From NCBI GenBank assembly GCA_963556695.1, contig CAUWAG010000012.1:1364001-1428000 (forward strand): DNA of 64,000 nucleotides. The letters are read 5' to 3'. Each line of letters opens with the position of its first letter. The first letter of the stretch is position 1. The notes beneath the pieces are model-generated. The model searched no databases. It worked only from the letters and a program-made list of their open reading frames with translations, and had not been told where the DNA came from. This DNA comes from Anthostomella pinea. Its lineage: Eukaryota > Ascomycota > Sordariomycetes > Xylariales > Xylariaceae. The translations under genes and the position numbers were made by a program. Of this stretch, positions 1 through 64,000 are shown one piece after another.

Positions 1-300
1 AGTGTCCTAAGGTATTGCGTACAAGTATGTCGGTTGCATGTGTTGCGCAAGCCTCTTAGCAGAGTACGCCGAATGACTGCTGGATGTAGGCGGCGGAGAA
101 AGTACTCCCTAAACGGGCCGACCCCTGCATTGACAAGCTGGCCACTTCGATGCTCCCGGGTCTTGCCTATGTCCCTAACTATGCCTGGCCAATCTAGAGC
201 GCGCTAGGACAAAGTGGTGCGCCACAGTCTAACCCCACGTTTCTAGGGGCTTGGCAGTCTGTCACATGCAGTCCTGAGTCCTCTTAATGCGCCCTGCAAT
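1..300. other. Normal-composition edge segment, no gene recognised
   Basis: This stretch has ordinary base composition, in sharp contrast to the A+T-rich DNA that begins near position 300. No convincing reading frame, repeat or RNA gene was seen. It may be the end of a feature lying outside the window. Confidence 0.4.
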
Positions 301-973
301 CCATGTTTATCACTTTTTATATAGTTTAAAGCTTTGTTTTAAAGTTAAAAAAGGTTTATTATTAATTATTCTTAACTTTAACTTGTTAAAAATCAGAATG
401 TAAATATTTCTAATTTTAAATTTTCGTATATATTATAAGTAGATTTAACCAACTAGAAAGGTTATTATATTTTTAACGGCGAGTAAACTTTAAAAGAGAT
501 TCATTCAAGTCGGTAAGGCGGTAAAAAAGGCTTTATTAAAAGAGGATAGCTGTAAAGATATTAACGGCTTTTAAAGGTATTTAAACATTTAACGAGGCGA
601 CTTAAATTATCAAAAAACCTAAAATATAAATAATACATAAGATAAATATAAAAAAATAAGGGTTAATGTAGTAACGAGATAACAAACTAAAGTATTGATG
701 CGTAATAAAAGAGCCTGGTATTTATAAACTAAGAAAACGATAGTAATTTAACTTATTAACGTGTAAATTATAAAAACTAGCCTTTAAACTTTTAATTTTT
801 CGTTTTATTTAAAGTAAGTAAGTAAAGTTAGTAAACGTTTATAAAAAGGTAAGAGTTAAATTAAACATATAAGTAAGTGTTTAAAAATGATAAAAGAGGT
901 AAAAAAAAGCTTAAAAGGTATTAATTAACGATCGATATAAAAAAGGAACGAACTTTAAAAATATTAACCTTTT

Positions 974-1145
974 TGTCACAAAATAGCAATTGACCACCAC
1001 ACCAATTGGCTAAGCTCCCCACCAAAGGATGTGGAATATTCAAGATGGCGACTGAATATTCTATGGTGGTAGATATACCTGACGTTCCACGGGCTCCAGG
1101 GCTCTGTCTCATTCGGACATACCTGTACCGTATTAGAACGTCACA
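974..1145. mobile_element. Solo LTR (172 bp), family with TGTCAC...GTCACA ends
   Basis: A G+C-normal island inside RIP-like DNA starts TGTCAC and ends GTCACA (TG...CA termini). It is flanked on both sides by the same 5-bp direct repeat CTTTT (969-973 and 1146-1150). That is the signature of an LTR retrotransposon reduced to one LTR by recombination. The interior is too short to code, and the small open frames across it are not genes. Confidence 0.8.
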
Positions 1146-2762
1146 CTTTTTATGTTTTATTAGCTCTGACCATAATTATGAAAAATGCACTAAGCTTTTT
1201 AATTATTAGCTAGGTATATCAAACGATCGGACGATCGGTTGTTTTACGGCAAAATATATATTAACAAGCGAAAATATCAAACATAATAACTGCAAAAACG
1301 TATATACGTTTAAAGATTTATTTATAATCGGTAATATTATAAACCGTAAAAATGAATAAGTTTATATATCGCTTATAATAAGGTGATTTTTAAATTATAT
1401 ATCGTATATAATTATATATAATTTTATTTTATTCTTAATTTACTAATATAATATATCTCTTTGTAGTTATAATTTATAAAATAATAAATATGTTTAATTA
1501 ATTAAGAATAAAATAATAGTTTTGAATAATATTATTTCGTCGTTTCAAAAACCAGCTTAAAGTAAATACCTACCTACCAGTTATGTATAACCGATAAGTT
1601 TTAAGCCGTCCGATAATTAATTATATACTTATATAAAAAGACTTTAACAAGTATAATACGACGTTAAAATAAATTAAAGATGAAAAGCTGAAGGGCGTTG
1701 AAAACGAAAAGAACGAAGCGGAGTTAAAAACGACCATAAAGACAAACCAAAATTAAATACAATGTTAAAACTCTTTCCAAGTTAAAAAACGATAAAAGAA
1801 GATGGACTTTTTTAAAGGTATATTATACGAGTATCGGTAATAATTTAATGCTATTTAAAGCCGACTGTAACTCGGAAATAATTAACGACCGAATATAGTT
1901 AATAAGCGGAGGTTTTAATACTTGTAATCTTAAATCGGTTTACTTACGTATTTATACCGTTAAAAATGCTTATAATATTACGTATATTAAGAATGTTAAG
2001 GATTATTAAGTTGAAATTATAAAGGAGTATTTTATTAAGCGTTATTCCAGGTTAAAGTTATAGTTAATAGTTTAAAAAGATGATGTGAAGCTTATTAATA
2101 ACTAGAACCACTTTTTATAAAAAGGTTTACAAAGTTTTCCATTTAACGATTAAAGAAATTAAAAAGAGTAAAAAGAAAAGCGAGGTTATCGATTAACGAG
2201 TTGATTCAAAACGGCTTATACGAGAATAATTGTAAATTTTAAAGCTTAACGGCGACTTAAAAAACGGATTTAGTATTATTTTTACGAATATACTAAGAAA
2301 GTTAAATATAATAAAGTTCATATATTTATTGAAAGATTTTAAAACGTTTAAAAAAAAGTTAATAAGTTTTAAAAACGTACGTTAGACAAGTATACGCGTA
2401 ATATAATAAACGACGAAGCTGGTTTTTAAGATTAAGTTATATAAATAGCAGACGAAATTATATAAATAATAAACGTAGACCTTTCGTTGTTTTTTAAAGT
2501 TTTTAAACGGCTTTTTAAGTATTACGATAGCGATTAAAGTTAGTGAACAAATGAAACTATTTTAACGGTTACGATATCGATAAATCTTAAGTTTTCAACG
2601 GTTTTCAGTTATTCATTTAAAAAGATCGAGAAGATTAAGCAGTGCGCTAAAAATAACGTTGGGGAAAATTTTATTTAAGACGTTAAATTTTTTGGCTTTA
2701 ACGTCGATTATATTAATAAGACGCTAATAATTATAGGTAAAGTTAACGATATAGTTAATAAC

Positions 2763-2966
2763 TGTTGGATCCATGCAATTCCAGACTGCAAACCATCTAT
2801 ACCAGGACCCACATGTATGATTAGATAAGATAAGATAGTGGATTGAGAGGGCACTTGGCCAGACCTTCGAGTCCAGCTAGATTCCTCTCAATCCAACCAT
2901 CAGCAACATCATGACCTTGACACCATACTCGAGTATTATGATTGATCGTTCAAGCCTGTTCCAACA
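2763..2966. mobile_element. Solo LTR (204 bp), family F1, copy 1
   Basis: It starts TGTTGGATCC, ends TGTTCCAACA and has a perfect 5-bp target duplication ATAAC (2758-2762 and 2967-2971). Two further full-length 204-bp copies lie at 54024-54227 and 57647-57850, each with its own different target duplication. The TGTTGG/CCAACA ends are typical of fungal Copia-type LTRs; the superfamily is inferred because no internal region is present. Confidence 0.9.
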
Positions 2967-4065
2967 ATAACATTTTCAACCCGTTTATAAAAATTAAAAA
3001 CCTTAAAGATTTTATATTTAAATATTTTAAACAGTATTCTTATACAATTAATAGTTAAGTATTAGTTTATTAAATAACGTTTATTAATTCAAACGAGGTA
3101 GTAATTATATTATATAGTCTTTTATTAAATAAGTTAAACTTATAAATCGAATTACGTATTTGATAAGTTTTATAAGATAATCCTTGTATAAAATATAAAG
3201 CGTTTTTTATACACTTGTATTTACTTTATAAACTTTTATATCGGCGGTATGAAATAAAAAAAAGACGCCAAAGGTTGAAGAGCGTATACGAGGATAGTCA
3301 ACGTTTTTAAAGAGGTTAAAAATAACGAGTTATCGTAATATTTACTTTTAATAACGGAAGAAAGCCGCACGACCAGGCTGGGATATATATACTCAAGAGG
3401 TTAAAAATAAAGGTGTAAGGCGGAGAGAAGGATTATTAATAAAAGTAAAATCGTAATTTTTTAACTTTCGTAGTAACAAGATCGTACTTTTTTATATTAG
3501 CTTATACGAGGGTTAAATAAGCGATGATTTAATTATATTATCTTTTTGAAAGATTGTTAATAAAAGTAAGATCGTACCTTTTTAACCTTTATAATAATAA
3601 CGGCGTATTTTTAAAGCTTCTATGAGGGCTAGATAAACGAAAACTTAATTGCATTATTTTTTATGGCTTATTATCGAGTTTTTAAATATTATTAAAACGA
3701 GTGTTATTATTGTGAATATCAACTTTAAGCGTTTCAAATATTCTACTTTAAAATGTTAAAAGGTAAAAGAAATTTGTTTAACCCATTGAACGACGTTTAT
3801 TAATATAGATAGTTAGGGTTTTTATCTTTTAACTATTATTATTTTCATAATTCTTAAGTTATATCGATATAAAGTCTTAAACCGTTTTTATAATTATAAG
3901 CGTAGATTTCATAGATTGTAAATTATGGCGTTAAAATTAATAGCTTTGCAAAAAGTAAGAAAGGTTTAACTAAGGCTAAAAAGTGACTCAAAAAACCTAA
4001 TAAGAAATTAATAAAAATATATAATTATGTTTTCGTGATTTAAATTTATAAACATATTTAAGATA

Positions 4066-5925
4066 ACGTAGGTCACAAGCGAGCGGCAATTACAAGCGAA
4101 CGGCAACTTTTCACCAATCTTCTAACCAACATGTCAAATAACTCGACCACAACGCATTTAATTCAATCTAATCAATTGGATTCTTCTTCTTCAGACGTTT
4201 CTATCTCTATTGTACAAGTTCGCGCATTATGGCCAGTGTTGCCGCAAACGCCACAACATCGCTCACGCGCTGCCGCCCTCCTCGGACGACGACTACCTTC
4301 ACCCATTTCCTGTCTTGCCAGCTCACCACCATCCTTTACAGCCTGGAGACCTATTGCATCTTCAACGGAAAGTACTCCTCCTTTCACTAGACGTTTGTTT
4401 TTTGTCCTCCGGCGTTTACTTAGTAGGTGATTGGCCTCCTCTAGCTCGCGGACCCGGGAATCAATCAAAGCGACCTTGTGCATAAGACTGTATGTAGCCT
4501 TTGAAAACGAGCTCAACGCATCAATTATTGATGTAGGTGAGCTTCCCTGGTGGTTTCTGACTCGATTTTGGATATGAACCGATTGGTTGACCGCTTCGTT
4601 GATAGTGGTAGGCGTCTTCGAAGTCCAAGTAGTGGGTGGCAGATTGGGGTCTGGCGACGGTGTTCGTACGACAGCGACAGCATCCAGTTTCGAAATGACA
4701 CTTTCTGGGTCAAAAGGAACAAGCCCAGTGGCACTGAAACCTGCTCGAATGTTCCCTGGCGTCATAGCAGCGTTGTGTGCTTCACAAAACGCTGCAAGGA
4801 AGTCCTCTTTCGAAATATGGGTTATATGACGCCGCATGAGATCCTCAATCATGCGACTGTACGCTCGTTTGAGCGGGCTAAAACAACTGACATCTAAAGG
4901 CTGGAGCCTGTGTAACGAGTGGGCAGGCATACAAAGGGTAATAATGCTGTTGTTCTGGCAATATCTCTCAAAGATCTGGGAATGGTGGCTTTTGTGACCA
5001 TCTAGGATGAGGAGGCGTTTACCGGCAGTCATACGCGGTCTGGTATACTTGTCGAAATGCCGAATCCATTCCAACCCAATCTCGTTCGTAGTCCACCCAT
5101 TATCGGACACGGCCACCTTCCAATCGCGTGGTAATGTCGTGTCGCGATACCATGACGCGAGGTGGGTTTTGCCCTGTAGAATGATGAACGGCGGGACCAA
5201 CCAACCATCAGCATTGACAGCAGAAATTGCTGTAGACCATTCCCTGTTGCCTTGCTGGGCTTGTCTAGGCCTACCACGTCTTTCGGCGCTTGTAATGACC
5301 ATGCCGGACCCAATAATGCCCATCATAAACCCAGTCTCGTCGAAGTTATAAATATCCGCGTCTTGGATACCATGTTTTGCGATTGCCGCCGCAACTTGGC
5401 GAAACCACGCGCGATACGCGTCCGGATCTTCGTTCAAGACCCTCTCGTAGTCCATCCTCCGATGAAAACGCGTCCGGAGGCCTGGTGTACGTTTAATGAA
5501 GTTCGCCGTCCAGTTCTTTCCAACGCGTCCAGCCCCGCGCGCCGCCAACAATTGATTTGCCATATCTTCAACATAAGTGTACCGGGGCAGAAATGCTCGC
5601 GCATCCAGGTTGATTATGAAGGAACAAATGGCATTCTCTTCAGAAACCGTAAGTTTCAAAGAATTAGGCATGCTATCGCGTCGTGATGGTCGGCCGGCGA
5701 TTCTAGCCTTCAAGGTATTGTATGGGACATGGAAAGTCTTAGAAAGCTTGCCAATGGTAATATGAGGGTCGTGTCGCTTAGCTTGGACAGCAAGCTGTAA
5801 GTCTGATTCGCTATAACGCAATGCCATTATTGTTGGTTGATCAATTAGGAGCCTTGATTGAAAGGTTGGGTGGCTGGTGAAAAGTTGCCGCTCGCTTGTA
5901 ATTGCCGCTCGCTTGTGACCTACGT
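4066..5925 (-). mobile_element. Complete pogo-type DNA transposon with 51-bp TIRs
   Basis: The element is 1,860 bp with terminal inverted repeats at 4066-4116 and 5875-5925 that differ at one base. It is flanked by TA on both sides, as expected for Tc1/mariner/pogo insertion. Each TIR contains the 15-bp word ACAAGCGAGCGGCAA twice (second copy with one change in the left TIR), 17 bp apart, a likely pair of transposase-binding sites. It carries one intact transposase gene. The flanks are RIP-like but the element is not, so it is probably a recent arrival. A deleted, mutated relative is at 52658-53822. Confidence 0.95.
4172..5827 (-). CDS. Pogo-family DDE transposase
   Basis: The 551-residue frame is uninterrupted and starts at an ATG (5827) 48 bp inside the right TIR. 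Residues 1-50 look like a psq-type helix-turn-helix and about 60-125 like the CENP-B/Tc5 DNA-binding domain. The DDE catalytic core follows, with D163 in NFDETGFMMG, D276 in LILDGHKSHH and D312 in LQPLDVSCFSPLKR, a DD35D spacing typical of pogo. The C terminus ends in a CCHC zinc knuckle (CGVCGNTGHNARTC). The enzyme would bind the duplicated motif in the TIRs and cut and paste the element into TA sites. All catalytic residues are present, so activity is plausible but untested. Confidence 0.95.
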   Translation of the reverse strand: MALRYSESDLQLAVQAKRHDPHITIGKLSKTFHVPYNTLKARIAGRPSRRDSMPNSLKLTVSEENAICSFIINLDARAFLPRYTYVEDMANQLLAARGAGRVGKNWTANFIKRTPGLRTRFHRRMDYERVLNEDPDAYRAWFRQVAAAIAKHGIQDADIYNFDETGFMMGIIGSGMVITSAERRGRPRQAQQGNREWSTAISAVNADGWLVPPFIILQGKTHLASWYRDTTLPRDWKVAVSDNGWTTNEIGLEWIRHFDKYTRPRMTAGKRLLILDGHKSHHSQIFERYCQNNSIITLCMPAHSLHRLQPLDVSCFSPLKRAYSRMIEDLMRRHITHISKEDFLAAFCEAHNAAMTPGNIRAGFSATGLVPFDPESVISKLDAVAVVRTPSPDPNLPPTTWTSKTPTTINEAVNQSVHIQNRVRNHQGSSPTSIIDALSSFSKATYSLMHKVALIDSRVRELEEANHLLSKRRRTKNKRLVKGGVLSVEDAIGLQAVKDGGELARQEMGEGSRRPRRAAARERCCGVCGNTGHNARTCTIEIETSEEEESN

Positions 5926-5927
5926 TA

Positions 5928-6605
5928 GATTAATCATGTATATACTTTAATAAGACGTTATTTATATTGTGTAAAGTTATTACTTTCGAATTACTATTAA
6001 ATAAACGAAATTAATTTACTTATAAAATTGGTTTAAAATGCCGTTATAAAAGTAAACGAATTATATGTAATGAACGAAAGCGCTTAAAGTTATTTTCAGG
6101 CTGTATGTCGTTTTTAATTTTTTATTTAATTTATCATAGTTTATTCTTAACGCGTTATAAGTAGTCGAGCGAGGAAAGAACGTTAGATGTAATATTTTTA
6201 ATATTTTATAAGGAGAGATAGTAATATAGTTAAACTTAGCAGTGAAGTCGAGAATCAAAATATCAAAATCGATTTTACTTATCGTCAAGGATTGACTTTC
6301 ATAAACTGTAAGAATGAAAATTACGACAAGAAGGAGTTATATACAAGTATACAAGATATTTTTATAATCATAATTACGAGTAGCTCGAATAATAAGAATT
6401 ATAAGAGGTTTATTATTAGTGCGGTAATCGATAAGGCTGGTATATTTATAAACGAAATACTAACGGATAAATGGGTAAATTGGAACGAAATACATTTATC
6501 GAAAAAAAAAACAAGAACAGAAACGAGAGGTTTAATACTTCAATTAAAACCTACGCATTAAACGATCTTTTTAACGGTACCAATAGTATTATTAACAAGT
6601 AATAT
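5928..6605. other. A+T-rich RIP-like DNA between pogo and the Starship-like block
   Basis: Very A+T-rich sequence with no credible gene. The switch to normal composition happens abruptly at about 6606, where the left terminal repeat of the 30.5-kb block begins. Confidence 0.6.
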
Positions 6606-6627
6606 AAGAGACGGCAAGGCCGCTTCC
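6606..6627 (+). repeat. Left terminal inverted repeat of the Starship-like block
   Basis: These 22 bases match the reverse complement of 37131-37152 at 19 positions, including the outermost 13 (AAGAGACGGCAAG). The repeat sits within a few bases of the change from A+T-rich to normal DNA. Confidence 0.75.
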
Positions 6628-8698
6628 GGAAATGGTGGCTTGAACATGCCATTTTGGGCACCTGCCCTGTCGGGCAATCCTCGGGCGTGCAACCTCTCGC
6701 TGCTTTTCGCGCACCCAGAAATGGGATCAACCCCTCATGTACCTCCCAAGTCCACTTGTACCTCTTCTTCCCTTTGCTCAGTTCATACCACGCTACGGCT
6801 GACTCCATCACAGCCCTGTCTGTATTCCGAATAGCCTTCATTCATCAATGGCATCAGTGGCCTCCAGCACCCTGCAATCAGCATATGGCTTTATCATCGC
6901 ATGCGCCATTACAATATTGCTTGTGACTTATCCTTGGCCTTTGAACTTACGCGCTGTGGCTGCCTCATAAGTCACCGAATGGGCCAAACAGTCAACTCGT
7001 CGCAGTCTACTTGGGCACTTCCATGAGCGCCCATGGAAGAAGTAACCAGATCTGTATAATAACACCTCACGTCATGGTCTGGCCAGACCCTAAACCTGCC
7101 CCGTGAGAAACGGCACAAAGGTTTGTGCCGTCACCTCATTACGGCCTTCTCCGAACCACAAGGGGCATGAAATTCCTAATCCACCAGCTTGTGATGCCAG
7201 AAGCGAGCAACGGCAGCTGACTTTCCTAATCGGGCAACTAACTGTTTAGGTCGTAATTTGACCCAACATCCAGCCGGACAAGGCCGAAGGGTCAGCGGCT
7301 CCCCCGATACCTGCAGCATGTCATAGCGACGATGGAGCTTAGTGGAAGGCAATAGTCATCTCACACATTCGGGGTACCCATCTATAAGAAAAAGTTTTTG
7401 GTCTCGATTATCAACATCAGCAGGGCGTTCTTCCGTGCAAGCAATACGACTTGATAACGGATGCTCACGAGGGTTACAATGCCAACAAGACTGCCTCTTC
7501 AGGGAATTCTGTATCCATTATGGCTTCTTGACTCCGTCAAGCTGATGCTAATTACCGAGGGCTCACAATTGCAAGGTGGCGTGCGCCTGGTTGAGGAGTC
7601 GTGCACCAAAATGCCGCCCATGATGCCACCTGGACTGGCAGTATCTGTATCCTTGTTGCATAACCCTTGAAGCTGTAAGGGTTAAGCCATTGAGCAGATG
7701 GATGCTCCTCGACTGATACCTGCTAATTTGACGCATTACTGCCTACAACCCTGCAACCCTTGTGGTGGTAGGCAGTCGAAAGTAACCCCTGCATTGAGAA
7801 ACTTTTTGGGTCTTCGCGAAGCTATGGTACCTGCTCGAAAGCTGCGGAAGATACAAAGAATCAATGTAACAGACTTGGCACCATTCCCAACGCCTGCTTT
7901 CAGCCTTAACGACACTCTAAAATATCACAAGGGTCACAAGGCATTGCTTGCCCGCTACGATGACCTCTTCAGCCTAGTTTTACCTCTTCAGGAAGTCTTC
8001 GTCTTGGCCTCGCTACCATCTGCTCATATCTGTTCTCAGCTAGTGACGAGCTGGACCAAAGGCCAGGATCGCCCACAATGAAGGTGGAGCATATTAGGCT
8101 ATATAAGCGTGAGTAAACGCCTCGTCAGCCATGGACAGGGTATCTTGTTCCTGTGCCCCGTATCCTCATGCTAAGGCACCTCTGAGAGGAATGGCTGGTG
8201 ACCCCCCTTTTCAACCTTGCCGGATGTGACTCTCCGGCTAGCCGGCCCCTAACGGGCCTCCCAATTAGCCCAGGTCAATGTTTCTGAGACGTCGTATACT
8301 CTTTCAGAACTATCTGCAGAAAGGGTCTTACCGCCGGAGAACCCGTGAGGCTGATGTTGACCCGCTCTTGACGATCTTGGCGAAATGGAATCAGATGTGG
8401 CTACAGACTATCGTATGATGTTTTGCTGGTATTGTCATTTTGAGATGGTCAAGGATTGCAAGGATGCGGAGACGTGGCAGATGGTCATATACCGCCTTCT
8501 CGAGAGCTACAACCTATTTTGGACGTCAAACACGTCAGGCTTATCTCGGCAACTGCTGGTACATTATGATAATCAGGCATTGCGACTAATATAGACTGAG
8601 AGCTGGGTTTCTTGGCAGGGTGTAAAGTATATAAGTCGTCTTTCCTCAGTCATTTGGGGGAAAAGTGTTCTGACTCAGTCTTGCTTTATCTTGTCCTC
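6628..8698. other. Left end of the block: no recognised gene, possible ORF 7698-8081
   Basis: Normal-composition DNA with no recognised domain. The best open frame is 7698-8081 (+), 127 residues starting at an ATG with mixed codon use and no motif I know. A second, 8385-8594 (+), encodes 69 residues. Either could be an exon of a decayed gene, and neither is called as a gene. A TATA-like GTATATAAGT lies near 8627, about 70 bp upstream of the Myb gene start. Confidence 0.35.
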
Positions 8699-10542
8699 AT
8701 GTCTACTTTGAAGTTCAAGGCATGGCAGCCACCAAAACCAAAGCCAAAGCGAACAACTGTTGCTCCTACATCAAAAACAAACCCTCAGCAACCTATGAAC
8801 TTCTTCCAGATGCCTTCAATCCACAGCAATCTTATCCCTCGAGTCGATGATGAGGCACTTAACTGCTATCAGACCCAGACTGTCCAGCGGTCCCTTGGGG
8901 GAGGTTTCACTGTTCAAACACCATTAGAACAGGACACTGGAGCTTTCAGTCACGGGAAACCATCCAATGACGGCCCGGCGAGGATTTTAAGGCAGCCCAG
9001 GGCATTCCTTGGAAATGCTGGTAGTACAGACTTGGACGACAGTACTATCAGCCTTTGCCAAGCCGCTGCTTCTACAGAACAACCATCAGCCTGCCATAAC
9101 ATGGATAACACTGCGGATATGTGTAAGTAATATACTTATCACGAGAAAGCTTAGACTGATCTTGTCACCCCGTAACAGGTATTAAAGACTATAACCATAA
9201 TTATAGCAGCCCGGAGAATGCCAACCCCGACGACTCTACCTGGTCCCAAGCCACACTTGTGTCGAGCCTGAACTGCATGAATAATGACAAAGATGCCGAA
9301 GCCCGTTCTCTAGCGGCCAAACTATCTGCAGATACACTGGTCACCTCTTTCTCCGAAGGTCCATCTCCTCGATTGTGCCAAAACCCCTCGGCTACTGACC
9401 CTGGCAGTGGTGCTCTAATACCGAACCCCGATGCTTCCGAGCCCGTTCTGAACGACATTTCCCGACCCCGCCGCACAAGGTCTGGTGACAACCATCTTGA
9501 ATCTGATGGGGAGAGGTACTCCGATAAGCTTGTCTTGAGCCCTGGTCAGATAAAGGAATACATTAAAGGAACCAAAATTCACCCTCGGGCTGAATCATCT
9601 GTGGATCTACTGACGGCCCCCTCCCCTATTACAGAAAGGGCAACACCGCCAAGAAGCTTGCGCTTGCTGCCTTCTCGAATGCGAGTAGACAAACTGGGCA
9701 GGTCGATCCCTCATCATGTCTTAAGCCAAACCAAGCAGTTATCCGATGGTTGAAAGCGACTTGCAGAAAGTCCGCCCGCAAACCTTCCAATAGAGAAGCG
9801 ACGGGCCAGTCGACGATCCCTCCGTGACCGAACCAAACAGAGAACGCCTATCTCAGAGGGCGTAGCAGACACCAAGCGAGTTCGGTCACGTAAAGTTCAA
9901 AACCGAAATCAACAATACGAGAACCTTTATGCGAGCACTTGAAGTAATGGCAGGCCTGGTCACGAAGTACTTGGCTCAAGAATACTTGCCTCTCCTACTG
10001 TTGCAGTTCCAGAATTACTTGTGGCAAGTTGCGACGCTTGTGGCTTTTCTGCTGGGCATATCCTCGAGTTATACAACTCAGTTGAAGCTCTGTACAAAAA
10101 GGAGAACAGTGTGACCATAATGCAGCTGTTCTTTGGTTTCATTCGCAGTCATACCACCCAGAGACTTGCCCAAGGCGGGCAGGCTGCAGATATGAATCGC
10201 TCTCATAACAGTGTGGCTCGCAGCCCCTCTGTTATTCCTTCTATGACGCCAATACCTCTATACAGCATGCGAAACGGACACATCGAAAGCGTCGAGAGCG
10301 ATAGCGATGCAGGAAGCCAGGCAGGTAGCTATGACTCTATCCCGGACCAAAGTGCCGGTTCAGGAGAAGAGGACGACACAGTGGTCAAGAGAAGTCGATG
10401 GACAGAACTCAAAGAACTTCAACTGTGGGGGTGGGTGGCAGAAGAAAAGGGATGGTTGTGGATTGCGAAGAAATTGCACCGAAGCGAAGGGGCCGTCTCA
10501 CAGCATTGGGTCATTATGTCAAAGGAAGGCTGGGAGGTATAA
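8699..10542 (+). pseudogene. Myb/SANT-domain gene, interrupted by two TGA codons
   Basis: The start at ATG 8699 fits a TATA-like site about 70 bp upstream. Exon 1 (8699-9122) ends at a good donor (GTAAGT). The intron is 9123-9178, with branch-like ACTGATC and acceptor AACAG. Exon 2 then stays in one frame to TAA 10542, except for TGA at 9751-9753 and 9940-9942. Counting through the stops gives 595 residues. Most of the protein is low-complexity. The last 45 residues (RSRWTELKELQLWGW..., WIAKKLHRSEGAV...HW) form a Myb/SANT-like DNA-binding helix set. Each stop could come from CGA or TGG by one transition. Myb/SANT genes have been reported among Starship cargo. The role here, probably transcriptional regulation, is inferred. 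Confidence 0.75.
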
Positions 10543-10746
10543 CAGGTGAACAGTGTCTTATAAGAGGCTTGTTCATCAGGCATTTCATTGTCTTTGTTGC
10601 GTTTGCTTGTAGTTTAAAGGGCGCTTTTGTTTGATAGATGTTGACGTTATGCAGTGTATATTCAAAGTTATACAGGTTTAATCGGCGTGACTTTATTAGA
10701 AAAGACAAGTCAGTAGATTGATGTCATAGGCCATATGACAGGCCCT

Positions 10747-10985
10747 GGCAGAGTAAGACGGGCTGAAAGGATACATACCGTCGTTATGCTAGCAGAATAA
10801 GATGGGCAGAAAAGGTACGTACTGCCATTATGCCCGGCAGAATAAGATGGGCAGAAAAGGTACGTACTGTTATTATGCCCGGCAGAATTGAATGGGCAGA
10901 AAAGGTACGTACCTAAGGCTAGGTGTGGCAGAATCGGTACGTACCTTGGTAGGGTTTGGCAGAAAAGGTACATACTTGTCAGCAC
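10747..10985. repeat. 45-bp tandem repeats containing GGTACGTAC
   Basis: About four 45-bp units (starting near 10747, 10792, 10837 and 10882) and two shorter degenerate units are built around GCAGAATAAGATGGGCAGAA followed by the near-palindrome GGTACGTAC. The central two units are almost identical. They lie downstream of the Myb/SANT gene in otherwise empty DNA. Confidence 0.85.
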
Positions 10986-11272
10986 AGATTCCACAACATC
11001 GGCAGAATATCGCTAATCTGTGCTCGTCGTGGCAGGCGTAAGCTATACAGCCACTACCTCATTGTGCGAGGCTGAGGGGGGGCGCTATTCCTTTGGCTTC
11101 ACTACCTGCCTTCGACCCCTCTGCTACCCATCTAATCATAACCATTGTGCTCCCAGTTGGCAGGTAGGTTCTTAGATCAGCCGGTCTTGTCAACATGTTT
11201 TTGTTTTGGTCACAAGCTCCTTTGCTCCTTTCCTCCCTTGATGTTACAACTACTAACTGGATGTGCGCATAG

Positions 11273-11931
11273 AGACTTGGCTCCAAATATCCTTCTCTAT
11301 CAAACCCGATCCACGCGACGCCTTACCTACGGACCTGCCCTCCGACACCCTCGATACTACCGCCATCTATGTTACATCCAAAACTCTGCCCCTGTTCAAT
11401 ATGATGGACACTGCTAGCTATCAAACAGCAAGAGTTAAGGGCGCCGCTTTGGCTTGCTGTTTGAGCTGTGGCAAGAAGTACGACCCAGCACGCAGCCCTC
11501 GATAGCATCATTTCCTATACGCCAACGACGATGGAACCGTCAGTCCATACGACAGTACCTGCCACGACCATATTGCCATACGCGAGACCCTGTAGAACAT
11601 TCGATCGACAGCATTCGCCTTCCGCGATGGGCTTGCGGATGACGTTGTCCCTCAGCTGCTGGCCAGGCTGCTGATGGCATTCGAAGCCCAGGAGGTTGGC
11701 ATGGACGAGGTAATGGCATTGGCTGCTTCATCGGTCTTACAAGAGACGGCCCGTCACCCTGGCTGTAACCGGATCACCTGGTGGATCATGGACAACGACA
11801 GTGGCGATCCTATAGCAGATGTCGAAACGAATCGTCTTCTCCAGGCTCGGCTGCCATTCTTGGCTGCTCGCGCTGTGCTAGTATCGCCCGACGGGGTTGG
11901 GAGGGACACCTGCTGCATAGCCTGCGCCTAG
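11273..11931 (+). pseudogene. Unrecognised gene remnant with two TAG stops
   Basis: One frame stays coding-like from 11273 to TAG 11931, broken only by TAG at 11503-11505 and 11593-11595; both would be CAG (Gln) before a C-to-T change. The left end is probably an intron acceptor: TACTAAC at 11251-11257, then GCATAG ending at 11272, with a possible donor CAG|GTAGGT at 11163/11164. The first exon could not be resolved. A CxxC pair (CLSCGKKYD) is visible near residue 70, but I know no domain. The function is unknown. Confidence 0.5.
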
Positions 11932-12931
11932 ACGGGGGTTCGTAGTGGTGAAGTGAGCGCCTTGCTGGAAGAGCCATGCATAATGGTGTTTACGGGTATA
12001 GACATCCAAGGCTTGAAACGCATTTTAAACTAAGATATTATTACCATTGTGTCGAATACACGTTGAGTTCACATCATGCGCCCAATCCTCGGCTTCACCG
12101 GAAGACCTTATCGTCATCTTCTTCACAGATTTGATCTTTCTTTTGGATATTCGTCGTGTATCGGACATTAAATCGAACTTCGTGTCCCTGCTCGTGGGCG
12201 ATGGCGTTGAGAGGGAAGTACACGTCTACGATCTGGGCTTCGGATGCACGGGAGGAATAGTCATCGTCGTTCTTGGCGTTGGCCAATGCAGGACGGTGGT
12301 GCTCGTCATGTTGGTCAAGTCTTTGGGTGAAACTTCTCAAAGACTCTGGGTCATTTACTTTGACTGCATACTACTAGTCAAACTACCAAGGGAGTTTTTG
12401 AACTAGTCAATCTAGTCATTCTGTGAAAGCAGCGAAAGGCCATGGACATGTTGATCTATGAGTAATCTTCACAGCAAACAGGGAGAATCTCGTGGGAGAT
12501 CATATGGCATATAATTGGCGGCGAGAACCCTCGTTTGGAAGGTAGCTACAGACGAGCCCTAGGGTCAGAGCACGGCATTCTAGAAGCCCCTATAATCCGT
12601 GCCGTCAGAGACAGGATTCAGGGGCTACGGCCGTTAGATGTGGCAGTGAGAGTAGCTGTCATCTAGGAGGTCTCAGAGAATTGAAAAACAAATAAACAAG
12701 CAATTGATCAACGCCTTCCGTGCTATCCCTCCTTCCAGTAAGTACCATGGCTGGTGGGCGGGTGAAAAGGAGTTCTGGCGACCAATTTGCGTGTGAATAG
12801 GTTGTTGAAGATGGCAGGTTAACAGTGGTTGGGCCGGAATTGCATATGTAGCCCCACAGACCACGTACGGAATAAAAGACACCACCATCAAACTGCAGGG
12901 GTTCGACTGCATCGTGCTGATTATGTGCTGC
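11932..12931. other. No recognised gene
   Basis: Intergenic DNA on the 3' side of the NLR gene. A minus-strand frame at 12095-12340 has a mixed hydrophilic composition but no recognisable motif, and nothing else convincing was seen. Confidence 0.4.
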
Positions 12932-15900
12932 TTATTGGAGTGCAGCCGGTCCAGTAGTTTCAGTAGAATCAGAATTGGTTTTCTTTGCTAACAGCCTGAC
13001 CACAGCCTCATGCCCGCCCTCTGCCGCCTGCGACAGCGGCGTCCCGCCGTCGCTATCTTTTGAGTCGGGATTGACGTTCCCCGTGTCGAGCAGCAGCTGG
13101 ACCACGGCCTCGTGCCCGTGCCATGCCGCCTGCGACAGCGGCGTCCCGCCGTCGCTATCTTTTGAGTCGAGATTGACGTTCCCCGTGTCGAGCAGCAGCT
13201 GAACCACGGCCTCGTGCCCGCTCCCTGCCGCCCACGACAGCGGCGTGCGCTCGTTACGATCTTTTGAGTCGGGATTGACGTTCCCCGTGTCGAGCAGCAG
13301 CTGGACCACGGCCTCGTGCCCGTTCCGTGCCGCCAACGACAGGGGCGTCCGCCCGTCGCTATCTCCAACATTCGCGAGGAAGTCTCCAGCCAGTGTCGCA
13401 ACAGCTCCCTTCAGACCGAAATAAGCTGCCAGGTGTAATCCGGTCATGTGCTTTGGCGTTGTCTGACTGTAACCTTCCCACTCATAACCATCACTAATCC
13501 CGAGGAGTTGACTTGATGCTTCGACTTGGGCTGGCTTCTGGAGAAATGAAAGAACATTTGGACAGTTCGATACTTCGTGGCTATGATATCCCCAGTTGCG
13601 AGCCGCGTAGTCATAAAAATGGTGCAACTTAAGCCGTTCCTTGAGTTTTTTGTCTGTTGCCACGTATCCGTCTGAAAAATCGTTGAAGGCAAGGTAGGTG
13701 GTACAGACTGCCGTGATGGAGTCCTGTGCGTCGGGAAACCAGTCGCTCTTAGTCCGTTGAAAGTATTCCTGTGTTGTGTAATGAACTAGGTGGATGATAC
13801 TGCTCTCTTCATCAACGGTCACCAGCCCAGCACATATAGAAACCATATCTCCTATTTGTGGGAGGTTATCTTGGTCAAGGTTCGGCTGATCAATTTCGAC
13901 GGCCAGTGCATGTTGCAGTTCTAGTTTGGTGAGCGGCCTCTTCGCACATGTAATCCACAATAGGACTTCCTTGGCGCGCTTTGCCTGCTCTTGGAGTTGT
14001 CCTTGGATTCTTTTCATGGCGGACTGGTACGCAGTATCGTAAGCATTTGAACCGGTCGCCAGCTTTCCTATTGCCGTTCGTATAGCTCTTCGTGTATCTT
14101 TGCCTTTTAATAAGGCAAAATGGAGCTGTACAAGCAAAAACCTAAACCGATTAGCACAGACTACGCTGTCTTTTATGTATACATACATCCCGTCGCAAGC
14201 TTTTGTTATGCTTATTATGATCTCGTCTTGAAGGTCAGGCTGACTGGCGACGAATCCTGGAAGCTCGGACAAATGCCCTTACAAATATCTGCGAATGTCA
14301 CCTTTGGTTGCGCCAATCTCTTTTGACGGGCAGTCTTTGAATCGGTCTGTGATCTCCTGCATCATCCTAGAGGTCGCGAAAATGTTTATTCCCGTTTTCG
14401 TTTGAAGATTGAAAATTGCCGACAAGAACTTTGCACGGCAGCCGTCAGAAGCCTGACACTCATCCAGTGCATCAACGATAATGAAGACCCGGGAATTCTG
14501 GGCCGTTACCAGTTCGAGTGCTCTGGAGATCTCGTCCACAGATGGTCGAGTTCGTTTTCGCTTATGCCGATCGTAGAGCTCCGTCAGATTCCGTGGTAAA
14601 GAAAGCTGGCCTTGAGCTAACTGTTTCAGCAGACTCGACAACAAGCTTTCAGTAGTCTGCTCGCTTTGGCGCTTATAGTTACAGTAGACGTAGGCGACTG
14701 CAATGCTAGTCTCGCTGCCAAATCGCTTCTCAAGGTTGTCGACGGTAATTGATGTCAAGATCGTCTTTCCAGCTCCAGGGATCCCGGGACAGAATAACGT
14801 CTTGTTTGGTTCTCTGAACCAACTCGTATACTCATCGGAGTCAAGGAGCCATTGTCCTGTGCCTGGCTGACGCCTCCTCAGGTAGTCGGTTTGTTGAGGC
14901 CCGTAGTCAGTCAGTGTCAGCCAGTCCAGGATTTCGGTATCTTCTTTCTTCTCTAAGTATTGTCTTGTGTGTGTTACACCCTCATTCATAAAAAACACAG
15001 TGTTCGAGACTGTAAAAACTATCAGAAAGGACCAAACAGGGTCGGGGACCGCTGCATGGCTAATGACGATATTCCGACAAAATCCCAAGGATACAAGAGC
15101 ACTAATCATCTAACAAGATATCGCCCAACTTTTTCTCGGCCTCCACCTTGTTTGGTGCGATCCTGTGGAGGAGATCCCGCGTGTACGCGGCTGCTGTCAT
15201 TGCAGCGTAGCCTTGCCAAAGCGAGTTCTTGTGACTATCAGCATAGTCGCAAATGCCGCGGACGACGAGGAACGGAAATTGATTCATCAGTCCAGCAGCT
15301 TCCATCTCGAAGCATAACACGTTCTTTTCGAGCGAAATCTTATCGCGAATTGAGGCGTCCTTCATGAGTTGGTTGGCGGAAGCAATAAGGCCGTAGTGTA
15401 TGACGGGATCATCGTCATCCGCCGATCGTGCACGTCGGATAGTCAGTTTCCACTCGTCGTCTCCGCAAGCAGCCAAGCAGTCCTCGTCGTCTCTAGCGGT
15501 ATGGAGGATTTCGGGTTTGTAAAGCCGGTCCGTGCTAGCGTTTGGTTGTCGAAACTCATGTTGCAGCCTTGGAAATCGATCAAGGGCGCTCTCAATTGCT
15601 TTCTTAAGCTGGTGTCCCTTCATCCGATAAGTAGCGTTAAGTGCGGCCGCTGCAGCCATTATGAATGTTGGTGGCTTGTTCAAGAACCCCGTGGGAATGA
15701 AGGCCTTGTTCTGGATAGTCTTCTCGTAGTCGTACTGGTACACGCCGCCATGCGCATAGCCAGCAGAACTGACGACGACGTCCCCCAGGCAGATATCGTG
15801 CTTGGCCGGAGCACCACCGCCGATGCCAACCATGAGGCCAACTCTGAGATTTGGAAAGCTGCGTATCATATCCCTAGCAACGTTCGCAGCATTCACGAGC

Positions 15901-16112
15901 CCGTACTCCCAGTGCGGCAGTACCACAATGACCACATTGTGCTTGCCTATCCGACCGAGGGTATAGTTATTGTTGTCGTTAGCCGGCTGCGAGTCTAGTT
16001 CGCCATGATCTTCGTCAAGGAACGCTTGAGCAGCGATGAGCTCTTTCTCGACGGCGCAGACCCAGCCGATGGTGTAGTCGCTGGGATCTGGCATCGTGGG
16101 ACAGAGCGGCAC
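12932..16112 (-). pseudogene. NLR: PNP_UDP - NACHT - ankyrin, with in-frame stop
   Basis: A STAND/NLR protein read right to left. The N-terminal nucleoside-phosphorylase-like domain (ATG 16112; GIGGGAPAKHDICLGD and MEAAG motifs) is followed by NACHT with Walker A GIPGAGKT (about 14785-14762) and Walker B VFIIVDALDEC (about 14488-14456), then a winged-helix-like region and ankyrin repeats to 12932. A 45-bp intron at 14142-14186 (GTATGT, GCTAAT, TTTAG) restores KACDGM-FLLVQLH. The PNP frame ends at TAG 15102-15104. An intron at 14964-15114 would bypass that stop; otherwise it is a second nonsense codon. TAA at 14279-14281 (from CAA) interrupts the frame just after NACHT in the same reading frame. 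Such proteins trigger regulated cell death in fungal non-self recognition. This copy looks inactivated or truncated. Confidence 0.85.
12985..13375 (-). repeat. Near-identical 102-bp ankyrin repeat units in the NLR
   Basis: Four consecutive 34-residue ankyrin repeats of the form GGTPLSQAAxxGHEAVVQLLL DTGNVNPDSKDSD are nearly identical, at the DNA level as well as the protein level. They differ mainly at the two residues after AA (RN, GS, WH, EG) and a few others. High internal conservation with variation at set positions is typical of fungal NLR recognition repeats under concerted evolution and diversifying selection. Confidence 0.9.
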
Positions 16113-17844
16113 CTGTCCTCGGAGTCTTCGTTAGAGAAAATGCCCGAGGCATTGTAGCAGAGACCGCTTGGAAGACCCACTTGATTTTGGTGATATGGTA
16201 ACACCTACAATGGGAATAGCCCAGCCGCCAGGGGTTTGTGTCGCAGTTCGACTGCTAGTGACTCTAGAAATGACTTTGTTGATGTATGTGAAGAGGAGAA
16301 GAAACTATCTCTCGAATCTCTTTGTATTCATGTGTGCACTCAGTCTTTCCTTTTTGATTCCGGCTGTCGGTCTATTAATGTCGCAGGCATTTCTGCCTAT
16401 GTCGCTAGGCGCTTTTGCATTTGGAGGTAGCGAGTGCATCCCGACAAGGGGGCTTGGGCTTGCGACCGTGGCGGAGGAGACTTTGAGAACGAGCCCCTGT
16501 AAGTGCGGATATGCATCGTTCATTGGTTGGTCGTCTCTGAGCAAATTCGACTCGGGGCAGGCCAGAAAGGAAACCGGCCAATGATCGGTCTGGGTGTGCT
16601 TGCACTGCATATGAGAAGGTGATGGCGGCGACGACCAAGCCATGCCAACTCGGCGTTCGACGGCAGGCTGGCAGATATTGGACGCATCGCTCGGATGGAA
16701 CGAGGATTGTGCAATTAAATGCAGGCTATGAAATGCAGTCAGACGATGATGTTTTCTGCCAACGGCCAAGATCGGCAAGCCATCAGCCTAGAAAACATAT
16801 TGTTATTGGGACAAGGCGTAATGAATGGGATGGTCAAAGCCGGTGCCCTAGTAAGACAAAATCTGCCTTGCGATGAACTCCAAGTCGTCAGTGAGCGAGG
16901 GCGGTAGCCTCGAGCCCTCGCTTCCAACCCAACCAACGTTGGCCATGTTCGGTCAATCAGCCCCTGCGCCACATCCCGGCACTCATTGCTGACGTGTCCC
17001 ATGATGACGTTCGCGGCATGTGACCCTTGCTCAATGCCCGCGCCTCATGCTCGAGTTTGGCCTGCCGTCTCGCATCGCCGATGTGTCTCGGCTTGGGACT
17101 TGTTGTCGGCTCGGGGCTCACTGTGACAGTCCGGGTTAACGAAGGTCTGGGAGCCAAGCTTCAATCGTTTATAAGTTTGTGTGCGCTTACATGTGTTTGT
17201 AGTGTGCTGGTATCGCCGCTATCTATCGTGAACAGGAAGACCATACTTGGGCGCAGATGAACGCTCAGGCGGGGAAATATATTTGATTACAGAAGAGCGG
17301 TGGCATGGCCTTCCCCTAAAACCAGCAATGGACTTGAAACCGAGCGTCGCCCGAGCCCCTCATTCGGCTTCCACCGCCCCCGCCTCTAACGGGCTGGCTC
17401 AGTGGGCTGTGGCCATTATACCTGGCGCAATAGTACACGCTTAGAACGTTTTTAGCTAAGGATAATGGATAACGCGTCGTGACGATAGTCCCAAGTACTT
17501 TGTATTAAGTGAATGAAAAGGGCCTGGCCTGCGCGTCGACATCTAAGAAGAGATTCAAACTCCATTAATAGGAACTCGGATAGATAGATGATTTCATGAG
17601 TTCTTGTACCTGTTTTATTACTGATCCGGTTAGGCTCTGTTAGGAAACCTGTCGCCATGAGCATTTGTTGGAATATGTGCTCAATAGGGCAGCCGCTGTA
17701 ACGTCCACTAATTACAGGGCTCCTAGCCCCTAAAAAGGCCCCCTATTAGCCACCGGCTCGGAGCGCCTATTGTGAGATCATCTAGAGCCTTGTTGAGCAA
17801 CATATATGGTCATCATGATGGATCACCTTGCTGGATAGTCCATC
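16113..17844. other. Intergenic region upstream of the NLR, no recognised gene
   Basis: Several overlapping open frames occur here on both strands, but none shows a known motif, convincing introns or consistent coding character. The last 16112-16200 stretch is the presumed 5' region of the NLR gene. Confidence 0.4.
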
Positions 17845-18177
17845 TGTTGGATTTTACCCCTAGACCAAAAGGGTAAGGTGCGCAGTCATTCTGCGCACGA
17901 TGTTCTTATCTGTTTTTATCTGACACACCCCCTCAGCTTGGCTGCGATGACTTCGGAGGTAAGCTGGACTTTTCTTCTGTTCGTCGCTATTGGACCTCTA
18001 CGGGAATCGAACCCGCGCCTTTCTGAAAGCTGGGTCTAGTGGAACCATTGGCTTGCGCCGTGCGCAGCTAGCTCATCAAGCGATGAGAGTCTTAATTGTT
18101 GGATTTTACCCCTAGACCAACATGGTAAGGTGCGCAGTCATTGTGCGCACGATGTTCTTATCTGCTTTTATCTGACA
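17845..18177. mobile_element. Miniature LTR element (TRIM-like) with two 81-bp LTRs
   Basis: Two 81-bp direct repeats, 17845-17925 and 18097-18177, both start TGTTGGATTTTACCCC and end TCTGACA. They differ at about four positions. The whole 333-bp unit is flanked by the 5-bp duplication CCATC (17840-17844 and 18178-18182). The 171-bp interior cannot encode a protein. This fits a terminal-repeat retrotransposon in miniature, mobilised by enzymes supplied elsewhere. The age is modest, judging by the LTR differences. Confidence 0.85.
17988..18056 (-). other. tRNA-like segment inside the TRIM-like element
   Basis: On the minus strand this reads as a tRNA 3' half: a T-arm GCGGGTTCGATTCCCGT (B-box GGTTCGATTCC) followed by AGAGGTCCA, so the plus strand starts TGGACCTCT like a primer-binding site. 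The 5' half does not fold into a clear D-arm and acceptor strand. It is therefore not called as a tRNA gene. It may be a captured tRNA fragment or an unusually long, displaced primer-binding region. Confidence 0.4.
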
Positions 18178-18356
18178 CCATCAAGGCCATTATTCTGGTT
18201 CTTTATAGGGGAATGTAACACCCATAGCTATCATAGGTCCCTTTTTAGAATCAAACATCTCGCCCCTCACAGCATTATTTGTAGCGCTTTAATTGTTCTG
18301 TTTTGTTTTATGTCATAACAAGGACACATAAGACAAGTAAAGTAACTCACAATGAT
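18178..18356. other. Short 3' flank of the HET gene
   Basis: Between the TRIM-like element and the HET stop codon. Moderately A+T-rich with no gene; it probably contains the HET 3' end. Confidence 0.4.
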
Positions 18357-20195
18357 TTAAATCAGTTGAAATGTTTCTACTATATATTGCCCCTTCTGCC
18401 AGTCCTTAATTGCCTCGCCATTCATTAGACCGTATACGTAACACTCACCGACAAAGAGATAAGAATCCCCAACAGGTCGCAGGACCATCGGTGTCGCTCC
18501 TCCAAAAAGTATACACAGAATATCATTTTCCTGCATGATACTTGGCCCAAGACCAATATACGTTTGATCTTCTGTGAAGAACACTCTGTGGTAATGCGCT
18601 GTATCCAGATGAAGACGGTAGATATTTGCGTCGGCCTCAACATCTGACACTATATTAGCTAAACGGTTGGCACAATCCTTTTCGAATTCTGCCTGGTCTC
18701 TGTCTGGCGCTGCTTCATTACGCAGCCTGTGATTTGCTTCCCACAAGTATGCCCAGAAGTGGCTGGTTGACTGATCTACTACCCGCTCCTGGTTGGTGAG
18801 GTTCCAGTTCGCCGACAGTGTTATCATAACCGCCCGTGCAAGTGCCTCGTTTGTCGTATACCGGGCTCCAAGGCGGCGACACGTCTCGTTGAATACAACC
18901 AGCGCCTGGGGACCAAACGAGTTAAGAACAGAGCTCGACATGACCTCACACACGGCATTGATAGCGTCGACTCGGAAACCCTTTACGGCAAGAATGTCGT
19001 CTGACGAGTGCTGGACATCAACTGGAAGGCCCCCGGCAGCGTTATTTGATATTTCCTTGACCGACCGCCAACCCTTTGCGTGAGGGCTCCACGCAAAGTA
19101 CGATATTCTCTCCCATAATACATCACCAGCGAAATCCACAACCCAGGAAGGATAGGTGTCCCAATCGGGATGATAGCGAATCAGCGTAAGAATGCTGAGA
19201 TTTCTAGACGACATGATAATATATCGCGTTATATTGCGGAAAACATCCCGAACTGGCTTGTCGTAATTTGCTCGAAGCGCTGTCGGCAGGACAGAAGTTT
19301 CGCCAGCTTCCTCTGTCAAGCCTATAAGGGAGTAGACGCGGTCTCGTGGTTCTGAAGCTTCAAATCGTCTGGTTTTGTTGAGCAGTGTTGTCAGGTCCCA
19401 AGGCACACCTAACTGATTCAGTTCGCTAAACAGTTTCAGTGACCTTAAAGCCGCTACGGTTATTGGTCGAAGGTTTAGAGGAGTTAACTTGTAACACATC
19501 GATGCGAGCCATGTTGCCGAAGATAAGATGGATTCCCACGACAGCTCATGTGTTCCACAGAGCATCTGGGGGGTAACCTTTGAGAGGACCGCTTCTTGTA
19601 TAACCCAAGACCTGGTAAACCATGGGCGTGAGAGAATATCCCCGAGGACATCCCATGATGGATCCTCATGATAAGGCAGGCCTGCCGCCTTGTATTCGTC
19701 AATCGTATAACGCCGCCGCTTCCGATTACCGCTCCGTTCGAGATCCCGGTTGTAGAGATGCGACAGTTTCTCTAGCAGCGTTCCGACGGCTCCGATACCA
19801 GGGATCTTTGCACCCAGCCAGATAATCGTTCTCTCGGAGGTTTGGTAGATGGCCTTCATCATGTCAACCTGACTTCCACGCTCTGAGATGTTGGCCTGAT
19901 TGATGCAAACTTGATCAATCCAGATCCATTCGACGCCACCACGATCGAGCTCGGTCAGATCCTGCAAGGCCCCCGTAAGGACCGGGTTGATCATCAATTC
20001 GCATCCATTGCATCGAATAGATACTGATCTGCCATCGCCGCCCCAGAAATAGCTAAGCGCGTTGAATTTGGGAGCCCCGGCAAGTGGAAAAACGGCCAAT
20101 TCGTACTCAAGATACTTGGTTGCGGCGTCTGAGGTGAATCGAAGAAGGCGTATAGCCTTTTGCGGGAGCGGAGAATACATGTACGTATTTGCCAT
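18357..20195 (-). CDS. HET-domain (heterokaryon incompatibility) protein
   Basis: An intact single-exon frame of 612 residues from ATG 20195. The HET domain spans about residues 43-190, with its three hallmark blocks visible: NALSYFWG (45-52), WIWIDQVCINQANISERGSQV (90-110) and ERTIIWLG (121-128). The long C-terminal part has no further motif. HET domains are TIR-related cell-death effectors acting in the cytoplasm during fungal heterokaryon incompatibility, often downstream of NLR or other recognition proteins. Here the gene follows the NLR on the same strand and is free of the stop codons that damage its neighbours. A partner relationship with that NLR is inference only. Confidence 0.93.
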   Translation of the reverse strand: MANTYMYSPLPQKAIRLLRFTSDAATKYLEYELAVFPLAGAPKFNALSYFWGGDGRSVSIRCNGCELMINPVLTGALQDLTELDRGGVEWIWIDQVCINQANISERGSQVDMMKAIYQTSERTIIWLGAKIPGIGAVGTLLEKLSHLYNRDLERSGNRKRRRYTIDEYKAAGLPYHEDPSWDVLGDILSRPWFTRSWVIQEAVLSKVTPQMLCGTHELSWESILSSATWLASMCYKLTPLNLRPITVAALRSLKLFSELNQLGVPWDLTTLLNKTRRFEASEPRDRVYSLIGLTEEAGETSVLPTALRANYDKPVRDVFRNITRYIIMSSRNLSILTLIRYHPDWDTYPSWVVDFAGDVLWERISYFAWSPHAKGWRSVKEISNNAAGGLPVDVQHSSDDILAVKGFRVDAINAVCEVMSSSVLNSFGPQALVVFNETCRRLGARYTTNEALARAVMITLSANWNLTNQERVVDQSTSHFWAYLWEANHRLRNEAAPDRDQAEFEKDCANRLANIVSDVEADANIYRLHLDTAHYHRVFFTEDQTYIGLGPSIMQENDILCILFGGATPMVLRPVGDSYLFVGECYVYGLMNGEAIKDWQKGQYIVETFQLI

Positions 20196-20668
20196 GGTTA
20201 TTGCCCGTTCTTTGCAAGTCTAAAGGGTTGTGTAGTGTTTTAGGTTGACGAGACGCAAATGTATTACAAATTCAGATCACGTTCTGCCGCAGTTGATCCC
20301 TCAAGCCCCATGTCAAGACTTGGGAGAACTCCGGCCTTGGAAACCTGAACAATGAGGATTATCATATGGGCATGTGTCGGTATTGGGTGGCAGGATTGGC
20401 GACGGCCCTACAGCCTGACGCGCAGGATGCCTTGCGACAACAGTAGCAGATCGCCGATCTAAGTCTGTATGCCCGCGCCACTTTGTCAGACTGCCGACCA
20501 TCTGGTGCCCTGCACGGCTTTTTACCAACCTCTACTGGACATGAATGTTGCAGCGGGCGTCTCTCTTGCATGAGCTGACAAGGTGAGAGGCAGGCTGGCC
20601 TTGGCGTGGCATATAGCCCCGGTAAAACCTGGCAGTCTCTCAGATCTTGCAGACTTATCTTCTGACTA
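20196..20668. other. HET upstream region, no recognised gene
   Basis: Presumed promoter side of the HET gene. It is separated from the DUF3723 promoter by the Tc1 insertion. The open frames here show no motif. Confidence 0.4.
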
Positions 20669-22017
20669 CAATCGGGGGACAAAAGTCTCCGTACAGCCCC
20701 ATTTCTGGACCCCTGACCTGCTACACCTCACAACTCAATTGAACCACAACACACTCAATTCTAGTCAGAAAATTCTCAAATAAATTGCATTCAATAGCCC
20801 GTTCAGTAATGCGTGTACTATTCACCAGCACGCCTGCATGCGGCGATGAGATCGCAAACAGACTCGATCAGCACGCGTACCTGCTCAGGATCGATCTCGG
20901 ACCACGCCCTCTCAATTAACTCGTGTGCGTACTGGTAATGAGGAATATTGTCCTTCAATTCGGAGAATTCAGGCTCGATAGCACGTATCTGCCTCTTCAG
21001 AAGTCGCCAAACGTGCTCGATGGGGTTAAGATCGGGGCTGTGAGGAGGCCAGTCGATATAGTGAATCCCGTGCTCTTCTAGCCACTCCGGAACACCTCCT
21101 GAGAGGTGAATTTTCGCGTTATCTTGAATAAAAGGATCTCCAGCCTCGTAGAAGGGAAGGAGGCCGTTCTCAAGGACCTGTTTATATGACTCTGCGGATA
21201 CTCCTCCGCGCGGAGCATCCGGATCGAGTGGGCAGAAGATCAACTTGCCCAGTCCTCCTTCTCCATCGCGTAGCCAGATCTGAGACCACACCATTATCGA
21301 AATACGAGGCTTTCCGTGACTCGTGGGGTTCACGAGATCGTAACGGTACCGCTCTGACGAGTATCGGATGACCCAATCGCCTGGATTATCCGATTCATTT
21401 TGGACCGTACACTCGTCAGAGAACAGTGCCTTCAAGAGCTCGAGAATACGCTCCGGATGGTCATAATATTCGGCAAATTCGCGCCTTATCCGAGCCGTCT
21501 CCTCGTTCAGCTCGATTCTTTTGGCTGCTGGCCACTTCTCAAGCCCTCTGGCGTGGCAGAGGCGCTTGATAGTCTTCGCGCAGCAGAGAACGCGGGCCTT
21601 GTTTCGGATCTTCTGCCACGAGGCCCTGGGGAAGTCCCTCGCTGCCTGAATAACACGGGCGCGTTCGCGAGTGTTCAGAGCACTTGGTCGACCACTTCTG
21701 GGAGCAGATTTTGTGGTGGTGGTGGTCTCAAAGCGCTTGACAGTCTCAGTAATGGTGGCAGGGCGCGTGGTTTTGAACGCGTCGGCAACCTCCTTGCGGC
21801 TCTGCCCCAGCACTCTCGCCGCCACAATGGCAGAGCGAGCATTGTGAGTAAACTCCCCGTTCGGCGTGCGACTGCCGCTCAATTCGTCTCCAAAAGATCG
21901 AAATACCATCGTGATTTGCGTTGTTGAGAGAGTGTTGAAGTTGAAGAGTGGTTGACGCGTTGTTTTGATAGTCGGAGATTAGTGGTGGGGTGTACGGAGA
22001 CTTTTGTCCACCCAGTT
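20669..22017 (-). mobile_element. Complete Tc1/mariner transposon in the HET/DUF3723 intergenic region
   Basis: Imperfect inverted ends share the core GGACAAAAGTCTCCGTACA (left from about 20675, right ending about 22010), and the element is bounded by TA on each side (20667-20668 and 22018-22019). It is about 1.35 kb and carries one intact transposase. It sits between the divergent HET and DUF3723 starts, about 0.2 kb from the latter, so it could have altered expression of either gene. Confidence 0.88.
20818..21909 (-). CDS. Tc1/mariner-type transposase (DD34E)
   Basis: An intact 363-residue frame. The N-terminal helix-turn-helix region (about 20-70) is followed by a GRPS basic linker and a second DNA-binding segment (about 80-125). 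The catalytic triad is D165 (FSDECTVQ), D263 (FIQDNAKIH) and E298 (SPDLNPIEHVWRLLK), giving DD34E spacing as in Tc1-like enzymes. It would excise and insert the surrounding TIR element at TA. No premature stops, so it is probably a recent insertion compared with the damaged genes around it. Confidence 0.95.
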   Translation of the reverse strand: MVFRSFGDELSGSRTPNGEFTHNARSAIVAARVLGQSRKEVADAFKTTRPATITETVKRFETTTTTKSAPRSGRPSALNTRERARVIQAARDFPRASWQKIRNKARVLCCAKTIKRLCHARGLEKWPAAKRIELNEETARIRREFAEYYDHPERILELLKALFSDECTVQNESDNPGDWVIRYSSERYRYDLVNPTSHGKPRISIMVWSQIWLRDGEGGLGKLIFCPLDPDAPRGGVSAESYKQVLENGLLPFYEAGDPFIQDNAKIHLSGGVPEWLEEHGIHYIDWPPHSPDLNPIEHVWRLLKRQIRAIEPEFSELKDNIPHYQYAHELIERAWSEIDPEQVRVLIESVCDLIAACRRAGE

Positions 22018-22240
22018 TAGCATAGGTGACCCCAGTTTTTGGATTTAGGTTCATTATGCGGCTGCAGAGCAGAACCCTGTTTCTCGGACCTCCTAGAACA
22101 CTGCCTAGCCTAGTCCTAGGAGTATGAGGTTTCTTGCGTGCCTCACAAAAGATTAGTATGTTATCATTTATGTTCTTTCTACACGAAGCGCCGATCTTCG
22201 ACCGCCCGTTTGTCTTCCTCGACTTGGCCAACGCGTCTCC

Positions 22241-25171
22241 ATGGCAGACGCAAACCTTATCGGGATTATCAAGGTCCCATTGTGTGCTTTCACCTACCAG
22301 CCTGAAGTAGGTAGGGAAGAGTCTCCGATTATCGTGAAGTGACTGGCCAATGTATTCCGCAGGACACGTTGTAGGTCCAATCGATGGGAGAACCACGTGC
22401 AAGGACATATCAACAGTAACACCTTGGAAGCAATACTGGCAGCTCTCGGCCGTACCAAAGAACAGCTCTATTTAACTGTATACGCGGGGGATTACCCTCA
22501 GGTCTACCTAAAGAGGCAGATCCTTTGCCTTGATGGTAGACATAGGCTGGCGGCAGCGAAGAAGGTTTTCGGTAACGGGGTATGGCGGCCGGTGAAGCTC
22601 TACACTACCCCGCCAGGTACGCAACATCGCGCCATGGTGAATCAGAAGAGACTGACACAAATAACAGGACCGTGTTTCCTTCACCAGACAACATACTCCG
22701 ACGGGGAGATATACCGCGGGAAGAGGCTCTGTCAGCTGGCCAAGCAAGACCTCCTGGCTCGAGAATGGACAGTGCAACTGTCATCGAGCAAGCAGCCGAT
22801 TGTTCGGCAGCTGTCCAGGAATATTGAGATTGTTAAAGCACTGGATAAACTCCTGCCTTACCCGGGGCTCTGGACGGGGTTGAGAATTGACAACCTGTAT
22901 AAATACCTTGCACTGCAGTGTGTCGAGCAGATTCTCAACTACCTCGGCCACATACATCACGTCTGGTCAACAATAACGGTGGGCATCATGCCGGAAACGG
23001 TTGACAACAGTTCGGTTGGTGTCCTGCAAGGCCGTGCCCCGTCCGTCGCAACAGACCGTATTTACATTGAGCACATGTTCAACCAGAATCAGATCTTTGT
23101 CCGCGTTTCCGACCCTGCAACCCGCAGCCGGCTTTTAGAAAGGATACTGTCATTGGGCAAGATGATACCCAGCATATGGACATTTGAAAAGAGCATGAAG
23201 TATTTCGAGCTGGGTGCGAGAATTCTGAGGCGCGAGCTGTTTGCAGGCCAAGAGAATGTCGATCCGGAAGCCAATGTCAATCCGGGGACCAATGTGAACC
23301 CGGAGGCCGAGGAGCCCACGCTCCTCCAGAGACTCAAGTGGCAAAATCCAATGACACCTACCGTCGAGGTGGCCGAGGGGGTCTTTGTTGAGTCTACTGT
23401 CATAACTAAGGAGAAAGCACTCAAAGCGCTCTTTCTATTCCCCCTGCGGCACTTCCCCTTCTTGGGACCCGATCCGCTGCTCCAAAATGTAAAGGGCGAA
23501 GGTATCGTAGCGGGCCTAAGCGACCTGCATTCGCTTCATCTCCGTGCCCGGGCCAGGGAATTTGGGTTTGTGTTGAGTACGCTCGATCAGGAACTGTGCC
23601 AATTATATCCCCTTGTCGTAGACCCCGTGAGCACAAAGCGACGGTCTATGCCTTGGAGAGGTGGCAAGCCCTTTGTCAGTACGTTCTTTGAGCTACGACC
23701 AGTCGCATTTCTTCCTACTCTAGATGCAGCCGATCCATGCAGCGGCGTCACCCCTGCGTTTGTATTAAAGCACTTTATGGATGCATATTTCGGCGCTTCT
23801 TCCTACGCGATGGACGTGCCGGATTCTATGGACGAATCCGGCATGTCGTCACATAGTCTGCCAGCGCCTTCAGCGCAAGCACCCGTCGGCTCCCCACGCT
23901 CAGGAGAAGGCACAGTCCATTTACCACCAATTGGATCACAATTCAGTAACAAGCCAAAGGAGCACCACGGGCGAGCCGAAGAGGGGGCTCGGCACGCCGG
24001 AGAACCGGTAGGAGATAATACCAAGGAAATACCGGTGAACGGCGAACTCTGGACAAGGCCCCCGAACGCGCCTACTTCACGAGAATCCATAGACCAGTTC
24101 GACGTTCAGCTCCCTGATCGATCAGCACAACGCTCCCCGATCTTCACCCCGGAACCTGAGGGCAACACACAAGCAAGTCTGGAAGCTAGTGCAGGGCAGT
24201 CAAGCCTAGCTGGACATGCGAGCTCGACAGTCTTCCGTCCTGGTGTGGCACTTGACGCCAGCGTATTCAGCCCCCCTACGCATCCGCACCCGAGGCCTAG
24301 GACGTACCTCAAGAAGGAGCATAGGAAGAAAGATAAGGAGAAGAGAGGACTGAATAAAATCCGGAAAAAATCCCTCGGCGAGCCACTGGTTCGTCCTGGG
24401 CAGCAGTCAAATACTGACCGTTCCAGATTCACGTTCTGGTCACATAAGAGACGAGGGAATACTCCGCCCATACCGGAAGAACCCAGGCACACTCCAATCT
24501 TTCACTTAGAGGATGCGCCGCGGAAACCCAAGAGAAAACATACCAATAAAGACCCCTAGGTAGACATAAGGCCGGCGAAGGACCCATCCCGGGGAAAGAG
24601 ACCAAGATTGCATGGGCCCCATGGGAAGGCTGGGACCAAGCGGACGGTTTTTCGGACCAGGGATGGTTGGAAGTCTACCATACGGCGACAGAGCACCGGA
24701 GGCAAAGGCAAGGAGAGCATGCCGAGACCGCGCCGGGACAGCGATAATGTTCCGGCAGATCCTCAGCGGGACGACCAATATATTGAGCGTGAAAGATCAC
24801 CACCGGAAGACACAAAACGTCACGGGAGTTCAGACGCGATAGCAGGAAGCCATACTCCATCTTCTGCTACCCAGGTCCGATAGACCAGTATATGCCCCTT
24901 GAAACGCAGAATATAGATACTAACATGATGTTAGGGTGCCTCCGGCTCGCGACGGTCTCGTGAGGGGGGTGTTTGGGCCCAACAAGCCACAAGCAGTAAA
25001 GAGGTGACAGGAACTCCGGGCCATACAGAGGAACATCCCAAGCGTGGAGCTTTTGCTCGAACGAAGGAGGAGTACCCTGTGTACGAAGACTGGCCTAGTG
25101 ATACGGAGATTCCAGTCCCCACTAGGGAGAGGTCGGCACCGGCATCTTCAGAAGATGACGGGATTTTGTGA
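22241..25171 (+). pseudogene. DUF3723 protein gene with two nonsense codons
   Basis: One frame runs from ATG 22241. The DUF3723 core shows EVGREESPIIVK, NVFRRTRCRSNRWENHV and QILCLDGRHRLAAAKKVF (about residues 94-112). After residue about 520 it becomes Pro/Ser-rich and then basic (KKEHRKKDKEKRG). TGA at 22340-22342 and TAG at 24557-24559 interrupt the same frame. A probable intron at 24875-24934 (TACTAAC branch, TTAG acceptor, weak donor GTCCGA) leads to a last exon 24935-25171. Counted through the stops the product is about 956 residues, a normal length for the family as I recall it. DUF3723 genes are frequent Starship companions. Their biochemical role is unknown. Confidence 0.85.
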
Positions 25172-26078
25172 TGCATCGGAAAGTAGGAGCAAACAGCAAG
25201 AGGCGTATCAGTAGAGCCGCATCGTGATCTATTTTCGTGGTCGGGTTTTACAAGGCAACATATGTATGGCGTAGTCTACTCACGCTGCGGCTTTGATATT
25301 ACACCGTATCTGATTTCGGAAGGTAATTAAAATAGATGATTTCTTTACGTAGATTATTAAAGCTTGTAGTAGGTAATAGCATCTTGTAGAACAACGAGAA
25401 ACGGCATAAAGACTCTTAAAATATAGATTATAAACTACGATCGTTATACTTGATCTCTTATACATGTGATGGCAAGGAGGGACAGCATGGCCCAAAACGA
25501 GATCGAAGTCTTAGTTAATAACCCTAAAAATCCAAAGCCTAACCTCATACCCTGCGTGCTTTAAAGTTAAGAAGGATAGCCCTAAACTTAATTAACTCAG
25601 GTAGTATGAGAACGAAACCAGAACCAGAGCTATCTTTGCTTCCGTCAGAGACCCCCATCGGCCATCCCACCAAATCACGTTATAAGCCCATGCTACATTT
25701 TAAGTCCAGCCAGTCCGCTGTCGTCATTTGTGTGTTCGTCCTGACCTCTCGCTCCTGTCGGAACTGGTCCGCGTTGGGCTATGCCAGCTTAAAGATAAGC
25801 TTGAACATAAGACAGGCTTACCAGAGTATATCAGCAATACACGCGAACCCGGCAATACAAATCGCTTTCAAGAGTTCCATGATGTCGAAGTATCTTGCGC
25901 AAGGTAGTTTGGCGGACGTAACCCTTTTGGGATGGGCGGGTGTAAATTTCGAAATTCAATAGGGGACGGCGATATGCTGGGCTGTATATGCAGCCGCACG
26001 CAGGATCGATCTGGGCAGTGCGAGGGTGAAAGGGAGCGAGCCAGGGCCCGGGTTTCGGCATCCTGCGCTGGTGCTTGG
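25172..26078. other. No recognised gene, partly A+T-rich
   Basis: The stretch 25270-25600 is A+T-rich compared with the rest of the block and could be an old insertion. The plus-strand open frame 25606-25962 has no recognisable motif and is not called. Confidence 0.4.
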
Positions 26079-26645
26079 CTACAGCTCGCTGTAGATGCGA
26101 ATCATGTCGTCAATCGTGGTGTGTGTGCTGATGCGATGCTCCTCGGAACTACTCCATCTGCTGTGTTTGTACTCCTCGAAGGTGGCTGCGACGAAGCCAG
26201 CTATCCGCGTCACTTTATTGTCCTGCCGCTCGATCTCTTGGAGGTAACAGACGTTTTGTTGAGTCAGGAGCGCAATAGTCTCGTGGTTTTCGGACTCCCT
26301 CCTCCTATGTTTCAGGATATGTTGTCGCAACTTCTTGTTTTCGCTCTGCAGCGCGTTGATCTGATCTTCGGACCAGCTGATTCCCCTTTTAGCGGGGTTG
26401 TGTGTGGCTTCTTAGATGGGCTGCAGCACGCGCCGTTGTGACAGTGGCAACGGCGGCGTCGCCCCTAATACTGGCAGGACGGGCAGCGGCTTGTCGCGTG
26501 GCGGCGCGGCAGCGTTGGGGTCCGGGCGCATGATGGCCTCTGGTCCCTCGGCTGTTGGCGACTGTTGCTTTGCCCGGGGTGTAGTGCTTTGTTTACTACG
26601 GCTGGCACAGCAGTCGCGCAGATAGTTAACCAACTGTTCCCTCAT
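26079..26645 (-). pseudogene. Coiled-coil hypothetical gene, one TAA
   Basis: A single frame runs from ATG 26645 to TAA 26079, broken only by TAA at 26412-26414, which would be CAA (Gln). Read through, it is 188 residues. The N-terminal third is basic and Pro-rich. The C-terminal part (SWSEDQINALQSENKKLRQHILKHRRR and beyond) looks like a coiled coil. No family is recognised. It lies about 0.2 kb downstream of a similarly small coiled-coil gene on the same strand, so the two may be functionally paired (inference). Confidence 0.5.
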
Positions 26646-26839
26646 GGGTCACTTATGTATTGAAGTGTTATGATGGGCTGTCGTCTCGGGCGTTTACTCA
26701 CAGGAAGATATATAACGAGCTAATGAAGCAGGGAATGCAATGTTTTAGTTGTCTATGTCCAAGTCCTAGGCATCGGAATAATGGCACCAAGATCCTGGAA
26801 CTTGTCGAATATACTATCTGCTGGTCCGTATCCCCCACG

Positions 26840-27285
26840 TCACTCGCTGTCCTCGTGGCCGAGCATAAGCTTCATGTAATGAATGACCGTACGAGAGAAA
26901 TCACTCAACCCCTCTCTTACTTTTTCGATACACCCTTTCGTCTGATCGACCATTGGCAAGACTTGGTCTAGCTTCTCCCACGCTCTATTGCCCGTCCTTG
27001 TTGTTTGTTCCATTGCCGACTCCAGCTTGTCCATACGGTTGCACATTAAAACCAGAACACTGATGCGGAGTTAGCAAGTAGCTTTGAGGGGCAGTAAATG
27101 TATATCCCGTACTTTTGGATGTTTTTATCCTGGCTGGTACTGTAGTTTTCCGTTTGAAGGTCTATTGGCTGCGGTAGAGGAACCGACGCGAACGGGGAGA
27201 GGTCAAGGGGAATCGGATCCTCAGGCATAAGATCCAGCCAACTCCCGGATTCCCAAAATAAATTGTTTTGAGCTTGTGTCTCCAT
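26840..27285 (-). CDS. Small two-exon coiled-coil protein, unknown function
   Basis: Exon 1 is 27285-27113 and exon 2 is 27059-26840. The 53-bp intron (27060-27112) has donor GTACGG, branch TTGCTAAC and acceptor CATCAG. Removing it joins the frames exactly and gives 130 residues. The N terminus is acidic and aromatic (FWESGSWLDLMPEDPIPLDL). Residues about 65-120 look helical and coiled-coil-like (MDKLESAMEQTTRTGNRAWEK). There is no signal peptide or membrane segment and no known family. Unlike most of its neighbours the frame is intact. Confidence 0.6.
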
Positions 27286-29424
27286 TGTAGTCGGCGCAAC
27301 TCTTGTGTAGAAGCCCCTGCCTTACAGATTGGTGTTTGGTCACTGGTCCTACTCTTATACTTACCAGTAACCGGTTTTATCCCATCGCAACCCGTCACGC
27401 TCCCTGGAACAGGACACTGCCCGGATCCGGGTTTTGTTTCTATTTTAATGCAGCATCCATTGTGCTTAAAACCCTCCCGGTAAACCTATCACGGCCCTCG
27501 AGGAAGCAGATAGTAGCTGAACATGTTTGTCCTTGGCCTGCTCGCACTAATGGGGAGCGCAGCTCGCGGTTTTCCTGACACGCCCTTTATTTGCACCTCG
27601 AGTCTTGTGTTGCAGTTGGTTGCCGGGGTGTCCAACGTCTCGGCAGTGTAGGCACAGCCTTCGATCTCTCTGAACTGTGCTAGTTGATAACGGCTCCTTA
27701 GATACGACAACCCTTTTGGTAAGGACTGCCGCGCGCTACTACAGTTTGCAGATCCTACTTACGAGCTGATCACGTACCCCTTCCCACACCTGCGCTACGC
27801 GGGCTTGGCGAGGACCAGCTTCCTTCTACCTGCTGGTCCGCCGAATGGAGGGGCCAATGTTGTGTGGTCAGCCCCTACCACCCTCTGTGTGTTCCTGCAG
27901 TAGCTAACGCGCCGCAGGAGCTGTTTAGGGCAGGTGGCTTGCCTAAGGCCGTGGTCTCGGATGGCACCGGAGACCTTTCGAAGGAGGCTGAGCAGTTAGG
28001 CGCGATTAAGTGTGTGGGATATCCCGGAATAAACGAGACAAAACCCCCCATAGCCACTGATCTGGCTTCGCCAGGCGCCTCGCGGCCCAGCACGCTGCCG
28101 ATTATGACAGCCTCTATCATGCCCACCACGATATCGTAGAGGAATGGAAGCGCGCAGCCTACTTCAGAGCATAATGTCCATGCATTCCCTTCATTTGGCC
28201 TGGCCGCAGAGAACTATTTTCGTACGGGAGGGATATTGCACCCGGGTAGGACTGCGCCTGCTTGGCCATCTAGTAGCTACAACCCCCAAGCTCCGTTGCT
28301 CACGATCAACACAATGACCTCAGCTCATCTGTCGGCGAGCGGAAGAGCCGATAGTTCGTTAATCCTAACATGGGTCAGCGCGGCCAATCGCTTATATGTG
28401 CCATTGCTTGTTATGCCATTATTAGCTTAAGACAGGACGTAAAAGCTCGTATCATAACTCGATTTAGGTTGTCTTACACGAGAGCTGCGGTGTTTAGGCT
28501 GACAGGCTGAGGGAGTCCCCCTGGTAGAATGTGCTTATCCCTTCAATGGTTTCTTATTTTGATTACATTTAACGATCTGCTGGACTTTGTACGAACTTTG
28601 CTGTGTTTTCGGAGTCCACTAGATAACACTGGAATGCGATTATGCTACAGTCGATTGTGGGGTATTTCAACACGTCTCTATGTTGAATTTTATATGATTT
28701 AAGCGTTGTTTTTAATTCGCTTCACAAGGAATTGGCCTCGCTTATCATCGTGAATCCTGAGAACATTTCCCAACTTTGTCACCGTTCTTTTGCACCTCTG
28801 GGTTATAAACAACTGGCAATGGGTAACTCTCCATCTAAGAAAGTATTAGCTACTTCAAAAGTCCGCATGGCACTGTATGCTTACAACTTCCACAATGTTG
28901 TGCCACCAGTCGCAGTATGGTCGTCTGAGTATGTCAGAGAGCAATAGCCAATGTGTATGATTCAAACACTGACCTTAAATTCTTCAATAAGGCGTTGCGC
29001 CTCTTCAGCGAATTCACAGCATGTTTGGGCTTGATTTGTGTCAAGCGGCATTGTGTTAGTTGGATAAGAGGTTCAGAATTTGAAGCCCGTGCTGGAGGGG
29101 CGCTTCGATTGTATTCTATCATATGACTAATCGATTAACGCTTCAAAAGCCTGCAGGCCCCCATGCCGCCAGTCCTCATGAATAAGCTTGGGACGGCTAT
29201 ACAAGGTGCTTGTACCCCGGAGATATTTTGCCTAGAACGAAAGAATTCTCCACTCCCCGAAACTGGGCTTCTTCTATTCACATGTTCTATTCTTCCACTG
29301 TCACGCAACGTATGTGTTATGCCTACACAACTATCGACACAATACCTACTGAGTGTCTAGAAAGCTTCATCTTGACCCCACGACTTCACCGAGACGAAAG
29401 AGTTTTATACTTCGAGAATTCAAC
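27286..29424. other. No confident gene; scattered coding-like fragments
   Basis: Open fragments with mixed codon use occur at 27489-27710 (-), 27864-28139 (+) and 28236-28430 (+). The two plus-strand pieces might be exons of one decayed gene, but no splice model or domain was convincing. From 28430 to 29160 nothing stands out. Confidence 0.35.
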
Positions 29425-29517
29425 ATGGATTCAAAATGCGGAAGTTGCGGTGGATCCGGCACGAGGGGCGGCTTTGCATGTACGGACTGTGATGGCGATG
29501 GAACTCAAAAAGCGTAA
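29425..29517 (+). CDS. Candidate 30-residue protein with DnaJ-like CxxCxGxG motifs
   Basis: A very short ATG-started frame contains two Cys pairs spaced like DnaJ zinc-finger half-repeats: CGSCGGSG and CTDCDGDG, about 14 residues apart. Such a pair could bind one zinc ion. It could be a stand-alone microprotein, the first exon of a longer gene (a GTAAGG follows near 29519), or chance. A longer overlapping frame (29210-29659) has no motif. Confidence 0.35.
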   Translation: MDSKCGSCGGSGTRGGFACTDCDGDGTQKA

Positions 29518-29573
29518 AGTAAGGCCTGTACTAATATCCTCGACAATTTTGGCACATCTGGGCTGTTGGATTG

Positions 29574-30600
29574 CTAAGTACTTGAATCTAGCAGCAAACT
29601 CGTGCAACTGGCCGCACTATGCGCAATACAAAGGATGTCGGTATGTGTGTCCAGGGTGATTTGTTGGACGTCTTTGTCTGGAGTGCCGAGTCGAAGCACA
29701 TGTCTGACTGTATCGCAATAGTTGATCAATTTCCCTTGACAGGCCTGGGCCGGCGGGCTATCGCGTATCTGTAATGTGTAAAGCTGTTCCTGAGCATGCT
29801 CGACAACATATTGGCCTAATGCCGGTATGTATCTGTTGACGTGGAGGATGACGAGATTGCACTATCGGCAAGGCGGGCGGTTTGCTTGGAGGATATAGAG
29901 GGCGTCTTCGGGGTCAAGTTCGATGTCAAAATGTCGCTGAGTCTGGGCTGGTGATTCGAGTCGGGCTAGGAGCTGATGGGTTGCACGCACGCGTCAGCAA
30001 CATCGGGCAACCCGATGGCCGAGAGGCGGCCTAACCACATACCTCAAATACTTGGAACTGAGTCACAACCTTTCGTACTATGTCCCGCTCGCGTTGTATC
30101 CAGTCAGTCGTCTCGTCATCCTGCTTGGCGCATGTGGTCGGATCAAATGTGTCGAACAGCGGCAGAAACATCGACGATAGTGTGTGTTGGTGTACAATAC
30201 GCAGGTTTGACACGTCGCTGCTGAAGGCAACGTGCGAAGCGCAGAGAACGGTTATATCGATTAAGAGAGTGTCACGGAGTTGGCGGATATGGTGCACTCG
30301 CAGCCGCGCTGCGGTCGGGTCGCCACCCGAGTGCAGCCTGTCGACAACTCTTTAAAGGCCGTGTTTTGAGTATTGGATTTGGATCTCGAGCCGGTTGCGG
30401 TCCTTGCCATAGAGACGCGGCGTCTGGCCGAGCAGGCCAGTAATAGATGGAAGGCAGGTGAATATACGCACTGCTCCGTCGACATGTTCGGGACTGTCAA
30501 ACGGGTGTGTTATTACATCGCCCAGCCTGACACTGATCGGATCTTTGGTCTGGCGGGACGTTCACCTGCCGAAAAGGGAGCTGGGGTGATCCTCCAGCAT
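29574..30600 (-). pseudogene. Unrecognised two-exon gene with three nonsense codons
   Basis: One frame runs from ATG 30600 to 30043. An intron at 29973-30042 (donor GAG|GTATGT, branch TTGCTGACG, acceptor CATCAG) leads to a second exon to TAG 29574. Counted through stops it is 318 residues. Stops inside are TGA 30562-30564, TAA 30352-30354 and TAG 29862-29864, each one transition from a sense codon. Coding character is clear (for example LFDTFDPTTC, ERDIVRKVVTQFQVFELL, LVILHVNRYIPALGQYV), but no family is recognised. The start is tentative. Confidence 0.55.
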
Positions 30601-31449
30601 GCTGTGAGCTGGGCATGGCGCTCCTGGGTGCGTGCCAGAAGAGAAGAGTGCGCTTCGCTGGGACTATTGAGAATGAGTTTGAGCGAACGATGGCCCCTGT
30701 GGAAATAACTTTGCAGGTCCAATGTGGTGTAAAGCGGGAAGGTTGTGAGGTTAATACGAATCATCATGGTTGGGGGCCGGTCCTTGCATGACAGTCTTTC
30801 CAGAACATGCCTGGGGATTCATTCCACACCCCCATACAGAGGCCGGAAAATAAGTATGCTTACTAACTCTGGTCCGTTCGCGCTCTGAAGAACCATTCCT
30901 GCACACCCTGTAGAATCATTCCCCCACACCCTGCTGGTCCGGGAATTACTAGCCCATCGTGGTGCGTTAGACTGCATCTGCCACAATTGGGCAGGATGTG
31001 GGCAATGTTGGATTGAACGAAGTTCAGAAGGCACCTTTCCTAATTCAGCTCACACTGACACCAAACCTGAGTCACGGTTGGTCGCGTAAGAACGCGCATC
31101 TTGTTCGATGTCAATACCTAATTCGGCAGGATGGGAATGGGTCTCCTGAACCACTGGCCAGGGCCTCTATCAATATGCGGATACATGCATATAGTTGGTT
31201 TATAGCTATTAAAATAGGCATAGGAAAACATGGTTTTAATCCCTGTCGCTAAGATATTCATATACTAGGAAAGGCAGCTACACCAAGGACACTGTATATG
31301 AACGAATTAGAGGCCAGAAAGAGGGTGGGGTGTGCCTTCCACCGCCCGGGGTGGGGGAAGCAAGATGACTTGATGGTAGGTTTTTGGCTCACATAAAGCC
31401 AGCCTAGCCGTATCTGAGGAAAAGCTAGACCTATAAGCACCACGACTCT
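30601..31449. other. No recognised gene
   Basis: Contains short imperfect duplicated words (for example around 30880-30960, near-copies of ACACCCTG...GAATCATTCC) and no convincing reading frame. The segment from 31300 is probably the distal promoter of the C2H2-JmjC gene. Confidence 0.4.
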
Positions 31450-31546
31450 CGTCCCCCTCGTCCCCCCTTGTCCCCCCTCGTCCCCCCTCGTCCCCCCTCG
31501 TCCCCCCTCGTCCCCCCTCGTCCCCCCTCAACCCCCCTCAACCCAC
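31450..31546 (+). repeat. 10-bp C-rich minisatellite (TCCCCCCTCG)n
   Basis: About nine head-to-tail units of TCCCCCCTCG with small variants (TTG, TCAA) at the ends. It lies 60-160 bp upstream of the start of the C2H2-JmjC gene. The minus strand carries regularly spaced runs of five or six G, able in principle to form G-quadruplexes. Confidence 0.9.
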
Positions 31547-31608
31547 GTTCCCCTCCTTCTCGCCCTCTATAGAGTTCATCGACCCCCTTTTCAATCAGAG
31601 GTTCAGAG

Positions 31609-33031
31609 ATGTCAGACTGTCGACCCTGCAATACATGTAACAGGAAGATCTTGAGAAGTAACTTTGCACGCCACCAACAACGGCATAATGAAACACATCA
31701 GATAACTTGCAAAATCTGTGATGTCATTATATCGAGAAAGGGAAAAAAAAGGCACATTGGAACCCAAATACACAAAGACAATGCACAGCAGAAAGCACAT
31801 CCAGTAAGTGATCTTATTCTTTAAACTACAAAATATGGGTTTTATCATCTTTTTTCACCTTGCTAATTACGTTTTATAAAGACCGGCCACCTTTCTGATC
31901 TTCAGCCGTTAGCAGAAGCACAGATCATAACAACCCCCCCAAAAGACGAGATAGATTTCCTTATACACGAATTCCTCAGCACCACGGGTGGCCTTTTATC
32001 GTATCTATCTTCTGCGTACGCAACTGAGATCAAGAGGACTGGCGGACTGTCAAATCTCAATCCGTCTAGGGAGACGGCGGTGACTCGGAACTGGGCCGGC
32101 CTTGGGTTACGATCTCCCATGCTTTTTCCTGCAGTTGAATGTTGGAAGGAAAAGCCGTCTTTAGAGGACTATCTTACAGACCTGCTTTATGGGTTTCGGA
32201 AAGAGACAACAAAAATCTACTCCCGACGTAATCCTTCTGATCCTCTTGATAAGCCGCGTTTTCAAACCATTATGCGACAGTTGGACAATCCGGATCCATC
32301 GTCTACTCTATACGCTATCAATATGGCCGCCGAGTCAGTCGAAATCAAGATCCTGGAGCGACTACTTGGACAGGTCTCTATATATCAAGATATCTGCCCT
32401 ATTACGACGACAAATATTACTCCTAAGTATTCAGTTGCAGGGCTCCATGTTGGTACATGAGATCTGATCATGCTGCAAGCGATATATTAACAAGACAATA
32501 TATCTAGACCACAGAAAACATGGTGTCACGCTGCTCCATGGAGGATGCGTCAAGCTTTGGGCACTCTATCCCTTGACTCCTCTTAATATGCAAGAATTGT
32601 CCGCAGCACACCGATCTGATGCTGCCTTTATCGAGCTCCAAGGCCGGCTTGAAGGCGGTGAATTCTGTGTTCAGACAGAAGATCAAGCAATCTACCTGCC
32701 TCCAGGCTGCATTCATAGTACTTACACTCTCCGGGGCGGCTTCACTCCGGGCATCGAATTCAGCACAGTCGAGTGCTTGGAGCCAGCAGCGGCGATTTTG
32801 GATCTGAACTCGCAGGGATTCAGGCTTTGTGGGAATGATTGTTATCCTTTTCTTGAAGCTATTACTATAAGAATCCGCTCCAAAAACCCAGACCGGCGAG
32901 AGAAAGCCCTGGAGCTTTTATGCCCGAGGTACAAGAAAGTCTATAAGCTCAAGTCGAGAATTTTGTTCAAGGTCCTAAAGGAGCTGCCAAAGTCCTGTTC
33001 GAAATACGCTAAGGTATGTGCGAAGCATTAA
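31609..33031 (+). CDS. C2H2 zinc-finger plus JmjC-like protein
   Basis: Exon 1 is 31609-31803. Intron 31804-31881 (GTAAGT, TTGCTAATTAC, AAAG) joins exon 2, 31882-32452. Intron 32453-32507 (GTACAT...TCTAG) joins exon 3 in frame and creates LHVDHRKHGVTLLHGG. Exon 1 carries two C2H2-like fingers (CNTCNRKILRSNFARHQQRH; CKICDVIISRKGKKRHIGTQIH). Exon 3 has the JmjC-like cupin, with the HVD iron-binding pair and LPPGCIHSTYTLRGGF. Without further splicing it ends at TAA 33031 (429 residues). An intron from GTATGT at 33014 to 33056 would instead end it at 33071. JmjC proteins are Fe(II)/2-oxoglutarate dioxygenases, many of them histone demethylases. The substrate here is unknown. Frame intact. Confidence 0.75.
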
Positions 33032-33187
33032 TGTACTATCTCCAGTACTTTGCTAGTCCGTCTGGCAGTAAGGCTGAAGAGATATACTTTGATGGTGGGT
33101 CAAACCATTGTTCACGGTACTAGGATGACGGCTGGCCCTCTAGGAAGGGTACGTGACGTATGACACCATGCATGGGATAAAGAAAGG

Positions 33188-33382
33188 TCACATTGAATGA
33201 GAGTGCTTACTTCGGGCTTCGTGTTTGAACCCTGCCTTCAAAAAGACATACGTAGTCACCGACTCGAGTGCGTCAAACTTAAGATGGACAGCAAGCTGAG
33301 TCAGCTCATATCGCATGGCACCATGCGCGGGAGGAACGAGGGCAACGTCGAATGGGAGTGCGTACCTTGGGCTTCGTGTCAA
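33188..33382 (-). pseudogene. Fragment of a small unknown gene next to the recombinase (copy A)
   Basis: The frame contains SPRYALPFDVALVPPAHGAM, then MRYELTQLAVHLKFDALES and YVFLKAGFKHEA. It is conserved at protein level with arm B (60930-61132), which suggests it was once translated. In arm B a following intron and exon are present; in arm A homology ends at 33157, so the last exon is missing. No family is recognised. Confidence 0.4.
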
Positions 33383-33699
33383 AGCATTTGGAATTATAGT
33401 GACATATATCCATTCGGCAAAGTGGTTTCTTAGATCAATACGAAATCAAACGAGCGTGATAAAGGCATGTGAGGAGTCGTACCTAACAGTATCAAATAGT
33501 TTGAATAAGGAAAGATATACCTACTAGGCAGTATCTAGCCAAGGACTCTTGAGGTTACGAGACGGGCAACGGCACGCGCAAGAGTGGCAATACGCGAGAA
33601 AATAATGGCACGCAACGCAAATTTACGCACGTACCAGATGAAGGAAGCGTGGACCCCATACCATCTCGGTGTCACCAGCTACCTAAACCCCGCCCCATC

Positions 33700-34060
33700 T
33701 CTACCTACTGCTCACTGCCTGCCCTTTCTCTTACCGCCTACCCATTTACCTCACCGCCTACCCATCTACGTCACCGCTTACCCATTCCACTCACCGCCTG
33801 CCTGCCCTCTTATAGCCTGCTCCGCTCATTCACCGCCTACTAGATTTGCTTACTCCTCACTCACCTGATTCAAAGGCTGTGTCTTATTTAAGCAGGCGGT
33901 GTCCGATCTAAGCAGGCGGTGTCCTATCTAAGCAGGCGGTGTCCGAGTTAAGTAGTCGGTGTCCGAGTTAAGCAGGCGGTGTCTGGGCAAGCATGCGGTG
34001 CCTGATTTCTGGATTGAGCAGGCGTCTTGATCAGGTAGGCGGTGTTGGGCAAGGCAGGTC
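33700..34060. repeat. Opposed arrays of CACCGCC and GGCGGTG motifs (copy A)
   Basis: From 33720 to 33840 the motif CACCGCCTACCCAT-like recurs about every 20 bp. From 33890 to 34050 its complement AGGCGGTGTCCGA-like recurs with similar spacing (about seven times). The whole forms a large imperfect inverted arrangement downstream of the DUF3435 gene. The same layout is kept in arm B. Confidence 0.8.
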
Positions 34061-34284
34061 AGGTGGACCGAGCCATCAGCATACAGATAGAAAACACAAG
34101 ATTGACAAAGAACCTCACATATACATAATATAATCTATCTTCAAGATCGTTCAGTAGGACTATATCTAATAAAACGCACTTTAGTAAATTCAAGTTATTA
34201 TCCGCAGTTTCCAAGACCCCGTATCACCTGTATGTCCCCATTACCTAATTCCCAGCTTTACTACATTTGGATACATGAAAGCCC

Positions 34285-36738
34285 TTATGACACAGTGTTG
34301 TGAACCCGCAAGGCATGGTTTTGTAGATGCATCTTAGAAGACAGTGTGAAATCGCAGACTTCACATTCTGGTGTCGAATCTTGCGCCAAAAGGGATAAAT
34401 GTTTCCGCTTAAAGTGCTTCGTCAGATCTCCGGGGGTATAGAATTCATACGTGAGATCTTCTACACGAGGGTCATTAGGCTCCAGAGGAAGCGCGGCTCC
34501 AATGCATAGGAAGCATCTCTTAGGTCTTTCTCTGTCATTGCGAATAAACATAGACAGCCTAGCAATAGAAACGGGGTTATCCTCTGGGGGCCCAAGCGTG
34601 GGTTTGAATTATGCTTCCTTGGTCAGCGAGGTGAATTTGCGACGTGAAGTTTGTCCTTCCTCAATGCTACAATAGGTAATAATTGCATTGATGGCATCGT
34701 CCCTTCATCAATATTGGCCTTGGAGAGTAGGGTCGACAAGCGCAGTCAGGGCCTTAACTAGTCGTTTCTGCGCTGGAAGTTGCGGACGATGGGCTATGTC
34801 CACCGGTACGGGCTTAGTGAATGTAACGCCTTACAATTAGTGTTCTATGTCATCTATGGCCTGCTCGTCTGTCCAGTCTTCTCGGATCTTTTGGAGGAGC
34901 AACTTCTTCAGTCTCTGCTTTAGATTTCGAAGTTCCTGCTGTGCATCGATCTGTTGTTTCGTCCCTAGTCGTAGGTTCTTGAGTTGTCTTATAAGCCGCC
35001 TCACGTTGGGATCTGTGTTAACAGACACCGCTTGCTCAGGAGTAAGATCTACTGGCCGCCGCTTGCTCATCGAATGACCGATACTGCAGGATTGTTTTAA
35101 TAGTGCTTGTTGCGGCTTCTGGCCGCAAAGAATTCCCCACATGTCTGCGCGAACAGCGCGACCCAGGTAATGCTTTTGGAATGGGGTCGAGTTGGCGTGG
35201 TCTAGCGTCAGGTTACAGAGTGCTTTACTAACGTCGGCTGCATTGGAATGTCAGCACAATAGATTCCTTGGAAGTACGGGTAGAACGTACGGCTCTGGTC
35301 CAATTCATTGCCTGCATTATAGCGCAATGAATATGTGATGATTGGGTATTAAAGGCCTAGAATCTCTCCAATCCTCTTAATCCACCCCGACATCATGTCA
35401 TAGGTGATGGGTTCCGCCTGTGATATCTGCAGCCCGGTAGCGGTTGTAATGACTCGGCGGAATATGCATACGTCTTTGAGGTCATCTTTGAGTGGCAAAG
35501 ACAACTCCTTCTTGCCAGGGTGGATATCAAGATCGTCTAGATAGCGAAGACAGACAAGGCTAGGAGCCCGGAAAGCTTGATGTTGGAACAAGATGCCAAG
35601 GAGGAAGACATAAGGGCTGAGAAGCAAAGATGGATCAAACATGGTTTCGGGGATCGTGAACGTCTTACTAAGCACCCGTGGTATTAATATCAAAGAGCCC
35701 CAAGTTGCCAGGATAAAACACTTATGCATCTTTTGTCCCAAGGTACGTCTTAGTAAACTCGAGAGTAAACTTGATCAAAAGCTTGTGTGGCCCGCCGTCT
35801 GGATCTCTCGCTAATACAACCCAAATATCTCCAAATCGGAGCCGCAAGATGGATTTTAGGCGTGAGGCGGAAGGAGCCAGGAAGAGAAGAAATAAAACGG
35901 TAAGAATCCGGAGCTCCCCGAGGTCGAACGACTTCCTTGTCGTGCTCAGTGTTGTCTCAATCTGTGCTTTGAGGTCGTCAATGGTCATACAGCGGTTTTC
36001 CCTTTTTTGGTCGCTCAGTTTGTGTTTCTTTGCTAGTGATCTCAAGACCTGAAAGAAAATATTAGAAATAGGTCTTCGGTGGGTCATCAAATTCCTATTT
36101 ACCATATGCATGTTGCAATTCAATTTCGGATCAAGCTTCGCACCCATGGCTGTCTCATACACAAGACGAAAGACCTTCCAATTTGTGCCTAGTGAACTGC
36201 TCTTCTTCGTTCCCCTTTTTTTCCGTCCATTCTTGCCAACCATTTGGTTCAAGGACCAATCGAAAAAGTTGTAGAGGAGACGGATATCAATAGACTCAAA
36301 GCAAGTCTGGGGATCCCGTCCCACTACGTCGGTGCAGAACCTGTAAGAAAAATATCGTTAGCATGAGAAGAAATAAAGCACTAGAATGACTTACGTCCGC
36401 CACTGCTTCTCGATTGCGTCAAGTAGCACTGTGCTTCCAGGACTGTAATTTCCGCTGTCAAAAGCACTCTTGTTGAACTCTCGTAGTGCCCTCTGGTAGT
36501 ATTCCGGCGGATGAACATTCCCTGCGAAGAGGTGGACTTGATCTGCAACGTTGAAATCGTCGTCAGTGAAGTCCTCTACGTCCGTCACGTCGCTCTCTGG
36601 GCTGGATACATCCTCGTCCACGTCAAGGAAGTTGTCAGCATCCACATCCCCTACTGCAGAGAAAGATGCGTCTGTGTCGTACAGGTCGTCGGTGACTTGT
36701 GAGTCACATGGCTCATTGTGGACGCGTTGGCGGGCCAT
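34285..36738 (-). pseudogene. DUF3435 captain-type tyrosine recombinase, degenerate (copy A)
   Basis: Read from ATG 36738: an acidic N terminus, then a DUF3435 core in pieces. Intron 1 (GTAAGT, CATGCTAACG, TTACAG) joins QWRT to FCTDVVGRD; intron 2 lies after NCNMHM. The core shows DLGELRILTVLFLLFLAPSA, LRLRFGDIWVVLARDPDGGP, FDPSLLLSPYVFLLG, GWIKRIGEILGL and YSLRYNAGNE, matching known DUF3435 proteins. The tail (34285-34551) has two zinc-finger-like motifs (RCFLCIG...HFKRKH; CEVCDFTL...HALRVH). Damage: the intron-3 donor reads AT instead of GT (35725-35724), TAA at 35349-35351 replaces CAA, and about 190 bp is missing relative to copy B. The family catalyses Starship excision and integration. 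This copy should be inactive. Confidence 0.88.
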
Positions 36739-37130
36739 GCTAGTAACGCTATAAGGGATACTCGATCATAATAAGTGCAGTTCACCAGAAGAGGTTGCGC
36801 TCACTCAACTGGAGGTAAAAAGGAAGAGCAAACGCAAAAACATTGTTGACCAACTGGAGCGAAAGAGCTGGTATTTAAAAGGAATATATGAGCCATCTCT
36901 GGTTATGCTGCTGACAGGCCGAGCAAGCAAGGGAAGGGAAAGGACACAGCATCGGTGCCAGATACCGAACTGAATAAGAGTCCAGGATTTGGGTCATGAT
37001 GTACTTTGAACGATACATTGAAGTACAAGGCCCATGGGCATGGTGGGGCATGGTGGGGTATGCAGCTTAAAGCGGCGTCGGATCGCTGGCAAATGCACTG
37101 CTGGACTTGGAGGCAGAACATGCCGAAATA

Positions 37131-37152
37131 GGCAGCGCACTTGCCGTCTCTT
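37131..37152 (-). repeat. Right terminal inverted repeat of the Starship-like block
   Basis: Reverse complement of the left terminus at 19 of 22 bases, exact over the outer 13 (CTTGCCGTCTCTT on the plus strand). It lies at the border with RIP-like DNA and about 0.4 kb upstream of the recombinase ATG. Confidence 0.75.
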
Positions 37153-40100
37153 TGTTTAAGGTAGTTTAAATTCTATATTAACGTTTTACGTTAATACAAT
37201 ATGTATGTTATTACTAATAAAACACGTTTTTTAAGTCATTGATATTTTCTGTAAAAACTCGATTTTATGCTTAACTAGTGTTTATAATATTAATAGAAAT
37301 TATAAAGTACGGTAAATTTATTTTATATTTAATATTAAAATCGTTAATACGGTTGTTAATTAAAAATATACGTAAAATATGAAAGGAATTTACTGTTTTA
37401 ATAATATTTAACTTATGTTAAACCTAGATATTAAGTAACTTTTAATAAGTTCAAATGATTTAATTAAAACGAAAGGTTTTAAATGTTCAAAGAAAAATAG
37501 CTCAAACGTTGCTTTATTAACGTATAATCGTATTAAAGCAAATCATCTTATCAAAAAAATTTAAACCCGTTATAGTTAAAGAATTTAAAAGCTTTTTATA
37601 AAGGCATTTTAAAATAAAAAGGGTTTCAAGCTACAAGAAGAAGTTAATAAAATGTTGTTAAATAAAATGAGATTTTTACTACTTAGTAAGTTGTTAAATA
37701 TAAGATTAGCTTGACGTAAACGGCTATTGATTTAACCGAAAATTCATAAGTCGATTATTAACTTTCTATTAATAAAGATATAATAAAAGTTTTTGAAAGT
37801 ACGTTATAATTAAGTGATAAAGGTTTTAATAAGGTCGTTAAACTTAAAAATCTTATCAACGGGTAAACGAGAAAATAAGTAAAAAGTTACTTTAATCATA
37901 TTATTAATAGCGATATTGATAAAAGCAATACGGATAATGAGTATGAGCGAATTAACCATAACAGCTATTTATAAAAATTACGGTAAAGGATTTTTATAGT
38001 ATACGACTTACTACTATTAGTAAAACTGTTAATATAAAAAAAAGGATTTTTACTAGTTAAAATGCAGCCAAAGAATATAATATATATATCGTAAAAAAGA
38101 CGTTATTTAAGATTGTGCGTTTATTAATATCTTTAAAAAGAATAAAGTTTAAATAATTAATACTTTATTTACTTTATATTACGAACGTAAAAACGTGTTT
38201 GAAAAAGTTGGTTTCGTTTGAATACATATTGACAAAAAGAGTTTAATCAAAAGCAAAGTTTTATACACGATTATTAAATAAGTCGAACGAAGTTATACCT
38301 TTTACTCGTTAAAAAAGGTTGCGTGTTATTTTTTATATAAAAGTTAACAACGAAGTTTATATCTTTTTAATTTCAAATTTTCAAATGTATTAAAGTAATA
38401 ATTTATAATAAAATCAATATAATAGTTCTCATTATAAGTTTTATTATAATATTAATGATAAGTATTATACGTTTACATATATATATTGTAACAAATATTA
38501 TCAATAAGTTTTGTTTTTATTTAAAAAAACGAATAAGATAGTGTACTTTTATCTTAATAAGACATTATTTCTTATATTTAACGGCCACCTTGTATTTAAA
38601 AAAACAAATGAAAATTCGAAGCAGCGCTTTAAAACAAAATCGAAAAATATTTAAAACTTAGCTATAATTAATTAATTAAGAATAAATAACGTTACACAGA
38701 TATTTATCATTGGTTCGTTTAAGGTATATTTTTACTTCAGTTTTACTTTAAACGATATTACCTTTCTAAATGACGTAATGAACAGGGTATTAAAACGAGA
38801 CGATAAAAAAGTATTAACGTTATTATAAACGATAATTTACTTTTAACATTTATTAGTATATTTATAAAAATTACGGTATAAGAAATGTTAATAATCCAAA
38901 AATTCAAATCGATTTTTATAATGTTGTAAATAAAATAAATTTCGACGTCGTTTTTATTGATCATTTTAAACTTATTTAAATCAACAAAAAGGAAGTTCGG
39001 TTGGATTAATTTCTAATCGAGCGCTCGCCTAAAGCAAATACTTATCACCCGTAATTATACGTATATAAAATCTGTTAGATATATAGCTTTTTTTACTGGT
39101 ATTATAAATACGTTTATTATATTGTTTTAAAACGTCTTTAAGGTTTAAAATTAACTGCTGTTACTATTTAACAATCTCGACGTAAATATTATTTAATTTA
39201 ACAACGCTTGATTTTAACGTATAGATTAATAATACTTCAAAATTCGCTGAAAAGCATTTAAAAAGGGGCTACATTATTTAAAAATAAAATATTATAAGTA
39301 TAAAAATATACTCCTTAACGATTACAATTTATTTTAACTTTTTTTCAAACGGTAATATTACAAACGAACTATATTTTAATCACTATGATACGTGTAAAAT
39401 TACAAAAACGTAAACGACACTTTTATTAATTAATAACTCAAAAGGATCAAAAAATTCATGAAGAATTTGCCATTTTTAATCTCGTAACCTTTTAAACCGA
39501 GATAAATATCTTTCGAAAAAACGTTTATCTTATAACCGCTACCATTTAATTTATTCTTTATTTTTTACCTCTTTATTTTTTAATTTACAACTTTAAGTAA
39601 ATTTAACTCCTCGTAGTTTATTTTCTCGTTAATATTTCTAACTCTTTTTATAATAATATAGTAGATTTTGTCGACATTTGCTTCTAAGCTGTTAATTTTA
39701 AATAGTAAACTGTTTATATTATTAAATAATATGACGGTCGTTAAAAAAAAAAATTTCGCCTTTTTTCCCCCACTTATTTAATTATATTTATACGTCGTTT
39801 TATTCAAACTCGAGGCACTTTTTTGTTAGTTGTTAATTTAATAAGTAAAAAAACGTTTAACTTACGATTAACGATATCCGTTAAAGGTTTAATATCGATA
39901 ACGTTAAATCATATGCTTTATTTAACTTTATCGTTAAATATATCAAAAACCTATGTAATACTTGCTTTTATCAAAATAGTCGCCGGAAAAACCTTATGAC
40001 ATTTTATAACGCTTTAAGCGCTTCGTTACTATTCTTAACGCTCGTTATTATAAATCTTTAATAAAAGAACTTTTAACTCTATATATTGATTTATAATAAT

Positions 40101-43100
40101 TAAAAAAGTTTTAATGACGATAATTGTTTTAAAATCGCTAAACAAAACTATTAGTTCCGGCTTTATATTATTGTATATTAGTTTGAAATTCGTTTCCCTA
40201 CGTTAATAAAGTATGTTATTTACTTTAAGTTTCGTATTAAAAATTATTACAATAAATACGAGTAATAAACTTATAGTATTACTTATAATTATAGTTTTAT
40301 CTAGTTTAAAGGCGTTTTTCTAAACGGATATATTTTTTAAGAAACTTAAAAATAGATTTACATAGTTTACAAGAAACTCTATCAATGTTATGAATATAAA
40401 TCGTAACCGAGAAATATGACCTAATCTTTTATTTTAGCTTAAAATAGATACAATATAATATCGTTTAACTGTTTATTTTGCTTTTTAAGACGTTTTTAAA
40501 TTTATTTTTACAACTGAGCTTATTATATATGTAAGAAAAAGTCTGTTAAAAAAAGGACTATTTATTTTTGTTAACGTTTATTCAAACAAAGCTTATATTT
40601 AATCCGCTAATTTTTAGCTTTTTATTACGTATGTAAATCTCGTTAATAACGTTATACTTTTTATTATAGCTTGTCTTTATTTGGCACATCTGCTATATTA
40701 AATCTTTTGTATTGTTTTTCAATTTTTAGACTTGTTTGTTTATTTTTTTAGTCGATCGTTTTTTCGATTTATACTATTATACGTTTATTACTTAACGAAA
40801 CGACCTTTATATATATTTATATAACGTCGTTATTGTTTTTAAGTAAATAGTTAATATTAATATCTCACTTTTTACTTTTCTTAAGTAATTCAGGATCATA
40901 TAGCTAAGTATTACTTTAAAGGCGAGAAAAAATTGAAAACTTAGCAAGAACTTTTCGCCGGAATCTTACTGTAAATTGATAAGTGTTCGTTTATGCTATT
41001 ATTAATAACGCTTATTAATAAATAAACTCATTAATAAGCGTGATATATCGGTATAAAAGGTTATATTTTTCCTTTTTTATCTTTACTTAAAAAATCCTCT
41101 AGAAAAAATGTTAACGTTGATTATCGTTTTAACAAAATCAAAGGCGTTTTTCAAACTTTCTAAAAATTAACGATTAATATTTCGAAATTCCTTTCTCGTT
41201 ATTTCAATGTTACAATTTTCGTGCATATTAAACTTAAGCCTAAGAAGTTAAAACTTATTTATAAGTCGTTGATTAAACATATTTTAAGAAATTATAGAAT
41301 TATATTAAAAAACGTTGTTGACGTTAAAAAGTGATTAAAGATTAGTTTATAACTAACTTTTAAGCGGGTTAAAAGAAGATTAATCGCGCTTATGTTAATC
41401 ATTTAAATACGTTTTAAAGTTTTAAATAAGTTTCGTAGTTTTGTTTTTTCACTTTGTGGTTTTTTTAAGGTTTTGATTAATAATCAAGTTAAAGCGAGCG
41501 AGCTTGTACTTGTTTTTATAATATCAGCGTAATTTTAAGGCTAGATGTTTACTAAATATATTATTAATATAATATTAATAGATATTATTATTAAGGTTAA
41601 AATTAATAAGATTATACCGGGTATTAATATAAGTAATATAATAAACTGTGTAAATAGATTATAATTAAAGTCGAAAAAGATTAAGTTTAAAAACGGAGAT
41701 CAAAGTTATCGTTATTATTATTATCGTTAAAGCTATTAACAGTACGATTATTAATATATTTATTGCGTTTAAAAGTAATACGTTTATACCGCGCGGTAAT
41801 AGTTGAAGGCGAATCTTGATTAAATTAGTTATAATGTAACAGTGTATTAATATTACGTTAACGATTATACTCCTTACAACGTTATAACTTTGTTATATAG
41901 TTTTATATAATAAAAAATAACGCGAAATATTTCATAAAGAAGTAGTTATAAAGCGACTTAGAAATAAATTTTAACTTATAGTTATTATATTATTTAGAGC
42001 ATTAAACGTAAAAAGACGTGATTAACGAAATAGAAAAAACGTTAACGTAATAAACGAACGAGGTAACGTTATATTAAATAACTTAACGATAGTAAAGATG
42101 TTAGAGGTTGCTTTTTAAAATAAAGCTGAGTGTTAATATAACGATTAGAAACGCCATAAAAAGTTAAAACCCGTGTAAATAAAAAATGTGTTATAAATAA
42201 AAAGTAACGACGCGTAAAAGATAATAAAGGATAGCAAAAGATATAAATACTTATAATATTTACCTTTTTACGATATTTAAGACAAAGGGCGGTTTAAATA
42301 AACCGAACTTAAAAATAAAGTAATAAAGTATATGTATTTTTGAATATATTGAGTATTTAATTTACGGGATAAAATTATCTGTTTATTTAGAACGATCGCG
42401 AGAATAATTGCAACAAGGAAGGCTACTACCGGGAGGGCTAAAAGGAGGTATCATATTATTTATTATTACTATTATAACGAAGCGATTAAAAAAGCGATTA
42501 AAAACGACGTTTCGATTAACAAATATGATAAAGATTTATAATTAAATATAATAAAAGTATTATATAATAAAAGAGAAGCGATATATTACATATTTATTAC
42601 GAGTTATAAAAGATAAGAAAATATATCAATCATAATCTATAAAAGATAAGGGATTAAAAGATAAGAGGATTTAAAAAATAAAAGTTATATAAAATAAACG
42701 GGCGGAGAGTTTCCGTTCTATATACGAGCAACGAGTAGGCGTAAAAGTGGACCGTGCGTAAACAAGTTGATAAGTAAATTATTTATAATGTTTTAATTAA
42801 TTGCCAATATTTTAGCTAGCTTAATTATTTTTTAATAAATATTTCTATATATAAAGAGATTTACGGCATTAAATATTATTAAAGTTTATTTTAAGCTTAT
42901 AAAGGATATAAGCGGTTTTTATTACTAGATATCATGGTGTTTTTTAAGAAAGACCTTTTAAATCTTTTTTATCTTGTAACGGGCTTTATTTACGGCGTAT
43001 TTATGACGCTTATAATACCGTTTAACTTTGTTTTAAAGCTATTTTAACTTTTTTAAGCTATACGTTATAGTTATAACGGTCATATAATGATGTTTTAATT

Positions 43101-43440
43101 TATTAAAAATTATGAACTAATAAGAAGTTTATTATTATAGATTTAATTAATTTAAAAGGCGCTAATATTTTTACCGGCATATAAATTTTATAAAGACTTA
43201 TTTAAATTAAAAAAGCGGTAAGAAATGCCTTGTTAAAAAGGGACAGTTAAAAGAACATTATAGGCTTTTAGAAGTATTAAGTATTTAGCGAGGCGACTTA
43301 AATTTCGGTAAAGGTTATAGTAATAAATTGGATGTTTCAAACCTTTCTTAATTATTTTACCTGCAACGGCGTTGTATGTAGCAACACGACGATCACACGA
43401 TGAATTCTAAGTGACCTGTTAGAAATACCGACCAACCCAT
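37153..43440. other. A+T-rich RIP-like DNA
   Basis: Over 6 kb of very A+T-rich sequence with frequent stops in all frames and no recognisable gene, LTR island or TIR. Its right end (about 43150-43330) shows similarity to 480-620, so at least that part is a dispersed repeat. Composition returns to normal about 80 bp before the HAUS1-like gene. Confidence 0.7.
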
Positions 43441-43514
43441 CCAACAATTGAACATCCATCCAACCAACCCTCCAAAGGAACCGAATGAACCCGCCGACTA
43501 CTTAACCACCAAAA

Positions 43515-44519
43515 ATGGCGCACCTACACCTCGCCCAGCCACACACAACCGCCGCCATCTTCTCGCCCTCAGTCGCGCGCGCCGCCGCCTCCACCGCCAA
43601 AGACTGGGCCTATGTCGACAGCTGGCTGCGGACCAGATACGCGCAGCTCCACCCCTCCAATGGCCGCAGCAAGAAACCCCCGATCTTCGAGCGCAACCAG
43701 GACACCCTGAACGCCCTGCTGGCCCTAGTCGCCGCGAACGAGGCCGCCGACGAGGAGCGCGAACAGCTGGGGCGCATAGAGGAAGCCGCGCTCAACGAAG
43801 TACGGGATGCCGAGGCCGAGAGGGCCGGACGGAGACAACAAGCCGGTGAAGGACGAGCGGATGTTAATGTTATCGACGGCGACCTCCTCGCCGAGGAACT
43901 CCTGCACGCCATAGACGACGGCCTAAACAAAGAGGGCCGCACCGCTCTCGACGCCATGGCCGACGTGGCCATTGAGCTGGGCATGGCAAGCCCACAGCCC
44001 GTCGTCGAGGCCCTGGGCCACCGCTTCGTCGAGCTGCAGGGCCGCGCCTTCGAGATGGAGCAGACGGTCCACCGTGTCGGCATGCTGCAGCGCTACCTCG
44101 ACACCGAGGCCGCTCGCATGGAGGTCTTCCTCGACGAGCTGCGGGGCGACGAGTACCAGCCGGAGGAGGACCTTGCGCAGCAGAACCTGGAGTTGCAGCG
44201 CAAGGTCAAGGCTGTGTCCGCCAGGTTGCCTGAGCTGAAGCAGCAGGTCATCGCGCTTGAGAAGACCGTTGGTATCCCGAGTCTTACCGTTGAAGAGGTC
44301 AGGGAGGATGAGGAGGCCTATTTGGATTTGCTAGCCAAGAAGAAAGACCTTGATGCCCAGGTCAAGGCATTTGCTGGTTTGCCTCCCGACATTGAGGCCG
44401 CAAGAGTCGAACTGGAGGCCCTGCGCACCGAACTACGCGACGCAACCAACGAGAGGGATACCAATTTCGAGAAGCTTGTCGAACGTGAGAGTCCCGCCAA
44501 GTTTAGAAGGAGGCCGTGA
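43515..44519 (+). CDS. HAUS augmin-like complex subunit 1-like coiled-coil protein
   Basis: A single exon of 334 residues with strong G+C at codon third positions, unlike the surrounding DNA. The N-terminal block (IFSPSVARAAASTAKDWAYVDSWL) matches what I recall of fungal HAUS1 proteins. Most of the rest is predicted helix and coiled coil (LELQRKVKAVSARLPELKQQV, EAARVELEALRTELRDATNERD). HAUS1 belongs to the augmin complex, which recruits gamma-tubulin to nucleate microtubules on existing ones in the spindle. A generic coiled-coil protein is the alternative. It is convergent with VAC14; the stop codons are about 260 bp apart. Confidence 0.65.
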   Translation: MAHLHLAQPHTTAAIFSPSVARAAASTAKDWAYVDSWLRTRYAQLHPSNGRSKKPPIFERNQDTLNALLALVAANEAADEEREQLGRIEEAALNEVRDAEAERAGRRQQAGEGRADVNVIDGDLLAEELLHAIDDGLNKEGRTALDAMADVAIELGMASPQPVVEALGHRFVELQGRAFEMEQTVHRVGMLQRYLDTEAARMEVFLDELRGDEYQPEEDLAQQNLELQRKVKAVSARLPELKQQVIALEKTVGIPSLTVEEVREDEEAYLDLLAKKKDLDAQVKAFAGLPPDIEAARVELEALRTELRDATNERDTNFEKLVERESPAKFRRRP

Positions 44520-44777
44520 AAGCCAAAAGAGTACATCGGCATGGATGCCATTAACATTATTAATAAACAAACACCAGTCCCTATGCTATGCTCTGGGTAT
44601 GCCCACTGGCATCAACGTGATATACTCGGTCCCAACCCGCTCAGCGGCTTGTTATGGCCTCCGGTCCGCTACAGGGTCTATGAATACTGGCTCCCGTCCA
44701 CCGACAATGAATACAACCTTACGCTATGGATTTAGTCGGCAAAACTCAACCTCGGAACACGCGAATTTATATCAACA

Positions 44778-47700
44778 CTATTGCTGTGTTCGCTTCCCTC
44801 GGCCCGAGACCGATGCCCCCAGTCTGCCAAACTGTTTTCCAAGCCCTGAACTGCGCTTGGGCGGTGCTGCCGGAGGCGCCAAGTCTTTCTGTGGCACAGA
44901 CGGCACAGGTGGTCCAGCTGGTCGCGATGTCTCCTTCGTTCCCATGCCTTCCGAGATGCGCATCTCGCTGAAGTCTGGCCCGTCGTCGAGGCCGCCACGG
45001 CCCATCAGTCTCTGCGCCCGTCTAGCCCGATCCTGCACGCTCCGGAACTTCTCGAGGAGCTGGTCCCACCGAATGCCGCCGTCCTCGCGGCCCTTACCAA
45101 GCCGGTTGGGCCTATCATAGTTGGACGCGCTGGGTGTAGTGACAGAACTGGTTGATGAAGCATGAGTGTCATGGACGCTTTTAGAACGAGGGGTATGGGT
45201 CTGGAACTGGAAAGAAGAGACTGTCTCGGCTACCACCGATCCTTGTCGTGAGTGCGAGGGGGGAGCAAGACCAGGGATGGATGAAGGTACATACGGTCGC
45301 GGCGTGATGTGCAGGTAGCCGATCGAGCTGACACTATTGAGTCTGTTCTTGAGCGCAGCAAAGGCAGATGATTGTGGTAAAAGCATCAAGAGCCCATAGA
45401 GACACTTGTATAGGTACGGGTACTTCTCCGGCTCGAGGAGCTGAAGTCGGAGATCTACCACGGCCTGTCAGCATTCTCCAAGGATGTGGACTTAAGTACT
45501 AGCCACCCACATGTAAACACGGGAGACTCAATGAGCTGGACAAGTTTGTCGATCTGGATGAGGAGATGGACCGTCATCTCGAGTTCCGCACTGCGTTTGA
45601 TCAGCCACACCATCAGTCAAGACCTATAGGACCGATTCTTACAATATTTGCAAGAGATTATAAGCCGCCTCGTACGCTTGTGCAAGCAGGCACAGCGAGA
45701 ATGTCGCAACGGCGTTATAGCACCATGAGCGGAACAGTGCCACAAAGAACATCTGTCCATCCTGCACGGGTGGTCAGTCGAGCGGCGGGACGCATGCGAG
45801 CCGAGAGAGTTTGACTTACCTTGCTCTCCAAGTTTCGTAGACGTTTCCGAAGATCAGCCAGCTCTGGTGCCGTGATGAGATTGTTGTTGAGGTTTTGCAC
45901 CATTATGCTCGCAAATTCCAGGTCCTCTTCCTTCTCAATAGTCTCGGCGAGAGTGCGGTAGATCCGCTCCGGGCTTAATGTCATGCATAGTTGTCTGATG
46001 ATTAGGTTGCCCCGCGTCTCCAGCAGCCTCCTGTCGGTAGAGAATAGCTGTAGGAGGCTGACCATGAAATTTGAGAAGTAGTCATCTTCGCTGTTCCGCG
46101 ATATCTGTGACAGGAGCTGCAAGTCTTTGGTGACGACAGCTTCGGCTGGGTCCGAAAGTGTCTTAAGCAAGGCCGGGAAAGTACCGTCGTTGAATGCAAC
46201 GATCTTGCGGGGTGCCTTACGGTGCAACATGATGAGCCAGGTTAGTGCAGCGACACGTGTTGCCTCATGATCGTTCAGGAACAGCAACGTCAGGGAGTTC
46301 ACGGCCGCAGCGTAATCCAAATCGGGCTGGGGTTGAACTGACGGAGCGGGGGTAGTGGTGTTGCGACTCTGGCCTGGTGTGGGACTGCGTGGTTCTACCT
46401 CACGAGCACTGGACAGGGACGCACGTGTACTAGACCCAGCCTCGGGGCGATCCAAGGTGAGAGATGTCGGTATCCGAGAGGGTGGCTGGCTTGAGGGTGG
46501 CTGGCTTGGGGCCGAATCGGTCTCATCTGTGAGAGAGACGACATAATCCATCAACGAGGAATTGACTCTCGCCGCGGCTTGCCGAATGGGTTCGACTCCG
46601 CTGGCCATTGCCGGGAGCAGATGGGCTAGAACTTTGGGCGTAAAAGGCAACACCTCTTCAGGACATATGTCCAGAAAAGAGATGATCCATCGCAGGCTTT
46701 CTTGAAGACTGGCCTCCTCTGGCGTCTTGTTAGATATGTGAATGTGGCCCCCTGATTGTAGGTACTTACCCAAGGGGGAGTCCAGAGTCGCGGTCAAGAT
46801 CTCCAGAATGGCCTTGTAGTTAACCTGGACGTCCTGTCCTGGTACCCAGTCATCTTCACTGCTGACGTCGTCGTCTTCGTCGTCATCGTTGACAGTGGTG
46901 GAGCCAGCCTCGTCGAGATCGTCAGGAGCGATGTGCATGCTCCCGCTGTCGACGGATTCCTCTCGCTTTCTCTTGCCGTCACCTTTGGACTTCCTGCTGT
47001 CGGCAATGCCTTTCTTGACTCGAGCGATCCGCTTAATCTCCTCCAAAAACTTATTTAGGCAAACTTGAGTGGCAGTATGGACATCGGGATTGTTGCCGCT
47101 CAGGAACTTTAGCAAACCCTCCAAGAACTCAGGCAGGTACGTGACCAGCTCCAAATCTGGAATGGAATCGAGTAGAGTGATCCAGCCAACCAGGAAGGTC
47201 CTGGTGAAAGGATTGATAACCCAGATACGTTCCTTCAGCAGCGGGATAAAGTCCGGCAGAGAGAATGCAGTGGGGGGGAGACGAGCATCGAGTTCTTCGG
47301 CATCTTCGGGGTCCTTCACCGGCGAAACTTCCAAGACCGATACGTAGGTGGCCGCGGATTCAGCCACGATGTCTTTGATGAGACGATCGAGAAGCTCTGC
47401 GCCATTCTTGACCGAAAGCTCCGAATCTGCACCTAGCTACGCAAGGTCCCGAGTTAAGAGTGGTTTCAAAGTAAGTAGGAAGAGGTGAAAGTGCTGAGTG
47501 GCCTACCTTGCATAAGGCGTCGAAGATATGGTTGAAGTACTTCAATATCTCCCCTTTGGCCACCTTGGCGATGTTGTACATGGATTCGCACGCGTAGTAG
47601 CGAACGCGTGCATCTTGATCAGTAAAGCAGGCGAGTACAGGTGGGACTATTATTTCCAGGTATCTCGGCAGGTCCTTGGATTCGTCGTCAGCATGGGGAA

Positions 47701-48066
47701 CATAGAACAGCTAGGCTACGAACTGGGCAGGAGAGAGAGAAGAGGACGGGGTATCATGGCATACAGATCCGAGGGCAATAGCAGCAGCAGCTAGACCGAT
47801 GAGACCGCCGTTACGAGCGTGCGGTTGATGAACGGCATATGCATACTCGTCGCATAGCTGTTGGATGATGGCCTGGACCCTTTTGGAGTCCTTGAGAGCC
47901 AGCTGCTCCCGGATGGAGCGTTCCAGCCTAGAGTGGCCGGTGGTCAGCCAGAGGCACTTGCTCAGGGTGACCAGATATGCCACGAATGAGAAACATACTC
48001 AAGAGCACCGGTTTTCCGCTTGTCATAAAGCTTATCGTTGAGGAGGCGCGCAATTTGAGGGTCCAT
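44778..48066 (-). CDS. VAC14: VAC14, scaffold of the PI(3,5)P2 kinase complex
   Basis: Seven exons can be placed: 48066-47999, 47927-47765, 47674-47507, 47436-45820, 45761-45643, 45590-45511, 45454-44778. Together they give 963 residues in one frame, with canonical GT-AG introns of 52-90 bp. Conserved blocks include [51 protein letters not shown] (Fab1-binding N-terminal HEAT-like domain) and [20 protein letters not shown] with [20 protein letters not shown] (Fig4-binding C-terminal domain). Vac14 holds Fab1 kinase and Fig4 phosphatase on the vacuole/endosome membrane. The C-terminal 150 residues are low-complexity. It looks intact and under selection: a housekeeping gene in an island between RIP-like deserts. 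Confidence 0.95.
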
Positions 48067-48880
48067 AGCTGCTTCGTCCACTTAGGGTTGCAGACCACCA
48101 GACCATGCTGGTACGGCAAGAAGCGAGCAACGTCCACGATGGCACCCGGTGTCGGTGTCGGTGTCGTAGACAAAACGCGATGTCAAGTGTCTCAAGCTCA
48201 AGCTCAAGGACTGATATCCGTCGGATGTTACTGGCGACGGTTGATCCAGATACTGGGAAGTCGGCAGAAACGAGGCTGAGGATGCAATGGAACAATGATG
48301 CGGACGCGAGCAGGGGACTCATAATTGGAAGGGAACGGGCGAAGAGACAGAGCGGGGCAGTCCGGGAGCGGGTGGGAGATGGAAAGCGTGGCTGACACTG
48401 GACAGGCACTGGAAGCGCTAGACTGGGTCGCTCTAGCAGAGGTAAACACTGAAACAGCGCTAGATTGCCGCACCTTCTAGCCCCTGCCCTCTGTAGCTTC
48501 CATCTTCACGCACCAAGGTACAGGTAACTTCCATCATTAATGCCAACGCTTGCATAAAATGCCTCCGATTTTTAACCCGGAGTAAAAAGAGGCAAAATCG
48601 GCGCGAAAATGCTAGAAATTAGTGGTTCTAAAAGGGTGCTTAAAAATAGTGGTTTGAAAAGAAAAGGCGTGTGACAGTGTACAGCGGTATCCACCTGGAT
48701 AGATAGATGTTTAGCCATCAGGTCACGTGTAAATTAGATAAGAAGACCAGGACCACTACATGTGCTACAGCCTCGGCTGTACGCCCATCTATTCCTTTTC
48801 TCCTACCTTGTTATTTTTATAATCAATCCCAGATTGCAACACACCGCCACAGACGTCGTGACAAGGCGGCAAAGCGTGTT
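48067..48880. other. VAC14 upstream region
   Basis: 5' region of VAC14, with a repetitive GGTGTCGGTGTCGGTGTCG tract nearby (48146-48167). It contains a TCACGTG (E-box-like) site near 48722. No gene is recognised in 48480-48880, and composition becomes A+T-rich after about 48880. Confidence 0.4.
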
Positions 48881-51453
48881 AATAAGAAAATATTTTAAAA
48901 ATAAGACAAAAGCTTTTATTTCCGGCCTTAAAAGTAAGTTTAAAAAATATAACGATATATATGTAAAGTTTAAATAAGTAGCTATAATAAAAACTATATT
49001 TAAAGATTTTGATATAAACTTTTAAAGGTATTTTATTCGGTTTATACCTTTCAAATTATTAATAACTTTATTATTATACACATGTTTATATAGTTAATAT
49101 TTATATATAAAAATAGGTTTAATAATAATACTTGGAATAATATATAAATGTATAGTTAAAAATGGCTTAAATGTTTTAATTACTTTATTTAATTACCTTT
49201 TTAAGCGTCATTTCTTAATAGTTATAGTATTATTAAATAAAAACTTTATAGTTTATATTTTTTGGTATATTTATTAACAACGTTAAAACTTTTAAAAAAT
49301 CGTTATTATGATATATAAGGTTTTTAAGGAAAAGTTTATTATTTTAAGGGTTAATATCGTTAATAATATCCCGACTTATAAAATCGTTTTTAATATATGT
49401 AAAGATTTTAACTATACGTTTTTAAAAACCTTTTAAAATAAAGCTTGTTTATAATATAGTTCAGATTATTTATTAGTTATAAAATTAATATGTTATTATT
49501 AAGCTTTATTAATATCGGTAAATCATTTTGTAAAACTTTTAAAATAATAATAATATCAAAATTAAGGTTTAATTTTAATAATAATAAAAATAAGCGTATA
49601 TTAATTCCTATCGTTAAGACGTGGTTTTTAATTTTCGTTTAATTATTAGTAAGTTTGATAATAAAGGTAATTCCAATGTGATTAACCGTTTAACGTAATG
49701 TTAATTTAATATATAAATATACGCTTTATTTGGTAATTTCTATAAAAAAACCATAGGCGTTAAGAAGGAAAATTAGTTTTTTGTATTAAATTTAATTTGT
49801 TAATATTAATATTAATTTTTAAAGGTTTTATATTTTTTACTTAGATTCTTACGTTATTATATTACTTTAATTACGATAGGGTTTTTTTTGTTATCGTAAA
49901 AGTAAATAAAGATTGATAACTTAGTTAAGCGATTAAATAGTATTTCTATGGAAAAAAGTTAGTTTAATTAATATTAAAAAACTAATAATAAATACACGAA
50001 AAATATAGGTTTATTTATTTAAAGCTTTTTTATTTATTATACAATTATATATTTGTATTATTATTCTCAGTATAATTTATTATTTATATTTTTAGCTAAT
50101 AAACTATTATTATTTGTTTACTTTTACTAACATTTAGTCGTAAACTTTATTAAATATATTTAATCAATTAAGTACGTTAATAGCTTATCAAATCTTTAAT
50201 TTCTTAAGATTTAACTATTAAAGTTATTCAAATATACTTAGAGTCTTAAGAATTTTAGTCTTTTATTACTTGTTTACTTTTATTAATATTTAGTCCTTAA
50301 ACTCTATAAAAATATTTAAATGATAAGTAGGTTTATATTATTATTTTTAAGTTTAACTGTTAAATTTGCGTAGAAAATATTTAATACCTTACATACTTTA
50401 GTATTTTACTATATTTTATTTTAATTAACGTATCATTAAAAATATAGTATAAGACAATGTTTAGTATTTTAATATTTTAATATAATAATTCTTGTTCATT
50501 TTTATTAATATTTAATAGTAAAAGTTCCTTAGAATAATTGTTAAAACAATAAGCCTTTTTTGTTTTATAGTTTGATTAAATACCTGCTTTTATTTTATTT
50601 GAATTTAAATATTTTATACTTTATAACTATTACTATATGTATTTATTATTGTAATTAAAGTTGAATAGTTTTTATAGTCTATAATTATTTATATTTATAT
50701 CTTTTACCTTCGTTTAAGTTAACTACTTTTTCTTATAATTATTTCTTATTTGGAAAAGCTTTCTAATAAAATATGTAATGAAACTACTAAGCGGATTATC
50801 TATTTTTGAAGCTGTATCTTTAATTTAATTGTTTTAATTAATACGGGATTATTTTATACTTACAAAGTTCAGGTAATCGGGCTGCGTACTATCTCTATAC
50901 ATACTTTAATAAAGGCAGTTTCTTAATTAAACGATATTGTTTATAAAAGCCCTTATAAAGCGAATTTTAAAGCTTTAGAAATTAATAAACATAAAATAAG
51001 ATGTTTTCTATTTGAAATAATTTCGATAATTACTATATTGATTAATTATACAAGTAGTTTTGTATGTTAATGAATATTTTTTTTTTACTTTTAAAGTTAA
51101 ACGTGACGTTCCATATATGTGAATAGGACATAGAAGCCTTTGTTCAGTATATACATATAACTATCTCTGGCTGAAGAAAAAAAAAAGATTGAGCGGCACA
51201 GCCAAATCCAGTGGGCAACTAGATAAGCGTGTCCGCCCCACAATTCAGAGCCCTAGTGGGTCTGGGACAACCAGTCCTCCAAGACCATCACTGATAGTAG
51301 CGACGTAGCAACCATCACATTAAAGCTTAATTATTTTGTTAATTGACCTAAAATTTATTCGTAAAGTAATAGAATTTGAAGTAAAACTTTTTTATATCAA
51401 ACGTTACAAATAATTATTAGCTTAAAATAACAAATACAAGCATTTTTATAATA

Positions 51454-51679
51454 TGTCGGACGTGGTGTCTCATGGTGTGTGGCGCAGGCTGTGGCGCAGG
51501 TGATCCGTGTGTGGCTGGGGACGGTCGTTGTGAGACCGTTGCCCCACCGCTCAGCTGTTATGCTAGCGGGACACGTACGTACTGTATTTTAGCTGTATTC
51601 GTGTCCGCACTAGGTAGACACTGAACCTTAGAGAAATCACAAGCGAATGGATACGTATTCTGCACACTGCCTTTACACA
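51454..51679. mobile_element. Solo LTR (226 bp)
   Basis: A normal-composition island starting TGTCGG and ending TTACACA, with a perfect 5-bp target duplication TAATA (51449-51453 and 51680-51684). It contains a repeated GTGGCGCAGG word and GTACGTACTG. No second copy in the window. Confidence 0.85.
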
Positions 51680-52657
51680 TAATATTTTTAAATGTTTTAT
51701 TAACGAGTTCTTCGATATTATCTACATATTCTTATAATATTTAATAATATTTAAAAAAACGCATATAAGGTTTATCACGTAGAAAACGTTATAAAAAGTA
51801 AGTTATGTATATATTATAGTTATTATAATTTAAATAATAATTCTTAAATACTACTTAAATTTTTATTGAAATTTAGAAAAATTCCAAAAAACAAGCTGAT
51901 ATTTAATATTTATTTTATCGCTTTGGTTATAAGTATATTATATGTGTATTTAACCTTATGTATAATGTAATATATAGAAAAAATAATTCAACTAAATTTG
52001 TTCTTAAATGCCTTACTAAATTTTTAAAAAAGATTGTGATTATGCCTTTAATTAAAATAAAAATTAAAAAGGGAAAAAATATTTTACCATTTATGTTAAG
52101 ATGCCAGTATAAAGTATAAATGTAAGTTTAAACGATATTTTGGAAAAAGGGGTATTATCAATAATACTTCCTTATATATATTCAATACTTATTATCATTA
52201 TGTTTAAATAGCCGGTTATTAAATTTATGAGTATTATATATAAGTTAATAAATTATAAAAACGTAAAGCGTTTGATCTAAAGTAATCCAAATTTATTCAA
52301 TTTTATTATAGTTTATTTATCTATTAAGTTTTGTTGGTTTATTATGATTCAATATAATTGTTATTACTTATTAGTTTTAAGTTGAATAGTCAAAACGATA
52401 TATATAGAAACCATTTGCTTTATTTATCATTAAAGTTATTAAATATTTACATATTAGTATGGTTTTATTTTTATATTTTTAGTCAATAGTATATGAATAT
52501 GAGCAGTAATGCCAAGAATCAATTTCAATGATGAATTTGGTTCTCTTATTAAGCGTTTATTAAGTTTAAATTTTACTTTTATACCTCAGATTTCTCTTGT
52601 TATTTTATACTCGATTTAATATATAAAGTACAAAATTTAAAAGGCTATTTTATGTTA

Positions 52658-53822
52658 ACGTAAATGACAAGCGAGCGGCAATTACAAGCGAACGGCAACT
52701 TCTTACCAACCTCCCAACTGCGATGTCAAATAACTTAATCATAACGCATTCCATTCAATTCAATCAAGCGGATTCCTTTTCTTCAGACGTTTCTATCTAT
52801 ATTGTACAAGTTCGCGTATTATGGCCAGTGTTGCTGCAAACGTCATACCGTTGCTCACGCGCTGCTGTCCTCCTTGTACTATGACTATTTTCACCCATTT
52901 CTTGTCTTGCCAGCCCAGTATTATGCTTTGTAGCCTAAAAAACTATTGTATCTTTAATAATAATAAATTTCTTTTTTATTAGATAATTTTTTTTTTCTCT
53001 GGTATTTATTTAGTAAGTGACTAGTCTTTTTTAGCTCGCGGACCCAGGAATTAATCAAAGCGACCTTGTGCATAAGACCGTATATAGCCTTTGAAAATCA
53101 GCTCAATACATCAATTATTGATGTAGGTGAGCTTCTCTGGTAGTTTCTGACTCAATTTTGGATATAAACTGATTGGTTTACCGCTTCATTAATAGTGATA
53201 GGCATCTTTGAAGTCCAAGTAATGGGTGACAGATTGGGGTCTGGCAACGGTGTTCGTATCTTAGATACCATGTTTTGTGACTGCTGCCTCAGCTTGGCAA
53301 AACCATACGCGATACACGTTTGAATCTTTGTTCAAGACCCTCTGGTAGTCCATCCTCCGATAAAAACGTGGCCGGAGGCCTGATGTGCGTTTAATAAAGT
53401 TCGCCGTCTAGTTTTTCCTGATGTGTCCAGTCCCATGTGCTGCCAACAATTGATTCACTATATTTTAATATAAGTGTACTGGTGCGGAAATGCTCACATA
53501 TCCAGGTCAAGTATAAAAGAACAAATGGCATTCTCTTCAAAAACCATAAGTTTCAAAGTATTGGGTATACTATCGCATCGTGATGGTCAGCCGGCGATTC
53601 TAGCCTTTAAGGTATTATATGAGACATGGAAAGTCTTAGAAAGCTTGCTAATAGTAATATAAGGGTCGCGTCGTTTAGCTTGGACAGCAAGCTGTAAGTC
53701 TGATTCGCTATAACACAATGCTATTACTGTTCGTTGATCAATTAGAAGCCTTGATGAAAAGGTTAGGTGGTTGGTGAAAAGTTGCCGTTCGCTTGTAATT
53801 GCCGCTCGCTTGTCATCTACGT
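52658..53822 (-). mobile_element. Internally deleted, RIP-altered pogo copy
   Basis: Both TIRs of the 4066-5925 element are present with a few changes and TA on each side (52656-52657 and 53823-53824). The interior matches the full element except for a missing segment of about 680 bp, corresponding to roughly 4679-5357 of the full copy and removing the DDE core. The junction reads GGTGTTCGTATCTTAGATACC. Most differences from the full copy are C-to-T or G-to-A, so the copy has also been RIP-mutated. Non-autonomous; its ends could still serve as substrate for the intact transposase. Confidence 0.9.
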
Positions 53823-54023
53823 TAATATAATTTTAATATTAATTGTATTTAAATTATTTTTAACAATATTTATATATTTGAACCTATATTATTTAAAAGC
53901 TTTTTATAGTTTCAAACTTTAAGTATAAAGTATAGTAAATGATTGAAATATTCTTGTTTCTATATAAATATTCAAATATAAATTTGTTATTTATACTTTT
54001 TTCTCAGTTATTATCGTTAATAC

Positions 54024-54227
54024 TGTTAGATCCACGCGATACCAGCCTGCAAATTATCTATACCAGGACCTATATATATGATTAGATAAGAGATTAGATA
54101 CCGGGTTGCGAGGTCACTGAGCCAGACCTTCAGGTCCAGCTAGACCTCCCAATCCAACCTATCAGCAACATCATGACTTTGATCTGTACTCGAGTATTAT
54201 GATTGATCGGCCAAGCCTGTTCCAACA
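54024..54227. mobile_element. Solo LTR (204 bp), family F1, copy 2 (most diverged)
   Basis: TGTTAGATCC...TGTTCCAACA with target duplication AATAC (54019-54023 and 54228-54232). It aligns end to end with the copies at 2763 and 57647 but has more differences, many of them transitions. Confidence 0.88.
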
Positions 54228-54252
54228 AATACGTTTATTCTATCTAGTTTAA

Positions 54253-54748
54253 TGTTACAAATCAACAAATACCATGGCCTGTTGGAGGGCCAAGGGAAGT
54301 ACACCAAGAACCAATGGAATCAGAAGCCAGAAACGGAACATTGGGTATTACGGATTACATAACGAACGATCATGTGACGGATCACTGGATCATGGCGTGA
54401 GCCTGCAAGGATCACTGGATCAGGGAGTGAGCCAGTGAGCATCACTCTGGGACAAGGTGATCCTACTCCATCAGTAAGGGAGAGATTGGATATATAAGGA
54501 CGGACATTTTCCAGCTAGATAGATAGACAGTCTCTACCTCAGTGATCAATCTAAGCATCTTAGACAACCCTAAGGTGGGAGAAATCTCCTGACAACTCGA
54601 CTATACAGTGATCCCCTAGATCAGACTAAGCCCCAGCATCTGAGTGTCTTCTAGTTGAAAGAAGCCTCTATCGTCTTTTGTGTTGACTTACCTCAGAATA
54701 TAAACCCTATAGAACCCTTTAGCCTTTTAGGTTAGACGGCTCGTCACA
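54253..54748 (+). mobile_element. Solo LTR (496 bp) with promoter-like features
   Basis: Starts TGTTACAAATC and ends CGTCACA, with target duplication TTTAA (54248-54252 and 54749-54753). A TATA-like TATATAAGGA at 54491 fits the LTR promoter and sets the probable orientation (+). Short internal repeats of GGATCACTGGATCA occur near 54380-54420. It begins only 25 bp after the preceding F1 LTR. Confidence 0.88.
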
Positions 54749-54849
54749 TTTAAGTATAATTTTAAATTAATAAAGTGCTACATCGTATTATCGTATACCT
54801 TTAATAATAATAAAATAAAATTTCCCGCTTTATTAAATATTTTGATAAT

Positions 54850-55067
54850 TGTCAGATGTTAGATCCCAGATATAGTGCCCTTGAGTGCAGTACCCACTAA
54901 GGGGCTGTCAAGGGAACAGTGGATCCACCCTGGCATGGTGCAGTACGGTATTTAGCTGTAGATTAGCCCTGCCGAGCATACTTGAGAATGATAACAATAT
55001 TTGCAGCGACCGCTCACACCCCCAAGGCTTGTGACCCTTCTAGAATCTCACAATCTCACAGCTTGTA
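54850..55067. mobile_element. Probable solo LTR (218 bp), family F5
   Basis: Starts TGTCAGATGTTAGATCC; ends CTTGTA, perhaps an original CA changed to TA. The 5-bp direct repeat ATAAT flanks it (54845-54849 and 55068-55072). A related fragment lies at 57858-58006. The exact 3' end is less certain than for the other LTRs. Confidence 0.65.
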
Positions 55068-55107
55068 ATAATTAGTTTCTCAATTTTTGGTATTAAATAT
55101 GTTATTA

Positions 55108-55695
55108 CACTCCCCGGCCATAAGTCTCTGAGCATCCCTGTTTTACACTAAAACACACCAACTTTACGCGATTATGATAAATCGAGTAAAATAGATACAA
55201 CTTAAGTACTTATAGTACATATAGTTAAATTTACTGGAATATTACAATGGTTTATTTAAAAACTTTGACATCTCAAAGATAAAGGTCGTAAACGTTACTT
55301 TATTAAAGGTTAAATTTTCGATAATAATAACTTTCTCAAATATCTATTTCTTAAAAAATCTATCACATAAGGTTTTTCGTCTTATACGTGTATTACATGT
55401 CATTCAATATTATATAACTTTATTACGACTTATACGATTTTTCAAACATTTCTTATAGCTTTATTAAGATTTAAGATTTAAGATTTTAAACTTTGCTTTT
55501 ATATATCTATTTCTTAATATTTTAGTCGCTAAGAAAATAAATATTTAGAAACTAGTTACGAAAACTTCAGCATTTTCAAATATTGGTTTTTTATAATATC
55601 TCATTTTAAAATTCTTTAAGTCTTTAGTTATAAAAGCGTAAAGGTAGGGCATTTGGTGTAAATGCGGGGATGCTCAGAGACTTATGGTGGGTCAG
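55108..55695. mobile_element. MITE-like element with inverted ends (588 bp)
   Basis: Ends share CATAAGTCTCTGAGCATCCC in inverted orientation (55119-55138 and about 55666-55685), with weaker matching continuing inward (TTTACAC, CTTTACGC) and outward (ACT..CC). TA is present at both outer edges (55106-55107 and 55696-55697). There is no coding capacity, and the interior is RIP-like. Consistent with a Tc1/mariner-derived MITE. Confidence 0.7.
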
Positions 55696-56003
55696 TATAT
55701 TAAATTTAATACAAGTCTTTTATTTCTAATTACCTTTTTAAATGCTAATAATTTATTTAAGTCTTTTATATTGTTTTTTTAATCACCGGATTACTCATAT
55801 TGTATTCATTTGATACGATTTATAAATATTATCAATATCATATTTAAATCTAACCTTTTTATTATTTTAAGGTTTGTTTCTTTTGAAGAAGTCAAGGACT
55901 GGTTAATTGTTTTTGATAAAGGTTATAGTTAAAAGTTTAATAATATCTTTATTACGGTTAGTATATAAAGGTTGTAGCTAGTTCGCAATTGTTTTATTAA
56001 ATA

Positions 56004-56374
56004 TGTGATAGATCTGACACCCATCATGTGGTTTGGTGGGGTGGACGCGTTGTGTTGAATACACGGATGTTGGTTAATGCTATTGATTGTTCTGCTCTGC
56101 GTGAAGAAATTGATCATCTGTCTTCTTGGTGGGTCAGATGCCTGTGCGTCTCTGCCCCACTGGAGATCTTCCGGTGTCTATCCCCGGTTCCCATTCAACA
56201 CGTTGCCCTACTACACAGATAGATAGATAATTGTGGGTCGGGATTTGGGATCTTTCACCACACCAGATTTGGCTGGTGCTGCAGATCTCTCTTCTCTTCT
56301 TCACCAAAGTATTTTTGTACAATTAGAGATATTGATTGGCACTTTCGTCCCGGTCTCCAAGCTGCCCCGTAACA
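56004..56374. mobile_element. Solo LTR (371 bp)
   Basis: Starts TGTGATAGATC, ends CCCCGTAACA, with target duplication AAATA (55999-56003 and 56375-56379). It contains an ATAGATAGATAG tract near 56218. The overlapping small open frames on both strands are by-products. Confidence 0.85.
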
Positions 56375-57646
56375 AAATATAACTTACTGGCATTTTAATC
56401 AATGAAGAATTTATTTATATAAAAACTTTCCAATTTACTAATGTTATGATGTTATATATTTAAAACATTAAAGTCAATTACATATATAATAATATAATCA
56501 TCGATTTTAAAAATATTCATTCATATATTAATAAATAATACTAAGTTTGGCTTTTTTAATAAGTTTTATATTAAAATTTTAGAACGCTATAAACTAAGGT
56601 AGTTAAACGTTATGTTTTTTATAATTATTAAGTTTACAAGTTAAACTTATAGGTTCATATTGTAATTTAAAAACGTTAAGCATTTTTTTTTATTAAGCTG
56701 TTATAGTAAACATAATCTTTGTCGTTAAAAAATCTGATACAAAGCTTATAGTAAAATTTGCTAATTCTAATTAAGTATAACATAAAAAACAATACGTCTA
56801 TCATAACCGTATATTATTAGCCTAAAAGAAAATACTTATTAAATACGATCTTGTTAATTAAAAGTAATTAAATTAAAATTAGCTTTAAATCAATTTACTC
56901 TTTTTCTGATTAAACGTATTAAAACTAAAAAGAGCTAAAAGCCACTTTAGCTATTCTCGCTTTGAAACTATTTACTCAAATTACTTGATTTTAATAAAAA
57001 AAACTACGATATTTATATTTAAAAAGCGTTGATCGATATAAAAGTTACTAAGTTAAAAAGTAATATAATCGTATGTGAAGAATTAGGGAATAAAAATAGG
57101 TAAAACGAATATATTTATAAAGTTAAAAGGCAAGTAGGTATATAATTATCTATATAAATAAATACTAAACAAAACTTTTAACCTGTAACAAAACCTGGAT
57201 AAAAGATTTTTAATACTTAAAAGATTTTAGATATAAGTTTTAATCAGCCTTACCTTCTTTATTTATCTTTTATAGCTATTATTGTTTTATAAACCTTATT
57301 TACCTGGTTAAAATATTTTATCTTAAACGTTAAATTATCTTATAAATATGGATTATTTACTTAAAGGCGCGTATATTATTTATTATTACTAAGTTACTTA
57401 ATGAAGCTGCATTTATTTTTAAATCAAAAAGACGGATTGATATTATTCAAGAAAAATATTACGTCGTTTAATGGCGTTGAAATATTTAAAAATAAAGCGT
57501 TCGCTTAAACCTTATATAATAATAATAAACAAGTTAAGTATAAGCCATAGATATAAAACCTTAAAGATATATTTAAAAAGTCTTTGATAAAAGCTTAAAG
57601 TAAAGTATTAATCAATATAAGCATTTTAGGAAATAATTAATGAAAA

Positions 57647-57850
57647 TGTTGGATCCATGCGATTCCAGACTGCAAACCATGTATACCAGGACCCACATGT
57701 ATGATTAGATAAGATAAGATAGTGGATTGAGAGGGCACTTGGCCAGACCTTCGAGTCCAGCTAGATTCCTCTCAATCCAACCATCAGCAACATCATGACC
57801 ATGACCCCATACTCGAGTATTATGATTGATCGTTGAAGCCTGTTCCAACA
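57647..57850. mobile_element. Solo LTR (204 bp), family F1, copy 3
   Basis: TGTTGGATCC...TGTTCCAACA with perfect target duplication GAAAA (57642-57646 and 57851-57855). It is nearly identical to the copy at 2763-2966, implying recent insertion of both. It landed 2 bp upstream of the family F5 LTR fragment. Confidence 0.92.
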
Positions 57851-57857
57851 GAAAACC

Positions 57858-58006
57858 TGTCAGATGTTGGATCCCAAACATGGTGCCCCTAGGTGCAGTA
57901 CCCAGTAGGGGACTGTCAAGGGAACAGTGGATACACCCTGGCATGGTGCAGTATGGAATTTAGCTGTAGATTAGCCCTGCCGAGCATACTTGAGAATGAC
58001 AACAAC
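57858..58006. mobile_element. Truncated family F5 LTR fused to recombinase copy B
   Basis: Matches 54850 onward (shared words include GTCAAGGGAACAGTGGAT and GATTAGCCCTGCCGAGCATA) and stops abruptly after GACAACAAC. The next bases are the middle of the DUF3435 gene. This is a rearrangement breakpoint. Confidence 0.75.
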
Positions 58007-60034
58007 ATGGGTGCAACGCTTGATCCAAAATTGAATTGCAACATGCATAAGGTAAGTAGGAATTTGATGACCTACTGAAGACCTATTTCTAATATTTTTT
58101 TCAGGTCTTGAGATCACTGGCAAAGAAACACAAACTGAGCAATCAAAAGAGGGACAACCGCTGTATGACCATTGACAACCTCAAAGCGGAGATTGAGACG
58201 AGACTGAGCACGACGAGGAAGTTGTTTGACCTTGGAGAGCTCCGGATTCTTACCATTTTATTTCTTCTCTTCCTGGCTCCTGCCGGCTGGTGCCTGAAAT
58301 CCATCTTGCGGCTCCGATTTGGAGATATTTGGGTTGTATTAGCGGAAGATCCTGACAGCGGGCCACACAAGCTTTTGATCAACTTTACTCTTGAGTTTAT
58401 TGAGACGTATTTTGGGACAAAAGATGCGTAAGTGTTCTTCCTGGCAACTTAAGGCTCTTTTATATTAATATTATGGGTACTTTAGTAAGACCTTTATGAT
58501 CCCTAAGACCATGTTTGATCCATCTTTGCTTTTCAACCCTCATGTCTTCCTCCTTGGCATCATGTTCCAATATCAAGCTTTCCGGGCTCCTACCCTTTTT
58601 TCCCCTCGCTATTTAGACGATCTTGATATCCACACTGGCGAGAAAGAGTTGCCTTTGCCACTAAGAAATGACCTCAAAGGCGTATGCATATTCCGCTGAG
58701 TCATTACGACCGCTACCGGGCTGCAGATATCATAGGCGGAACCTTTCACCTATGATATGATGTTGGGTTGGATTAAGAAGATTGGAGAGATTCTAGGCCT
58801 TCAATACCCAACTATCGCATATTCATTGCGGTATAATACAGGTCATGAATTGGACTAGAACCGTACGTTCTATTTTTACTTCCAAGGAATCTATTGTGCT
58901 GACGTTCCAATGCAGCCGACATTAGTGAAGCACTTCATAACCTGACACTAGACCACGCTAACTCAACCCCTTTCTAAAAGCATTAGCTCGGTTGCGCTAT
59001 TTGCGCAGACCTGTGGGGAATCCTTTGCGGCCAGAAGCCGCAAAAAGCACTATTAAAACAATCCTGCAGTGTCAGTCATTCGATGAGCAAGTGGCGGCTA
59101 GTAGATCTTACTCCTGGGCAAGTGGCGTCCGTTAACACAGATCCCAACATAAGGCAGCTTACAAGACAACTCAAGAACCTACGACTAGTGATGAAACAAC
59201 AGATCGATTCATAACAGGAATTTCGAAATCTAAAGCAGAGATTGAAGAGATTGCTCCTCCAAAAGATCCGAGAAGACTGGACAGACAAGCAGGCCATAGA
59301 TGACATCGAACACCAATTACAAGGCGTCACATTCACCAAGCTGTTAGATTCAAGCGAGTTCAGTGATTGGAGGGTGATTCTTCGTGTATTGCATGTAGTG
59401 TGTTGTATCTGTTCTGTCTGTTCAGGTGCCCCTGATCGGTTCCCAGTTTGGTGCTGGTCATCTCCGCCGTACCGTGGTTTTTCCGGTCGGACTCGGCTCA
59501 TCTTCATGACCCCTGTTATCCAACACAAGCCCGTACTGGTGGACATAGCCCACCGTCCGCAAGTCCCAGCGCAGAAACAACTAGTTAAGGCCCTGACTAC
59601 GCCTGTCGACCCTACTTTCCAAGGCCAATCTTGATGAAGGGACAATGCCATCAATGCAATTATGAACTATTGTAGCGTTAAGGAAGGACAAACTTCACGG
59701 TATAAATTCACCTCACTGACCAAGAAAACACAATCCAAACCTACGTATGGGCCCCCAGAGGATAACCCCGTTTCTATTGCTAGGCTGTCTGTGTTTGTCC
59801 ATAATGACAGAGAAAGACCTAAAAGATGCTTCTTATGTATTGGAGCCGCGCTTCCTCTAGAGCCTTATGACCCTTGTGTAGAAGACCTCACGCGTGAATT
59901 CTGTACTACCGGAGATCTGACGAAGCACTTTAAGTGTAAATATTTATCCCTTTTGGCGCAAGATTTGACACCAGAATGTAAAGTCTGCAACTTCATACTA
60001 TCTTCTAAGATGCATCTACAAAACTATGCCTTGT
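58007..60034 (+). pseudogene. DUF3435 recombinase, 5'-truncated and degenerate (copy B)
   Basis: The plus strand matches the 3' two-thirds of copy A. It keeps intron 2 and an intact intron-3 donor (AAAGATGC|GTAAGT near 58428) where copy A has AT. It also reads CAA where copy A has TAA after IGEILGL. It has its own damage: the N-terminal third is absent, TGA replaces CGA after VCIFR (58697-58699), and a TAG occurs in the YSLRYN..HELD segment. It retains about 190 bp missing from copy A (TKLLDSSEFSDWRVILR...). The zinc-finger tail (RCFLCIG, CKVCNFIL) ends at a TAG (60034-60036). Non-functional. Confidence 0.88.
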
Positions 60035-60329
60035 AGGTTCACGGCACTGTGTTATAGAGGCTTTCATGTATCCAAATGTAGTAAAGCTAGGAATTAGGTA
60101 ATGAGGACATACAAGTGATACGGGGTCTTGGAAATAGCGGATAATAACTTGAATTTACCGAAGTGCATCTTATTAGATATAATCCTACTGAACGATTTTG
60201 AAGATATATTATATTATGTATATATAAGGTTCTTTGTCAATCTTGTGTTTTTTATTTGTTTGTTGATGGCTCGGTCTACCTGAGCCACCTCGCCTAATAC
60301 CGGCTACCTGATCAAGACACCTGCTCAAT

Positions 60330-60660
60330 CCAGAAACCGGGCACCGCATGCTTGTCCAGACACCGCCTGCTTAACTCGGACACCGCTTGCTTAGATAAGA
60401 CACCGCTTGCTTAGATAAGACACCGCCTTTGAATCAGGTGAGTGAGGAGTAGGCAAATCTAGTAGGCAGTGAATGAGCGGAGCAGGCCATAAGAGGGCAG
60501 GCAGGCGGTGAGAGGAACAAGCAGGTGATAGGTGGAATAAGTAGGCGGTGAGTGGAATGGGTAGGCAGTGAGATAGGTGGGTAGGCAGTGAGATAGATGG
60601 GTAGGCAGTAAGAGAATAAGGCAGATGGTGAGCTGTAGGTAGGGATAAGGCGGGGTTTGG
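60330..60660. repeat. Opposed arrays of CACCGCC and GGCGGTG-like motifs (copy B)
   Basis: Counterpart of 33700-34060 in arm B. GACACCGCTTGCTTAGATAA-like units recur at 60360-60430, and GTAGGCAGTGAGATAGGTGG-like units recur every 20 bp from about 60540 to 60620. Unit number and sequence differ from arm A, so the arrays have evolved separately while keeping the opposed layout. Confidence 0.75.
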
Positions 60661-60929
60661 GTAGCTAGCGACACTGAGATGGTATAAGGTCCACGCTTCC
60701 TTCATCTTGTACGTGCGTAAATTTGCGTTGCGTGCCATTATCCTCTCGCGTATTGCCACTCTTGTACGTGCCGTTGCCCGTCTCGTAACCTTGAGAGTCC
60801 TTGTCTAGATACTGCCTAGTAGGTATATCTTTCTTTATTCAAACTATTTAATACTGTTAGGTACGACTCCTCAGATGCCTTTATCACGCTCGTTTGATTT
60901 CGTATTGATCTGGGAAACCACTTTGCCGA

Positions 60930-61290
60930 ATGGATATATGTCACTATAGTTACAAATGCTTTGACACAAAGCCCAAGATACGCATTCCCATCCGACGTTG
61001 CCCTCGTTCATCCCGCGCATAGTGCTATGTGATACGAGCTGAGTCAGCATGCTGTCCATCTTAAGTTTGACGCACTCAAGTCAATGGCTGTGTATGTCTT
61101 TTTGAAGTCAGGGTTCAAAAACAAAGCCTGAAGTAAGCACTCTCATTCAATGTGACCCTTCTTTATCCCATTCATAGTGTCATACGATACAAGCTAACTC
61201 ATCCCCAGGTCAACCGGGAGAAGCTTGCTGCCAGAGCCGGCTTTAAGGACGCTGTAGCAACAAGAGCTATCCCGAGTTTTTTATACGAGT
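60930..61290 (+). pseudogene. Small unknown gene next to the recombinase (copy B)
   Basis: Protein-level match to the arm A fragment (SPRYAFPSDVALVHPAHSAM..., HLKFDALKSMAVYVFLKSGFK), with a TGA where arm A has CGA. A likely intron (donor GAA|GTAAGC near 61133, branch GCTAACTC, acceptor CCCCAG near 61207) leads to an exon reading VNREKLAARAGFKDAVATRA. No family is recognised. Its repeated position beside the recombinase suggests it belongs to that module. Confidence 0.4.
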
Positions 61291-62540
61291 AGTAACAAGC
61301 TAGGGCCGTGGTTGAAACTAGGAAGGTTCAAGGCATGACTGAAAAAAAACAAGAAGTTCTAAAGGATATTCATAGCAAAGTAAGACGGATTCAAGTAACA
61401 CGGGTCGGTGTCATGACAAGTATTCAAAAGATGGCTCTTGCAACCACCTTCTTAACTCGTAATAACTTGTTCCAAGACTCCGGTAGCAAGGAACGCTATT
61501 CAATACCCCATGCAAAATGGTAGAAATACTACACCCGGCACCTATACCAGCACTTACTGTCGGATAGCCTATCATAGCCCCCTTTATCATGTCTAATGTA
61601 GCCTTTTGGGGCATTATGGCCTAAACGCGACTGTACTTCCAAACTATTATCAGCAATCGAAACCCGGGAACTGTGACTTTTAATAGTGTTTGCCTTACTC
61701 TACCTCGAAAATGGAGACTAGTCATGACCAATACATGCAGTAACAGAATGAAGAGAATAACTTAAAAAGGTTCTGTAGATCTGCCTACGGACTAATAGGA
61801 AGCTATATGACTTAACAAGCACAGAGACAGTTTCCTTAATGGCTGTATAGGGGCTAAGTCAGTGTACCACTGCTGACCATATACCGCTAAGAATGGTTAA
61901 AGGAGAGGTGGTAGTCAAAGGGAGAGATGGAATTGGAAGGGAGAGATAGCAGTGCAAGAAAGAGGTGATAGTCACATGGGTCATTACTACTCTGCTTCTC
62001 AATGTATACCAAAGGATGGTTGAATTGATTATAGATTCCCATCTACCCTTGGGGACTACAGTGTCTCTGATAACGAACATCAAGGTGGGAATAAAGGCGT
62101 GGTATGAGCGCTGCTGCATGCATTGTGAGCCTGGCGTCAACTCGGGCCAATCATAGCTGCAGTGATGTCCCAACACTTTGGGAGCCCCTATACCTGCAGG
62201 CCAGAGCAATTTTGCTTTATATGAGGGGGATTAATGAGCTTTTTTATGATAACAAACCAAAGAAGTCATGGTTTCTTGTTCACTATTAATTAAAAGCTAA
62301 ATATATAAGCTGTATATATACCCTGACAAGACACAGGTATCAAATTACTACTTATTATAATATAATTATGCCCCGGGTAATGCAACGTCTCTGATGAAGA
62401 ACAGCTCATTAAGGTCGGGTTAAGGCATTACCTAAGTTCTCTTATATACTTGCGTGTTATCCTGACTGGGCTATTCATAGCTCCAGCAGACCTGGTACCC
62501 AGGAATAGAAAAAATCAGGAGCTCAGGTGAGACATCAGCA
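61291..62540. other. No recognised gene
   Basis: A plus-strand frame at 61308-61523 is hydrophilic and could continue the small gene upstream, but several stops intervene. The rest holds purine-rich imperfect repeats (GGAGAGATGG-like, 61900-61960) and no clear gene. The LINE remnant's true 5' end may lie in the last 200 bp. Confidence 0.35.
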
Positions 62541-63773
62541 TGTCGCATTAAGGGGCTTCTTGGGACAATAGATGCTGTACTACGAACGGCGATCAGGGCT
62601 ATCTTGCCAGTCTGGAAAACACACCCTGGGCATATCCTACATTTTGAATCGCAGATTCCCCCAGCTAGAGTTCTTGCAGAGTTAATACAACGACGTCATG
62701 GCCTTCGACTAGGACGAATAGACCAGAAACACCCTCTTGTTGGCAGGCTCCAAATACAAGCCCGCAAGGATCCAACAAGGCTACAAAGGAGCTTCCAGCT
62801 AGTCCCTGACTTCCAGAAACCAACACTTACCAGGCCATCATGGAAGAAGCCCCCAATCCGCAAAGACAAAGACAAAGAAATAGAGCTTTTCAAGCAATGG
62901 CTACAGGAGAGAAATGTGAACACTGACCTTGTCATCTACTCAGATGGATCACAATTGGATGACCAAGGTACAACCCGCACTGGATGGGGTTACACTATCA
63001 GGAAAGGCAACACTACTCAAGAAGTATACCGGGGAAAGGGTAGACTTCTACAAGCAGAAGTAGTAGATGCTGAAGTCTATGGTGCTCTCTAAGGTCTTGC
63101 AGCAGCCATGGCAATTGGACACAAAAAACAGCTATATGTCTGCCTGGACAACACGTCAGTGGTAGATGGGCTCAATGGGACTCCACCCGAGACATCACAG
63201 AACATTTTTCTACAATTTCAAGAACTTGCCACAGCACACACTCCTGGAGTGACCGTCAAGTGGATTCCTGGACACAGAGATATTAATAGCAATGAAGCTG
63301 CCGACACACTAACAAAAAAGGATACCATGCTAAAAATAGACATAATAAACCTTTCTATAATCTCTTGGGTCAAGAGAGATCTCAAAAAAAAGGGCAAGAA
63401 AGAGTTCAACCAATGGTGGAAAGACCAATCAGAACCTAGGTATCAAGAAGTATACTCATATACAGTAACTGAAAGAGACCTTATATCTTTTAAGAGGAGT
63501 ACTTTACACAGACTTTTAGCGGCCAGATCTGGACATGGTGACTTTGTCAGCTACCATGAACGCTTTGGGCACACAGACTCGAATGATCACTACAATTGTG
63601 GTGAGAAGAAAACACCACAACACATTTTCTTTTGTAAGAGGCTGGGGAAAAATCGGCTACTGTCTAGGCATTTGTTTAGGACAGCTTGTTTACAATACTT
63701 AGGGGAGAGGAGCACAGAATGGGCAAAATTTGTGGAGAAAAGCAAATTCTTTTTAATAATCTGCCCCCGATAG
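62541..63773 (+). pseudogene. Tad-like LINE, 3' part of ORF2 (RNase H and zinc knuckle)
   Basis: One frame includes the thumb-like segment (PVWKTHPGHILHFESQ...), then RNase H with D in VIYSDGSQ, E in VVDAEVYGAL, D in LYVCLDNTS and the GHRDINSNEAAD block. It ends with the Cys-rich tail (CGEKKTPQHIFFC) and a stop at 63771-63773. TAA at 63090-63092 (from CAA) interrupts it in frame. Reverse transcriptase and endonuclease are absent, so the copy is 5'-truncated. Fungal Tad-clade elements have this RNase H and C-terminal knuckle. Confidence 0.85.
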
Positions 63774-63947
63774 ATAACTTTTCTTGAAAGACCAGATAGA
63801 TGACCCCAAGGTCATACCGCCGCAACAACGGGGATGGGCCCGTGAGCGGGACTGACTGTACTTATTATCTTGAGACCTCCACAACCCTGCGATGCAGAGG
63901 CTCTGGGAGGCGTGGTTTGCACTACTGAAGAGCTACCCCACACGTTA

Positions 63948-63987
63948 AAAACAAAACAAACAAACAAACAAACAAAACAAACAAACA
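63948..63987 (+). repeat. (CAAA)n tail after the LINE remnant
   Basis: An AAAACAAAACAAACAAAC-type simple repeat lies about 175 bp downstream of the LINE stop codon. It is probably the element's 3' tail, generated by target-primed reverse transcription. Confidence 0.6.
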
Positions 63988-64000
63988 TAGCTCCAGCACT

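Follow-up and report, generated by a model that had tools for sequence, protein, structure and literature searches.

The segment 6598-37165 of the window (the whole stretch of 64,000 nucleotides of Anthostomella pinea DNA that was analysed) is very probably a derelict Starship, one copy of a family that is multicopy in this species. It is a genuine Starship family, which adds a member to a kind of transposon already known, and displays constant ends, exchangeable interiors and insertions of the Starship type, with the derelict copy lying in the window. Its least expected part is a conserved tail gene, located at the end opposite the captain.

Element ends and their copies in the genome

The genome, 53.7 Mb in size, comprises 16 contigs; the window corresponds to C9:1364001-1428000, and copies of both ends were searched in this same genome. 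The 701-bp captain end matched at 15 other places and the 1-kb tail end at 14 other places, one of which was split in two pieces on C16 (alignment row L033 is the inner piece of that copy and L037 its outer end). A pattern search allowing up to three mismatches and including the window identified 17 captain ends and 15 tail ends, with 1 and 0 hits, respectively, for the reversed patterns. All 15 tail ends and 16 captain ends, the one at C7:668078 not being among them, were read, and one common terminal base was found for each type. The 14 other captain ends that were aligned terminate at ...TTTGTTTAAGGTAGT or a near variant and the 14 other tail ends begin at AGTATNATAAGAGACGG or a near variant, with no likeness between the aligned copies visible by eye outside the shared boundary. 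Since this boundary is common to the genomic copies, the true ends were assigned to 6598 and 37165, with AGT on both sides. The original prediction had placed the borders at 6606 and 37152; the element it described is real and its ends lie 8 and 13 bp further out. The two exceptions to AGT among the ends read were one ACT (captain) and one CGT (tail). The features of the ends are as follows.

6598-37165, no strand: complete element of 30,568 bp, with AGT counted on both sides; boundaries common to the 14 other captain and 14 other tail ends aligned; paired ends
6598-6600, + strand: AGT direct repeat, tail side; AGT in 14 of 15 tail ends read
37163-37165, + strand: AGT direct repeat, captain side; AGT in 15 of 16 captain ends read
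6606-6627, + strand: terminal inverted repeat, tail side; 19/22 identical to the other arm, 17-18/22 in four sibling pairs
37131-37152, - strand: terminal inverted repeat, captain side; inverted match to the tail-side arm

Base composition changes abruptly at both borders, as predicted, with a GC content of 0.504 inside the element versus 0.257 and 0.227 in the flanks. The RIP index (CRI) is -0.42 in the element (not RIP-like) versus +0.66 and +0.79 in the flanks (RIP-like). Composition as the sole proof of an element was rejected, because a host-gene island within the window has equal contrast. This GC-rich island of 5.4 kb (43.3-48.7 kb) lies between AT-rich blocks and carries HAUS1-like and Vac14-like genes at 43506-47436. 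The inverted termini claimed previously (13/13, and 19/22 when extended) were both reproduced: AAGAGACGGCAAG occurs exactly at 6606-6618 (+) and 37140-37152 (-), with no other exact match in the window. Allowing up to two mismatches, four window sites were found versus 1.34 expected; as four sites were also reached in 2 of 100 shuffles, the window alone lends modest support to the termini, and the genome-wide end counts are decisive.

Pairing of tail and captain ends

Five tail-captain pairs in Starship order and strand were identified at distances of 10-200 kb, with lengths of 18,672, 20,980, 30,568 (the window copy), 40,774 and 188,202 bp and terminal inverted repeats matching at 17-19 of 22 positions in all five. 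The four pairs within 50 kb compare with an expectation of 0.09 if ends are placed uniformly (no trial out of 20,000 gave four) and of 0.52 if labels and strands are shuffled among the observed end positions (5 of 20,000). For the five pairs within 200 kb, the corresponding expectations were 0.44 (reached in 3 of 20,000) and 0.90 (10 of 20,000). Control counts were zero for the reversed order and, for opposite strands, zero within 50 kb and one within 200 kb; on C5, one tail end and one captain end in reversed order are separated by 1.7 kb and so fall below the 10-kb floor of the count. The possibility raised beforehand that the termini are common dispersed repeats holds in part: they are dispersed indeed, but as the paired ends of a mobile family.

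No partner end was found within 200 kb for 12 of the 17 captain ends and 10 of the 15 tail ends. The many unpaired ends are read here as decay, and some seem to have lost their partner, since a captain with its 5' side cut off (C5:3574110-3575421) lies 43-44 kb inside the tail end at C5:3531453. Contig C5 holds a cluster of such sequences, in which a second captain end (C5:3887764, L015) is located 1.7 kb past the tail end of the 188-kb element (C5:3697871-3886072) and a further tail-captain remnant at 3.53-3.58 Mb.

Insertion target and empty sites

In the search for empty sites, the flanks of each pair were joined with one AGT and compared with the same genome. Paralogous empty sites were obtained for two of the five pairs (21.0 and 188.2 kb). 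In the case of the 21.0-kb pair, sequences spanning the junction were found in repeats on C3, C4 and C15; the C3 and C4 sites are free of gaps for 20 bp on each side and 33/43 identical each, and the C15 site has gaps around the junction in BLAST and none at the junction itself in MAFFT. For the 188-kb pair, C7:4926911-4927391 crosses the junction without gaps for 20 bp on each side (31/43 identical). The junction bases at the three clean sites are AGT (C4), AAC (C3) and AAA (C7), AGT thus being present in one only. Within the genome, the joined flanks of the window copy and of the 18.7-kb pair gave the self-match only, as did those of the 40.8-kb pair, for which a right flank of just 25 bp makes the test a weak one. 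The usual Starship finder requires a well-resolved empty site for annotation, according to the available text of PMC12153272.

All 31 ends read have a GC content of at most 0.28 in the 100 bp outside, a value also found in 149 of the 334 100-bp bins that cover the remainder of the window beside the element (window bins only). At positions +4 to +6 after AGT, columns that were picked after the end profile was seen, A occupies 37 of 48 cells versus a mean of 18.4 and a maximum of 27 over 270 slid positions. Insertions are mostly at AGT(N3)AAA, in AT-rich, RIP-like DNA.

Captain gene

Two captain-type sequences are present in the window.

34285-36738, - strand: DUF3435 captain gene (Pfam PF11917), pseudogene; 6 in-frame stops, lost splice donor
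57989-61268, + strand: second captain-type sequence, a 5'-truncated relic beyond the element; its aligned part shares 87% identity with the open copy

The captain was modelled with five exons. It is the terminal gene and reads inward from an ATG at 36738, 427 bp inside the element end, in agreement with the predicted distance of about 0.4 kb. The intact captain copy matches PF11917 at 2e-106, the match to a C-terminal C2H2 finger staying under the cut-off for that domain. Residues R257, Y414, R417, H441 and Y451, which we take to be the catalytic residues of a tyrosine recombinase, are invariant in 26 aligned sequences (the captain from C5 together with 25 selected out of 120 listed relatives). 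Among the 15 highest-ranking chains of a fold search, 13 were Flp, Cre or XerH and one more came from the CBF3-Ndc10 complex; no chain reached an E-value of 0.001 with the query model, which is of low confidence at the active site. The captain of the 188-kb copy, modelled with 737 amino acids, shares 99% identity with an annotated Anthostomella pinea protein of 744 amino acids.

The window captain has 6 in-frame stops and, in comparison with its sibling, lacks a splice donor. The gene is a pseudogene and the window element is therefore immobile, as originally proposed. Of ten captain copies spanning at least 2,667 of 2,893 bases (shorter fragments were left out of the stop count), only the reference at C5:3697871 is open, the other nine carrying 1 to 14 stops each. 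The captain copies share 78-94% identity with the open one, and their decay is dominated by C-to-T changes; C-to-T and G-to-A account for 644 of 946 differences from the majority in ten captain-module copies, with a rate in CpA and CpG about twice that in CpC and CpT.

Tail module and tail gene

The opposite end of the element comprises the following features.

6598-11823, + strand: tail module common to many copies; the window copy departs at 11823, where the siblings go on together
8699-10542, + strand: tail gene, two exons (8699-9122 and 9179-10542); 2 in-frame stops, weakly Myb-like C-terminus

The tail module measures at least 5.2 kb. When compared with the window, 11 of 12 sibling stretches end at 11823 and the twelfth one base further. 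Position 11823 as a fixed inner boundary was rejected, however, as 11 of the 12 siblings stay alike for at least 0.2 kb beyond it and ten of them for at least 0.45 kb; only L044 departs, after about 20 bp. Because the siblings stay alike past this point, the window copy is the odd one.

Among eight copies, the tail gene is free of stops only in the 188-kb element. In a ninth, C5:3533565-3535159, the matched pieces are stop-free but about residues 188-270 are absent, and of the copies examined only the 188-kb copy keeps both the captain and the full tail gene open. The only relative of the tail protein that was found is P0121 from Xylariomycetidae sp. FL2044, with 69% identity (7,999 word-sharing candidates scored, 5.8 billion proteins). 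The C-terminus of the tail protein appears weakly Myb-like: 47 residues of P0121 match c-Myb repeat 3 weakly in the PDB (E-values of 0.31 and 0.44, the only two hits). Pfam returned no Myb/SANT match at E≤0.01 in window positions 9943-10542 and none at E≤1 in P0121, and the C-terminal region of P0121 used as a query gave the self-match only. A structure prediction of the tail protein had a mean pLDDT of 32.9 and was not used. In the literature from 2021 on, no paper was found that combined Starship, captain, Myb and recombinase or that linked Anthostomella pinea and Starship, and a search there for SANT with Starship captains met the string only as authors' surnames in the available text of PMC13373834.

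The C-terminus of the tail protein has short matches at C9:702780 and C7:237956, which lie 3-27 kb from other DUF3435 matches (C9:699650, C9:683171 and C7:265081), whose orientation relative to the tail-like match differs between C9 and C7. Given this proximity, other Starships in Anthostomella pinea may carry a tail-like gene.

Cargo

Between the two ends, the window copy contains the following.

12935-16130, - strand: NLR-type gene in three adjoining open frames; PNP_UDP_1, NPHP3_N/NACHT, winged helix and ankyrins (Pfam)
18360-20219, - strand: HET-domain gene (Pfam)
20666-22020, - strand: Tc1-like DDE transposon inserted in the cargo; 34-bp inverted repeats, 85% complementary
22343-24556, + strand: DUF3723 gene (Pfam)
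31867-33028, + strand: two adjoining open frames, the second with a weak JmjC resemblance below the cut-off

Of the cargo named in the original prediction, the DUF3723, HET and NLR-type genes were recovered by Pfam and the Myb/SANT assignment was without Pfam support. Cargo pieces recur among siblings in other combinations, and the interiors differ between copies. Among the genomic DUF3723 matches listed, only two are long and cover profile positions 1-388. The window copy contains the first of these and the 188-kb copy the second, and shorter matches occur elsewhere on C9 and C5. A DDE transposase of the Tc1/pogo kind was considered as the mobiliser and rejected, the only DDE gene inside the element having its own 34-bp repeats.

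Alternative explanations

A repeat with the captain and a repeat with the tail gene, both dispersed and unrelated to each other, might have come to lie 30 kb apart by chance with an accidental inverted match, an explanation that we regard as highly improbable. It would accommodate the 12 captain and 10 tail ends without a partner within 200 kb and the 13-bp match that is just modestly above chance in the window. However, pairs in the correct order and strand exceed both null models, the inverted repeat and AGT are common to both end types, and uninterrupted paralogous sites exist for two pairs. Furthermore, the inner limits of homology vary between copies, unlike those of a small transposon, with two captain copies sharing one at 33462, and the longest contig listed is of equal size for the FL2044 captain and tail relatives.

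An even smaller likelihood is assigned to a GC-rich gene island between RIP-degraded repeats, with borders made by RIP and not by transposition. The strongly RIP-like flanks and the ordinary host-gene island at 43.3-48.7 kb favour such an origin, but RIP would not yield a common AGT boundary and inverted repeats in 15 captain and 15 tail ends. It is also very unlikely that the copies were spread by segmental duplication of one old insertion in place of independent transposition: the 78-94% identity of the captain copies to the open copy and their C-to-T-dominated decay would fit this, whereas flanks without visible likeness directly outside AGT, in an alignment judged by eye, argue against it. 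A Starship family with a derelict copy in the window is the preferred explanation.

Comparison with known systems

The prediction of a Starship-like element was borne out by shared fixed ends, a 3-bp direct repeat, inverted repeats, an inward captain, varied cargo and empty sites of siblings. The features by which Starships are recognised are an inward-reading terminal DUF3435 captain, short direct repeats, terminal inverted repeats (usual, not universal), and a size of at least 15 kb with variable gene cargo, all of which were found here (18.7-188.2 kb in five pairs). Cryptons are also tyrosine-recombinase transposons, only very distantly related to captains, and inverted repeats and sizeable cargo mark Starships off from them (PMC12134995, in the part available).

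In the accessible portion of PMC12153272, Aspergillus fumigatus Starships have direct repeats of 2-12 bp in 19/20 and inverted repeats in 18/20 cases, and share with the present family a terminal captain, short direct repeats, inverted repeats and variable cargo. One of them, Lamia (Galactica family), has the target A(N)TAGT according to the same text; AGT is the only part of this target that agrees with the present family, a resemblance to Galactica and not an assignment. In contrast to these Starships, the captain is 38% identical to the nearest A. fumigatus protein among those listed (P0090), and the single genome of Anthostomella pinea analysed here contains one family in numerous decayed copies. 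AT-rich targets and RIP-damaged derelict copies in two hosts are described for the Starship Pi-rho, taken here as Prometheus, in the available sections of PMC11623301; AT-rich targeting and RIP-damaged derelicts recall the present family, whereas the letters of its example targets (PMC12153272, as far as available) differ from AGT(N3)AAA. A further counterpart is known from two proteins of Xylariomycetidae sp. FL2044, a captain relative (P0002, 80% identical) and the tail relative P0121. Both proteins list a longest contig of 1,169,578 bp, a strong sign but no proof of a shared contig.

Proposed mechanism

Recombination by the captain most likely takes place between the AGT core and AGT sites, with the inverted repeats as binding sites. 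As a tyrosine recombinase, the captain would bind the AAGAGACGGC inverted repeats near both ends and cut and join strands at the AGT core, and all DNA between the ends would move into a new AGT site in AT-rich DNA. C-to-T decay would later have killed the window captain. The 188-kb sibling, whose captain and tail gene are both open, is possibly still active, and copies may have been mobilised by it in trans. It is conceivable, although we consider it doubtful, that the family has a two-part chassis, with the captain and a dedicated tail gene at opposite ends, the two kept together in two species, and everything between them exchangeable; the tail protein would then be a second transposition component, for example in marking the far end or in steering into RIP-degraded, AT-rich heterochromatin. 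As one genome provides 16 captain and 15 tail end readings together with the target motif, the paralogous empty sites and the 188-kb copy in which captain and tail gene are open, the needs of the far end of a Starship and the coexistence of RIP with giant transposons become testable.

Other repeats in and around the element

The second captain relic (57989-61268) lies on the strand opposite to the window captain, and its 5' cut adjoins a dispersed repeat at 57644-58008. A Tc5/pogo-like DDE transposon with inverted repeats (3998-5993) adjoins the left border, and a diverged second copy was found at 52650-53847. A relative (75%) of the Tc1-like transposon is located in the captain end of the 40.8-kb sibling (L019), upstream of the coding part of the captain. 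The repeat at 62481-63979 is LINE-like, with a sub-threshold RNase H match and an AAAC tract at its end, and copies of it occur at five of the 15 captain loci that were retrieved (L017, L018, L021, L022 and L023).
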